Positions 1 through 64,000 of a stretch of DNA of 64,000 bases are shown piece by piece. The stretch is from Loxodes magnus. Lineage: Eukaryota; Ciliophora; Karyorelictea; Loxodida; Loxodidae. The notes beneath the pieces were generated by a model. That model was not told where the DNA came from. It saw only the letters and a list, made by a program, of their open reading frames with translations, and did no database searches. Numbering within the stretch: position 1 is the first letter of the stretch; each line of letters opens with the position of its first letter. Made by a program: the position numbers and the translations under genes. The stretch lies in NCBI GenBank assembly GCA_946699065.1, contig CAMPDV010000896.1, positions 62,001 to 126,000 on the forward strand. Reading direction: 5' to 3'.

Positions 1-701
1 GATGAATATGTAATAGGACCACCCAACTACCTGAGATACAATAAAAATAGAAAAGAAGAAATATGCTGCATATTTAGAATAAGAACGAGATGTAACGGGA
101 GCCAGGATTGTTTAAAAGAAAGACACCTAGTTGCGACAAGCAAATGCCCTTTCTGTAATGATGCAAGAGAAAACGAAAGGCATATCATAGAAAAATGCTC
201 AGAATACAAAGAAAGTAGATAAATATGTATTAGAAAGTTAAGAATAATAGGAGTAGAGAGACAATGAATGGAACTATTTGATATAATATGAGGTACGGCA
301 AAATTCGAAAAATTCATTAGAACCTAAGAAGAGTAAAAAAGAGCTAAAACTGATTTGATAATAAAAGATTATATCAAAAACATTTTAGAAAAAAGAAAAA
401 AAGGATAATTAGAAAAGAAAATTGAATGAAAAAAAGAAATAGGAAAAGATTATAGAGCAGGAAAAGGATAATTTTTATGAGTTTATAAAAGCTTGATTAA
501 GAAGAAAAGAATTAGAAACGAAAATTAGCAAAGTATGTAAAAAAAATAATGGACACTTGTAACAAAGAATCAATAAAACGTAGATAGATAGAAGAAAGAA
601 GAACAAGAGATAATGAAGAAGAAAATGATGAAGATATGGAACTAATAAGAGAAGAATTTTTATTACCTGAAGGCTTACTTGAAGAAATAGACATGTATTG
701 A
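1..701 (+). CDS. LINE-1 ORF2 C-terminus (partial, 5' end outside window)
   Basis: C-terminal part of a non-LTR retrotransposon polyprotein, downstream of the reverse transcriptase. Read with UAR=Gln and UGA=Trp, it contains a Cys/His knuckle (CPFCNDARENERHIIEKC at about 145-198), the C-x2-C-x7-H-x4-C type found at the end of many LINE ORF2 proteins. The same sequence is present in inverted orientation at 36.1-36.9 kb, which shows it is a repeat. The last residues (EEFLLPEGLLEEIDMY) end at UGA 699-701. The knuckle and this tail are in different frames, so this copy has at least one frameshift between about 480 and 620. The 3' hairpin follows directly. Confidence 0.85.
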
Positions 702-714
702 AACATTTATTAAA

Positions 715-745
715 GAGCTGCGTACCAACGAGGTGCTACGCGCTC
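715..745 (+). other. LINE-1/SINE 3' terminal hairpin
   Basis: GAGC-t-GCG pairs with CGC-GCTC (one bulged U) and an upper helix closes on loop AACGA. In this copy the upper helix is TACC/GGTG. The same hairpin ends the LINE-1 copy at 36.1 kb and at least four SINEs in the window. By analogy with stringent-type LINEs it is probably the reverse transcriptase recognition structure. Confidence 0.75.
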
Positions 746-769
746 TATAATCAAATTTATTTATTTATC

Positions 770-2305
770 TATTTAATTGATTTTATACATTATTGATTTA
801 TGCATTTCCATACCTTAATATAGTTTTCTCCTATAAATATTACCTTCTCTCAAGCAATTTATTTAACTCAGTTTGGTCCAAAGTTATTTTTATAATTTAC
901 TTTTATTAAAATATAAGCATTATTTTAAAATATGTCCTTTTTCTTGTATAATCAACATCTTAATATATTTTTCAGCATATAGATGTAAACAGATTTTTAT
1001 TTTTTATCAATACTTTTAGAGTTTAACATATTTATTATTTTAAATTTTCAAATATAGGTTAATTAATTAAGTCTCTCTTCTATTATTTTATTTGCAAATT
1101 TAACTTTTGCATTTCAGGATTGATTCTAATCATCTTTTTTAATTAATAATTCTAAAATTGAATCTTTACCATAATTTATAATTAAGTCCTTATTTTTTAA
1201 TTATTTCTATGACTTTAATTTTTAAATCTGATATTCTGAGAAATACTTTTGTGTTCTCCTTTTGAAAATTTATGTTTTATTTATTTATTTATTTTTTCCA
1301 AAAAATAACCATAATTTCTATTTTTTCATCAATAAAAAGTATAATAATATTTCAGATTTTTGAGTTGTTTCACCATCATCCTCTCATCCTACAAGTAAAT
1401 TTACCTTACGGATTATAAAAAAGTTTATAAGTGCTTCTTTACTCTGCACTTCATTCTTTATCTTTGTCTTTAACATGTTTTACTCCTATATCTTATTTAT
1501 ATTTGATCTTAGAGTCCATCTTGATATTATTCTAGTAGTTCTGCCTTACTTAAATTACATATAATCAAAAATTATGTTTTCTTACTTTTAGTTTTCTTTC
1601 TTGTAAATAATACTCAAATATTAAATGTATTGAGATATTCTCATCTTTGAAGGAGCAATCTTCTTTCTATTAATTTATCTGTTTTATTAAGCTAGTAATT
1701 AGGAAATTCCATCCATTATTAATTAAAATTTTTAAGTTAATGTAATACTTCAGTTATATTCCAAATAACTCAAACATAACAGTAAATTCTATATAATTTT
1801 CAGTATCATGTTTTTTTTCTTAACTTAACCAACATCATAAATACGCTTATATCTTGATAACTGTTGAGGCCTTTTTATATTTAATATTTTTCCTAATAAA
1901 ATAATTCATTTTCTCTTATATTTTTAGTAATATAGTGCTAGGGTACTTTAGGATATTAACTATTTTAATTCTTTAAAAGAGACTTTAGGAGTTTAGTTAC
2001 TTTGGCGATTTCCTAAGTTCTTTGCTTCTTTATTGTTGGACTCCTAACTTATTTTTAAGAATTTATCAGTTACCAGTCTCATATAAATTAAATGTTCTTT
2101 TGACTATTTGTTTACAAGTGAAATGGAGAATAGTACTAATAAATAAGTGTATGATTAAATAATAAAGTTGATTAAAGTGAGGAAGGAATGTAGAAGTTCT
2201 AAGGCATCTAGTTAGATAAGCAAGATATTCAGTATAGTTCCTCTTATGATTATTAAATACGAAATCTCTCCTAATTTCTGCATCAAGATTTCCAATCATT
2301 TCCAA
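770..2305 (-). CDS. hypothetical protein-coding region
   Basis: Minus-strand coding potential read with UAR=Gln and UGA=Trp. The clearest piece starts at ATG 2305 (MEMIGNLDAEIRRDFVFNNH) and gives 79 codons free of any of the three stop triplets, ending at UGA 2066-2068. Beyond that triplet the strand still reads as Lys/Gln-rich helical sequence to about 780 (for example KTKIKNEVQSKEALINFF), so the UGA may be Trp and the protein longer. No family recognised. The region lies between the LINE-1 end and the kelch gene, and divergent transcription with the latter from about 2.3 kb is plausible. The alternative is two genes or non-coding DNA below 2066. Confidence 0.4.
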
Positions 2306-2389
2306 CTATAAAGTTAGACTCTAACATTTTAACTATTTTCAGCTTTATTAATTACTAATAAACTGATATAGAAATTACTAGCATTTAGA

Positions 2390-3004
2390 AAATTGATAAT
2401 CATTCATATGTGGAATAGACAAGAAGTAACTAATGGATAATATCTGGAAACACACCATAAAAAAATTTACTTTGCTAGAATAAACAAAAAGTGGATTTAA
2501 AGTAAAGGAAAATGAAATTATATTTAATAGAAGCTATCATAGAACTATATAAGTTAACTAAAATTTAGTTTATTTAATAGGTGGAGATGCATCTAGATCA
2601 AATGATATCTATAATATGAAGAGTGATAAATTCACGTAAGAGTTAAAAGATTTTACTATAACCATAAGAACTTTTGACTGTGCTTTAATGTAAATAATTT
2701 TTAAGTTTTTGGAGGGTATAATTTTGATATGAATTAAGCTTTAATCTTTATTTATACATGCAATTTAATAAATTAAGAATGGATAAAATAAGAAATTGAA
2801 CTATCAGGAAGGAGTTCAGCAAGTGAGCTTATCCCTAAAATTAAAAAAGTTACTTTATTAGAAATAGTGAAAGATAACTTAGTAGAACATTAGTCTACAA
2901 CTTTTAAAGCATTAAAGAACATGAATAAGCAATGGAAGAAGTCACGTATACTTAAGCTTTAAAATAAAAGTAGAGTATTTTAAGAATAACTTAAAAAATC
3001 ATGA
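2390..3004 (+). CDS. kelch-repeat protein (short, apparent frameshift)
   Basis: Contains kelch blades: RSYHRTIQVNQNLVYLIGG then DASRSNDIYNM, followed after a one-base frame change near 2690-2710 (T-run) by GGYNFDMNQALIFIYTC and INQEWIKQEIELSG. The Gly-Gly pair, Tyr spacing and Trp positions are those of kelch motifs. The C-terminus is a basic helical tail ending at UGA 3002-3004. Start not fixed; the frame is open upstream to about 2390 (FICGIDKKQLMDNIWKH). It belongs to the same family as the genes at 51.7 and 61.2 kb. It is convergent with the RBR-PARP gene; the two stops are about 95 bp apart. The frame change could be a sequencing error in a homopolymer or decay. Confidence 0.6.
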
Positions 3005-3097
3005 GCAACTTGATATAAAGGCTTAAATAAAATAATCTAAAATGAGATATTTAGTAAACTATTTTAAAGAAAAATACCATTAAATAAATAAAAAACT

Positions 3098-5137
3098 TCA
3101 TTTTTAAGAAAACGATATCAGATATAAAGGTAGGCAATAGTTATTCTCATAAACTATATGCATTCCTTTTCCATCCGTTCTACTGTCATAACGTTTCTAC
3201 TCATTTTCGTTTTCTGTATTCACTTAGTTGTTACTCTATTATTACTGATTGAGTAAAGGTAGTTATTCCAAATTATAGTCTTAAGTTTGCTTTCCAACGA
3301 TAACATCCAGTAATAGTACCTGATATTTATAATCGTGATCTTCTACAGTTTTATGTTTAAAACGTAGACAATAATTAAAATCCTCATGGAAATATATTCC
3401 TCTTCCATACGATCCATTTCTGGAAAGTTTAATATTTAACCCAATAGAATCAGTAATAATAAGACTAGGATTATTAAAACTTGTTCCGTGAAATAGAAAT
3501 TTTCTTTCAACTGGTTATCCATAATATTTACTTAAATTATCTACATTTGCTTAAAATTTCTGATATTAGTCAAAGTTCAAAACCTTTTGAATTTTCTAAA
3601 TGAAGATCTTTTTATTGGCTATAAGTTCCTAAACTCATTACCATTCCACACAGGAAGGGCTTATCTACACTAAATTAAATCTGTTAATCTCATTTATCTT
3701 TTCATAGTCCTTTTTGTTTTTTTCTTCTATGGCTTTTAGCATTTATTTACATAAATTGCTCTATATGTGAGTTTAATTACAGAAGTTGCATATTTATGCC
3801 TAACAGAAAAGACATTTCTAATAAATAATTTAATCTTCATTCAGATTGCTTGTTTCACTATAATACTTATCTAGATACTCTTAAGGTACTCTTAACTATT
3901 CCTAGAGATTTATTAACGGATCTACAACTTCGTTCATAAAAAATGACTTCAGTTCGTAATCTATTTCTTGTGACTTGATAATTTAGTTTAATATTTTTAA
4001 AATTTACTCTTTTTTTATAAAATCTGCCTTAAATCCTTGATAAGCCAGTAATTCTAGTGATTTGTTTATATCATAATCAGTTCATATCAATGCTTAGCAA
4101 CTTTGAAACACTCCAAATCCATTTTCAATTAGATATTTCAAAAATATAGTTTTAGACTCAATAATATTCTCCAAATCATCTATTTCTAACTTTTTATCTT
4201 AGAAGGTATTTTTCCAGGTTTAACTTTGCTATCTTCTATATATTATGCAATTTTTATTTTTACAATAGGAACAAGAACTTATCAATAAGTTATTAAGTCT
4301 AGCAGCTGTAAGTTGCTTTTCTATGTACTCTCGTTTTTAACAGGTCATATTTGAGTGATATTCAAGTAAGCATTAAGAGCATAATTCTGTGTTACAGCTT
4401 TAGCATCTGATATTAAATTAGAATTCAGAAATTATAATCTAATCCTTACATTTCTTACAAGCTATAACTATTTTTCCTTACTATTTTATTGAGTATTGCT
4501 TTATCTATTCCTTATACATTTCAGATATTTATCCTTAAGTGGCTATTTAAACAATATCGCTTTCTTATAGCTTTTAATTACAAACCAAACATTAAATTTC
4601 AAAATCATTTCTGCTTAGTTTATCTTCTAGTCATGGAACTAAGAAGGAGTAGCACAAATAATGCCCACACGATTCCATTTGAATAGTTTCTTCATTTTGT
4701 AAATGATTTGAGCAATGTTAGCATTGTTTTGAACTAAACTTATATTAATCTAATACTTAGTTAATCACTTCGAAATCAATTTACTACTTGCATTCGCATT
4801 AGAAAGAAGCATAAGGAATCATACCATAAAAACTAGGATCAACTTACAAAAGATTAGTAAAAGTTTCTTGAATACAATTAAAGCAATAGAAATGGCCACA
4901 ACTCAATTTGGAAATAAGATTTTTCTTGCTTGTAACTGACGATTATCGTAAGCATTTGACACAAAAGTAATCTTACTAAGTTGGCAGTTTAATTTCAACT
5001 TTGTATTTCTACAAATTAAAATTCTATTAGATTAGATTAGACAAGATTTAAGCGACATATTTTATCTAATTCTAAGAAATGTACTAAGTTGATGAAAATT
5101 GCTTTTGAATTTCATTAAGGTAGCAGTCTCCTTACAT
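3098..5137 (-). CDS. RING-IBR-RING E3 ligase fused to a PARP-type ADP-ribosyltransferase
   Basis: One uninterrupted frame of 679 codons from ATG 5137 to UGA 3098-3100 (UAR=Gln, UGA=Trp). RING-like domain 1 (FCVKC, LSCGHFYCFNC, CEC) is at about 4.98-4.79 kb. A second zinc block (CQHC, CGHYLC, CLVC) is at about 4.72-4.58, an IBR-like block (ACKKC, RCQSC, CSQCLLEYH) at about 4.46-4.33, and a last Cys cluster (KCLFC, CNFC) at about 3.80-3.76. The C-terminal third is a PARP catalytic domain: ERKFLFHGTS, SYGRGIYFHEDFNYC, YQVLLLDVIVGK, YDSR and HIVYENNYCLPLYLISF. His (HGT) and Tyr (GIYF) of the H-Y-E triad are present, but the Glu position aligns with Met (KGMHIVYE), which in known families predicts mono- rather than poly-ADP-ribosylation. 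The protein probably couples ubiquitination with ADP-ribosylation. The frame stays open upstream of 5137, so the N-terminus may be longer. Confidence 0.85.
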
Positions 5138-5299
5138 TTGATAATTAAATTGAAAATAATAGTTTAAATATGCTTTTATAATTTATTTATATTGTAAAAA
5201 TATCTAATAATGCCTATTGAGGAAAATTATGAAATAATATTTGATGCTATATTATATTCTTTTCTGTTTATGACTGATAAATAAAATTAATACTCTTTT

Positions 5300-6050
5300 C
5301 CTAATAAACCTTAAAGCAAGCTATTATTCTATTCTAGCTAGCAAAACTTATATGCATAGCTTTTACTTTGATTCTATATTAAGAAGAAAAATGAAATAGA
5401 TTTTATTGCTCTACTATGAAGTAAGTTTAAGAGTAGTAATCTTTAACTAATTCTCTATAATCTTCAAACAGATAAACAATTAACCTTATAAGAAAGTGCA
5501 TGTTAGTTTCTATTAAATTCTCATTTCTCATACCTTAATATTTAATAAAATATGAGACTCAATATTTGCTTATATGAAGTATATGCTCATAAAAGCTATC
5601 AGTAAAAAAAGAGTTTATTAGATATCATTAATATAATAAAATCAGATTTCATCAGACAAATTAAAGTATAGTGTCAGCATAAAAGTATACAAATCTTAAT
5701 AAGCAACACTAACTTGATAGTACTATATTCAATTACTAGTAAAATATAAACTTCCTGTAAATAAGCAACCATTTTAATAAAATAAAGATACCTAGAAAAA
5801 ACAGTTAAAATCAATATAAAGTATATCTTATGATCATATTCAATTATTAAAGATATATGCTAACCATAAAAACCTATAAAGCATCATTTAGTATATGTAG
5901 AATTAAATCTATTGCTGAATAAATACATATTACTATATTATTTATCTTTAAAAAGAAATTATTAACTACTAACTTTTATCTAAGATTTAATTATTAAATA
6001 CCTTATGCTCAAGAGTTGGGAGCTATTTTTTCTAATTTATTAAAATTTAA
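5300..6050. other. AT-rich spacer
   Basis: Mostly A-rich on the plus strand. Nothing recognisable; may hold the 5' end or promoter of the RBR-PARP gene. Confidence 0.4.
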
Positions 6051-6054
6051 TTTA

Positions 6055-6425
6055 AATAGGGTGGAAAGCCCTCTCCTTCGGACGCTGCTTGGAGGTCCAT
6101 CAAGGCAACAAAAAAATGAGCGTGGATGGAGGATAAATCGGAAGAAGAGAAACCAATAACAAGAGAAGGAAGATGTGACAAGCTGGAGAACTCTGAATGC
6201 CAGGAGGAAACTTTCTTCATCATAGGTCAGGGAAATGTACCCATAATCGCATATTTCATCCTATGCTTTGGAAGGAAAAATTACAGGGATGTACCGCAGG
6301 AAGAGGAAGCAAGGAAAGAGAGAAAAGAGAGACCTATAAAAAAAATTTCGACATTAATTAAAATTATTTTAAAGAGCTGCGCACCAACGAGAGTGCTACG
6401 CGCTCTATAATGAATTTATTTATTT
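6055..6425 (+). mobile_element. SINE-A, copy 1
   Basis: About 370-bp island of higher G+C that starts GGTGGAAAGCCCTCTCCTTC and ends with the LINE-1 hairpin (6374-6405) and an AATTTATTT tail. A second diverged copy lies at 55.06-55.43 kb. A central block at about 6214-6272 (TTCATCATAGGTCAGGGAAA, then GTACCCATAATCGCAT and CTATGCTTTGG) is shared with SINE-C. No obvious tRNA-type A/B boxes. The 3' end indicates mobilisation by LINE-1. Confidence 0.8.
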
Positions 6426-6559
6426 AAAAGGCTTGATTTTGCTAGTATTCTTGTGAAATTTTTTATATAAAATTTCCTTTTAAATAATATAGATGCTTCA
6501 TTTCTTGCCATAATTTTCTTTATTTTATTATTTAAATTTTTTTAATGCTTAGCACCGAT

Positions 6560-7787
6560 TAAGAAGGATTAGATAAAGCCTCAATAGTAAATTTTTTTTT
6601 TGGTTATTTTGATACAGTTATTTTAGATTTTGTGAACCATAGACAGGAGGCCTGCACTTTGGATTCCTAAATCATTTTCATTTTGAGAATTTTATGCTTT
6701 AATTCGGCTGTTTCTCCTGGAAATTCAATTTTAGGTCTTTTTGTTTTGTCAATTCTTCCTTATAGTAGTATATTAATATCGACATATCTTGAAATTCAAG
6801 TAAGTCTGGGGAAATTTAATCAATTTATTCTCTTAGCATCGAATTTTCGTATTTTGGAACACCTCTATCAAGTAAATTTCTTTTACATCGTATGTTGTAT
6901 CTCAATTTTCATTTTACTCAGCCAAGTAACATTCTTCATTTTAAACTATAATGGTCTTATTTTTGCGTTACTATATTTTTTTCTTAATATTTATCTCTTC
7001 GGAACATCCAGATGAGTGTTGGTGTTTTTCTAGCTTCCGAGGACGGGTTAATAAATGAGATGGTTCATTTCTTCTTCTCGTTTCTCCTTTTTAATCATAA
7101 AACTCTCTTAGAGACCTACCATTTTTATATTTTTTATCTAAGATAACTAAATTATTAGGCTAATATATTCTACTTAAATTTAGAAGGAATTAAAAATCTA
7201 TATCTAAAATTAAATTATATTAATAATTGTAGAAACATCTTCTACATCAATTTCAGAGTATTTTCGTACATTAACAGAAAAAATAGAAAAATCAAGCAAA
7301 AATCAAATTTTCAGCATAAGAAAGAATAAAATATTCATGGTCCTCATTTTATTTATTTTTATTTATATGCTTTTACATTAATAAAGTTTCAATACATTAA
7401 TATATTTTAAGAAAACATTTAAATGAAGCTAACCTAATAAATAGTAAGTATTATAGATATTCAAATGTTTTCATTTAATTTTTATATATAATTATTATTA
7501 TTTATGTTTTCCCTTATGAGGTATTTCAATCCCTTTCGGAAGACAGCAGTTCATGCTCCCTGATATAATTAAAAATGTTTGACATCTCCAACTTTAGTGA
7601 GATTGGGAACTCAGGTTTTTTCAAGTTCTCCTCTTCTCTCCTGTTCTTGCCTTAACGCATCTTTTTTGATTTTATAAATTTCTCCACTCAGACTGCAATA
7701 TATTCGATTTAATCTTGCTTCTCCTTGTTCCTTTCTTCTTTTTTCTTGAATCCAATAATTCAATTTTTTCTGCTAGAATTTAAACAT
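6560..7787 (-). CDS. hypothetical coiled-coil protein, probably two exons
   Basis: The N-terminal part begins at ATG 7787 (MFKFQQKKLNYWIQEKRRKE) and continues EARLNRIYCSLSGEIYKIKK and GELEKTWVPNLTKVGDVKHF to about 7500. After an AT-rich gap of about 370 bp that could be an intron, a second block reads from about 7110 to 6600 in another frame (KKEKREEEMNHLIYQPVLGS, NFPRLTWISRYVDINILLQG, KRPKIEFPGETAELKHKIL). Both blocks have natural amino-acid composition and use UAR and UGA as sense codons. No family recognised; exon borders and the end were not determined. It could also be two genes. Confidence 0.5.
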
Positions 7788-7829
7788 TTCCAATATAGGT
7801 AGCATCAGCTTGCAAGATTAAAGAAGCTA

Positions 7830-8830
7830 TAAAATTCAAATAGAAATATTAATTTTAAAATATAATAAAAGATAGAAATTATGCTGGCATGCATAAAGAA
7901 GAAGTATCTTTACAAAAATCATAAAAAGCCTATTTTATAAAAATAATTACTTAAATAAGGAAGAAAAATAAAATTTAATAAAATATAGTGTAAGAATATA
8001 AGACAAGCAAAAAGAGAACTTTTACCTCAGAGAAATAGGACAAAAATTTAGTAATACTGAAAAAGAAGTTTGTGAAAAAGCATACAATATTTAATTATAG
8101 TTTTTAAGAAAAGCTAAATACTTTTAATAAATATCCAAAAATATATTTTATAAAATTAAAAAGATCTCTGAATCAGCAAAATTTTAGTTTTCTTTATTAA
8201 TTTCCAATTCATTAAATATTTATTTATTTTTAATTTAAATTTAAATTTAACTTTAATATTTATATTTATTTTATACTTTATTTTTTAATTATCTATTTTT
8301 TTATTTGATAACTATTTATAAATTTTTAGTTTATTGTAAATAAAAATTATTTTTTATGAAAAACTAATATTTATTGTCTTTATATATTAATTAAAAAATG
8401 TTTCTTAATTTTATAAATTTCTTATTTTTATAATAATTATTTTTAATTTTTTTATTAATTTATCTAAATATAAAAGTTTACAATATCATTTTTCATTTTT
8501 TATTTTGTTGCAATTAAAATTAATCATTTAAAATATTTTCACATACTTATAATATTATTTTAAATTTAAATAATTTTAACTATTTTAGATTTTATTTATT
8601 ACATTTTATTTAATATTTATTAAATCCTTTAAAAGATATACTATTAGCATTTTTAAATTAGGATAGAATTATTTAAATAATATTTCCTAATTATTTTTTT
8701 AATTATTACATTTTGTATAAAATTAGCATGCAATTTACTTTTATATAATCTAATTATTATTATTATGAAATTAAAATGTTCAACATTGCCAATCTGGACA
8801 CCGTTTACAATAAGTTGTTTTATTAGGATA
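7830..8830. other. AT-rich spacer, no gene seen
   Basis: Very A+T-rich with long A/T homopolymers; no feature supported. Confidence 0.5.
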
Positions 8831-8837
8831 TAATAAA

Positions 8838-9690
8838 ATGGCTTCTAAGAAATAACAGAACTTTGAACAAAACATTTAAACAGGAAAATTCTCTAAAAAA
8901 TAAAAAAACGAAATAATTACAATGAGTGAAAGTGAGAAATATGATTGATATGACGAACATTAACCACTTGGGAATACAGAACTAAAAAAACTTCCGACAC
9001 AAACTCAAATAGAAATATTATCTAAGTCATTAAAAGAGTTTATGTTTAAAAATAGATACCTCACTGATAAAGTAGAAAAAATAGAAAAACTAATAACGTC
9101 TTTACTTGAGAAACAATATTAATCATCATAAGAAATAGAAGACAAACTGGAACAAATAATTCTTTAAATTTAATAATAAATTCAGGTAACGCCATTTTCA
9201 ATTTAACAGAATTAATCAGATCCTATGGAAATAGAAAATGAAACCTCAAATTAAAATAAACAGTAAACGTTTATTTAAAATAAGTAGTAAATTTAAATTA
9301 AATAAGTGTTACAGGAATAATAGTTTAAAGGAAAAATAAAATGCTACGTGTGCAATAAATAACACCAATGAAAATACTGCTATTAACTAAGCGAAATTTA
9401 AAGAAAGAATAAATAAGATATTTTTAGAAAACTATTTAGAATATATCCAACATAAAGCGGAAAAATTTATAGAAAAAAATTCTTTAATTCAAATCTTAAT
9501 CCTTGGATAAATAATTAGGACTACATGCAAGATGAAAACTATTCAGAATATTAAAGAATGGTGCACTAATGAAGTGCTACACCGCCTAACTAAGCCTAGT
9601 AGGAATTAAAGAGAAATTAATAGAGACAAGCTGATAGAATAGGTCAGATGGCTGACTACTAAGGCTTTAACAAAGTTTTTTAACTTTTTT
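8838..9690 (+). CDS. Gag-like zinc-knuckle ORF of a short retroelement (element C, copy 1)
   Basis: Frame opens at ATG 8838 (MASKKQQNFEQNIQTGKFSK), has a helical central part (KVEKIEKLITSLLEKQYQSS), a DPMEIENETS segment, then a zinc knuckle CYVCNKQHQWKYC (C-x2-C-x3-H-x4-C, from 9342) in frame with the ATG, and a GKIYRKKFF motif about 30 residues later. The same knuckle-plus-(G)xIY[RK][RK]K arrangement occurs in the ORFs at 9.9 and 62.9 kb, marking a nucleic-acid chaperone like LINE ORF1 or Gag. The end is uncertain: UGA at 9570 may be Trp or stop. A second copy is at 57.95-58.80 kb; both repeats begin at this start codon and end near TTTTTAACTTTT. Confidence 0.7.
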
Positions 9691-10506
9691 TTTTAGCAAC
9701 ACTTCTCATCATTCTTGACTTTCTAATGAAATTATCTTCACTAAGGTCTTCTCAGTTTCTTTGATTTCTTGTTTTTATTATTTCAAAAGGTACTTCACAT
9801 CATTTTCTTCTGTAAATATCTCCATGCTAGTTACAATAGAGTCTCTAGTATTTTTCCTATTCTTTACGCCAAAATTTTCTCTTGAAATTCTAAAATTTTT
9901 AGCAATTCTTGTACAAATGTCACTTACTCTTACAGTAGTAGCATTTCTTCCTTACTTATCTGATTGGTTTTCGATTTATAACCTCTTTTTATTCTATCTC
10001 CATCTAATTTGTCTAATTAGTTATGTTTGTGCTAATATTATTTTGCTTAATAAACTCCAACTCTTGTTTTTATACGATGCTCCAAGCCTTGCTGTTTCTT
10101 ATCTATGTTCAGTTTAAATGTTCCAATATGCTTGGAGTTCCCTTTCTTAGTTTATAATTCTAATCTCTAGGCTATCTTATCCAAGCGATAATAAGTTTCT
10201 TAGTTCTTAATTTTCCTACTTAAGCACTTTAATCTCTTCCTAGAGATTGGATATTTCAAATACTAACTGTTAAATATTTATTTCCTTTTTAATTATCTTT
10301 GATGGAAGTTCTTTTCCTGTTATTATATTAGATTCCTTTCTTTTTATTACTTTAGGAGGTGTTTATTATAGTTATTAGGTTCTTTATTAATTTTGTAAGT
10401 GAGAAGAAGAAGACTCTCGATACTTTTTTTATGCCTGCTTTTTCTCTAGAGCTTTTTTCTCTTCTTTGCTCAAGAAAAAGCCGGGAACAAGATTTTAAGA
10501 CTCCAT
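9690..10506 (-). CDS. Gag/ORF1-like coiled-coil zinc-knuckle protein
   Basis: Starts at ATG 10506 (MESQNLVPGFFLSKEEKKAL), followed by a basic/Ser stretch and a heptad coiled coil (LVFEISNLQEEIKVLKQENQ). The knuckle CYYCKSKWHLYKNC (C-x2-C-x4-H-x4-C, 9902-9943), whose Trp is UGA, and a GDIYRRKW motif lie one frame away from the start, so a one-base shift is inferred near 10070. Compared with the 62.9-kb ORF the knuckle codons differ almost only synonymously (Ser AGT/TCA, Leu TTG/CTA, Tyr TAC/TAT), which supports that frame as the selected one. The alternative downstream frame from the ATG also looks protein-like and ends in UGA UGA near 9726, so the C-terminus is unresolved. Tail-to-tail with element C. 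Confidence 0.65.
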
Positions 10507-10959
10507 TTTTATATATTATTAAAGCTTATAATCAAATTAAATATTACTATTTAATAATTGTAAACTAAAATTAGTGATCAACCATTTCTAGTTACTATAT
10601 TTACATTTATATAACCTATTTTGCTTAACATTAAATATAAGTAATCAATTATATTAAGAGAGACCTTTATAAATAAAAAGTTTTAATCAAATAGTAGTAA
10701 GAAAGTGGACAATTAAAAGACTCTATCTTATAAATTTTAAATTTAAATACTTTGTTTTATGCTTTTATATATGATTTCTATTTAACATAGTTAATAAGAA
10801 ACCTATTTTATTTCATTAATTAGTAAAAAGCTTAAACAAATCCTTTTTTTTATTGTATTTTATAAGCTTATTAACATAAAATGCAACATTTAAAAGTCTC
10901 TCTTCTTAAAAGGATTCATCTCACTACCATCAGTAAACTATACTTTAAGACCTCAAAAG

Positions 10960-11919
10960 TATGCAATAAGAAATTTTAAACTTTTAAGACAAGTATAAAA
11001 GCTAGAAAAAAGATTAATACATTATGATTAATGCAAATATACCAAAACTTAAAATAAGTAGGCAGATAATATCAGAATAGATTAGTTAGAAACAAAATTC
11101 AAGCAATTCGCAGAGCTGATGGAAACCATATTACTCTAAAAGATATCAATGAATGATCCGATGGATGTGGAACAACAACCTATGATAAATTATAATACCA
11201 GAAAATAATTAGATGTAGTCATTCAAATGGTCAGAACATAAAGTGCGAACTTGTTTCTAATTTAGACTAAAAGAAAAGAGAATTATAGAAAATTAATAGG
11301 TAAATAAATTCAGATTTTATTGCAATTAAGAAGGAAAAATTTGGAGGAAAAAATACTTCAACTAAAGAATCTCCATTTGTTTAATTTACAGTTTATGAAT
11401 TCAATAAGAAATTATCGGGACTCTATCTATCGGAAACTATTAGAAAGAACAAACCAAAAATTATCAAGACTTATGATATACATGATCCAAGCAAATTTGG
11501 AGTTAATTGCTTTATTTACCAATAAACTTTTAATTCGTGATGAACCAAATTTAGATGAAATCACGTTCATTAATTATTATTATAAAACTGGTCTTAAAAA
11601 GGCAAATTTTAGACAGATACTGTAAGGAGTCTATTCACAACAAGTTTTTAATGAAAATACATTAAGTATCCTTATTACGTGATATTTAATATAGTCATAT
11701 GAGTCTAAATCTATTAACATTACAAATAGAATTACAAAATGTAATCAAATCTTAATTAATAGAGCTTAAATGAATTAGGATACATCTACAAGAGAAAATT
11801 TGATTAGAGATAAAGATAGAATTGGAAATGAAAAGAGCAATGGAAGGAGAGAAGAGTAGAGATTTATAAAAATTTATTTTTAATACCAAAGCAATCTGCC
11901 GTCCAGCATGAAGAGGTGA
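10960..11919 (+). CDS. hypothetical coiled-coil protein, possibly Gag/ORF1-like
   Basis: A continuous frame (UAR=Gln, UGA=Trp) ends at UGA 11917-11919. Recognisable pieces: QLETKFKQFAELMETILLQK, MNDPMDVEQQPM, a run of 101 codons without any TAA/TAG from 11320 (LRRKNLEEKILQLKNLHLFN), and DEPNLDEITFINYYYKTGLK. The DPMDVEQQ segment resembles DPMEIENE of element C, which hints at a diverged Gag/ORF1 relative, but no zinc knuckle is visible in this frame. Start not fixed. Another frame also gives protein-like text between 11.1 and 11.5 kb, so the assignment is moderate. Confidence 0.45.
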
Positions 11920-12245
11920 AAATCCTCAATAATTGGTAAACTAAATTTATCCTATTATTATTTCTATGTTAATCAATAGAGCAATAATAAGCAAAAGTAT
12001 TATTTAATTATTATAAGCTAAAGAAATTAATTTTATCCTTCTAAAATTTAAATTATCTTACTTTATACATTTTCAAAACATTTTTATTTATTTACTTTTT
12101 AAATATAATTATGCTTAAATTTATAATTCTAACATGAATTAGAAGTTAAGAAAATAAAGGAAAATTAATTTAAGAAAGTTGAATTTATAAATTTGCAAAA
12201 ATAAAATAAAAAGTACTTTATTTAAGTTAACTTTCTAAAAAAGTA

Positions 12246-14050
12246 TCATAACTCAAAATCTATTTCATCTCATTCTTGATGTTTATAGCTATCATCATAA
12301 TTTAATTTAGTTATATTTTTGCTTCAAGCTTTTAAGTGATTATTCATTTATTTATTGCAACCTTATAGCTCTAAATTTCTTAAGATATTATAAACTAGAA
12401 AGTCTTTATTACATTCGTCTTAAAGGGAAAAAGCTTCTTAAGTAATTTTTTAATTTATTTATAAGCTTAAAAATTTTAATCTTTACTATACTTTTATTAT
12501 CTCAATCACATCAGTATTTAATAAATTGCAGCTATAAATACTTAGTCTATTTAATTACAATATTTTAGTAATTTCTTGTATTAAATTTTAGCATTAACTA
12601 AGCAATCAGATAAATGAAAGCTTTATAAAGGTAGCTTTCTCTAATAATTACTAAAGTTTCTTTTTTAATTTATTTAATTTTAAGTTATATTTGAGTGTAT
12701 TTTCTGTTTTTTTAGAATATTATTTATAATTCTTCATCCAAATCCTAATTATTTGATTGTAATATTTTTTTAAGTTTTAGCAATAAATTCCTATTAATTA
12801 GAAATCTTCTTTCTAGAATTAATCCAAATTTTCTAAATTTATTGCTTCCAACTAGAGTGAGTTTTATAGCAACTTTTCTAGATTTATTTAATTAAAATTC
12901 TTACAATTAACGAGTCTAGCAAATTAAAGACTTGGAAATTATTAAGAGAAAAAGTTATAAAAAGCTTAAGAGGATAATAAAATTTCTTAAAGATAGATTT
13001 TTTTTTATTTGCTGGTATTTATTTTATCTAAGAGTGAATCAGATAAATTTAAAAGCTTAAGTAATTGTATTTAATTCAAATTAGGACATAAATGGATAAG
13101 TCAATAGTTTTATTAATTTCAATTTCTGTTTAGATTTTCAATTTGCATTCCTCTTAATTATATATATTGCTTAAGAATATTATAGTTCAGATTCCTACTA
13201 TAGGTACATATAATTCTTTTAAATTCAAGTTTAGACAATAATCTAATAAAAACGACCATGTTATATTATTTGAGTAATCTATCCTAATGCTTTCTAAACT
13301 TTTTTAATTTTCCAGAAAGGCTAAGTTTTAATCTTCCAGATTTATCCAGTGAAAATTTAATATTTTTGAATATTTGCATAGAGAAACGTCTTGCAATTTT
13401 ATATTCTTTATAGGTAAATTTCATAAATCTAGTTCTTCTAAAATATTTGAATTTCTATTTTTACTATTTTATTAGTACAAATATATCATTTAACTTCTTT
13501 TGTAACAATTAGCATACATTATTAGATAAATCTGATGCATCTATTAATAAATATTGAATAGAACAATGAGTTAATTATCTTAAAACTCAGTTTAGTTTGT
13601 TTGTTATATATTTTGACTCTTTTTTGTTATATTTTTCTATATATAAAGCTTCGTAATGGAAATTAAACTAATAGAAATATCTGTTTACTTTCTATAATTA
13701 AGTCTTTAATATTTCTATTTTTCATATTCTATTTTACTTTTCATAATTTAAACCTTACTCAAATTTATCTACTTTGGATTAGATGATACAATTTTAGTGA
13801 GTGATAATTAAATGTTCTTAGCATATATTAAGCAGATTATAATGTTTTTAATTTAATTAAACAGATCTTTTGTTATTATATTAATAAAAGCTTAGCTAGA
13901 ACAGATTGTTACTTGTTTATATATTTTATAATGATTACTATTATACTGTGCTATGTTATACTTTTAAATTCAAAATACCATTTTAGAGTTGTCCTTATCA
14001 ATTACACTTGTTGGTGAATTTTATTGGTAACTGATTTTATTTTATGTCTA
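12246..14050 (-). CDS. leucine-rich-repeat protein
   Basis: One frame on the minus strand runs from at least 14050 to UGA 12246-12248; landmarks at 13788, 13086 and 12903 are all in phase with the stop. LRR-type segments: LIHLCPNLNQIQLLKLLNLS, LVNCKNFNQINLEKLLQN then LQLEAINLENL, and FLVYNILRNLELQGCNKQ. The C-terminus is acidic (SYKHQEWDEIDFEL). Conserved Leu/Asn/Cys spacing is of the cysteine-containing LRR type seen in many ciliate proteins. The N-terminal part is Gln/Asn-rich. Start codon not identified. Substrate or partner unknown. Confidence 0.65.
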
Positions 14051-14059
14051 TAGAGTAAT

Positions 14060-15290
14060 AATTAAAATTTTGTATATAATAAGATAGAAATCAATTTTGA
14101 GTGTACTTAAGATTTGAAATGATAATAGAAATAAATAACTCTGATTATAGACATAAATTAGAGGTTAATCATAAAGTATGTAAATAAAGTAGTTTAAGAG
14201 TACACTACATCTTAATAGTATTAAACTAGAGAAATCTTACTAATTGTATTAGTAGATTAAATAAAATAGAAAGATATAGATAGAGGATATTAATAAATAG
14301 GGGCTATAAAAATAAGTAGTTAATGTATTAATTAGAATATAAAATAGAGTTACAAAGTATAGACTGTGTGATATAATATTAGTAATAAAAAGGAATAATA
14401 TTGAAGTAGTAGTTTATAATAAGAATAATAAAGCTAAATAAGCTAAATTCTTACATCTGCTTTAATCATTTTATTACATTTTATAGATTATAAATTAAAT
14501 AGTTATCTATTAAATATTTTAAAATAGGAGCAACAATATCTCAGAAGCACTTTAACACTTTATTACATTTACAAGCATAACTGAATAAAGCTAACTAATT
14601 ACATGTTATTTTACTATTATTTAAACTAAGTAATTTATAATTCATTAAACACACATTTTGCAGAGAGGAGATTAGATCATTACATATTATTTTTCTATTC
14701 AAAAATAACTAAAGCTATTTAAAAGATTAGTAAAAGGATATAAAATAAACGCTTCTAGACATATTTTCAAAATCAAAGAACAATTATCAAGAAATCTATG
14801 CATCAGCAATAAAAAATTAATAATAATAAAACATTAATTTAAGATAAATATTTAAAGTAGTCAAATGTTAATTCCATTTCCGCTTATATCAAAAATTACA
14901 CTCTATAATAGAAAAACTTACTTATCATTAAATTCTTTACATCCTAAAATAGGAAAATAACTACCTTGTATAAATAATCTAAAATTAATCATTACTATAA
15001 CATTCTTTTATCAATTATATAAGGCATTACTTTCTTTTCAAATCAATCATTACCCCCTATAAATATTAATAATTCTACATTCTATATCATTTTATTACTA
15101 ACTAAGGTTAAATAATACAAGCTCATATAAGAAAATACTAGCTTCAATAAAATTAAACCATCTCATAATTATATCTTACAATCAAAAATAAAAAAGATAC
15201 CTAAAGTAGATTCCTACAGCCTGAAGTCATTTAATACCCTCTAATAATAATAAAAAAATACTAGCTATAATAGTTTTTAAATACAAACTA
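14060..15290. other. AT-rich region, no gene assigned
   Basis: No convincing frame. From about 14.9 kb it contains scattered CTATAA and TTACA words that foreshadow the adjacent satellite. Confidence 0.4.
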
Positions 15291-16870
15291 TGAATAAAAA
15301 GTATCTTACATTCTATAAATATTTAAAATATAATACAATCTATAAATATTTAAAATTTCTTACCCACTATAAATATTAAAATCATTTACTAACTATAAAT
15401 ATTTAAAATATATACTCCCTATAAATATTAAAATATCTTACATTCTATAAATATATAAAGTATCTGACAAGCTATAAATATTAAAATATCTTACCCCCTA
15501 TAAATATTTTAATATCTTACTAGCTATAAATATTTAAAATATCTTACCATCTATAGATATTTAAAATATCTTACCTTCTATAAATATTTATAATATCTTA
15601 CCCCCTAAAAATATTTATAATATTTACGACCTATAAAATTTAAAATATCTTACAATCTATAAATATTTTAAAAATCTAACCCCCTATATAATTAAAAATA
15701 TCTTACCTTCTTATAAATATTAAAAATATCTTACCTTCTATAAATATTTAAAATATCTTACCATCTATAGATATTTAAAATATGTTACCTTCTATAAATA
15801 TTTTAAATATGTTACCTTCTATAAATATTTTAAATATGTTACCTTCTATAAATATAAAAATATGTTACCTTCTATAAATATTTAAAATGACTTACCTTCT
15901 ATAAATATTTAAAATATCTTATATTCTATAATTATTTAAAATATCTTACCATCTATAAATATTTAAAATATCTTATATTCTATAATTATTTAAAATATCT
16001 TACCCCCTATAAATTTTTTAAATATCTAACAATCTATAAATATTAAAATATCCTACCCCCTATAAATATTTAAAATATATTGCTTCCTATAAATATTTTA
16101 ATATCTAACTAACTATAAATATTTAAAAATCTTACTCCCTATAAATATTTAAAACATCTTACATTCTATGAATATTTAAAACATCTTACCATCTATAAAT
16201 ATTTTAAATACTTTACATCCTATAAATATTTAAAATATCTTATTAACTATAAATATTTCAAATATCTTACAATCTATAAATATTTTAAATATCTTACCCC
16301 CTAAAAATATTTAAAATATCATTACCCCTATTAATATTAAAAATATCTTACCATCTATAAATATTTTAATTATCTAACAACCTATAAACATTTAAAAGAT
16401 CTTACCATCTATAAATATTTTAAATGTCTTGCATTCTATGAGTATTTATAATATCTTACTTGCTATAAATATTTAAAATATCTTACATTCTATAAATATT
16501 TAAAATGTCTTACTTACTATAAATATTAAAAATATCTTACTAGCTATAAATATTTTAAATATCTTACTTACTATAAATATTCAAAATCTTACTAGCTATA
16601 AATATTAAAAATATCTTACTAGCTATAAATATTTAAAATATCTTACTTACTATAAATATTTTAAATATCTTACGTTCTATAAATATTTAAAAATCTTACC
16701 CTCTATAAATATTTATAATATTTACGATCTATAAATATTTTAAAAGATCTTACCTTCTATAAATATTTAAAATATCTTACTCTCTATAAATATTTAAAAT
16801 ATCTTACTCTCTATAAATATTTAAAATATCTTACCCCCTATAAATATTTAAAAGATCTTACCCCCTATAA
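15290..16870. repeat. 27-bp AT-rich satellite
   Basis: About 55-60 tandem copies of a unit close to CTATAAATATTTAAAATATC plus TTACnnn, giving a period near 27 bp. Units differ mainly in the three bases between TTAC and CTATAA (CCC, TTC, CAT, TAG, TTA) and in small indels within the A/T core. The indels break any reading frame, so it is not coding although 27 is a multiple of three. Confidence 0.95.
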
Positions 16871-16879
16871 ATAATTAAA

Positions 16880-17400
16880 ATTATTACATTCTATTTTAAA
16901 TAGAAATACCATCTTATTTTAATTTTTACCTCCTTTATTTGTTTTTTTTACTTTCTTTATATTAAATAATTTACTTTCTGTGTTTGTTAAATTACCAACT
17001 TAATATAATTATTTACAATCTTCTTTATCTTTTACAATCTATGATTAATTTTTACTCCCTTTCTTAGTATTCTTACAATCTTATTTATTTTATTACATTC
17101 TTAAATTTTATTTATTACTTTCTAGTTTTTAAAGTATTACTCACTTTTGATAATTTATTACACACTTTTTTAAAATTTACCTCCTATATATTTATTTCTA
17201 ACTTTTTTGGAAGTTATTTTCGCCTTTTTTAGATTTTCTTACTTTTTTCTATTTTTGATTATTTAATACTTTCTAATTTTATTATTATTTACATTCTATT
17301 GTTATTTTATTTACCATATTATTCTTATATTATCTTGAAAACTTATTTTTATTAATTACTTTCTTTCTTTATTTTTTACCTCCTAAATCTTATTTTCTTG
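16880..17400. repeat. degenerate flank of the satellite
   Basis: TTAC or TTACTTTCT words recur at roughly 25-35-bp spacing while the CTATAAATATTT core is lost, as expected for decayed satellite units. Confidence 0.45.
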
Positions 17401-17409
17401 CCTCCTTAA

Positions 17410-17935
17410 ATTTATATTATTTACATTTTTTCAACTTTAAGTCTAGCTAAACTTCATCTTTATTCTCCATTTTAATTATTCTATGCTAACTATCTAATTT
17501 TTCTTTTTCTCTATAAAGTTCATAAAAATCAGTGTCAATTCCTTCTAATCTTTCTACTTTTTATTTCAGTTATTCAATTGTTTCTCCTTCCTCTTCAGTT
17601 AAGTTTATTTCTTCTTTATTTTCACTTAAAATCTTGACTTTTATTATTTTTGGTTTCTTCTAATAAGATAGCTCAATTTTAGTTTCTTCAAGACGAAGTT
17701 ATTTATATTCTTATTTACTTTCACTTGATTAGCCCTTTTAGCTTATTCAATTTTTTGGATCATTAAATGAAACTTTTCTACAGTTTCTTTTTGGGCACTG
17801 ATTAGAACCCTCTTTTAAGTATTCTTCAAGAATACAAATTTTGCATACTTGATGTCTACAAGGAAGGGTTAAGGGAATTCGTATTTATGAGTCGAAATGG
17901 ATTAAGCATGAGCTGCACCTGTTAGATTCAGCCAT
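17410..17935 (-). CDS. RING-finger coiled-coil protein
   Basis: Starts at ATG 17935 (MAESNRCSSCLIHF). RING ligands: C-x2-C (CSSC), then CRHQVCKIC and a C-x4-C pair (CPKRNC), within the first 55 residues. The frame then gives a helical acidic region (EENLTEEEGETIEQLKQKV-like; QKVERLEGIDTDFYELYREK) to about 17.4 kb. An in-frame UGA after residue 61 lies inside this coding-looking stretch and is read as Trp. RING domains recruit E2 enzymes, so a ubiquitin ligase role is likely. The 3' end merges with degenerate satellite sequence and was not located. ATG context and G+C above background support the start. Confidence 0.7.
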
Positions 17936-18379
17936 ATTTATTATAATGGAAGTGAATTAAAGTAAATAGTTTAAATCTATTTATGTTTAATTCTAAACAA
18001 AACCTTAAGACAATAAATAAGATAGACATAATTAGATAGTTATTAACTAGTCTAAAGCTATTATTCAGAAGCTTTTCTAAATTAAGAATTCATATATTAA
18101 CTAAACATCTAGCTATTATTTAATTCATTTTAATCCTTATAATATCAACACTATCTATCTATACTTATGTAGTCTATCATTTAGAACTTTAATGCAATCA
18201 ATATTGCTACTATCATAGCTTTTGTATACTATTAATAGTTATCTATTTATAAAGCTTTTACTTATAATAGGAAGGATATACTTTTAGTATAATTAGTAGC
18301 TTTCTAAAGGATTATTTTGCTTCCTTTATTACTTTATTAAGGCCTTTCTACTAAGCTTGCCTTTTTAGTTTATTTTGCT

Positions 18380-19560
18380 ATTTAGAAGAATTATATATAA
18401 TGTCGAAACCTATACTTCATAGATGAGAGACCTTATGAAAAGTTAATAGATTGAAGAGAGAATTTGATTTATTTAGAAGCTGATGCTCATGATTACAGCT
18501 AGAAGAAATACTTTTATGAATAATAAATGCCACATCTTATATCTTAAGATAAAATCATACTTAGAATGTATGATGCTTTCTAATAATAATGACTGCATAA
18601 ACTAACAACCGATATCAGCGTGTGATATCTAACTAGATAGTCACATTAATGAGAGGAATAATTAATAGAAAGTAATACTTTAAACAGAAGTAAGTGTAGA
18701 ATCTATTTTATGTTTTTTAATTATTTATTTATTTAAAATTAAAGGCATTATGATATCTTTCTAGAAACAACCATGCAAGTTAATGCCGAAACTTCACCTA
18801 TTAGTTATCTGTCTTAGCATAGAGAGCATCGTTCTTCTTCTAATTCGAAGCTTATATCTCTTTAGTTTGTCAATCTTATTATTAAGCTAGAAGCAGATCT
18901 TGCTTGCTAAATTCTTGCTACCTCAGCTTCATATTATAACTCCAAACCTTTATGGAAATTGAAGCCTTCCTAATTAAGCATAAATTTTGCTGAAGGAAAA
19001 AATCAAATAATCTATTCTAAAGCCAGTAATTTAGCTGAAGCTCCGAAGGTAGGAATCTTTCTAAATATATTTTTGAAGGGTTAACTTCTTCCTACTACAG
19101 GAGGAGAAGGAAGAGATTGCTCTTGTTTTTATTAACGCTACTACCACCCAGCACTTGATGAAAATTGAGTCATGCAAGTCTTTATCCTTAATGCTATTAT
19201 CGTTACCTTCCATGTTTCTAGCCAAATTTTCTAATTCTCTCGACTTTACCTCTTCAATAATTTCAGATTTACATTAAGGATAAACTTCCTACTATCAGCT
19301 GAATTAATTAAATTTTCATCATAAACAATAAGGAAAAATAATTTCCTACAGCTAAATTAATTTACTTTCAGCGATTCAGAAACTTGGAATTCTTGGTTTA
19401 TTATTACTAAGTATCCTATTAAGTTTTCTCAGTCTCTCAAGTAAATCTACAATTAGCAAGGATTAGATTATTATCAGTGAAATTAGCCAAAGTACCTTCT
19501 CACAATTCTATCATTAACCTCTTTTTAGTCTCTTATTTAAAGGTATTTGGCTAATTTTCC
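18380..19560 (+). CDS. hypothetical protein gene with two short introns
   Basis: Exon 1 (to 18689) reads YFIDERPYEKLIDWRENLIY and QQMPHLISQDKIILRMYDAF. Intron 18690-18764 (75 nt, GTAAGTG...TTTCTAG) joins it to KTTMQVNAETSPISYLSQHR and KLISLQFVNLIIKLEADLAC. Intron 19049-19100 (52 nt, GTAGGA...CTACAG) joins AEAPK to EEKEEIALVFINATTTQHLM. Exons have visibly higher G+C than the introns. Removing the second intron restores one consistent frame. No known domain recognised. Start and stop not determined; the frame is open beyond 19.4 kb and becomes hydrophobic (LGILGLLLLSILLSFLSL). Confidence 0.55.
18690..18764 (+). other. predicted spliceosomal intron
   Basis: GT-AG, 75 nt, donor GTAAGTG, acceptor after a pyrimidine run (ATCTTTCTAG). 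Phase is preserved because the length is a multiple of three. Confidence 0.5.
19049..19100 (+). other. predicted spliceosomal intron
   Basis: GT-AG, 52 nt, donor GTAGGA, acceptor CTTCCTACTACAG, lying between codons. Its removal is needed to keep the hydrophilic frame. Confidence 0.5.
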
Positions 19561-19569
19561 ATTTTATAC

Positions 19570-21590
19570 ATTTTAGCATTTTATTTCTTTAATTAAATAG
19601 AAATTTTTTTTAATTTTAACGAATTGAAAAATAAAGTAAATAGAGTATTCTAGGTATCTAGAGCTACTTTAATCTTTAAACATTTTACATTAATTTTTAT
19701 TATCCAAATGATAAGCCAAAACTTACAATATCAATGCTATTATATAAGGAAAATTATAGCTTCATAAAGGTTATATGAGTGAATGGTATGTAAATATTTA
19801 ATCTCTATGAAGCATAAAATAACTAAATATTTTACAGACCATCCTAAAGAAGATTTATAAGGAAATAATTTTATAATGAAAATAACCATATAGCTGTTGG
19901 ATTTTATTATATCTCTTATACTTAAGCACATTTAATTATAATGTAGAGTTCTTCAATTAATTAATATATTTTACACAATAGCAAGCTATTTAATTCAAAT
20001 TATCAAATCATAAGCATTTTTATATCTCTACTTTAGCTAAATTTTTTTATTTTATTCATCTTTGAGATAGGTAGATAGATAGATAGATAATCTTATTTAC
20101 TTGTATCTTAAATATTAGAGATATTAAATCAGTTAAAATATAGAAAATTATATGAATTGGTTTTAAACCTTAATTGTATAATTCATAAAGCAATTATTTT
20201 ATATATGATATCCCTTCTTACGTTCTTTTACCTTATTTATCTTTTTCCTAAGCTTTAGAATATTTAATTAGTTACGTTGAAAAATTATAATAGCAAATGC
20301 TTTATCTAAATTGATCAACTTTTTATGTGGTTTTTACTTTGAAGCTTCTTCTAATAATTTTTACCATTCCTTAACGAATTGGGTCTATCTTTAAGAATAT
20401 TAATGAGCATAGTTTCTTATTTTCCTAGACAAATTTTAAGATAATAATATGAGAATGCTAATTCTCTTTTTTTACTATTTTATAACTAATAAGGGATTTC
20501 TTAATAGTAGCCTATTTACCATAATTTGGTTATGAAGTTAACTTAATGATTACTAGTAGTGGGATATATTATATCCTAATATTCTAATTTCACTTCCTAA
20601 AATTTCTCTAATCATCTCATACTTATTCATATCTCTTACAATCCTATAGTTCTAATTATTTCTACTTATCACCTTTCAAATTACTTATATCTTCTAGCTA
20701 ACAATTTAACTTTAGTCCTTTTTAATATCATTGAACCTTACTTACTCAGTATAATTAACTAATTTCATTATTTACAAATAAATAGCATTAAGGCATTTTT
20801 AGCTTGCTTAAGTCAAACTAAAGATAGAGAAGTGTATTAAAGAGTTAAGCTTTAACTTACTCTTAAGCTAGCAAGTTAGACAGACAATTTACATCTATTA
20901 ATACTAAACTGTAACCTAAATAAATAATCCTTTATTTTCCAATTTAATAAATAAGAAGCTATATTATTCCTGTATTTTATGCTCTAAAACATAAAAAGTT
21001 AATCAGTACCTATATGAAGGGATAAGTGAATTAATAGCTTTAGTTATTAAATAAGTTTTAGATTATATAACTATAACTAAAAGTATAAATGAATGTACTT
21101 TCTTTATTTATATCTCTAATTAATATTATAAGCATATTTCAAACTCTTTAATCAGATACTAAAAAAGCTATTAAGATTATTGTTTTCATTTTAGCACTAA
21201 AAAGAGACTTTAAATTCAATCTTCTTAGTATTAGTTTAAAATTAGAGTTGCTATTTCTAACTTAAATAGAGCCAGTATAGCAAGGATAATTTGTATTCAT
21301 AAAATGAAAAACATATGAGATTCTAATTAGTGTCCATTAATTCACTTTTCAAAGAGAAGAAATAGAATAATTATTAAACTGCCTATTTTATTATATTTAT
21401 ATCAAGAAGCTAAGACAAAAGCTTATCTAGTTTAATAAATTTATTTTAGTAATTTTTACAACTAAAATAGATCTAAAAATGGTATAATTAAGTATATTCT
21501 TCTTCGCTTAAATAGTAAATGAAATGATTAGTTAGTTAATTAATTCCTATTTATTAGGTATTTTCATTATATTAAGAGTATTGTTATTTA
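19570..21590. other. AT-rich region, no gene assigned
   Basis: All frames are open under the deviant code but none gives a recognisable domain. A short (GATA)n run lies at about 20069-20092. Part may be the N-terminus or upstream region of the REJ gene. Confidence 0.35.
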
Positions 21591-21598
21591 ACTAAATT

Positions 21599-24500
21599 AT
21601 GTTGAATGTTTTTTGTCCTATCTATTGTTATTAGTTGTAGTAATGAAATTTAAATTTGAATAGAAAGCTTGTATATTTAAATCCTAGTTTGTACTCTTTT
21701 TTATGCCAAAAGGTATTTGCTTTAGTTATTTTAAATTGGATAAATGAGTTCTTTGTATTTTTTCCTTCAGTAACCCTAGAAAGTTTAAAGCTACATTGGA
21801 AATAAGCTTTTATCACATAGATATTTTAATACTTAGTAAAGATAACTTTACATGCTCTAACTGATCTCTTATTTTAAATGATATCAAACTCCAAAGACTT
21901 TCCAAAAATATAGCTCAGAGGTAAGATTAATAGGCTTTAATAGTACTGTCCTTTCTCTTAATGATCTACCTGAAAGCTTTAGAAAAGCAAAATATTACTA
22001 ACTAATAGAATCTCTAACTCATCAAAAAGACATAAAATCAAATAGTTTTAGATTTATAAATTCAATTAAGATACTTAGATAGCATTATGAAGGTCTATTT
22101 GTAATTTTCTTATTTTAAGATTCTGGTAAAATGAAGATTTTATATCTTCTTATGCTTGATAATTTAGTTAAGTCGATGAAGGTTTATATCTCTAGTGATG
22201 AGAATATAGAGATGACTTAAGTGAGATAACTGCACATTGTATAAAATAGTGATTGATAGTCCGAGTGAAGAATTAAGATTTGAATGAAATTGTTAAGTTA
22301 AAGACTAAAAATAGATTTCATATAATGAGGCAATCAAAAAAGAAGTTGAAGAAAAGTGTCATTTCTTTACATCTTCCATTACGTTATAAGGATAGTAATT
22401 TCCAGTATGAGCATTCTTAGAACTCGATGTATGTGTCTATTTCTACAACCGAAAATAAATTTCTGATAAAGTGTATTTAAATATAACCAATAATAAGGTA
22501 TCTCCAGTGGCTATAATGATACAGAATAATGAATATAGCAAAATAAATCCAGCTAATTTTTTTATAATGTATGGAGTTGCTTCTAATTCAAGTGTAGATA
22601 TAAAGACAGTTTCTTGATATCAAAGTTCTGGTAGATTTTGATAATCTGCTACCTTCTTTGCCACTAAATTGTTTATATAAATTAAGGTATAAGAACCAGA
22701 GTAAGGAAATTACCATAAATTAACTTTTGAAGTATAAAGAGTGATCAAGTGTACTAGCCAAAAATAATCTATACAGAGCTTCTCAAGCTGAAAATTTTAT
22801 AATGAGCTCTCAAAAAGGAAAAGTATGAGATACCTTATTTACTCTAAAGTGTGATTATGCTACTGATTTAGTCGAAGATTATCCCTTAAGATACCAGTTC
22901 TTTTGTATGGAATCATTCTATCAAGAATTTCCTTTAAATTAGATGAAGAATATTAGCACTAAAAGCTTTTAGTTATTTAAGTACTCTTAATTTTTCTCCT
23001 CTAGATATGAAACAGTTCTTATGATATCTACCTCCTAAAAAATAGAGAAGCAAGAATAGATGGCTATAGCAATTGCAAGTTACTAAGGAGTAAGATTAAA
23101 CGTAACATCTGAAAACCTGTAGAATTATATAGACAGTATCTACCAATGTCTTAACTAGCAAAAAAGTACCAGATATCCTAAAATTAGACGTCTTTGCTTA
23201 CGTAGATAATTAAACAGTTATAATATATAAAACTTGACATTGAACAAGAAGTATGAGCTAGTCTAATAACTAGATGAAGTACCTTTAACTATATAAATAA
23301 TCATACTTTTACATATAAAACTTCTAAAATCTAAATTTGATAAATCTTTTAAAAATTCTTCTGTTCTATGAAAGGAGAAAGAAATTCCTATTAAAGAAAT
23401 AGAGTAAGAGACTAAAATCTTTTCTTTTTTATGATCTGAACCGTTGAAATTCTAAAGGAGAAATAATGATAGTAAAGGGAATTTCTCTGCCTAATTCCTA
23501 AGCTACTCAATGATATTAAAAGATGCTTTGTTGTAATCTTTCTATTTGAAGAAACAATTCATGTGAAATGGATGATTTGAGTTATATCTATTATTTAAAT
23601 CTTCTGTTTACTAAATATCTGAAATGATAGATTCTATATAAGAAGGGTAAACTGAAGAAATTAAAAGTCTAAGTCGAATATTTTCTAAGCTATAGCAAAC
23701 TTAAACACCTTCAAATGTAGTGTGCCAAATGAGAGATATCAACGAATACAAATGAGATAACGGAACTTCATGTTCAATAGAAAAAACCCAACTAGCTAAC
23801 TATTATAGGTGTAAATTGTAGTTATTCAGGACTTATTATATTTGCTTCAATTGTATAAGAGGTAAAAGAATAAGAAAATGAGGAAAATGAAGAAAAATGA
23901 AGAAAAATGAAGAAAAGTTAGATTAAGAGAGTCAAATTTAGGAAGAGAGAAACGAAGAAATGTAAAATTATGAAGAATCAAACTTAGGACTGGATTTAAA
24001 TGAAAAAAGAGAGGATAATGGAAATTAGTCAAGTTATAAGCATCCATTTCCTGCTTAATCATTAGTAATCTTATGTTTAATATTTTTCAATTTATATATT
24101 AATAATTCTGCATGTAATGTCAAAGAAAAAAGAAAATTTAGATAGAGCTTTATATTTTAGTTCTTTAAATCTACCAAAACTATCCCAATGAACAATTAAT
24201 GTTTTCATGATAGTTCCTTGATTAAAGATTCAATCCCAAACTCTAAAAAAAATTTCATTTGTATATAGATTTTACTATTGCTTCGTGATGCTTTCTGGTA
24301 AACCTTATAGTTGCTACTTAATAGAAAAATTTAGGCTAAGATTTTGGAGTTACGGTTTTAGTAAGTTTAGGAATGCCTGTAAGGAAATATTTTGCATAAA
24401 GATTCTAATATATTTTAAGAAAATCTAGTAGTCTATTATTTTAACTTCTGCATTTTATTCTTAAATTCCATTTCATGCATTTTCACGTTTTTAACACTGA

Positions 24501-26188
24501 AGAAACTATTATTGACTATCTTGTCTCTTTATCAGCTACTTTTTCTATTATCTCTATTTGATCCTTTATAGTCTTTTTATTGCGATTAATGCTCAAAAAG
24601 ATGTTTAGACTGCAAATGAATAAAACTATATCCAAAATATCATAAGCAGTTCATCCTCCTTAAGATGGTAATTAGAACAAGGAAGGTTAAAATGAGAAAA
24701 GGAATTGACTTAACTAACCTAAAAGCAACTTCTAGATCTATGTTATGGTTGAAGATAGCCCGATTTACTTAATAAAGACATTTTATAGCATAAATAAATA
24801 ATGCATAACGTGATGTTAATGAATCTTATTTACATCAGTAAACTAAAGACCAATATATGAGTGATGACTATATCAATGATGATGGGTAGATAAAGAGTAA
24901 AGCATATGGAGAGACAAAACTATTATTTCTTAAAAATAGTAAAAAAAACTCGAAGATTAAAAAGAAAATTTCAAATCAGTCTGAAGACACATTAACCACA
25001 ATGCAAAACTAAGAAGAAATTATAATTCCTTCTTACTCTAGTTATTTTCCTTAAAATCTATATTCTAAAAATCTATATTCTAAAAAGGAAATTCAGAGAT
25101 TCATTCAATCATTTTTATCATTTTACTTAAAAGATTGATGATATTAGGGCTTCTATTATTCTCTCTTTAATTTAATAGAAGAGCACTTTTAGGTTTGCAA
25201 GAAAATCCGATTAAGTTTATTTCTTTTTTTAGTAAGTTTATTATGATTGCTGAACTAAGTATTTCAGGCTCTTCTTATTGTTGACTTAAGTTCTTCGATT
25301 ACTAAAATCCAATATGGACTTTTTGATATATTGATTATCAAAATATTGATTTTTTCTCTAATTTGTCTTCAATTAAAAATTACTTAACTAAGATACCTAT
25401 AAAGTTCAAATCTCCTAATGATATGAATGTGGGTTTATAAAGTATATTATTGAGTAGCTTTACACTTTCTACTTGTTCTTAAACCCAAACATATATTAAT
25501 TTCTCCACTAAATTTAGAACAATTTTAATCTTTAAATATTCCTGCTAAGCTACAAGTTCTTAAAAGTTTAGACTAATTTCTTTTCTCTCTTAAGCAAGTA
25601 CTTGTCATTTAATGCTTAAATATATCTTTCTTTATATCATAACTTCAATATCTAGACTCATATTTAAATTAAATGCATATGTTAAAGATATATTCCTTTC
25701 TATCTATAATTAACAACCTATTAGGAAAAAGTTTATAGTTGACTAGCTAGACACTAATATTAGCATTACCTTAAAAATTTATGTTTTCCTATCTTTAGCA
25801 TCTTCTATGATTTTAAGCTTTTAAAACATCCTTACTTATTTACTTCTTTCTCAACCTATTTTCAGAAATATCTAGATGTTCTATCTACTTACTAGCATTC
25901 TCATAATCTTGATATAGTTTTTTGGATATGAATATTGATTTAATTAGTAGATTACTAACTAGGATAGAAGTTAGAAAAATAATGAATTAATAGCTAAGTC
26001 TTATTTGTTCTAATAGCTATTTCATGGTATGTAGAGTATGCATAGGAATGGCTATTGATTAACATCTTAGCAGCACTATAACTTTAATTTCTACTTTTAG
26101 AGCGAAAAATACTTAGATATTCTTTTTCTAACTAATAGCTTAAATTTACCAATACTTATTGTTATAAAGCAATAAACCATCAAATTGA
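21599..26188 (+). CDS. REJ-domain / polycystin-1-like membrane protein
   Basis: A single frame from ATG 21599 to UGA 26186-26188 gives 1529 residues. The part from 22325 (ATG, MRQSKKKLKKS) was checked at several landmarks and is uninterrupted. A REJ-like stretch contains GKVWDTLFTLKCDYATDLVE and DYPLRYQFFCMESF, then ETVLMISTSQKIEKQEQ and VRLNVTSENLQNYIDSIYQC. A Cys-containing juxtamembrane block (NGTSCSIEKT, YYRCK) could be a GPS-like site. Several hydrophobic segments follow from about 24.06 kb (SLVILCLIFFNLYI, LTILSLYQLLFLLSLF, RLSLFLFLVSLLWLL, ILIIKILIFSLICLQL), separated by a long charged cytoplasmic stretch. REJ/PKD1 family members are surface receptors linked to calcium signalling. The N-terminal 240 residues are less certain. 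Confidence 0.65.
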
Positions 26189-26559
26189 AATGAATAGGAT
26201 AACTAGCATATTCTAAGTTATGAAGTAGAATAAAAATAGAATAAAAGGAATTTGATTGATATTAAATCCTAAATAGCTATATAATAAAAACTATGAATGA
26301 TAAGCATAATTAGTAATATCTAATTTAAATATAATAGCACATCTATTATTACAAGTAAACTATTGCATCTACTATAAAAAGCTTAATAATATAATAATCA
26401 TAAGTAAATAATTTGGATCTAAATAAGACTAAAAGAATTAGATAAATAATAAACTAGTAAAAGGTATTTAGATTGAGAAAGATAAAATATAATAAAATAT
26501 TTATTATTTGATTAAAAATTACATTATTAGATTTATCTATTCAAGTGTCAATACTTGCT

Positions 26560-27600
26560 TTTGTCATTGTATAAAATATCTATAGAGTAATAATATAATT
26601 AATTAGGAATTTAATTTGGAAAAGCAGGAAAGAGTATAGAAACTATCGAATATTTTGATATAGCTATTATAATAGACCCTAAAAAGGCAAATTTTCATTT
26701 TAATGAGGAATTTTACTTTAAAAGTTAGAAATAATACGAAGACCCTAGAGCTACAATATAGATCTCAAACAGGATTTAATCATGTAAGTGCTCATGTAAT
26801 AAAGTAGTTGATCTGAAAAAATTAGGAAAAACAAATGAAATCAATGAAAGTTTTAACTAAGCTATAAAGCTAAACAATGCCAATCTAATTTACTTAAAAA
26901 TAAATGTTTTTCCCTCTAAAAATTAGGAAATTATCGTGAAGAAATGTAATGTTTCAAAACAGCCATTTAACTTGATAAAAGATATGCAGATGCTTATTAT
27001 GATAAAGGTCTTTGTCTTCAAACCAAAAATAAGATCCAAGAAGAAATATAAATTTCCATAAAGGAAACTATCTAAATACGAATCTTAAAATCCATCAAAA
27101 AAATCTCAATAAAGTCAGCCAATAAAGAAAGAAAAGTGAAAAAAATGATAAAAGAGTCCTTATAGTAAAAAATGGGAATAAAGAGGTTCGAAAATGGACA
27201 AAAAAAATTTTATTCTGATAAGAAATTCTAGAGAAATTGCAAAAAATAGCTTGTGACAAATTGGAATATTTAATCTGATAGATATCAAAAAATTTATGCA
27301 TTGCCTGAAGTAAATAAAGAATAGAGTGATAAAAAAAGAAAATTTAAGATTAAGCGAAGAGAAAATGCGGAACTAAAATGCTTACAAAATCAAAATAATA
27401 AGTATACCAAATAAAACTTAAGAGTTAGGTACTTAAAATAATCTTTATAATAAAGGAAAAAAAGCAAAAAAATTTAGATCAAGCCGGAGAAAAATATACT
27501 CAATTTAAAAAAAGTTAATTAAGTTTAGTAAGAAAATTTTTGATGGCTGGAGGATAAAAGTCCTTTTTCTATTTTGTAAAAGAAATATATATGAAGTAAA
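26560..27600 (+). CDS. TPR-repeat protein (apparent frameshift)
   Basis: Tetratricopeptide repeats: GKAGKSIETIEYFDIAIIID (from 26618), KKLGKTNEINESFNQAIKL, and, in a different frame, LGNYREEMQCFKTAIQLDKR followed by YADAYYDKGLCLQTKNK (from about 26920). TPR hallmark positions (Gly8, Ala20, Ala27-Ile/Leu, Asp/Pro32) are present. A one-base shift between 26.86 and 26.92 kb is inferred. Downstream the frame is Lys/Gln-rich. TPR proteins are scaffolds; the partner is unknown. Start and stop not fixed, so it may be a decaying gene. Confidence 0.6.
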
Positions 27601-27609
27601 AATTTTAAA

Positions 27610-28460
27610 TTTAAATAAAAAGGTTGTATTTTAAGAAGACTGTAATATCATGAGTTAAAAATACCTTAAGAAATATTATACTCTAAGAATGCTTCTTTAT
27701 AATTTAAATTTGAAAAAAAAGTTAAAAGTTTCAATACTGACAAAATTTTTAAAATATTTTAAATATATTTGAAGTAAATGTTTTAAAAATTAAAAATAGA
27801 AAAAAAAGGAATCATCGAAGGAACTTAAATAAAATAAAATGTAAAAATAAGAATTTTTAAAAAATTATTGAAGAAAAACATGATAAAACTAAAAACTCTA
27901 GTTTTTCATCGATGTAAATTTTTAAAATAAGCATAAAATATGTAAAAAAATAATAAAAAATTTTAAGAATATTCAAAACTAAAAAAAAAAGTGTCGGAAA
28001 AATAAGAAAAAGCTTAAAAAAAAAATTATAGCAAAAATATAAAATGAAAAAAGATTAAAAGAGTTAATAAATAAAAATAAAGTTCGAAAAATAAGGGAAA
28101 AAAACATGATTATTTTGCTTCGTCCTTTCTATTTATATTTAAAAAAAATAAAAAAATAATAGTAACAAAAAAAAAATCTTCCGCTTTTTTATAAAAAAAT
28201 TCATAGCACGCAATAAGCTTTCGCTTACTTCAGGCCTTAAAATATTGCAAGTTTTTCTTTTTTCTTTAAGCTTTGGGCTGCATCCATTTATTTTAGCTTG
28301 CTCTAACTAAACTTTATTTTATTTTATGTAAACTGCCTTTTCCTATTTTTTTTAATCTTTGTTTATTTATTTCATAAGATTTCTTTTGGTTATATTAGTT
28401 TTTTTTCAATTTTTTATTTTTTTCTGCTGATTTGCAATTTTTTTTGTCTTCTTCATTTTC
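27610..28460. other. AT-rich spacer
   Basis: A-rich then T-rich, with a small G+C island at about 28200-28260. No gene supported. Confidence 0.4.
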
Positions 28461-28463
28461 TAC

Positions 28464-28495
28464 ATTAAATTAAATTAAATTAAATTAAATTAAAA
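28464..28495. repeat. (TTAAA)n tract, probable LINE-2 tail
   Basis: About six ATTAA/TTAAA units. The same pentamer follows the structured 3' end of the element at 53.3-54.1 kb. Confidence 0.7.
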
Positions 28496-28499
28496 ATAA

Positions 28500-31000
28500 T
28501 ATATTTTGCTTAATAGCTTTGAAGTTTTATGTCTAAACTCAATACACTTCTACTTTTAAGTACTCTTGAAAATGTTGTAGTATTTCTTCTTGTCTCATTA
28601 AGATTAGATTTACTTGTCTTATTTTCATTTAGTTTTAGAAAGAATATATTTATTTTCATGTTTATTTTATTCTGCTTCATGTAGATTTTATTATTCTATC
28701 AATTTGAGTCATATAGTCTTTTTTGCAAAATATTTAATTTATTATGTTTTAATTATATTCTAAGAGCTCTTTTTCTATATTTTCATAAATATTTTCTTAG
28801 TTTATATTATTTTACGCTTTATTTTTGCTTTTAATAATTTTATCTATTTAAGTTTTAATATTATCTATACTTGTTTGGTAGTATTTACATTTGAATATGT
28901 GTTAGAATGTCTCTTTTTCTTGACATAAGCATTAATCATATTCTTAAGGAATATGTTTTTCTTGAAGATCACTTCTAAAAAAAAGTAGTTAGGTTCTCAA
29001 TCTGAATATTAATTTTGATGATTGCATTTTCTCTTTTTTCAATAAAAAGTAGGTTATAATTGAGAATTTATCTACATTTTTGAATTACTTTGTATAATTT
29101 TTGCTGTGATCATTTCTTTTTTTCTTTTTTTTGTTGTTTTTGTTATTCTTTAAAATGTTTAATTAAAAAAGTGTTCTTTAATTTTTACATCAATTTTTTT
29201 ATCGAATTACATCATATTTAGATTTTATAAAGCTTTTAAATCTATTTTAAATTTCTTTTACATTTTTTTAATTTATTTCTGTTACTAAGTCTTATTTTTT
29301 TAACTTATTTAGAATAATTGGATAAACTTTTCATCTTTATTCTTAGATTATTACTATTGATTATATAAGTCATTTAGTTTTCTATAAAATTTAAAATATC
29401 TTTTTGCAGTTATTTATTCAAATCCAAGTCAGTTAAAATCTATGTGTTGTAACTCATTTCAAGATGCTTATGGCATTTTCATATATTATCTTATAATTTA
29501 TCGTTAACTTACATGTATTTAGTTTTTCGCTTTTGTTATTCCAGTTTGTATGCTATATGGAATTATTTAAGCACCATATTCTAATTTAGGTAGAATAAAT
29601 AATCTGAATAAATTTTTGAGATTAATTAGGATCGTCTTATTAAATCTGTTGTAAAATTACTATTAAAATAAGTACTTGGCCTACTAATATTTATTTTGTA
29701 CTTTTTGTATATGTGTAATTAATAAATTATTCTGATCAATTGTGAATCCTAAATATTCAACAGTTTTCTTTTATTAAATTAGCTTCCCTTATATTTTCAA
29801 ATCTTATTTCTCTTATTTCTCTTATTTCTCTTATTTCTCTTATTTCTTTTATTTCTCTTATTTCTCTTATTTCTCTTATTTCTCTTATTTCTCTTATTTC
29901 TCTTATTTCTCTTATTTCTCTTATTTCTCTTATTTCTCTTATTTCTCTTATTTCTCTTATTTCTTTTATTTCTCTTATTTCTCTTATTTCTCTTATTTCT
30001 CTTATTTCTCTTATTTCTCTTATTTCTCTTATTTCTCTTATTTCTCTTATTTCTCTTATTTCTCTTATTTCTCTTATTTCTCTTATTTCTCTTATTTCTC
30101 TTATTTCTCTTATTTCTCTTATTTCTTTTATTTCTCTTATTTCTCTTATTTCTCTTATTTCTCTTTACTAATATTAATGCATTCGGTTTTTATTAAGTTT
30201 ATTTTTAATTTTATTTCATCTTCTACATAATTATATAAGTTTTGTATTTTTTTTTTGTTAGTACTTATTTTATGACTTTTTTTATATTTAATTTCTAAAT
30301 AACTAACTTTTTTTTTATTTTGTTTTCGTTTTTAACGAAAGATATCGCAGAATCATATTCTTCAATTTTTTTAAATCTTTTTTTAATATTTGTTCTTTTT
30401 TATATTAAAAATTTTTTTTAATCTCTTTTATATTTAAGGTATTATTTTATTTTTATCTTTTTTTTAATATTTTTAAGTTTTGCTTTTTTTTCATGTTGCT
30501 GATATTTTTTTGTATTCTGATCTCTTTTTTTTGAGTTCTTTTTTCTACTTTACTTAAATATTATTTTATTTTATAGGTAAGATCTCTTTTTTTGCATTAA
30601 TTTTAAATTAAATTATCCTTGATTTACTTGTACTTTGAATGAGAAAAGTATATGAAATTTAAAATTTTTATTTTTTACTGTCGATTTCTCTCTTAGACTT
30701 TTTATTAAATTTTTCATAAGTTATTTTTTAAAACTTTCATTCGGTTTAACCTAGACTATTTCTTGATTCTACGTCAAACTATTCTTATTTACATTTCTTT
30801 ATTTTCTAGTCTTCAATAAATACTTTTTAAATTTCTGGATTTCAATTGATTCATTTTTAGATTATTTTTTTAATTCTTATTTTTATTTGCATACATTTTT
30901 TTTAATTTGTTAATAAAGTTTTTATGTTTCTTTTTTATTCAATCCTTTTTTTAATTTTGTTTTAATTTTTTAATTTAACATTCAATTTTTTCAAAATAAG
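28500..31000 (-). CDS. LINE-2 reverse transcriptase (probable relic, with EKQ expansion)
   Basis: Sequence from about 30350 down: EYDSAISFVKNEN in the place where YxDD is expected, LYNYVEDEIKLKINLIKTEC (motif D region), then about 40 Glu-Lys-Gln repeats, then TVEYLGFTIDQNNLLITHIQ (motif E/thumb) and FRLFILPKLEYGAQIIPYSI. The segments before and after the repeat are in the same frame (checked at 30167 and 29747), so the repeat is translated. The catalytic Asp pair seems lost (YDSA), suggesting an inactive copy, unless the alignment is off. N-terminal domains were not identified. Confidence 0.65.
29803..30166. repeat. 9-bp minisatellite (TTATTTCTC)n inside the LINE-2 RT
   Basis: About 40 nearly perfect 9-bp units; a few carry TTT for CTC. 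On the coding minus strand the unit is GAG AAA TAA, read as Glu-Lys-Gln when UAA is Gln. It sits between the KTE and VEYLG motifs. Confidence 0.95.
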
Positions 31001-31189
31001 GTTATAAATTCCATGTTTTGTATTTTTGTATTTTTTCGATTATTAAATTAACATTTTCGTTTAAAATCTTTTTTCTTATATATTTTTTTTGGCTTTACTA
31101 TTACTTACGATTTACACTTTAAAGTGCATTTTTTGTTTATTTTTTAATTTTTTTAAACTTTTTTGTAGAAAAATTAAAAAATTTTATTA

Positions 31190-31495
31190 TAATTGAAAAG
31201 ATGGTTGGAGTTGAAAATGACCTTCGAAACAACACTTTCTGGTTTTATGGCCAGGAACAAGTTCCTTTCATGTTGCTGAGAAAGTCCTTGGTCAGAGTCA
31301 TTTTCTGAAGGGAACAGTGTCTTTGAGATTTCCCGCTCTTGGTAGGGGCGAGAAATCTTGCTGCTTATAGCGATGGAGCTCCTAGCAGCTGTACCTGGAG
31401 CACAATAGGATATCCCCGTTATTCCATAAAAAGAGAGCGTCGGGCCGTGCAATCGGAAAGGAGTTTCCGGTCCAAAAACTTTTTTAGTTGAAATT
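31190..31495 (-). ncRNA. R element copy 1 (subtype I structured RNA retroposon)
   Basis: About 300-nt G+C island, antisense to the plus strand. Sense features: hairpin CCGGAAA-ctcc-TTTCCG, then ATAACGGGGATATCC, a stem AGATTTC paired to GAAATCT around CCCCTACC, a TCAG/CTGA helix, and a 3' end CCAACCATCTTTTC. It is closest to copy 3 (subtype I). A TAAAAAATTTT word on both sides may be a target-site duplication. Function unknown. Confidence 0.8.
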
Positions 31496-31561
31496 AATTA
31501 ATTAAATAAAAAATTTTTCTTTAAATTGGTTTTATTAAAATTTATTTATTTAATTAAATGA

Positions 31562-32385
31562 AATATAATAAATATAATATAAAATAATATAATAAATATA
31601 ATATAAAATAATATAATATAATATAATATAATATAATATAATATAATATAATATAATATAATATAATATAAAATAATATAATATAATATAATATAATATA
31701 ATATAATATAATATAATATAATATAATATAATATAATATAATATAATATAATATAATATAATATAATATAATATAATATAATATAATATAATATAATATA
31801 ATATAATATAATATAATATAATATAATATAATATAATATAATATAATATAATATAATATAATATAATATAATATAATATAATATAATATAATATAATATA
31901 ATATAATATAATATAATATAATATAATATAATATAAAATAATATAATATAATATAATATAATATAATAAATATAATATAATATAATATAATATAATATAA
32001 TATAATATAATATAATATAATATAATATAATATAATATAATATAATATAAAATAATATAATATAATATAATATAATATAATATAATATAATATAATATAA
32101 TATAATATAATATAATATAATATAATATAATATAATATAATATAATATAATATAATATAATATAATATAATATAATATAATATAATATAATATAATATAA
32201 TATAATATAATATAATATAATATAATATAATATAATATAATATAATATAATATAATATAATATAATATAATATAATATAATATAATATAATATAATATAA
32301 TATAATATAATATAATATAATATAATATAATATAATATAATATAATATAATATAATATAATATAATATAATATAATATAATATAA
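31562..32385. repeat. (AATAT)n pentanucleotide block
   Basis: About 165 almost perfect AATAT units with a few AAAAT or AATAAATAT variants. The long Ile-Leu-Tyr open frame across it is an artefact of the repeat. R elements lie on both sides in the same orientation. Confidence 0.97.
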
Positions 32386-32789
32386 AATTATAAATGCTTT
32401 GTTTTTCATCCAGCGTTTAACAGGTTTAAATTTTTTCCATCTTTTTTAATTTTTAAAACGAATAAAAAAATAAAATATTTAATATAATAGAAAAAATAAA
32501 TTTTATTTTAATAAAAATTATATTTAACTTAAAGAAAAATATACGCTTGAAAATTTTATTTAAGGAATTAAGAAGAAAAAAAAAGTAATTTTATATAAAT
32601 TTTATCTAAAACAAGATCTTCATAAAATTTCTTTATAATCATACTTTTAAGCTTAATACTTATTATAAAAATATAAAAAATGAAGAAATAGTGAAAGAAT
32701 TTCTAAACATCTTTTAAGCCTTTTTAAATAATAAAATGCCCTTTTTGTATAATCTTTGAGAGAAAAGTTTAAAAAATAAAATTTATAAT

Positions 32790-33075
32790 TAAAAAGATGG
32801 TGGGAGCTGAGATTGACCTTCTGAATCATACTTTCTGGCTTTATGGCTAGGAACAAGTTCCTTTCCTGTCGCTGAGAAAGTCCCTGGTCAAAGTCAACCT
32901 TTGCAAGGGAACGCCTTCCTCTTGATTATCCACTCCTAGTAGGGGCTTGAAGCCTGGCTGCCCATAGTGATGGAGCTCCCTGGCAGCTGCTTTTCGAAAG
33001 CAACAGGATATCCCCGTAATCCCATGAAGGGAGTTTTGGAGTCGTTAAACTGCAAAAGCTCTTTTAGTTTAAAAT
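32790..33075 (-). ncRNA. R element copy 2 (subtype II)
   Basis: Antisense to the plus strand. Sense features: TGCTTT-cg-AAAGCA hairpin after GGGGATATCC, GGCTTCAAGCC, CAAAG-gttga-CTTTG, and a 3' end CCCACCATCTTTTT. It resembles copy 4. Possible target-site duplication around ATAAAATTT on both sides. Confidence 0.8.
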
Positions 33076-33089
33076 TAATTAAAATATAA

Positions 33090-34580
33090 AATTTGTATCT
33101 AAAAATAAAAAATAGAAATATTGAAAGAAAAGCATGAAAAATATGGAAACTAAAACAAAAAAGTTAGAGATGCTGATTGAATAATAAATCTCTTATTAAC
33201 TATAAAAATTAAGATATATCCAATTAATGGAAAAGTTAATTTATATTCATCAAGCCAAAACTTAAAATTTCATTAATTTTTTTATAAGATGATTTATATG
33301 AAGAAATGGTAGAAAACATTTTACTCTCTTTTGCTATATCATGACTGTTCCTAAAAAAATATTTTTTGAATAATCAGAAGTTTATCTAATGATAAATGAA
33401 CGTCTTTAAAAAAATATAAACGAATCCATTATTTTAAGTAATTATTTTTAGATTTTTAATATTTACTCCTTCTTAAATGCAATAGTTTAATGACTTCTGA
33501 ATAAATGTGATAAAATTTCACAAAATTTCTTTAAATGAATAAAAGAAAACTAATAATGATATAATTCGCATCTAAAAAATTAAGAAAAAATTATAAAAAT
33601 ATATAATTAGAGAAAAAAGCAAAGAAATGAATAATAAAAAGTTATCCGAATACTTGAAAAACTCACCCTGGAAGTAATAAAAAGAAAATATGACTGGAAT
33701 GAAATAATCAAAAATATGGGTATTTACAAAAAAATAAAACACGAAAATCTAGGTAATGATACTGGAAAAAAAATTGAATAAAAATAGAACAGATTCAAAT
33801 TAATCAAAAAGAATAAAGATTAAGTGGTCAACCGAATTAATTTTGAAAATTTTGTAATTTCGAAAAAACCTCTAAATGTGGCTTAAAAGCCTTTTCTGAC
33901 AGTAATGTAATAAAACGGAATTAATTTCGATCTCATCTGTAAGAAAATTATGTAGAAAATTTTATGGTACAATTTATGGCTATAAAAAAACAGATATAAA
34001 AATTGATAAAAAAAGTGTAAAAACTGGAAAGAAAAAAGTTATTTAAAAAAAATTAAAAGAAAAGTTTTAATCTCTGTAGACATTCGTGTTATCAGATGAA
34101 TCGAGTAAATTTCTAAAAACGATAAATATGGTATATTAAATTAAATATTTCCACTTAAGAGAAAATGAAATAAAATTTTTGTAAAATCCAAAAAAAAACT
34201 GGAAATAATAAGGAAGTAAATCGTAAAATAAAAAGCTTCGAGCTAATATTCGAAATAAAAAACGGTTTTTTAAGTTCTCTTTGATACTCTTACAATACAA
34301 AAATTTCTATAGTTCAAAAAAAGGAGCTAAGAAAAATATTGGTCAGAAAATATTGTGAAAATTTTGAGATTAAATTAAATCCTTTTTTACAAATTTATTT
34401 TTAGACTAAAATCTTAGTTAAATAATATAAATGTAGTTTAATTTGAAAATATTAGAGCATATCCTTTAAATTGCAAAACTTATGATTTCAAGTTTATAAC
34501 AACTTTACTATTAAAATGACTAAGTTTGATGTTTTAAAAAATAACATCCTTATAGATACTCATATGAAATAATTTTGCAC
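33090..34580. other. A-rich region, no gene assigned
   Basis: Frames are open but no domain is recognisable; weak coding-like text at 33.63-34.0 kb. Confidence 0.35.
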
Positions 34581-34584
34581 TAAA

Positions 34585-34661
34585 AAGATTGTATAAGTCC
34601 AGTGGTTGGAATATTCTACTATAACTCTAAATTCCCGAGTTCAAGTCCCGATTCTTTTTTT
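34585..34661 (+). pseudogene. tRNA-like relic, possibly tRNA-Gln(CUA)
   Basis: An A-box-like word (TAAGTCCAGTGG), a B-box-like word (AGTTCAAGTCC) and a terminal T run have tRNA spacing. The anticodon loop would be CTCTAAA, giving CUA, which reads UAG. The anticodon stem and T stem do not pair, so this is at best a decayed gene. Confidence 0.3.
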
Positions 34662-34687
34662 ATTAACTAATAAAAATAAAAACGCCC

Positions 34688-34843
34688 AATGTAAAAGCCA
34701 AAATTCAAGATAAGGAAGATATTCCTCCTGATCAGTAAAGATTGATATTTGCTAGAAAACAATTAGAAGACGGAAGAACTCTATCTGATTATAACATCTA
34801 GAAAGAATCGACCCTCCTCTTAGTATTGAGACTAAGAGGTTGA
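34688..34843 (+). pseudogene. ubiquitin fragment (residues 25-75)
   Basis: 51 codons align without gaps to ubiquitin from Asn25 to Gly75 (NVKAKIQDKEDIPPDQQRL, ARKQLEDGRTLSDYN, IQKESTLLLVLRLRG). Gln41 is UAA and Gln62 is UAG, a direct proof of the code. Differences from the near-invariant protein include Gly35Asp, Gly47Arg and His68Leu. Residues 1-24 are missing; upstream sequence is unrelated AT-rich DNA next to a tRNA-like relic. The UGA follows Gly75, so the terminal Gly76 needed for conjugation is absent. A functional monomer is therefore excluded; it may be a truncated or retroposed copy. Confidence 0.9.
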
Positions 34844-34849
34844 TACAAT

Positions 34850-36100
34850 TTTTTTATTGAAAATTGCCTTCTAATTTTTGGAATATTTTACATCATATAA
34901 TATATAAAATTTATTAAACAAGCAATCTCAAGTGACGATGCAGTAAACTTAAAAAAAGTGTTAATAGGTGAACTAAAAAACTTTTCTTGCATGTCATATG
35001 AATTGATAATATTTAAATAATCTATAAGTATTTTAGCACTTTGCTAGGAAGTCATGAATAAAAATAAGTTAAAAATATATAATAAATTGAAGGATTTGCA
35101 TTAAGAATATTTATATAAAAAATTAACAGATGTGGGGATTTCTTTTATAGGGTAAATTTGTATTGGCTTAAAAATATATAAAAGGCATCTTTTTTAGAAC
35201 ATTATAAAAAAGAATCTTTTCTGTATTTTTTTTACATTAATTAAGCATATATTTTTAATATTTTTTAAGTGAACTAAATTGAAACAAATCGTTTTTCGGG
35301 TAATAACTTTAGCTTTTTTTTCTGGTTATGTTGAATCATAAAGCAAATTTTTAATTTATTAAAAGAATAAAGGTAAGCTTAAAATAATTTTTTTTATTTC
35401 ATTGTTTTGCTTAAGGGATTTTTTATTAAAAAAAATTATTTTTTTGTTGTTGAACTTTGTCGATCCATGAGGTTACAATTTAAAGATATCTGTTTAAATC
35501 AAATATTCGCCTTATTTATTTGTTTATATGTTTTTTAGTCAAAAGCGCGGTTACCAAATTCTTGAAGAATAAATTTAAGGGTTGTATCCACAATCATCAA
35601 AAATATAACTTAAAAATTATGTGGATAAGAAGCTGTTAGAATATATTATGATAATTCTAACATTTTTAGAATTTTTTAGCTTGCCTTAACTTCAGGTGAG
35701 GTACAAGAAGCAATTCTAGTTTTCGGTAAAAAAGGGCTTTATAAGAAAGCAATTCAAATAAAATCGGAATAATTTAGAAAATAATTAAATAGATAGAATA
35801 CTAGCCTTTAAATTAAACCTTCAAATTGGAATGAATTTAATCTCCTAAAATTAATTAAGAACTTCACAAAATAGAAATGGAAAATTAAAATTATAGGATT
35901 TTATTAAGTTAGTCATTCGGAGAATTAATTGTAAACTAATTGACTTAACTTTATTGTTCAATTGAAAAGCCTTTAAAAATTTCAATGTGCAATTTATTAA
36001 TAAATTTTATTCAAAAATAGTAAATGCTTGTGAAGTATCTAGATCTCGACTTCATAATATTTTAAAAGTATGCTACCTTGATTATATTTAAGTTGCATAA
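34850..36100. other. AT-rich region, no gene assigned
   Basis: Nothing recognisable before the LINE-1 tail at 36.1 kb. Confidence 0.4.
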
Positions 36101-36123
36101 TAATAATAATAAATTTGATTATA

Positions 36124-36154
36124 GAGCGCGTAGCACCTCGTTGGTGCGCAGCTC
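36124..36154 (-). other. LINE-1 3' terminal hairpin
   Basis: Sense strand GAGC-t-GCG-CACC-AACGA-GGTG-cta-CGC-GCTC: two helices, a bulged U, an asymmetric CUA and a five-base loop, followed by TATAATCAAATTTATT. Confidence 0.8.
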
Positions 36155-36174
36155 TTTAATAAACGTTTCAATAC

Positions 36175-39100
36175 ATGTCTATTTCTTCAAGTAAGCCTTC
36201 AGGTAATAAAAATTCTTCTCTTATTAGTTCCATATCTTCATCATTTTCTTCTTCAATATCTCTTGTTCTTCTGTCTTCTTCTATCTACGTTTTATTGATT
36301 CTTTGTTACAAGCGTCCATTATTTTTTTTACATATTTTGCTAATTTTCGTTTCTAATTCTTTTCTTCTTAATCAAGCTTTTATAAAATCATAAAAATTAT
36401 CCTTTTCCTGCTCTATAATCTTTTCCTATTTCTTTTTTTCATTCAATTTTCTTTTCTAAGTATCCTTTTTTTCTTTTTTCTAAAATGTTTTTGATATAAT
36501 CTTTTATTGTCAAGTCAGTTTTAACTCTTTTTTACTCTTCTTAGGTTCTAATTAATTTTTCGAATTTTGCCGTACCTCATATTATATCAAATAGTTCCAT
36601 TCCTTGTCTTTCTACTCCTATTGTTCTTAACTTTCTAATACATATTTATCTACTTTCTTTGTATTCTGAACATTTTTCTATGATATGCCTTTCGTTTTCT
36701 CTTGCATCATTACAGAAAGGGCATTTGCTTGTCGCAACTAGGTGTCTTTCTTTTAAACAATCCTGGCTCCCGTTACATCTCGTTCTTATTCTAAATATGC
36801 AGCATATTTCTTCTTTTCTATTTTTATTGTATCTCAGGTAGTTGGGTGGTCCTATTACATATTCATCAAATCATGTTTTTCTATACTGTAGAGTTGTTAT
36901 CATTTACTCCATTATTTCTCTATCTTCTACGTATACTCTATATTCTCAAATTGCACGATTAATGTTTTTCTTCCCTTTTTGATTATTATTACCATCATCT
37001 ATAAATATATTTTTGTCTTCAATTTTTAATTCTAATCTTATTGTCGTGCAGTATTGTTCAAAAATAAAGTTCTCTTCTTTACTTAGATCGAACATTAATC
37101 CATCTACTGTTTTTCCTTAGTTACCTATTAGTCTGCCTCTTAATCTCAGCGTTTTCTGCCATAGGTAATGTTTAAATTTCATAAACTGTAACTCGTATTC
37201 TAGCATCTCATTTTACACTTAGAAAGGGGCATCTATGATTGCTCGTAAAGATCTTCTCTATATTATTTCTAATTGTTCCATCACTTATTTTCCTACAAAT
37301 TATTCACAATATGGGATAACTTCTGTCCCATAGCTGAATACTGAGCTTACGAACGTTTTTATCATTATACCTGCGTTATATGGTGTTAATCCCTTATTCA
37401 TTGTTATTTTACCCAGTATTCATGTTTACATCTTTTATGCTGCTTCTAGTCTGTTCTCCATGTGTTTTTCAAAGCTGATGGTTTCTTCTATTATATGCCC
37501 TAAGTACTAAAAGGACGTTACTCTTTCGATTCTTAAGTTTCCCACCTCAATAGTATTGCCTATATTTTCTCAGTTTCTATTTTCTGCTGCTTTTCATATC
37601 ATTCATTTTGTTTTATCTGCAATTTCCAGTTTGTATTTTTCTGCCCATGAGGTTAAATTTTTGATTACTTCCTCTAATTATTCTAATCACTTATTAAGGC
37701 TAGGTCATCTGCATATGCAAAACATCCTGCATATATTTCTTGTGTTCATCCCTCTTAGTTTTTAAAGTCAAACGTAATTCCTAGCTTTTAATCTTCCAAG
37801 CTATGGAGAAGTCTTGCTATTATTAAGTTAAATAGTCTTGGCGACGTTATGCTTCCCTGTTTTAGTCCTTTATTTGTCGCGAATGATTTTGCTATTTATT
37901 CATTGATTTTAAGTTTAATTTCTTCTTCACAGTAGAAGTTTGCTAGGAGTTTAATTATCTATTCCGGTACTTTTAGATCGTTTAGGATTTATCATATATC
38001 TTTTCTTTGCGCCGAGTCGTACGCTTTCTTAATATCAACAAATATTACGAAAACATCTTTTTTGTTCCGTATTGATAATTCCTATACTGTTCTTAGGTTG
38101 AAAATTTATAGTGAGCATGATTTTCCTTTTTTAAAGCCATATTAATATTCGCTTTCATCATTATGCAGATATCCTTATAGTTGCTAGAAAATTCAGGCAT
38201 CTACTATTTTTAAAGCATGATTCAGTAAAGAGATTGGTCTATAATTCATCGGGTTCATCTGTCCTCCTTTTTTGTATATTAATATTATGTATTATTATTT
38301 CATCTCTTAAGGTATTACTCCCTCTTAAATCATCTTAACTATCGTTTTACATGTTACTTCTGTTAGTTTTTTCCCACCTGCTAATATTGTGCCTACTTGT
38401 ATTTCATCAGGTCCTGCTGCTTTTCATTTCGCCAATTAGTTGATGATTTCTCAAATTTCATATTCGTTTACCACTATTTATCTCTTGTTTAAGAATTTAG
38501 TTGGTAGCGTATTATCGCCATCTTCATACAGTTTCTACCATTCATCCCTGAAAGTATTAACACTTCTTTTAATAAGGGTACTCATTAATTATTTTTTCTA
38601 TTAAGTAAGCTTTTTAGTTTCTTCCACATATCTGCTAGACTTCCTTTATTTACATTGTCCATAAATAGGTTTAGTTAGTTTCTTTTATCTTTTTTCTTGA
38701 TTAAATGTATTCTTATCTTACTCTTTGGTATTCTCTTTGATTCTCAATTTATTGATTTTCATTTATTTGTTTTCTGTTCTTTACCCTTTATTTTAATTGT
38801 TTGCTGCATTTTCTAAAGATTTTATTACACTATTTTGTTGTTTCTGAATATTTATATATCTTAGAGTTTTATGTTTTGGATTTTCCACATACTATTTAAA
38901 CTCCTTCTTATATCTTTTTCTTTCATCATTTATAAGTCTATGTGCCGTTTAGGTTATCAATTTCTTCTTCTTAGAGATTTTCTTGTATAAATCTTTCAAA
39001 TTTTTCTTATATATCTTTTTTCTTTGATAGTAGGTAGTTTATTTTTGCTATCTTTTATGGCTTTCTTACTTCTTTACCCATCTTTACCTATATAATACCA

Positions 39101-39260
39101 GGCCTTTGGTCACCTATTTCGTATGAGTAATAAAAATCACTCTTTAACACCTTTTCTCTCACACTCTCTTCGATTAAAAAGTAATCTATTTTATACTCAT
39201 TGTTTTAGTGAATAAAGGTACCTATTTCAGTTGGGTCTAGGCATATTAAATTATTCTGTT
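36175..39260 (-). CDS. LINE-1 ORF2: endonuclease end, reverse transcriptase, Cys/His knuckle
   Basis: In order on the minus strand: endonuclease C-terminus (IDYFLIEESVREKVL, GDQRPGIIQVKM) at about 39.2-39.08 kb; RT fingers MNPMNYRPISLLNHALKIV at about 38.25; motif A FVDIKKAYDSAQRK at about 38.03; GLKQGSITSPRLFNLI at about 37.86; catalytic YADD at 37704-37715 (CFAYADDLALIS); LEEVIKNLTSWAEKY downstream; knuckle CPFCNDARENERHIIEKC at about 36.7; end EEIDMY UGA. The frame changes by one base just after YADD, so this copy is probably inactive, although all catalytic Asp residues are present. UGA=Trp occurs inside the RT (EGWTQEIYAGC). Confidence 0.85.
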
Positions 39261-39342
39261 CCATATACTATAATAACATAAAAATTAAAGAATCTATTTA
39301 TCATATAAGTTGAATTTCTAGATTAATACAATAACTTTTAAT

Positions 39343-40230
39343 TCAAGCAGAGAAAATTAAATAGTTTAAGGATTATTCCAAAAGCTTTTTGTCATCATTA
39401 ACTTTTGGTTTTATTATTGCTTTAATTTTCTATAAGTAGATAGAAAAGGAATGGCTTAATCAGTAGCTATAATACTGATAATTTTAATAGTTACTAGTTT
39501 CAGGATCAATATAGTAACTTCCACAGAGATATACGCAAGGAATTCTTAAAAGAGCTTCTGTAAATTAATCATCTATGAATTCTGAATTGTTAGTTCAAAA
39601 ATAAAACCTATAAGAGATTCAACAAGCAAGTAATATCATCATAACCTAAGTAGCTTTTTATTTAAATTTATGCTGAATTATCAAAGTATTTAAAGTAATA
39701 TCCATTTAAAAGCTAGGAATCCTTGTAAGTTAAATCAATAACTTAAAATTAAAGCTTAGTTTTACAAATTTAGATAGCCTTATTATAACTGTGTTTCTCA
39801 ATATTTAATCCCTTTAAGCATCCACTAGTTACAAGATCTACCCAAACTAAACTTTATTTCTTCAAAGCAGTATAAAATGTATAAGACTTAAGAACTAATT
39901 CCATATTCTAATTTTATTCTACGTTTATATACACTTAATAAATGTTTGATGCTTAGCTTTAGTTAAAGAGGATAAAATTTAGTTCTTCTTATTTATTACA
40001 ATAACGATATAATCAGAATGCTAATGAAAAAGATTATTACTAAGCTGAGTGTCAATTCCAAAACCAAGTAACTATTTATCAATCTAAGTTTGATGAGCTA
40101 AATAATAGTCAGTTAGTTCCATAAACTTCCTGGTTGACTTAGGGAAAATTAGAAAATGCAAATCGAAATAAGCGGCAGGTAAATTTTTATGATATTAACC
40201 ATTATAAAAAATAATGAAATAATAAATTTA
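39343..40230 (-). CDS. hypothetical protein
   Basis: Minus-strand frame ending at UGA 39343-39345. Protein-like segments: HKNLPAAYFDLHFLIFPKST, RKFMELTDYYLAHQTQIDKQ, LLGFGIDTQLSNNLFHQHSD then YIVIVINKKN, and EALLRIPCVYLCGSYYIDPE. Composition is that of a soluble protein. No family recognised. Start not found; the frame is open to about 40.23 kb. The neighbouring LINE-1 truncation point lies only 80 bp from its 3' end. Confidence 0.5.
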
Positions 40231-40239
40231 AAGCTATAA

Positions 40240-41080
40240 TTAAATAACACTAATTTAATTGTTTAAAGATTCGTTAAAAGCAAAGTGAAGTGTATGAATC
40301 CAATCATAATCATCTTATTGAAATATATAATTATTTTTAAAAAGCAATTTTTTTAATTAAGCTTTATAGATTTTTTCTTCGCATAAATGCTTATAACCTT
40401 TTTTAATTTAATTAGTCATTTACCTTATATAATTTTTAAAGTCAAAAAATTAAATAATTGAAGGCTTTAAATATAATGTTAATGCTAAAATGAAATTAGG
40501 TATTTTTACGTTTGACTTTAATTATTAAATACAATAGATAGATAGCAAAAGTATTCAATTTTCAAACAGGTCCTTTATTTAAAATAAACTAATTAATCTC
40601 TATTGAAAAATATCGCATTAAATCAGAGTTTATTTCCTAAAATAATTATTTTTAGATTTAGATAAAACTTTAGAATTACAGCTTTGAAACCTTTTTAAAA
40701 ATTTTATGTGCTTTTTAGTTAACAAAAGTTTTTACTCTTACTTTATACAAACAATTTATTAAATTTGAATGAAAGATCTAATACCTAGTGAGACATGAAC
40801 ATGTAAGAAATTTTGCTCTGCAAGAATTTATTTTTGAATTATTTATCTAATAATTATTGGCAATAATTAACTTAGTTAAGAGGCAAATACTTGGATCCTG
40901 ATAATATACAAAGGTTATAATTAAAATGATCCATAAATAAAAATAAATAAATTGTTTATATTTCTCACAGATAAATGCAGAATTTATCTTATTTCTGGAT
41001 TATGACTCCAACTATGTAAAATGAATTTATCATTCATTTTCACTCTTTAGATTTTTATTAGACTGTTCTCTTTTCTCCAA
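40240..41080. other. AT-rich spacer
   Basis: No gene supported. Confidence 0.4.
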
Positions 41081-41087
41081 AAAAAAT

Positions 41088-41153
41088 GACAGCGGTGGGA
41101 TTTGAACCCACGCCCCGAAAGACTAGCGCCTTAGACCACTCGGCCACACTGTC
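41088..41153 (-). pseudogene. tRNA-Leu with anticodon arm deleted
   Basis: 66 nt, identical in arrangement to the tRNA-Leu at 62.6 kb but lacking 13 nt (GCTTAAGGCGCTA) that carry most of the anticodon arm. The deletion lies between two copies of AAGGCGCTAG, consistent with slippage. Acceptor, D and T arms are intact. About 75 bp of 5' flank (41154-41235) is identical to 62500-62574. Confidence 0.85.
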
Positions 41154-41291
41154 TTATAAATTCTTTTTCACCCTTCTTTTATAAATAGTTCGTAGTCCTA
41201 TATTGTTTTATACATCATTTTGTCTTTTTTTGTCATTTTTTTGGTCAAAAATTGTCCTTTTTTACAACTATTTCAAAACATTTCAAAAAAA

Positions 41292-41365
41292 TGCCGAAAC
41301 CCGGGATTGAACCGGGGACCTTTAGATCTTCAGTCTAACGCTCTCCCAACTGAGCTATATCTTTT
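41292..41365 (-). pseudogene. tRNA-Phe(GAA) with broken acceptor stem
   Basis: D arm, anticodon arm (loop CUGAAGA, anticodon GAA), T arm (CCCGG-TTCAATC-CCGGG) and the 3' acceptor strand TTTCGGC are all present. The 5' acceptor strand should be GCCGAAA but reads AAAGATA, so the stem cannot form. The 5' end appears to have been replaced by AT-rich DNA. Confidence 0.7.
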
Positions 41366-41379
41366 TTTTTTTATGTGAT

Positions 41380-42310
41380 TTTTCAACTTTTTTTCGTTTT
41401 TTTTATTCATATTATTCTATTTCAGAATACTGATTTAGTTTTTTTATATATTTATTTTCTTTTTTTTATTATTTTTTTTATTTTTTTTTCTCATTTGTCT
41501 CTTTTATTATTTTTAAAATTTCTGTTTTTTCTTTTTATTAGTGTTAACGATGCTTAAATTAATTATGTACATTTATTATTAATTAATTTTATATTTTTAC
41601 TTACATTTATTTTCGCATAGTTTTCATTCTTTAGAATACATTATTTTTTAAGATCATATTTTCTATCTTTATTTGAAAATCTTTTATTTTTTTTATTATA
41701 TTTACGAGTCCGCTCATCATCTTTTTATTTTTATTTTAGCTTTGTACTTTACTTAGTTCTTTGTTTTTTTAAGTGATATCTTTTTGATAAATGAAAGTGA
41801 TTTACTTTTTTATATTTTTCTAAAATTTCTAGTTTTTTTTCTCTTTTTTTTGTATTTTTCTTTTATTCTTACATCTATTTTTTCTTATTTTTAGCGACTT
41901 CTAAAATATTATTTAGAAGCAATGAATTTTTAAATCAACTATTTTATAAATTTATTTTCAATATTATTCATGATACATAGACCATCGATATCTTAAACTT
42001 TCTTTTAAAGTTTTTTCTTTAATTTATGAATCTCTAATTTTATGAAATTAATTTGACTTTTTTCAATGGTTTTAGATTAAAAATTTAATTTGTTATATTT
42101 TCTATCAGCTTATTTCATTTAATTTTTTTGAATTTTTCTATCGATAATTTTTTTTACTTTATCATGTTTTTTTCCTTTTATTTAGAATTATGAACTTAAT
42201 ATTTCAAGGAGTAAAGCATTCACTTTTTCACTTGTTTAATTTATAATGGCACCTTATAGATTTTCTTCTTTTATCTTTTTATGTTTTCTAAGTTTAAAAA
42301 TTATGTATCT
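41380..42310 (-). CDS. coiled-coil hypothetical region
   Basis: Minus strand reads as a long Lys/Gln/Ile-rich helix: LRKHKKIKEENLQGAIINQT, SEKVNALLLEILSSQFQIKG, KKLQKKVQDIDGLCIMNNIE. No start, stop or domain identified. Low-complexity composition makes it possible that it is not a gene. Confidence 0.4.
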
Positions 42311-42319
42311 AAGATTTTA

Positions 42320-43495
42320 TAGATTTCAATAGTGTTTGTGTGAATTTTTATCTCGAAAGTAACTAAAATTAATTTTCGAGCAAAGCTTTACTATTTAATT
42401 AGCGTACCTTTTATATTTATTGCTGACATTCTTTAGTTTATTTAGTAACTGAATGTAGAAATGATTTTACATGCTCTTTTTTCTTTTATTATAAAACTAG
42501 ATTGTTCAATTAAGTCCAGTTTATGAAGTTAATTACACTTATGAAATTGCAAAATTACAATATCTCAAAAATAAAATTTTTATTTAGTTTGAAAAGTCAA
42601 ACATTTAAAGAATCGCTCTTTAAGGATGAGACTTAAGATAAATGTTTAGTCTAATTTTTTGAAAAAAAGGGATAAAATTAGATTGATAAGTATTAAACAT
42701 ATCATTCCAAAAAAATTTGCTAAATAGTCTCTTTATATTATTAAACTTTAATTATAAAGCTAAGAATCTATTTTCATTAAGACTAAAAAGATAACAAGTA
42801 TTTTGATTTTAAATACAAGTGGTAAGTAAGAGATCACTATCAACTATTTAAGAGATGGTTGAGTAGAATATCTTAAATTATTAAGTTAAAAGAAAAAAAT
42901 GAAATATGCAGAAATGCTTTTTTTTATAAGAATATTTGGGCTGTTTTTTTCAGTCAGTATGCGAAATTAATTCACATAGATAGAATAAATATTTTTTACA
43001 ACTTAATAATAAGTTAGGAGACCTTGATTGTATGCAAATATATCACTAAGAATAAATAAGTGTTTTAGAATTAAAATCATAAGACATAATCATAATTTAA
43101 TAATCAAAGTAATTAAAATAAAAGCAAGGAGACAACTTAGCGAAATAAAATCTAGAACTGATTGCAATTAATACTAAAACAGAATCTGGTAAAAATAGAA
43201 GAGTATTCGTTTGAGATTGGAGTAAACGAGTAAGAGTTAATTTTGGATAATTATTCACTGTGGAAATTTATTTAAATTTACTCAAATAGCAATGTAATTA
43301 AAGATATTTAGCAATCTAAATAATTAATTAAGTTTGCTCAAGGTAAATTTAATATAATAAAGTTATCGTTAAGCATAGAGTCTTTTATAATTAATTTATC
43401 AGATTTGTTAGATTTATCTAACTATATAATTTACTTAATAGTTATTGATTATTTTTGTTTACAGTTTCAATTAAGGAATTTAAGTTCTAGAAATA
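42320..43495. other. AT-rich upstream region of the large kelch gene
   Basis: No gene supported. The last few hundred bases probably include the kelch promoter. Confidence 0.4.
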
Positions 43496-43504
43496 TATTT
43501 AAAA

Positions 43505-46500
43505 ATGCCTTTATTGCTATTAATCATATTTGAGTTTTTATTCAAGGTTTCTTAGTCAGAGTGATCACTATTTCCCTTTAGTGGCACTCCACCTCCTCCA
43601 CGTTATTGAAGTAGTGGTCAGCAATTTTCTGATAAATTTTTTATAATAACTCATGGAATGGGAACCACATAAATGCTAGATGATACCTGAATATATACCT
43701 TTCATAACTTAAAATGAACTAGAATGACTTTAACTAACAGTGAATTACCTGAAGCAAGGACTAGTCATTGTACCTCTAAAATTGAAGGTGAGAACTTACT
43801 AGTTCTTTATGGGGGATAAACTTAAAATGGAAACTAAAATGATGTTTGGGTTTTCAATATCGATTTTTAGTATTGAACTAAAGTTATTGTTTCAGGGAGC
43901 TCTCCTCCTCCTGCTAAAAAAAATGGGATGCACAACCTACTGAGATAAATTTGATTAAACATGGAAAATGCTGATTTTTGGAGGGATGGGATAAGAGCAA
44001 TATACTAATGATCTTTGGGAATTAAGCTTCTCAAACTGAAGATTCAAATAAATAACAACAACAGGTGAAAAACCTCTCAAAATGCGTTAACCGAATTTAA
44101 TTTTCATAAATGGACTTTTACTTCTAAAAAACGGAGATTACGAAACTATTTACGATGATTAAAACATGTATCTACTAAATCTTTCCTCTGGTGTTTGGAC
44201 GAGAAAAACAGTGTAAGGAGTTTTTCCTAAATGGACATATCTGAATGGAGAATGAGTTGATTGAGAATAAAAACGATGATATTAATTCTAAGGGTGAGAT
44301 TTTTATTATAACCATAATATAAATTAGAGCTACTACATAGATTTTAGTAACTTAGATGAAATAGTCTGATACAAATTGAAGATAGAAAATGATGATGTGA
44401 GTGAGAGAGATAATGCTATTGTTTCCTTTTATTAAGGTTGCTTTTATTTATTCTCAGGCTGAAGTTTGTCTGGCTGCAAAAACGACATAATTAGATTAAA
44501 TATAACTCAAAATATACTAAGATGGGAATAATTATATCCAGTTATGCAAACACCTGAGCCAAGAGCCTTTCATTCAGCAAATATAATTTCCAACATTATG
44601 ATTATCTTTGGTGGAGAACATAACGCAATAAAAAATAACGAAATATGATTTTTTGATTTTAAGACTAATATTTGAATCATGCCCAATTTTTAGGGAGATA
44701 TTCCATAATAGAGAAGTAAGCATGTTGCAGCAACACACGGTAAATATCTAGTGATATGAGGAGGAGTTGGATATAATAACTTCATTTTCAATGACATGTA
44801 CTTATATGATTCTTTTGCTTAAGTTTGGTAAAAGCAAGAACATTTTTCGGAAAGTCCTGTAGGTAAATATGGAAGTTGTGGAGCAATTATTGGGAATCAA
44901 TTTCTAATTTATGGGGGAATGGGTTAGAACGGAATATCAAGTGAACTATATTCTTTCAATTTTGGTTCTTACAAATGAACCTTACTTTCCTCAAAAGATT
45001 TATATGGTCCAAGAGAAATATACCATTGCCATGCTCATTAATGAAATGGCAAATTATATATTATTGGAGGTGAGAAATTATCGAAAGTTCCAACAGATGC
45101 AGTTTATGAATATAACTTGGAAACATAAAGGTGAAAGTTTATAAATGAGACTAAAAACCTATAATATACCGTTTCTTTATATGGAGTTGCTGCTTCGCAA
45201 AACTAAATTGTTTGATACGGTGGATCATTTTGAGATTTATTGAAAGATAATTTCATCGAAATGAATTTAGAGACAGGGGAAATTATTTTCTAGTAGCAGA
45301 ATAAAAGTACTAGAGCTTGACCTGGATTTGTGCTTGGGTAAAGTATGGTCTACTATTAAAGAAGAATAATAATGTTCGGTGGAGTAGCAGTTGCTAAATC
45401 ATCAGCTCAAATTTAGAAATCTTAGAATTAATTTTATATATATAATTTTGAATGTCCAATAGAAGAATGTGGTTGAAATTGCAGTGCAGGCACTTACTTG
45501 ATCTAAAACTAAAATTGCTTGCCTTGTGTAAAAGGCACTTACTGAGTTTAGGAGGGTAATTGTATTCCATGTGAATCAGGGAATTTTAATGGCCTTGAAG
45601 CTGCTTCTGATCATAAGTTCTGTAATCCTTGTAACAATGGAACATATGGACCAATTCCTGGCCTTGCAGAGTGCTACTAATGTCCTTAATCTTAAAAATG
45701 CTCAATAGGTACAATAATACCATAATTTTACTAAACCATTAATCAAACCTACTTTAAGTAACCAGAAAGCTATCAAATTGACAACGAAGAAATTAATGAA
45801 AAACTTAGATTTTTCGAGGTATTAATAGGAATTTTAGCTTTAATAGCATTCTTATTGATTTGCTGTTCTTAAAGTTTATATGATAAAATCTACAAAATAG
45901 ATTTATACAGTAATAAGCATAACTATAAATAGGAAATCCTTAGATAAAAAGCAACAAGAGTAGGTGGTTTCTTCACTGCTTTATTTTTATTTATCGCTAC
46001 CTTAATGATATGCATAAATTTAATTTTATACTTATAAAATAACATCAATGAAACTAAGGCCTTGATTCCAGTCCTTATTATTTTAGAGAGCTATAAGGTA
46101 ATCAAAACAGATTTTTATTTCACTCTTACTTATCTCTAATATGGTGGAAAATGCATTAACTAGACAGAGTTTATTAATTAGAATAAAGAGTGAACATAAT
46201 GTGTGGAATCATTAGATCTAAATTTAGAGTAATTTGGAGTTTGAGGATAAAGCAATCAAAACGCTCGATTAATTTAATGTAGAAAAGATGGGGAAAACTG
46301 CTTAATCAGACTATCTTTGTTTGATCAAAGTTTAACTTAAAATGCTATCATAACATTAACAGTCTTAGAAGAGAGAAGTTTCGCTAATGGGATAGAATTT
46401 AATGTTACTTCTACTTCTTCAATTCCAAATTAATATAGTACTGTCTTGATGAAAATATCCGCACCTCAAGGGAGAATATTTAGAGGCCCAACTTCAACTT

Positions 46501-47318
46501 CTATGACCATAATAGGAATTCCTTCAGTATTCAAGTCTGACTATGGAAGTATTAGAGAGTAAACAGGTTTTCATTTAATGAGTAAAGAATAAATAGAACT
46601 AGGCTCTACTTTCACTACGTAACAAATCCAAATAACTTAAGGAATTAGAACTTAATTAAAAATAGAACTACTAGAAAGTGGATTAAAAACGGTCCGAACC
46701 CTAAAATTTACTTTTTCAGCATTCGTTTAGGCTCTTATTGGATCAATAGTTGGAATAATGATAACATTGGGAGGTTTCATGTAAGTGGTAGAAATAATTT
46801 ATTGACATTACTCTAATAAAATATAGAAGAAGCGAGCTATAAAAAAATAATTCGAAAAATACTAAAATAAAATCATAAAGCTGAAGAAAAAAGAACCTGA
46901 GAATGAAGAAACTATCATAGTATCTAAAAAAGAATCTAATAAATAAAATCTATTTTCAGAGTCTGAAATTTCTTCTTAAACTCCTTTGAAAGCACAAATT
47001 GCCTATTAGAATAATTCATAACAAAAGGAAGTAAATGATCAAGATCCAGATGATTATTAAGAAAATTAAGTTAATTAATAAGAGATGACGTAAGCATTTC
47101 CTTCAGTTAAAATTACTTTAAAACAAAAAGAAAATTTTAAAATTATAGATTAGAATAATTAAGAATCGAGAGCAGTTAAAATTCAAAGTCCTTATGAAAT
47201 AGAAGAAGTAAAAGATTCAATGCCAATGAATTCCTACAACAACTTAAAAAGATACAAAACAGGAGATAATTCAGATCCTTTAATATTCGTGAATACGGCA
47301 AAAGATTATGAAAAGTGA
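43505..47318 (+). CDS. large kelch-repeat, Cys-rich, multi-pass surface protein
   Basis: ATG 43505 begins a signal peptide (MPLLLLIIFEFLFKVSQSEW). About eight to nine kelch repeats follow (ENLLVLYGGQTQNGNQNDVW, LIFGGMGQEQYTNDLWELSF, IIFGGEHNAIKNNEIWFFDF, YLVIWGGVGYNN, FLIYGGMGQNGISSELYSFN). Then comes a furin/EGF-like Cys-rich block (CPIEECGW, CLPCVKGTYW, CIPCESGNFNG, FCNPCNNGTYG), a membrane helix (FFEVLIGILALIAFLLICCS), further hydrophobic segments (GGFFTALFLFIATLMICINL; AFVQALIGSIVGIMITLGGF) and a long charged tail ending at UGA 47316-47318. More than twenty UGA codons are Trp. Length is 3n+1: one extra base in the A8 run at 43916-43923 shifts the frame; from 43923 to the stop the frame is continuous. 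Probably a surface adhesion or sensing protein. Confidence 0.9.
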
Positions 47319-47399
47319 CTTAAGATTTTTAATTTTTTAAATATCTATATCTCAAATTAAAAAATTTCATCTACTAATAGTTGAGTCATTAAAAAATAT

Positions 47400-49250
47400 A
47401 ATTATTTATCTATAATTTATTTATTTATTTATTTATTTATAAAACACGAACAAATAAAAAATAAAAATTATTTGGTATATTAATTCTGAGCAATAAATTT
47501 CTCAAACATTCTTATAAAAAGAGAAAATGAAGATTTTACCTTTTATAAAATGCTTTTCGATGTTTATAGTTTTAAGTATATTAATTCTCTAATTTAACTA
47601 GAGAAATTTATTTGAAATTATCTAGTTAATTTCTATGGATCATTAATAAATACATTTCTTAATTTAAGCATAATGCAAATGAATATTTGCTTATTTTTTA
47701 TTTATATGAGATTTTATTTCTTTCTAAGTAAAACTTATATAGATTTAAGCTTTTATTAGATTGTTATTACTGAAAGAATAAGGATTGAAGACATAATATT
47801 TATTATTGTATAGATATAACATGTTTTATCTATCATTAATCCTTATAATTAATGATATATACTTATATAAATTTAAAATTGAAGAAATCATAAAATAATT
47901 TTCAACTTTTAGTCTAGTTTCTTATAAAATTATTCAGCTACATTTAATTTATTATTAATATACTTCTTCTATCAATTTTAAATATAGCATTTTAAGTCTG
48001 CTTTAATTAGCTAAAATACTTAAATTAAGGTCTTAATTTAAGAAAATATAACCAAATTCGTGCTTAAATCTATTTTTTTATACTTCTTTTTCATCAGTCT
48101 AGTTTTTAAAAGATTATGTTTGATTTATCAAATTGCTTTATTTTTCAATCTTTAGAGTCTTTTAAGATTTTTATTAAAGGATTTTGCGAGAAAATTAAAA
48201 TGTATTTATTTAATTTGAATTTAAACTTTTTTAAATCTGAGTTTTAAGCAAGTCCTTAATCCTTGATAGTAGTTTTATTATTAGACCTAATTAAAATTTA
48301 AGCTTCTAATTTATTGATTTTCTCTAGTTTTTATTTGTTCTCTTTAAAAAATAAATATCAAATTTAATGTTTTTCCTTTTTACAAAATGCTTACTTTCTA
48401 TATTTTCACGTTTTTCTTAAATAAATTGTAAATTAAATTTCTAAAACTTCTTTATCTAGCAAGCATAAAGAATTAACACTTTATTTAGGATATATAATTA
48501 CTTAAAATAATTTTAAAATAAATTCTTAGTACTTATATTTTATTTAAATTTTACAAATAAACTACAATAGTTATCATTTAACATTTAAGCTTCATCTGAT
48601 TTATTTTAAATATGATTGCCAACTATATAGTCAGATATAGCTTGCTGTTATACGTAGTTTTATTCTTAATTTGATCAAATTAGGATTCTTTTAAGTTATT
48701 TATTTGTATTGTTTATTTATTATTTTCATAGTCAATTTTTATTAATGAGCATTCTTTTAAAGTTAAGAATTAGTTGCTTAAGGAAAATTTATCGAGATAT
48801 ATGAAACTTTTTGAATTAAAATATTGATATTCTGCTTTTTTAGTACCAAGATACATTTTAATAAATTTAGAATCTTAATCTTTTTCTTCTTTTTGTTCGA
48901 GTTTTATCTATTTGAATTCACTTAATTTCTAAATATACTAAACTCTCATGCAAATATAATCTCATATCTTTTCCTGTTCTTCTAAAGTATTTAAGATTAC
49001 ATCTAAAAGTTTATATTAAACCTGTTACTTGTTTTAATAAAGTTTTGAAACAAATTATTTTTTTTAGTATTGTCTTATTATTTTAGATTTTCTATCGATT
49101 CGTCATTCACTTTTTTTTCATCAGCTTCGATGATTTTTGCTAAATTGTTCAAATTAAAATAAGCTTAAAATTATATAAAAATGAACGAACATTATACTAT
49201 AAATTTAGAAGTCAGACCAAACTTTATTTTTTATAATCCTATACTCTGTA
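47400..49250 (-). CDS. coiled-coil hypothetical region
   Basis: Minus strand, convergent with the kelch gene. Frames give helical text such as KTLKIEKQSNLQNKHNLLKT, LIKADLKCYIQNQQKKYINN and KECSLIKIDYENNKQTIQIN. Frame continuity was not verified over the whole stretch and neither end is fixed. An (ATTT)n run at 47417-47441 resembles a LINE/SINE tail. Confidence 0.35.
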
Positions 49251-49461
49251 TCATCTGATTTAGCACAACTTTTTTTAATTTTTGATGCTAAGTAATTAAT
49301 GATTCAAGCACTAAAAATTTAATTTATGAATGAAAAAAGAAAAAAAGGCATCTATGCTTATAAATAAAAAAAACCATAGGCTTTTTTTTTAATTGGCTAA
49401 TACTTTTTAAAGTAGAGCTTAAATTTAAAATATTTTTAAATCTAGAAAATTAAAAAAATAT

Positions 49462-49533
49462 ACAGACAGCGGGGATCGAACCCACGACCTACTGCGTGTC
49501 GAGCAGTCGTCATAGCCACTAGACCATGTCTGC
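49462..49533 (-). tRNA. tRNA, probably Val(GAC), with C33
   Basis: Complete 72-nt cloverleaf: acceptor GCAGACA/TGTCTGT (one G-U), anticodon stem ACTGC/GCAGT, T arm GTGGG-TTCGATC-CCCGC. The seven-base anticodon loop is TCGACAC, so positions 34-36 are GAC (Val) but position 33 is C instead of the near-universal U. The body resembles eukaryotic tRNA-Val. Confidence 0.75.
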
Positions 49534-49837
49534 GATAAAATAATTATTTTAAATATTATTTAAATAATAAAGGATAATGCAAATAAACAAATAGTAGATG
49601 CAGAATATAAAATATAGTGGCATTAATCAGAAAGAAACATATGTAATAAAAACATTTTTCAAATTTATAAAATTTTGATTTTTATAACAATTTTAAAATG
49701 AAATAATATTAAATCCGAAGAGAGGAATCATTTTAAAATTTTCACTTAAATATAAATTTTAAAAACTAAAAAACTAGATATAAAATTAAAGAAAAACTAG
49801 TAATATAAACAAATATTATTTTTTATATTTTTTTAAA

Positions 49838-50320
49838 ACCGCCATAGTTGTTCGAAGGTGAACAACAAGGTCATCTTCATCAGAGGTTGGGGAAGTTAAG
49901 TACCCATAATCGACTTTATGTCTTCCTCTGCTTTGGTGTGGCCTCTAGACGTAAGATTCTTAGACCTTCGACACTGGCTTGGCTTAGTTTATTTTTAATT
50001 CTGGAACGAAAAAGAAATAATATTGCGAGCTTCATCAGAGGTGAGGAATTTAAGTACCCATAATTGACACATGTCGTCCTCCGCTTTGGTGATGCAATGA
50101 GACACAATCCTGCCATGTCCTTGGACCTCCAGCAAGTATTAAAGATTACGAGTATTCTAAAATGATATCAGTACTGAATAATTATACCAGTATTGAACAA
50201 GGTCTACATTATCTGATAATTTTATCAGTAAGAAACATTTTTATCAGTATGAAACATTATTTTTTTAAAAAGCTGCGAACCAACGAGAGTGCTACACGCT
50301 CTATAATCAAATTTATTTAT
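49838..50320 (+). mobile_element. SINE-C, with duplicated core and LINE-1 tail
   Basis: G+C island with two tandem copies of a roughly 80-bp core (CTTCATCAGAGG... AAGTACCCATAAT... CTTTGGTG, at about 49874-49943 and 50030-50094). It ends with the LINE-1 hairpin variant at about 50270-50304 and an AT tail. The core is homologous to the centre of SINE-A. Confidence 0.75.
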
Positions 50321-50774
50321 TTATTATTATTTAAATAAATTAAAATTTAAAATTAATTTTTATCATTTTTTCAAAATATTAAAAATAGCATAATTTAAAC
50401 AAAGGGAGCTCAATTGACTTAAATATTTATATTATACAAATATTTACTAAAAATTCAAAAAAATTATATATATCAATAGCTTTAAATATAAATCCAAATT
50501 AATTGCTTATTTTCTCAAAATAAAGATGTTAGATGAGATGATATATAGATTTAAATATTCTTTCAAGATGGTAGAAATAAGCATGATATTAGTATGACTT
50601 TAAAAAAATTTATTTCTGTTTTGTAATTTTAAAGCGGATGAATGCAAATTTTAAAATAAATAATAATTTTGATATTTAAATATAAATTACCATCTTAGAA
50701 ATTAAGATGATAAATTAATAGATATTAAAATATCTAAGTTCATATAATTATTTTCTTAATAAAGTAATAAAATT

Positions 50775-50789
50775 TTTAATTTAAAGTTA
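50775..50789. repeat. left target-site duplication of R element copy 3
   Basis: TTTAATTTAAAGTTA; the same 15 bp lie at 51098-51112. Confidence 0.75.
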
Positions 50790-51097
50790 ATTAATTTCAA
50801 CTAAAAAAGTTTTTGAACCGGAAACTCCTTTCCGATTGCACGACCCGACGCTCTCTTTTTATGGAATAACGGGGATATCCTGTTGTGCTCCAGGCACAGC
50901 TGCTAGGGAGTTCCATCCTATGAGCAGCCAGGCTTCAAGCCCCTACCAAGAGCGGATAATCTCAAAGCTAGTGTTCCCTTCAGAAAATGACTCTGACCAG
51001 GGACTTTCTCAATGACAGGAAAGGACAAGTTCCTAGCCATAAAACCAGAAAGTGTTGTCACGAAGGTCATTCTCAGCTCCCACCATTTTATCAATTA
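50790..51097 (+). ncRNA. R element copy 3 (subtype I) with target-site duplication
   Basis: Sense on the plus strand. Hairpin CCGGAAA-ctcc-TTTCCG, GGGGATATCC, hairpin TGTGC-tccag-GCACA, TCAGA...TCTGA helix, GGGACTTTCTC, CTCCCACCATTTT end. Flanked by the exact 15-bp repeat TTTAATTTAAAGTTA at 50775-50789 and 51098-51112, which shows it was inserted as a unit. Confidence 0.85.
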
Positions 51098-51112
51098 TTT
51101 AATTTAAAGTTA
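51098..51112. repeat. right target-site duplication of R element copy 3
   Basis: TTTAATTTAAAGTTA, exact match to the left copy. Confidence 0.75.
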
Positions 51113-51652
51113 TATTTAAAGTAAATCACTTCTATAGAAAATATAATTTTTGATTTTATATTTAAAGTATGAAATAAAAGATAAATAGTTTAGCAAAGAA
51201 AATTCTATCTGCCTGCTAATAATAATAAATTTTTATAAATTTAATTAACAAATTTACATTATTATAAAATTGATTCTATTTTTATAATCTGAAAATTTAT
51301 ATCATAAGTTTGGATAATTTTAGTTAGTATAACTCACATTAATTATTAGATTCTTAAGATTATTATCTTTTATTTTTCCTTAATTTTTATTTTTTATTAT
51401 TTTGCATATTAATAATTAATATAAGTATTATTAACTTTATACAAATTTAGTATAATTTAAAATTTGAAAAATATTAAAAATAATATTTATTTAACTAAGC
51501 TCTTTGAAATATCCCTAGCTTATATCTATTTTTTATTAACATTTATAAGTAAAAAATTAAAAAAATTTTTATGAAAAAAATTAAAAATTCAGCCAAAAAC
51601 TTTTTCGTTTTAAAAGAAACTATTATATCTTAAATTAAAATAATTAAAACTA

Positions 51653-52606
51653 CTAAATTTTTCGCCAATATTTTTTTCTCAGATCTAAAATACAAAGTTC
51701 ACTTTCATAATTAAATTAGAATATAATGCTCCTTTACTAAATAGGCTAAGTATAATCGTATCCTCCAGTTTTATATTTATCACCATATATTATTATTCGT
51801 TTAAAATCAAATATTTGTGTATCTATATCAGAAGTATTTGCAAATATAATGTATGAATTTTTTTCTGGAATATAAATTGCTGAAGTTAAAGCATTTTTTA
51901 TTATTTCCTATTCACTTAAAAACCATTCATTTTTCTTAATACTATAAATTTAAATTTTATTTTAAGCTTATTCTTCTCTAAAAAAATATCCACCAAACAC
52001 ATAAACATTTCTGTTATTTTAATCACATCCAAATGTACTAACTGGAATTTTTATAGATTAAGTATCTCTGAAATTTTTATCGCTTAAGTTAAAAAATTCA
52101 CATTCAAAAACATCTTTTTATTCTTAATTTTGAGAAAAACTTCCAGAAATAATAAAAATTAAATTTCTGTTGTTGTAGCTTGTTCTATGTCAAAATCTCG
52201 AATATTACATTTCGTATTTTTATATCTAACTATTTTCAAAATGAAATGTATAACGTTTCTAATTTTAAGTATATCCTCCAGTCAAAAGTATTACACCGTT
52301 TTATAATTATTCTATCTATGTATAAAAAAATTCTGTATTTTCGATATCAACTTTATAATCTTAAAATTATTATTCCACTATTTCGAAAATTTTTTTATTA
52401 TTTGAGTTAAACTAAATTGTAGAAACAACTTTAAAATTTTTTCTCGGAATTAAATTAGGACAGACTTCGTACTAAACTATTCCAATACCAAATGATGCAA
52501 ATAATCTACTTCCATTCTTACTATTGTAGCTTCTAATAATTTTTCTCAATGCTAAGATTTATACAATTTTATTTTCTATTTTATTTAGCATTATAAAACT
52601 ACTCAT
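51653..52606 (-). CDS. kelch-like protein, paralogue of the 61.2-kb gene
   Basis: ATG 52606 (MSSFIMLNKIENKIVQIL). Aligns along its whole length with the 61.2-kb protein: ASFGIGIVQYEVCPNL versus ALFGIGMTKYEICPNL; YSRFWHRTSYNNRNLIFIIS versus YQRYWHKTTFNRQKQIFIIS; STFGCDQNNRNVYVFGGY versus YLFGCDQTHQNIYVFGGF; GDKYKTGGYDYTQPI versus GEKYTNSSYDFTKPV. The C-termini also match (KKYWRKI versus SQWSKIS). The 61.2-kb gene stops there with UGA, whereas this one has UAG UAG (51655-51650) and no nearby UGA. Thus either UAG ends this gene or it reads on into AT-rich DNA. The 318-codon length matches the sister's 312. Confidence 0.8.
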
Positions 52607-53255
52607 TCTTAAGATGTAAATTCTTAACTTAAATTTTTAATTTTTAAATGTTTCTTAATTTACTTATTATAAAAATAGATTACTTAAAGAAGAGTTTTTC
52701 ATCACTTTCTCAGAAAGTGAGAGAAAACTTGGAGTATCTCTCTTTAGATCACGTCTAAATTTAAAATAGCAGAAAAAATATTAACCGAGCAATTCTTCCA
52801 AGACAGAAAGGGAAAATTTAACATCCTTCAATTACTTAAACTGAAATATCTACAAAAAACATAAAAAAGGAGAAGGGATCGCAGTAAGAAAATGTACCAC
52901 GAATGATAATTTGAGTAATCTGACAAAAGAATAAATAAATGGAATGGAATAGAATCAAACCCCAAAAAATGATTTTTCGACTAATTAGAACTATGTTGAA
53001 CTGAAAAAAGAGCTGATAAAACTCCAACTTGACATTTACTTTCACGCTATGAATGCAAATTTAAATATACACTACTTTAATTTATAGATTAGTTTGAAAC
53101 CAAGATGGAAGAGTTAGAGCAGCAATGTGTAAAAGTTTAAATAAAAAAATATACTAAAACCAAGAAATAAGAATGATAAGAAAAAAGAAACAGTTTTGCT
53201 CAAAAGGTATTATAACAACACTGGAGAACAATTAAATAATCCAAATGGAAAAAGA

Positions 53256-53271
53256 AAAATGAGTAGATAAT
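53256..53271. repeat. left target-site duplication (16 bp) of the 53-kb element
   Basis: AAAATGAGTAGATAAT, exact copy at 54111-54126. Confidence 0.9.
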
Positions 53272-54110
53272 TAAATTAAATTAAATTAAATTAAATTAAA
53301 AATTTTAAGGTTAATGGAGTGTTCCCTTAAAAGATCCATAAACCCCTGTATTAACTTTTACAGGGTCTCGGACTTCCCGGTGTCTCCACCCAAGTTCACT
53401 TCCGAGCTTTCCGAACGGTTTTGGAATTATCTTCTTACGTCATAATTAACCATCCGAGGAAGGATAAAGCATGGTCAATTCATTTCAAATCTTTTTTCTA
53501 ATTTCCTTATTTCCCTAGCATCTTCTTCAAAGATGATATTGACTGCCACATATGTAGCCTTTTTTTTAAGTATTTTTCTTAAGTCATGGGTTGTTCTTCT
53601 ATTATCATTGAATCTTGATTTTTTTATGGCTATTAGCTCTCTAATTTCTTTAACCTTTACTTAATTTCATTAACTTGCTAAAAGGCATTTTCATATTTTT
53701 AAAAGTCTATTCCCATTTATTCATCTAGTCTAACAATATCGCATTCTATTTCTTGATATCTATTATTAATTTCCTATTTTGTAACAAATTCAGTGTGCGG
53801 CTTCTCATTGTCCACATGATCTTATAAATCTTGTTATAAACTGATAACATAATGCTCGAGATTCTTCACTTTATCAGTGTAGTCGAAAATAATCTCCACG
53901 AGTTATTCCTTGTCTAAATTAATTAGTTGATTAAATGTATGCCTCGTTTTAAGAATTTTTCCAGGTAGTTATTTTTCTTCTGATGTTTAACAATATTTTT
54001 TCTTTTAAATCTTAGTTGGTGTTTACTAATTTTAGAAAGATTGATCAGTAGTATTACGAGTAATCTTTTCTATAAGAAAACCTTTGTTCCAATTCTCCAT
54101 CTTTTTTTTT
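53272..54110 (-). mobile_element. complete short retroelement (element D) with TTTAA tail
   Basis: 839 bp bounded by a perfect 16-bp direct repeat. Reading on the minus strand: A-rich leader, a 206-residue ORF, a G+C-rich structured 3' region at about 53330-53470, and a (TTTAA)n tail at 53272-53301. The structured region can form CCCTGTA/TACAGGG and GGTG-GAGA-CACC (a GNRA-type loop) hairpins. The tail matches LINE-2, its likely source of reverse transcriptase. Confidence 0.85.
53480..54100 (-). CDS. coiled-coil protein of element D
   Basis: ATG 54100 to UGA 53480-53482, 206 residues, no frame interruption. Begins MENWNKGFLIEKITRNTTDQ, followed by a heptad coiled coil (LVEIIFDYTDKVKNLEHYVI, NRYQEIECDIVRLDEQMGID, QQVNEIKQRLKKLESQ) and a basic C-terminus (QEKYLKKRLHMW). 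No zinc knuckle in this frame. The architecture resembles LINE ORF1 proteins that trimerise through a coiled coil. It is the only ORF of the element, so the element is non-autonomous for reverse transcription. Confidence 0.7.
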
Positions 54111-54126
54111 AAAATGAGTAGATAAT
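54111..54126. repeat. right target-site duplication of the 53-kb element
   Basis: AAAATGAGTAGATAAT. Before insertion, a plus-strand frame (MSRQQKNNKSRNSTSAVLHA) would have started in this sequence. Confidence 0.9.
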
Positions 54127-54129
54127 AGA

Positions 54130-55050
54130 AAAATAATAAAAGCAGGAATTCTACATCTGCAGTACTACATGCCTCCTCTGGAGAAATTTCAAACAGATTT
54201 GAAGATCCTTAAGAATGCTTTAAAAATCTTATTATATTTAGTCAATATATGAGGCAAAATACAAAGAATAAGTTCGATCTGAAGGAGTAGTGTATTCTTG
54301 GAAGTAATTTTTTCATCAAAGGGATCTGGGGACTTGCCTGATACTTAGGGAAAATAATTTTATAAAAAACATCCTTTTTCTAGAAAATTTTTTACTTGAT
54401 AAGATGATGTATAAATTTAAGGATAACTAAATTTGATTTAGAAGTTTTAAACACAACTACTTTCGTTTATAAGAATATTTTAGTTTGCAACTTTTTAATT
54501 TACTTTTCCTTTCAATTTTATTAAAGCATTTTTTCAATTTATTTAATTTAACCTTTTAAATTTGTTTTTCATATAAAAATAACTCTAAAAGATTTCTTCA
54601 AATAATTTAATAATTATTTTAAATTTTCTTTTTTTATTTAAATTAATTTTCTATTAATATTACTTAGCATTTTGCAGAATAAATCTCAAATCAATCTTTT
54701 TTTAACATTTCTTATTTTGCATAAATTACACTCTTCATATACTCTATTCAAGAAAAACGTCTTAAACTAGGATTTATTAATCTTCTAGTTCGTTAAATAT
54801 ACATTTTTTTTATTTAATTGTAAAAAATGACAGACAGAACGAGGCTTTTATTTTTTATTCTTTTTATGTTTTAAGATAGGTAATATTATGAATAAAAATT
54901 CCATATTTTATGAGATTTTAATTTTTTTAATTATAGATTTTCTATTTGTATTTATGAAAAAATTTTAATTAAATAAAGCCTAAATAATTAGCAAAATGAT
55001 ATATTAAAATTCTATTAAATTTATATTTTATCAAAATTTAAATTTTATAT
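54130..55050. other. short coding-like stretch then AT-rich DNA
   Basis: Plus strand 54114-54360 reads MSRQQKNNKSRNSTSAVLHA, SSGEISNRFEDPQECFKNLI and NFFIKGIWGLAW, possibly a gene interrupted by element D. The rest shows nothing. Confidence 0.35.
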
Positions 55051-55054
55051 TTAA

Positions 55055-55430
55055 ATAGAGTGGAAAGCCCTTTCCTTCAGATCCTGCTTGGAGGCCTACA
55101 AGGCAACTAAAAAATGAGTGCGGACGGAGAGTAAATCGGAGAAAGAGAAACTAATAGCAAGAGATTCCTAGAAGGAAGATTTGACAAGCGGAGAACTCTG
55201 AATGTCAGTAGAAAACCTTTTTCGTCATAGGTCGAGGAAAGATGTATCTGTAATCGCATATTGCATCCTGTGCTTTTGAAGGAAAAATTATAGGACATAC
55301 TGCAGGAAGAGAAAAAAGGGATAGAAAGACCCATAAATTTTTATTTTTCGACATAAAATAAAATTAATTTAAAGAGCAAAGCTGCGCACCAATAAGAGTG
55401 CTACGCGCTCTATGATTCATTTTTTTATTT
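55055..55430 (+). mobile_element. SINE-A, copy 2
   Basis: Diverged copy of 6055-6425: same start (GTGGAAAGCCCTTTCCTTCA), same order of blocks and the LINE-1 hairpin at about 55374-55411, here with a 4-bp insertion in the 5' strand (GAGCaaaGCTGCGC). Confidence 0.8.
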
Positions 55431-55439
55431 ATTTATACT

Positions 55440-56300
55440 CAGCTAAATTGAAAAACTTATATTATAGAGAACTTAGCGTTTATTTATAAGTTAATCTTTA
55501 TAATAAAGTTTTTATTATATGTCATCAAGAAAATTTATGAAAGTGATAAGAAATTAACAAATTAAATAAAGTAAATAAATAAGGTTATAATTTATGTTTT
55601 TTTATTATAAATAATTTGTTTATCTCTTTCAAAAAAAATCTTAAGTTAAATTTTCTTTATAAAATAACGAATGCAATTTTATAATCTAAACAATTTTCGA
55701 TATTTTTTAGAAATATATAAACAATTTTAATTTTACATAAAATGTAATGTATTTAAAAATATGCGATAATAGTAATTATAAAAATTTGAGTGAAATTAAA
55801 AAAATTGAATATTCAAAAAACTAAAGTTTAGTTTTTAGTTTTTATCATTTATAATTTCCTCTTTAATATTTTCAATTTATTTACTTTCCATTATAAATAC
55901 TAATGTGAAAAATATGGTTTTTAAATTTTATAATTTATTTTAACATAAGCGAAAAATAAGAAATTATTTTTAACATTTAATATTACTATTAATTTAAATA
56001 TTAATAAAATAAAAGAAAAAATAAAAAGTATAAAAAATATAGTCAAAAATAAAATTGAAAATTAGATGGAAATTTTAATTTAGCCATTTAAGAATTAAAT
56101 AGAAATTTCAGTTCGTGTAAATTCAGATTCAGAACTAATTTTGCTTCCTTCTCCAAAGAATAATTCCTTTTAAAGAGATATTTAACTTTCTTTAAAACTT
56201 TTATTTTTATCTCCAAATAAATTTTTTATTTCCAAAAAAATATTTCCCTTTTATAAAAAAATAAAGCAACTAAGACATTCAAGCAAGTTATTTAAAAAAT
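55440..56300. other. AT-rich spacer
   Basis: No gene supported; possible C-terminal extension of the seven-helix protein if its UGA is read as Trp. Confidence 0.4.
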
Positions 56301-56307
56301 AAAATGT

Positions 56308-57108
56308 TCATAATTAAAAAAAATTTCCATTTGTAGGTGTAAAGTCAAGCATAAAATAAGAAAACCACTATTTAAATTCCTCCTTTTTATAGAATAAATT
56401 TATTAATTATAATATCAAGTTTATATCATTCATTGTGAAGAGAATAAATTTTATTACTGGAATTCATTTCATATTTGTAAACAAAATCAATGCTTCTTGC
56501 ACTTCAAGAGAAATATTTGATATTATATTTTAATTTGAACTTTTGACTTATCGAATGATCTAGAAAATAATCGCAAAAGAATAAGCACAAAGAAATAAAA
56601 ATAAAAAAGTATTGATAAAATATAAGGTAATTATTATATTCCTTTTGTGTTCTTCTTTCAAATAATTTTATATTCCAATAAAACTTAAGATTAATAAAGG
56701 AAGTAGCAAAACAATAAATCATTGTATTCTAACATAATTATTGAATTATTTTTTAGTAATTCTTTAAAGCTTTAAAAAAAGATTCTTCATCACTAGTAAA
56801 ATTACAATTCATCAATATAAAGTTAAAAGGTATAAAGAAACTTCAAATGCATATAAAGAATGCTAAATATATTAAACAACCTTAGTATGGGTAAATTCGT
56901 ATCACAAAATAAGATGAAACAGGTCTATAATTTTAATTAGCAAAGTATTTAAAAAGTACCATCAAATTAAGTTTTGCTGTTAGTTCTGCTAGTTTTTAAA
57001 CAATTTATATAGCGAAACAGTTAATAAACAAAAAGCAAGGGATGCACCAAAAATAACCCACGCCGAAAAATAATAAAATCAATCTTTTTCTTCATATTCG
57101 CTTTTCAT
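56308..57108 (-). CDS. seven-helix membrane protein (receptor-like)
   Basis: ATG 57108 to UGA 56308-56310, exactly 267 codons. N-terminus MKSEYEEKDWFYYFSAW, then hydrophobic segments: VIFGASLAFCLLTVSLYKLF; LIWWYFLNTLLIKIIDLFHL; YAFEVSLYLLTLYWWIVILL; WFIVLLLPLLILSFIGI; ITLYFINTFLFLFLCAYSFA; and WIPVIKFILFTMNDINLIL. Six are clear, with a possible seventh at LINLFYKKEE. Spacing and size resemble small seven-transmembrane proteins such as the THH1/TOM1 group or cAMP-receptor-like proteins, but no diagnostic motif was found. Several Trp codons are UGA. Confidence 0.7.
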
Positions 57109-57534
57109 ATTTTAAATTTAGTTAATACTTACAAAAAAGTAAAGGCAAGTATTTTAAATAAAAAATCAAAAAAAATTATTATAGATCCTAAATTTTATAC
57201 TTTTTATATGAAATTATAAATATTTAAATTTCAGGGATAAATAAAAAAATTTAAGAAGTAAAAATATAAAAATGAGCGAAAATTTCGTTTTTTTAATTAA
57301 ATTTTAAATAATAAAAAAATAATAAATTAAATGAGGTATAATGATAATTCTATTTTTATAAAATGTTTTAAATAGGATAATTTATAAATAGATAATAAAA
57401 TACTATTTACATAATTTTATTAATATTAAAAATTTTTTATCTTTATATTTATTACTCTTTTCTTTTTCTTAAATTTTTGAATGTTCAATAAATTTAAAAT
57501 TTGTGCTAGTTTTTTAATTTTCCATAATTAATTT

Positions 57535-57835
57535 TAACTTAAAGAGTTTTAGACTGCAACTTCTTGCAGTTTAACGACCCCAACACTCCCTTCATGGGAT
57601 AACGGGGATATCCTGTTGCCTTCGAAAAGCAGCTGTCAGGGAACTCCATCACTATGGGCAGCCAGGCTTCAAGCCCCTACCAGGAGTGGATAATCAAAAG
57701 GAAGGCGTTTCCTTGCAAAGGTTGACTTTGACAAGGGACTTTCTCAGCAACAGGAAAGGAACTTGTTCCTAGCCATAAAACCAGAAAGTATGATTCAGAA
57801 GGTCAATCTCAGCTCCCACCATCTTTTTAATTATT
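57535..57835 (+). ncRNA. R element copy 4 (subtype II)
   Basis: Sense on the plus strand. Hairpin ACTGCAA-cttc-TTGCAGT near the 5' end, ATAACGGGGATATCC, TGCCTTC-gaaAAGCA hairpin, GGCTTCAAGCC, CAAAG-gttga-CTTTG, GGAAC-tt-GTTCC and the 3' end CCCACCATCTTTTT. Closest to copy 2. Confidence 0.85.
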
Positions 57836-57949
57836 TCGAAAATTTTATTTTTTAACACTAAAAACATAATAATTAAAGATAAAATGGATAAAAAATTCAT
57901 TTATATTAGATATTTTGTTATTTTTTGTAAAGCTTATTTATATTAATTA

Positions 57950-58800
57950 AAGTGGCTTCTAAGAAATAACAGAATTTTGAAAAAAATATTTAAACAGGCA
58001 AATTCTCTAAAAAATAAAAAAGCGAAATAATTACAATGAGTGAAATTGAGAAATATGAATGATATGACGAACATTAACCACTTGGAAATACAGAATTTAA
58101 AAAAATTCAGAAACAAACTCAAATAGAAATATTATCTAAGTCATTAAAAAGTTTATGTTCAAAAATAGATACCTCACTGATAAAATAGAAAAACTAATAA
58201 CATCTTTACTTGAGAAACAATATTAATAATCATAAAAAATAGAAAACAAACTGGAAAAAAGAATTATTTAATTTAATAATAAATTCAGGTAACGTCATTT
58301 TCGTTTTAACAGAGTTAATCAGATCCTATGGAAATAGAAAATGAAGCCTCAAATTAAAATAAACAGTAAACGTTTATTAAAATAAGTAGTAAATTTAAAT
58401 TAAATAAGTGCTACAGGAATAATAGTTTAAAAGAAGAATTAAATGCTACGTGTGCAATAAATAATAACAATGAAAATACTGCTACTAACTAAGCGAAATT
58501 TAAAGAAAGAATAAATAAGATATTTTTAGAAAACTATTTAGGATATATTCAACATAAAGCGGAAAAATTTATAGAAAAAAATTCTTTAATTCAAATCTTA
58601 ATCCTTGGAGAAATAATTAGGAACGCTACATGCAAGATCAAAACTATTCAGAATATTAAAGGATGGTGCACTAATGAAGTGCTACACCGCCTTACTAAGC
58701 CTAATAGAAATTCAAAACAAAATAATGGAGAAAAGCTGATAGAATAGGTCAGATGGCTGACTACTAAGGTTTTAACAAAGCTTTTTAACTTTTAATTTAT
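57950..58800 (+). mobile_element. element C, copy 2 (Gag-like)
   Basis: About 90% similar to 8838-9690 from the start codon (here GTG in place of ATG) to TTTTTAACTTTT. The knuckle reads CYVCNKQQQWKYC, with the zinc-ligand His replaced by Gln (UAA), and GKIYRKKFF is kept. Small in-frame indels (3 nt) distinguish the copies. The lost His and start suggest an inactive copy. Confidence 0.75.
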
Positions 58801-58984
58801 TTATAATAAAAAATGTACATTCGGGCAAAGTGGATAGAAAAAAAGTTTATTAAGATGAAATTAAATTTAAATTAAATAGAAAATTAATGGAATTATACAA
58901 ATAAAACTTGAAATGCCTTTTTTAGAAATTTTTTCCTAAATAAATTTATTTTTTTAAATAAATAAATAGATAATAAATAAAAAT

Positions 58985-59400
58985 GATTATAGAGTGTGTA
59001 GTGACTTTTGGTGAGCAGTTCTTTCAATATTAATATTTAATTTAAAGAAAAAATATTCTCATGATTTTGCTAAAATCCTAGTAGTCCAATGAGTCACGTT
59101 AGCTTCTCCCAATGGGGAATCTTCTTATTAAAAATTATTCTCAATCTTGAATCAAATGCTTCAGTCTTCTTGAATAAGGTCCAAATAAGAATTAGTTATT
59201 AAGTCGGTAATTAGAAGACCCGTCAGTCAACTTTTCATACTTCTACAGAGAACTCTCGGGGTAAGTTAGGCATGTCTCAACGGAGCTTATCCACCCTTCC
59301 CCATGGTGGCATCTAGTGCGAGATTACTCGCAATGCAGTATTCACGGCACCAGATTACCTATTAATTCTCCTGATCGCAGCCGCATCCTTTTTATTATAT
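58985..59400 (-). mobile_element. SINE-E with LINE-1-like tail
   Basis: G+C island on the minus strand. Its 3' end at 58985-59030 is a degenerate LINE-1 hairpin (GAACTGCTCACC...ACTACACACTCT). The body (59060-59395) is unlike the other SINEs. Confidence 0.55.
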
Positions 59401-59534
59401 ATAAATTGAATATTATTGGCATTTGATGTAGTACTTAATTAAATCATTCAATATGATTTTTTTATTTACAATTTTTTAAGTTAATAAAAATAAGTATTAC
59501 TTTAAATGAAAATTTACTATATAAATAATTTACT

Positions 59535-59808
59535 TTAAATAGGTTGGATCTTATTTTTGAGATCGCGAGAAAAATTTTCAAGAGATGAACTGACTGTGAA
59601 CCAACCTTTTCTAAATGTTGGACCTGATTAATCTCTACATCATGGATTGGAAATCCACCAGTAATCGCCTGTTGGCGTCTTGTGATTTGGAGATTTTGAA
59701 CCGCAACCCTGCTCGCAAATAGAAGAAAGAAAGCATTGGGAATACGGGAGATTAAAGAGACTTATAAATTTACTTTTTTAAAGAGATGCGGGCTACGCAT
59801 TCTATAAT
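59535..59808 (+). mobile_element. SINE-F with shortened LINE-1-like tail
   Basis: Body 59543-59765, then AAAGAGATGCGGGCTACGCA, a hairpin derivative that has lost its upper helix, then TTCTATAATAG. A second LINE-1 tail fragment (GCACCATTGAGGTGCTACGC) follows at 59827-59870, so two insertions are stacked. Confidence 0.5.
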
Positions 59809-60189
59809 AGCATTTTTATTTCTTTTTACGCACCATTGAGGTGCTACGCGCACTTTAATCAAATTTTTTTTTATAAATAAAAAATAAAAAAGAATCTTGA
59901 AGTCAATTTGTTGAAATTAAAACTTGAAAATATTATAACTTAATTAACTAAAATAATTAAATAAGTGATCATAAATCGTTGTAGTTTGCAAACTTTATAT
60001 TTAAAAAATTTAAATTGATTATTTTAGAATTTGAAAATATAAAAAATAAGAAGAAAATAAGAATAATAAAGAAATAACGAGGTCTAATGGTATTGAAAAA
60101 ATTCTATTAATGTCTTTAATTTAAGTAAGAAATTTCTATATTTAAAAGTCCAATAATTTATATTAAAGAAATTTAATCTTTTAAATAAA

Positions 60190-60490
60190 TAAATTTGATT
60201 ATAGAGCGCGTAGCACCTCGATGGTGCACAGCTCTTTAATAAAGATCTTTAAAGTTAAAAAATTCCTTATTGAAGTCTTCCACAGTGCTACCATTTCCTT
60301 GGGAGTTCTATCTTCTATAGGGTCACGATTGGAATGCTACCCTAAGAAACCTTAGTATCTGGCATCTTTCATCATTAATGCTACTTGATGCCTCTTCGAT
60401 CTTATCTTATCTTCTCTTCTCTTTTCTAGTTCTTCACCTATGAAGTACTTCTGGTACCAGAGTTTAAGTCAGTTTCAGTTGGAGGATTGC
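60190..60490 (-). mobile_element. SINE-D with complete LINE-1 tail
   Basis: Minus-strand insertion. Tail hairpin at about 60204-60235 (GAGC-TGTGCACC-ATCGA-GGTGCTACGCGCTC in sense), body up to about 60487, starting with the GGAGG-agcaat-CCTCC hairpin. No sequence similarity to SINE-A or SINE-C was seen outside the tail. Confidence 0.7.
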
Positions 60491-60499
60491 TCCTCCCTA

Positions 60500-61195
60500 T
60501 TTATTTTTTAATATTTACTTTTTAAAAACATGCTTAAAAAAAATTAGATATTCATTTCAAAAAGATATATTAATGAAAACATTTATTTTAAAAAGTTTAG
60601 CGAATTAACTACTTACCAATTTTTATTATATAATTTCAGTTAAACTTATTTTATTTGAATACTAAACTAAATGTTATATCATATTTAAAGCTGCTGATTT
60701 TTTAATTTGTTTTTAAAATTAAAAAATATTTATTTTGTTTTGAAATAAGATTTTTGAATTAAAAAAATTAAATATTTATATAAAAAAACAGGTATTAGAT
60801 TAATAATTTTCCTATATTTTTATAATGTGAATTAAGAAATGAACAAGGGTCTTATTTTAGCAAACTTAAATTTATTTTTAGAATTTTTAGAATTGTGAAT
60901 ATGAAATAATTTTTTTATGATTATTAAGAATAAAAAAATATTTTTTAATTTTTTGATTTAGTTTTTAATATTGAAAAATGATTTTATTTCCGAAATAAAT
61001 TAGTTTGCTCTATTTTTTTATCTTTATTGGTTAAATTTCCAAACTTTTTTTATAGCGATTTAAATAAGGAAAGTAAACAAATAATTAAAGCTCTTATTTT
61101 ATTTCTATTTATTGGATTTATATTTAAACGTTTAATATATTTTCCCATTTTCATCATATTTTATCTAAAGCAAGTACTGAAAACTTTTTTATTTA
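60500..61195. other. AT-rich upstream region
   Basis: No gene supported. Confidence 0.4.
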
Positions 61196-61202
61196 ATTAT
61201 AA

Positions 61203-62138
61203 ATGAAAGAATATAACTAAATAGTCAAAATTCTCTTTCTTAGAAAGCTTATAAGAAATTCTAAAAATTGGAATAAATTAAGAATTTTCGCTCTTTTTGG
61301 AATTGGAATGACAAAATATGAGATATGCCCTAATTTAAAAAATTTTAGATAGTTCAAAAAAATTTATACGATATTTATGGATTCAAAAAAGTTAAAAACT
61401 TATTATATTGAAGAAAAAGTAGATAGTGAGCAAATAATTAATATTAATCCAACTGAATATTCAAAAACATAAATAGAATAGATATCAGAAGAATGTTTCC
61501 TTTTGTCGGGAGGAGAAAACAGTATCTAAATTAGATTTGATATTTATTGCAATAAAACATAAGTTGAAAACTTGCAAATGTAATATTAAAGATATTGACA
61601 TAAAACAACCTTTAATAGATAAAAATAGATTTTTATAATTTCAGGCCTTTAAAATATTAATGAGTAACTTTCAGATGTGGTAAATTGTGAAGTTTTTATG
61701 AAAAACACTAAGTAATTTAAAAATATAAAATAAATACTAATACCAACTTATTTATTTGGATGTGACTAAACACATCAAAATATTTATGTGTTTGGAGGAT
61801 TTTCAGAAACTAAAAAAAGTTATTTGGATACAATATAAAATTACAATAAATAGAGAAATGAATGAAATATATTTGACTTAAATATATATAGAAAAGCAAC
61901 AACTTAGTCAATTTTCTATCCATAAGAAAGATCATTTTTTATTTATGGAAATTGACATTTTTTAGAAACATTTATATTTGATGAAAAAAAAATGTAAATA
62001 CATGGAGAGAAATATACTAATAGTTCTTACGATTTTACAAAGCCTGTCTTAAGTAGAAACTTAATTTTTTAATTTAGTGGAGAATGTAGATTATAAGCAT
62101 ACTCGTTGCAAAAATCTTAGTGGAGTAAAATAAGTTGA
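61203..62138 (+). CDS. kelch-like protein
   Basis: ATG 61203 (MKEYNQIVKILFLRKLIRNS) to UGA 62136-62138, 311 residues in one frame. Kelch-type segments: CFLLSGGENSIQIRFDIYC, QIFIISGLQNINEQLSDVVN, QNIYVFGGFSETKKSYLDTI, QNYNKQRNEWNIFDLNIY and LIFQFSGECRLQAYSLQKS. The N-terminal 60 residues share FGIG.xxYE.CPNL with the 51.7-kb paralogue but match no BTB or BACK domain. Several Trp codons are UGA (YWHK, NEWN, GNWH, SQW is UGG). Probably a cytoplasmic scaffold; function unknown. Confidence 0.85.
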
Positions 62139-62144
62139 ATAAAT

Positions 62145-62495
62145 AAACATTTAATTTAATCTTATCTTAAAAAATAAAGTATTATTTAAAAAATCAATTT
62201 ATATTTTAATTGAAAGATAAAAATATTAAAATAATTAAAAAAAGAACAATTTCTAAAAATATAAAAAAGTGAATTATTTAAAATGAAGATATAAAAAAAA
62301 TTTTTAGAAATAAACAATAAAATTTTCAATTGCTTGAAATTAAATCTTTATTTGTAAATTAAAAAAATAATCTAAAATATGATTAAATTTAAACATAAAA
62401 AGTTTTAAAAAAAAATCAAAATATCAAAAAATTAAAAAAATTTTGATATAAAGAAAGCAAAAATAAAAAAACAAATATAATAGACAATAATTTAT
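62145..62495. other. AT-rich spacer
   Basis: No gene supported. Confidence 0.4.
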
Positions 62496-62574
62496 AAAAA
62501 AAAGACAAAATGATGTATAAAACAATATAGGACTACGAACTATTTATAAAAGAAGGGTGAAAAAGAATTTATAA

Positions 62575-62653
62575 GACAGTGTGGCCGAGTGGTCTAAGGC
62601 GCTAGCTTAAGGCGCTAGTCTTTCGGGGCGTGGGTTCAAATCCCACCGCTGTC
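62575..62653 (+). tRNA. tRNA-Leu(AAG)
   Basis: 79-nt class II tRNA: acceptor GACAGTG/CGCTGTC, D arm GGCCGAGTGGTCTAAGGC, anticodon stem CTAGC/GCTAG with loop TTAAGGC (anticodon AAG), variable arm TCTTTCGGGG, T arm GTGGG-TTCAAAT-CCCAC, then a T run. Intact counterpart of the deleted copy at 41.1 kb. Confidence 0.9.
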
Positions 62654-62660
62654 ATTTTTT

Positions 62661-62690
62661 TATAATAATAATAATAATAATAATAATAGT
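62661..62690. repeat. (TAA)n microsatellite
   Basis: About nine ATA/TAA units just after the tRNA terminator, next to the 3' end of the Gag-like ORF. Confidence 0.9.
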
Positions 62691-62699
62691 AAACTAAAA

Positions 62700-63498
62700 G
62701 TAATTAAAGTTTAGCATTCCCTGGATTTTCAACCAGGTTTTTGCTACCATTTTTTTAGCGTGGATGGATACCACGCCATTTTTTTTGTGGATGGAACCAT
62801 TGAGAATCTTCTGTCTTTTATACGAATATCTTCTTCTTGTAAATTCCCGTTTCGGTGATTCATAGTCTGCTAAGCATTCTTAACGTTCTTTGTTGTTCTT
62901 TCATCTAAATTTATCTTCACTGATCACAATTTTGTAATAGATGTCACTTTGATTTGCAATAATAGCAATTTTTGATTGGTCTTTTCTTGAGTCTTTTCAG
63001 AAATACTTTTTTTTCAAGTTAATCGATTCTTTGGAGTAATTCTATATTAATCTTTTCGTCATTCTATTTTTCTTGGATGTTTGTTTATGTAGAAACTTTT
63101 TCAATAATCATATTTTGTTCTTGCTTAAAATTCGATTGAGATTATTCATATAGTTACTATTCCGTGACTAAATTATTTTAAATCAATTGTCGTCTTATTA
63201 TTAGTAGCTCGTTGCTTTAATCTTCGATAGTATTCATTAGTTCTCTTATTTTTTCCCCTTGATTGTAAATTGTTTCCTAATAATTTTGTATTATTGTTTT
63301 CATTTAGTCAATTTATGTTTAGATTTCTGATTATTTTTGTACTTTTACTGGATTCGTCTCTATTGTTCCAATTATAACTTTTCCTTCAGATGAGGAACTT
63401 GATTTATCTTCTTCTTGTTATTGTTTCTGCATTAGTTTCGCAGCTTTCCTTTTTGCGTTCTTAATTTGGTTTTTGGAAAGGCGAATAGATTATTCCAT
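62700..63498 (-). CDS. Gag/ORF1-like coiled-coil zinc-knuckle protein
   Basis: ATG 63498 (MEQSIRLSKNQIKNAKRKAA), acidic Ser run (QQEEDKSSSSSEGKVIIG), long coiled coil (IDQMKTIIQNYQETIYNQ, KIRELMNTIEDQSNELLIIR), knuckle CYYCKSKWHLLQNC in the same frame as the ATG, then TGIYKKKIF. The Trp in the knuckle is UGA. It is the best-preserved of the three knuckle ORFs. The end was not fixed; the frame continues to the (TAA)n repeat beside tRNA-Leu, suggesting insertion next to the tRNA. Confidence 0.75.
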
Positions 63499-63499
63499 T

Positions 63500-64000
63500 T
63501 TTTTTATATATCCTGTCATTTTTTTATAACATTAAAAAAGATAGGTGAATAAAAAAAATTTTATTTTTAATGTTCACTTTTTGAAATATCATTTTCTGCT
63601 TAAATAAAATAAAAAGTTGTATATAGCTATGAGAAGCAACGCAGTATTGCTTAGAATGATTTATTATTACTAGTTAGCAACGCAAAAAAAACTAAAAAGA
63701 AACTAATTTTAAATCGTATTACTTCATAAAGTTATTAAAAAAAAGAAATTAAAGCACTAAAAGTAATCCTTAAAAATTATTACCTCTTGAAAGTTGGTGC
63801 TACTAATTTTTATTTTCTTTATAAAAAATTTTACCAAATTAAAAAAATAAATTATTTTAATTCTTTATAATAACTTTATATTTTATTACATGATTTAAAT
63901 TTTTAAATTTAAACAAATATGTTTAGGTAAAATAAAAACTTTTAACTTTTTGCTTCAAATTTCTTTCTTTTCATATGATTTAAAAATATATTGCAAAAGA
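63500..64000. other. AT-rich window end
   Basis: Upstream of the Gag-like ORF; nothing else seen. Confidence 0.4.

Follow-up and report, generated by a model that had tools for sequence, protein, structure and literature searches.

We analysed a repeat, R, present in four copies of about 290-310 nt and two subtypes (I and II) in a 64,000-nt stretch of Loxodes magnus DNA, hereafter the window. R is best explained as a non-autonomous, SINE-like retroposon that is copied by LINE-B, a LINE of the same genome, and whose parental copies are filtered by the fold of their RNA; we put the probability of this reading at about 0.85. The R unit measures about 303 nt and holds no conserved reading frame.

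All four copies were found where an initial annotation had placed them (31.2, 32.8, 50.8 and 57.5 kb), with the two subtypes it had described. Subtype I comprises R1 (31190..31503, forward strand, with a TTAA tail) and R3 (50787..51097, reverse strand), and subtype II comprises R2 (32786..33080, forward strand) and R4 (57525..57833, reverse strand). The R1 insertion is also present on contig C1173 (locus L002), which represents either a duplicate region or a second haplotype, and that of R4 occurs with identical flanks on contig C22 (L051). The two blocks described as conserved, GGATATCC and CCCCTACC, were recovered in R copies, on the antisense strand. The orientation first assigned had to be reversed: the 3' end of the RNA-sense strand is the AGTTGAAATTAATTAA end, and the supposed T-rich end, CCACCATCTTTT, corresponds to the 5' start GATGGTGG read on the opposite strand.

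R is a high-copy family in the 705.7-Mb assembly. Searches with R1 and R4 each gave 40 scored matches, among 1256 first-look candidates and 1831 candidates, respectively, and these numbers are lower bounds on family size. The start TAATTGAAAAGAT was present in 27 of the 30 best R loci, the near-end AGTTGAAATTAA in 26 and AGTTGAAATTAATTAA in 21; as these are the best-scoring loci, the full length of R copies is partly a selection effect. The 3' tail of the sampled copies is variable and of the TTAA type. The GC content of R is 0.44-0.48, versus 0.25 over 200 kb of genome; L050, an old copy with about 71 % identity, has 0.37.

Flanking sequences were compared for 30 insertions, i.e. 27 loci from the R1 search plus R3, L033 and L052; L002, L005 and L030 were dropped as repeats of another insertion, and R2 and R4 lie outside this count. 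In 22 of the 30 insertions, the longest match between 5' and 3' flanks was 12 bp or more (the other 8 falling below this length), compared with 8 of 870 control pairs made of mismatched flanks; the mean longest match was 13.5 versus 7.1. The 15-bp target-site duplication reported for the third copy is present, R3 being bordered by TTTAATTTAAAGTTA at 50775..50789 (3' side) and 51098..51112 (5' side); the other copies of the window have weak flank duplications (R1, 11 bp of A/T; R2, 10 bp; R4, 8 bp). Mobility, which had been deduced from R3, is thus borne out, but R3 is not special in this respect. The proposal of an RNA gene accompanied by its parasite is not supported, since duplications are widespread and R has its 3' end in common with a LINE. 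R copies are most likely not stand-alone RNA genes, and these same two observations make a SINE-like retroposon family the best reading of the repeats. A MITE or other DNA transposon would likewise be short, with AT-rich ends and duplicated targets. This candidate was rejected as extremely improbable, because the terminal inverted repeats and fixed target-site duplication of such elements were not found: no convincing inverted repeat was seen by eye in a 30-copy alignment, the length of the duplication varies among insertions, as does the 3' tail, and the 3' end is common to a LINE.

About 33 nt of the R 3' end are shared with LINE-B. The similarity scores were 44 for type I, 39 for L052 and 50 for R2, and none of 2000 Markov resamplings scored as high for any of the three. 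In R1, this tail (GTCCAAAAACTTTTTTAGTTGAAATTAATTAA..) spans 31470..31503 on the forward strand and follows a terminal hairpin, CGGAAA-GGAG-TTTCCG (31454..31469, same strand), whose subtype II equivalent is CTGCAA-GAAG-TTGCAG; in LINE-B also, a hairpin precedes the shared tail, according to the predicted fold. LINE-B, too, is a high-copy repeat (40 scored loci among 3575 candidates), and in 35 of the 40 scored loci the match extends to query position 929-934, which corresponds to the shared 3' end. Its 3' part, available as degenerate 3' pieces, encodes fragments and a motif of a LINE-like C-terminal protein region as judged by eye, and no Pfam match was obtained for the one such fragment scanned. 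As both the tail and the preceding hairpin are common to the two elements, their sequences suggest that R is probably mobilised by LINE-B through "stringent" 3'-end recognition.

The shared end would also be expected if R were an internally deleted LINE-B, i.e. a 5' UTR joined to a 3' UTR with no independent RNA head, and the fact that the R body matches no known RNA fits this explanation. We nevertheless consider it unlikely: matches of the R body obtained by BLAST and nhmmer in 363,983 bases (about 0.36 Mb) are R copies or weak, relic-like fragments, and similarity to the 3' pieces of LINE-B examined extends over no more than the last ~33 nt.

Further evidence for a LINE-B-copied retroposon with a filtered fold comes from the helices. 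The three paired swaps between subtypes I and II quoted in the initial annotation (CGGAAA/TTTCCG versus CTGCAA/TTGCAG, TGTGC/GCACA versus TGCTTT/AAAGCA and TCAGA/TCTGA versus CAAAG/CTTTG) are all present. Further double-sided swaps were identified, from GCTGCT/AGCAGC to GCTGCC/GGCAGC, from ATGAC/GTCAT to TTGAC/GTCAA and, in a long-range stem, from CGCTCTT/GAGAGCG to CACTCCT/GGGAGTG. Between subtypes, 10 of the 44 named pairs are changed, all on both sides and all still pairing, which agrees with the claim that helices are kept by compensatory change. Within 31 type I rows, in contrast, pairing is lost in 32 of the 48 changed cells and persists in 16. This contrast has a Fisher p of 1e-4, in a test that is partly circular because the named helices were picked for pairing in both subtypes.

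Fairer tests were provided by shuffles that did not keep dinucleotides. The alifold energy of type I versus R4 had a z-score of -4.3 relative to column shuffles (0/300 as low), and local stems contained 10 doubly changed pairs versus 3.9 +/- 2.2 in shuffled data (1/300 as high). The excess was weaker when all stems were considered (20 doubly changed pairs versus 12.1; 13/300 shuffles as high), and a local stem with three double changes arose in 6 of 300 shuffles. A separate count gave 9 pairs changed on both sides versus 3.6 after shuffling (0/500). Essentially a single branch, the one separating I from II, carries these double changes, and subtype II is represented by three insertions, one of them partly truncated. 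When the copies are aligned with MAFFT (alignment A2), the two sides of the long-range stem do not line up in subtype II, and this stem was counted as broken there. The energy of single-sequence folding was unexceptional (z -1.06 and -1.77), and not all copies keep all helices, the terminal hairpin of R2 being partly lost. Taken together, R seems to keep a folded RNA shape despite changes in its letters.

Coding potential was assessed with TAA and TAG read as glutamine, a code that gives coherent proteins and for which the standard code and TGA as tryptophan were dropped. In type I, R4 and L052 alike, each of the three sense frames is interrupted by at least two stops; the longest open stretch is 94 residues, and the frame shifts between subtypes at a 1-nt indel. 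On the antisense strand, one frame runs without a stop over 103 (type I), 102 (R4) and 105 (L052) residues, and the open antisense frames of subtypes I and II are likewise offset by a 1-nt indel. A protein-coding R was rejected because the frames of the two subtypes differ across this indel; we read the stop-free antisense frame as due to chance.

The initial annotation had recognised no known RNA class, and our searches agree; nor is R a recognisable tRNA or 7SL SINE. A type I copy had no Rfam match with an E-value below 5, its best hits (Sphinx_2, U7 and U2, E 5.2-7.1) being at chance level, including a U2-like head that was discarded at 11.4 bits and E 7.1; window copies had no cmscan match at gathering score. 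No tRNA, 5S or 7SL/SRP head was detected by Rfam cmscan and ARAGORN, searches that a very diverged head would escape. On the sense strand, the 11-nt B box is matched with two mismatches at best, and the antisense strand holds GCTTCAAGCCC, with one mismatch. A degenerate A-box-like TGGCTTTATGG occurs at position 51 of R2, and the loose A-box pattern matches at several places in R with one mismatch. Because the head lacks an Rfam match and a good Pol III B box, strict membership of R among SINEs is unproven.

R could be an ordinary Pol III SINE whose tRNA, 5S or 7SL head has diverged beyond recognition, as its size, target-site duplications, LINE tail and A-box-like matches would allow. The B-box result and the lack of any tRNA, 5S or SRP match argue against this, as does a run of T that precedes the conserved tail in subtype I and at which Pol III would presumably terminate (only TTT is found there in L052 and R4), and we regard such an origin as improbable. 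It is still less likely that R copies arose as retro-pseudogenes from a conserved structured RNA of the host, templated by the LINE by chance: high GC and compensatory change do resemble a functional RNA, but the Rfam searches matched no family, and both amplified subtypes end in the LINE tail, an unexpected feature for a host RNA. It is possible, though less likely than not, that the head is a structured RNA of a kind not described before, in which a long-range stem closes a multi-helix domain and a hairpin loop takes part in a pseudoknot. Such a head would be neither derived from tRNA, 5S, 7SL or snRNA nor made by Pol III, and its whole fold would be selected for mobilisation; the host is a ciliate whose somatic nucleus retains mobile elements. 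The candidate pseudoknot would pair positions 28-32 with 108-112, inside hairpin 104-107/115-118.

For R as a LINE-B-copied retroposon, we propose that its transcript folds so that the 3' hairpin and tail would imitate the end of LINE-B RNA. The LINE-B reverse transcriptase/endonuclease could then bind R RNA and, through target-primed reverse transcription, insert a copy at nicked AT-rich sites. A copy would become a parent only if its RNA folds correctly, which would explain why the changes that separate subtypes I and II are compensated and why inserted copies decay mostly by pair-breaking ones. The GC-rich body, predicted to combine a multi-helix domain, a 7-bp long-range closing stem and possibly a pseudoknot, has probably been retained for stability, transcription, or binding of host or LINE proteins.

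Stringent SINE/LINE pairs include eel UnaSINE/UnaL2, the tobacco TS SINE with an RTE LINE and a plant L1 lineage, for which a 3' stem-loop with compensatory mutations is reported (PMC3747384). As far as the consulted parts of that article describe them, R resembles these pairs as a short non-coding retroposon with a near-3' stem-loop and a 3' end common to its partner LINE; it differs by its head without recognisable tRNA, 5S or 7SL origin or good B box, its GC-rich multi-helix body and its ciliate host. In Paramecium, putative SINEs (PMC5405496) and '4 SINEs' (PMC8934623) are listed; judged by description only, they are, like R, ciliate repeats without protein-coding potential, and, unlike R, they appear with no mention of a partner LINE end in the sections consulted. 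The 706-Mbp Loxodes magnus MAC genome contains 915 repeat families, mostly unclassified, with abundant LINEs, and the word 'SINE' is absent from the main text of that paper in the form accessed (PMC11441545); R may be one of these unclassified families. Our literature search found no report on karyorelict SINEs and nothing to the point on short interspersed element structure and covariation.

If true, our reading would add a karyorelict ciliate to the hosts of SINE/LINE pairs. No extensive genome editing was found in Loxodes magnus by the authors of its genome report (PMC11441545), so such parasites would remain in the nucleus that is expressed. How an element whose head shows no clear Pol III features gets transcribed becomes a question of interest, and two young subtypes with compensated helices would amount to a natural mutagenesis of the SINE RNA parts needed for retrotransposition.

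R, a SINE-like retroposon family, is mobile. Its four copies in the window, R1 (starting at 31190, plus strand), R2 (32786, plus strand), R3 (51097, minus strand) and R4 (57833, minus strand), are mutually alignable across almost their full length, R1 and R3 representing subtype I and R2 and R4 subtype II. The assembly (705,730,643 bases in 7843 contigs, of which the window represents bases 62001-126000 of C896) was searched with R1, giving 40 scored matches among 1256 candidates (91-100% identical), and with R4, giving 40 among 1831 (97-100% identical); both are lower bounds for the assembly. In a further 200 kb, two copies (L033, 89%; L050, about 71% and old) were found in stretches picked without regard to R, one (L047) in a stretch picked for its match, and a weak fragment in L031.

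Among the 30 best-scoring loci of the R1 query, a selection biased toward full length, 27 carried the 5' start TAATTGAAAAGAT and 26 the 3' end AGTTGAAATTAA, with AGTTGAAATTAATTAA present in 21 of those 26; a tail of variable length follows the conserved 3' end. Flanks were compared for 30 insertions (27 R1-query loci plus R3, L033 and the subtype II copy L052), after removal of L002, L005 and L030 as repeats of another insertion and with R2 and R4 outside the count. The longest stretch common to both flanks averaged 13.5 bp, and matches of at least 12 bp occurred in 22/30 insertions versus 8/870 mismatched flank pairs; they were short at R2 (10 bp) and R4 (8 bp). Extra bases were common between the target duplication and the 5' end of R. 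This pattern is what target-primed reverse transcription typically leaves behind, the RNA having the sense of the R1 plus strand. The pairs L001/L002, L004/L005, L026/L030 and R4/L051 each show one and the same insertion, flanks included, either on different contigs or at two places of a single contig; they reflect regional duplication or haplotypes assembled separately.

A macronuclear assembly of 706 Mbp has been reported for Loxodes magnus (PMC11441545). The window has a GC content of 0.235 and the further 200 kb one of 0.253, and these sequences together contained only three ORFs of normal complexity reaching 100 residues under the standard code. Translating TAA and TAG as glutamine reveals proteins, e.g. 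a mitochondrial carrier at L038 (Pfam 3e-47) and, at L037, a zinc carboxypeptidase (Pfam 2.9e-14); this code is compatible with that karyorelict ciliate. In the host code the sense frames of R are interrupted; an antisense frame runs without a stop in type I, R4 and L052, but the subtypes use different frames across a 1-nt indel.

The subtypes differ at 59 of 303 aligned columns, 5 of which are gap columns. The initial annotation had proposed a structured RNA with compensatory changes, and the helix swaps that it quoted are indeed present in the alignment of the window copies. Stems possible in both subtypes and changed on both sides included 203-207/213-217 (3 double changes), 267-272/277-282 and the long-range 146-152/246-252 (2 each), and 170-177/197-204, 104-108/114-118 and 28-32/108-112 (1 each); the final two are compatible with a pseudoknot or with alternative folds. 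Local stems held 10 doubly changed pairs against 3.9 +/- 2.2 in shuffles (1/300 as high), and all stems 20 against 12.1 (13/300); 6/300 shuffles yielded a local stem containing 3 double changes. RNAalifold gave z = -4.30 for type I with R4 (0/300 shuffles), with 7 double changes versus 3.1 (9/300), and z = -3.09 when R2 was added (2/300), with 8 versus 2.4 (0/300). These shuffles preserve conservation classes, not dinucleotides. Single-sequence folds were ordinary (z -1.06, -1.77).

In a 36-sequence alignment (A2), 9 pairs were changed on both sides versus 3.6 in shuffles (0/500) and 1-7 in slid controls; because A2 puts the long-range stem of subtype II out of register, that stem was scored as broken there. 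In the register in which stems pair in both subtypes, 10/44 pairs were changed between the subtypes, all two-sided and all still paired, a contrast partly circular through helix choice, versus 32/48 changed cells broken within the 31 type I rows. This difference is compatible with parent elements being under selection while their offspring decay neutrally. Separately, clustered changes in R1 (window 31327-31358) create a perfect AGATTTC/GAAATCT helix missing from the type I majority sequence and confined, among aligned loci, to the R1 insertion (L001, L002); they are perhaps a template-switch mutation.

Nor had the initial annotation recognised a known RNA class, in agreement with Rfam, which gave no match with E < 5 for one type I copy and no hit reaching the gathering score in the window copies. 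On the sense strand no B box comes closer than two mismatches, and a T run lies upstream of the conserved tail in subtype I, with only TTT there in the subtype II copies L052 and R4. We therefore withhold a strict Pol III SINE label from R.

The end of R2 matches locus L035 over 27 nt, at the 3' end of a high-copy repeat, LINE-B, in which LINE-like C-terminal protein fragments were noted by eye. Its reverse transcriptase is putative, a Pfam scan of one fragment having given no match. A LINE-B query yielded 40 scored loci among 3575 candidates, the match reaching the same end in 35/40. The LINE-B copy L053 ends in GTCAAAAAACTCTTTTAGTTTAAATTTAATTAA and R type I in GTCCAAAAACTTTTTTAGTTGAAATTAATTAA; three R ends scored 44, 39 and 50 against LINE-B (0/2000 Markov resamplings as high, each), compared with a score of 26 for the end of the other LINE in the window. 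Both R and LINE-B have a hairpin immediately 5' of the common tail. Less probably, the head of R may be LINE-derived as well.

That other LINE (1-761, plus strand; 36108-37419, minus strand), in which Pfam scored zf-RVT below its curated cut-off (E 0.0004), and two or more short families (6024-6426 and 55024-55431; 49850-50323) have a common 3' end, GCACCAACGAG.GTGCTACGCGCTCTATAAT followed by TTTA or TTA repeats, which differs from that of R and LINE-B; they constitute a second LINE/SINE-like partnership. The 6.0 and 49.9 kb copies attain at least 40% GC. A repeat of about 360 bp (59045-59410) reaches 40% GC, with no partner identified and further copies at e.g. L011, L020, L032-L035, L044 and L045. 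Direct copies of a sequence of about 855 bp, 92% identical, lie at 8834-9688 and 57948-58793, the second beginning just past R4. A tRNA-Leu block is duplicated in inverted orientation (41080-41231 and 62497-62661; 92% identical), the 41 kb copy lacking 13 anticodon-arm bases found in the 62.6 kb copy. The window also holds a 27-nt satellite (15229-16894), a 9-nt minisatellite (29719-30171) and, between R1 and R2, a long (AATAT)n array (31560-32390).

For Loxodes, 915 repeat families, mostly unclassified, have been described, and the term 'SINE' is absent from the main text of that paper, supplements aside (PMC11441545). Paramecium annotations include putative SINEs (PMC5405496; PMC8934623), and compensated 3' stem-loops are known from LINE/SINE ends in plants (PMC3747384). 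R thus combines a familiar LINE tail with an unfamiliar head.
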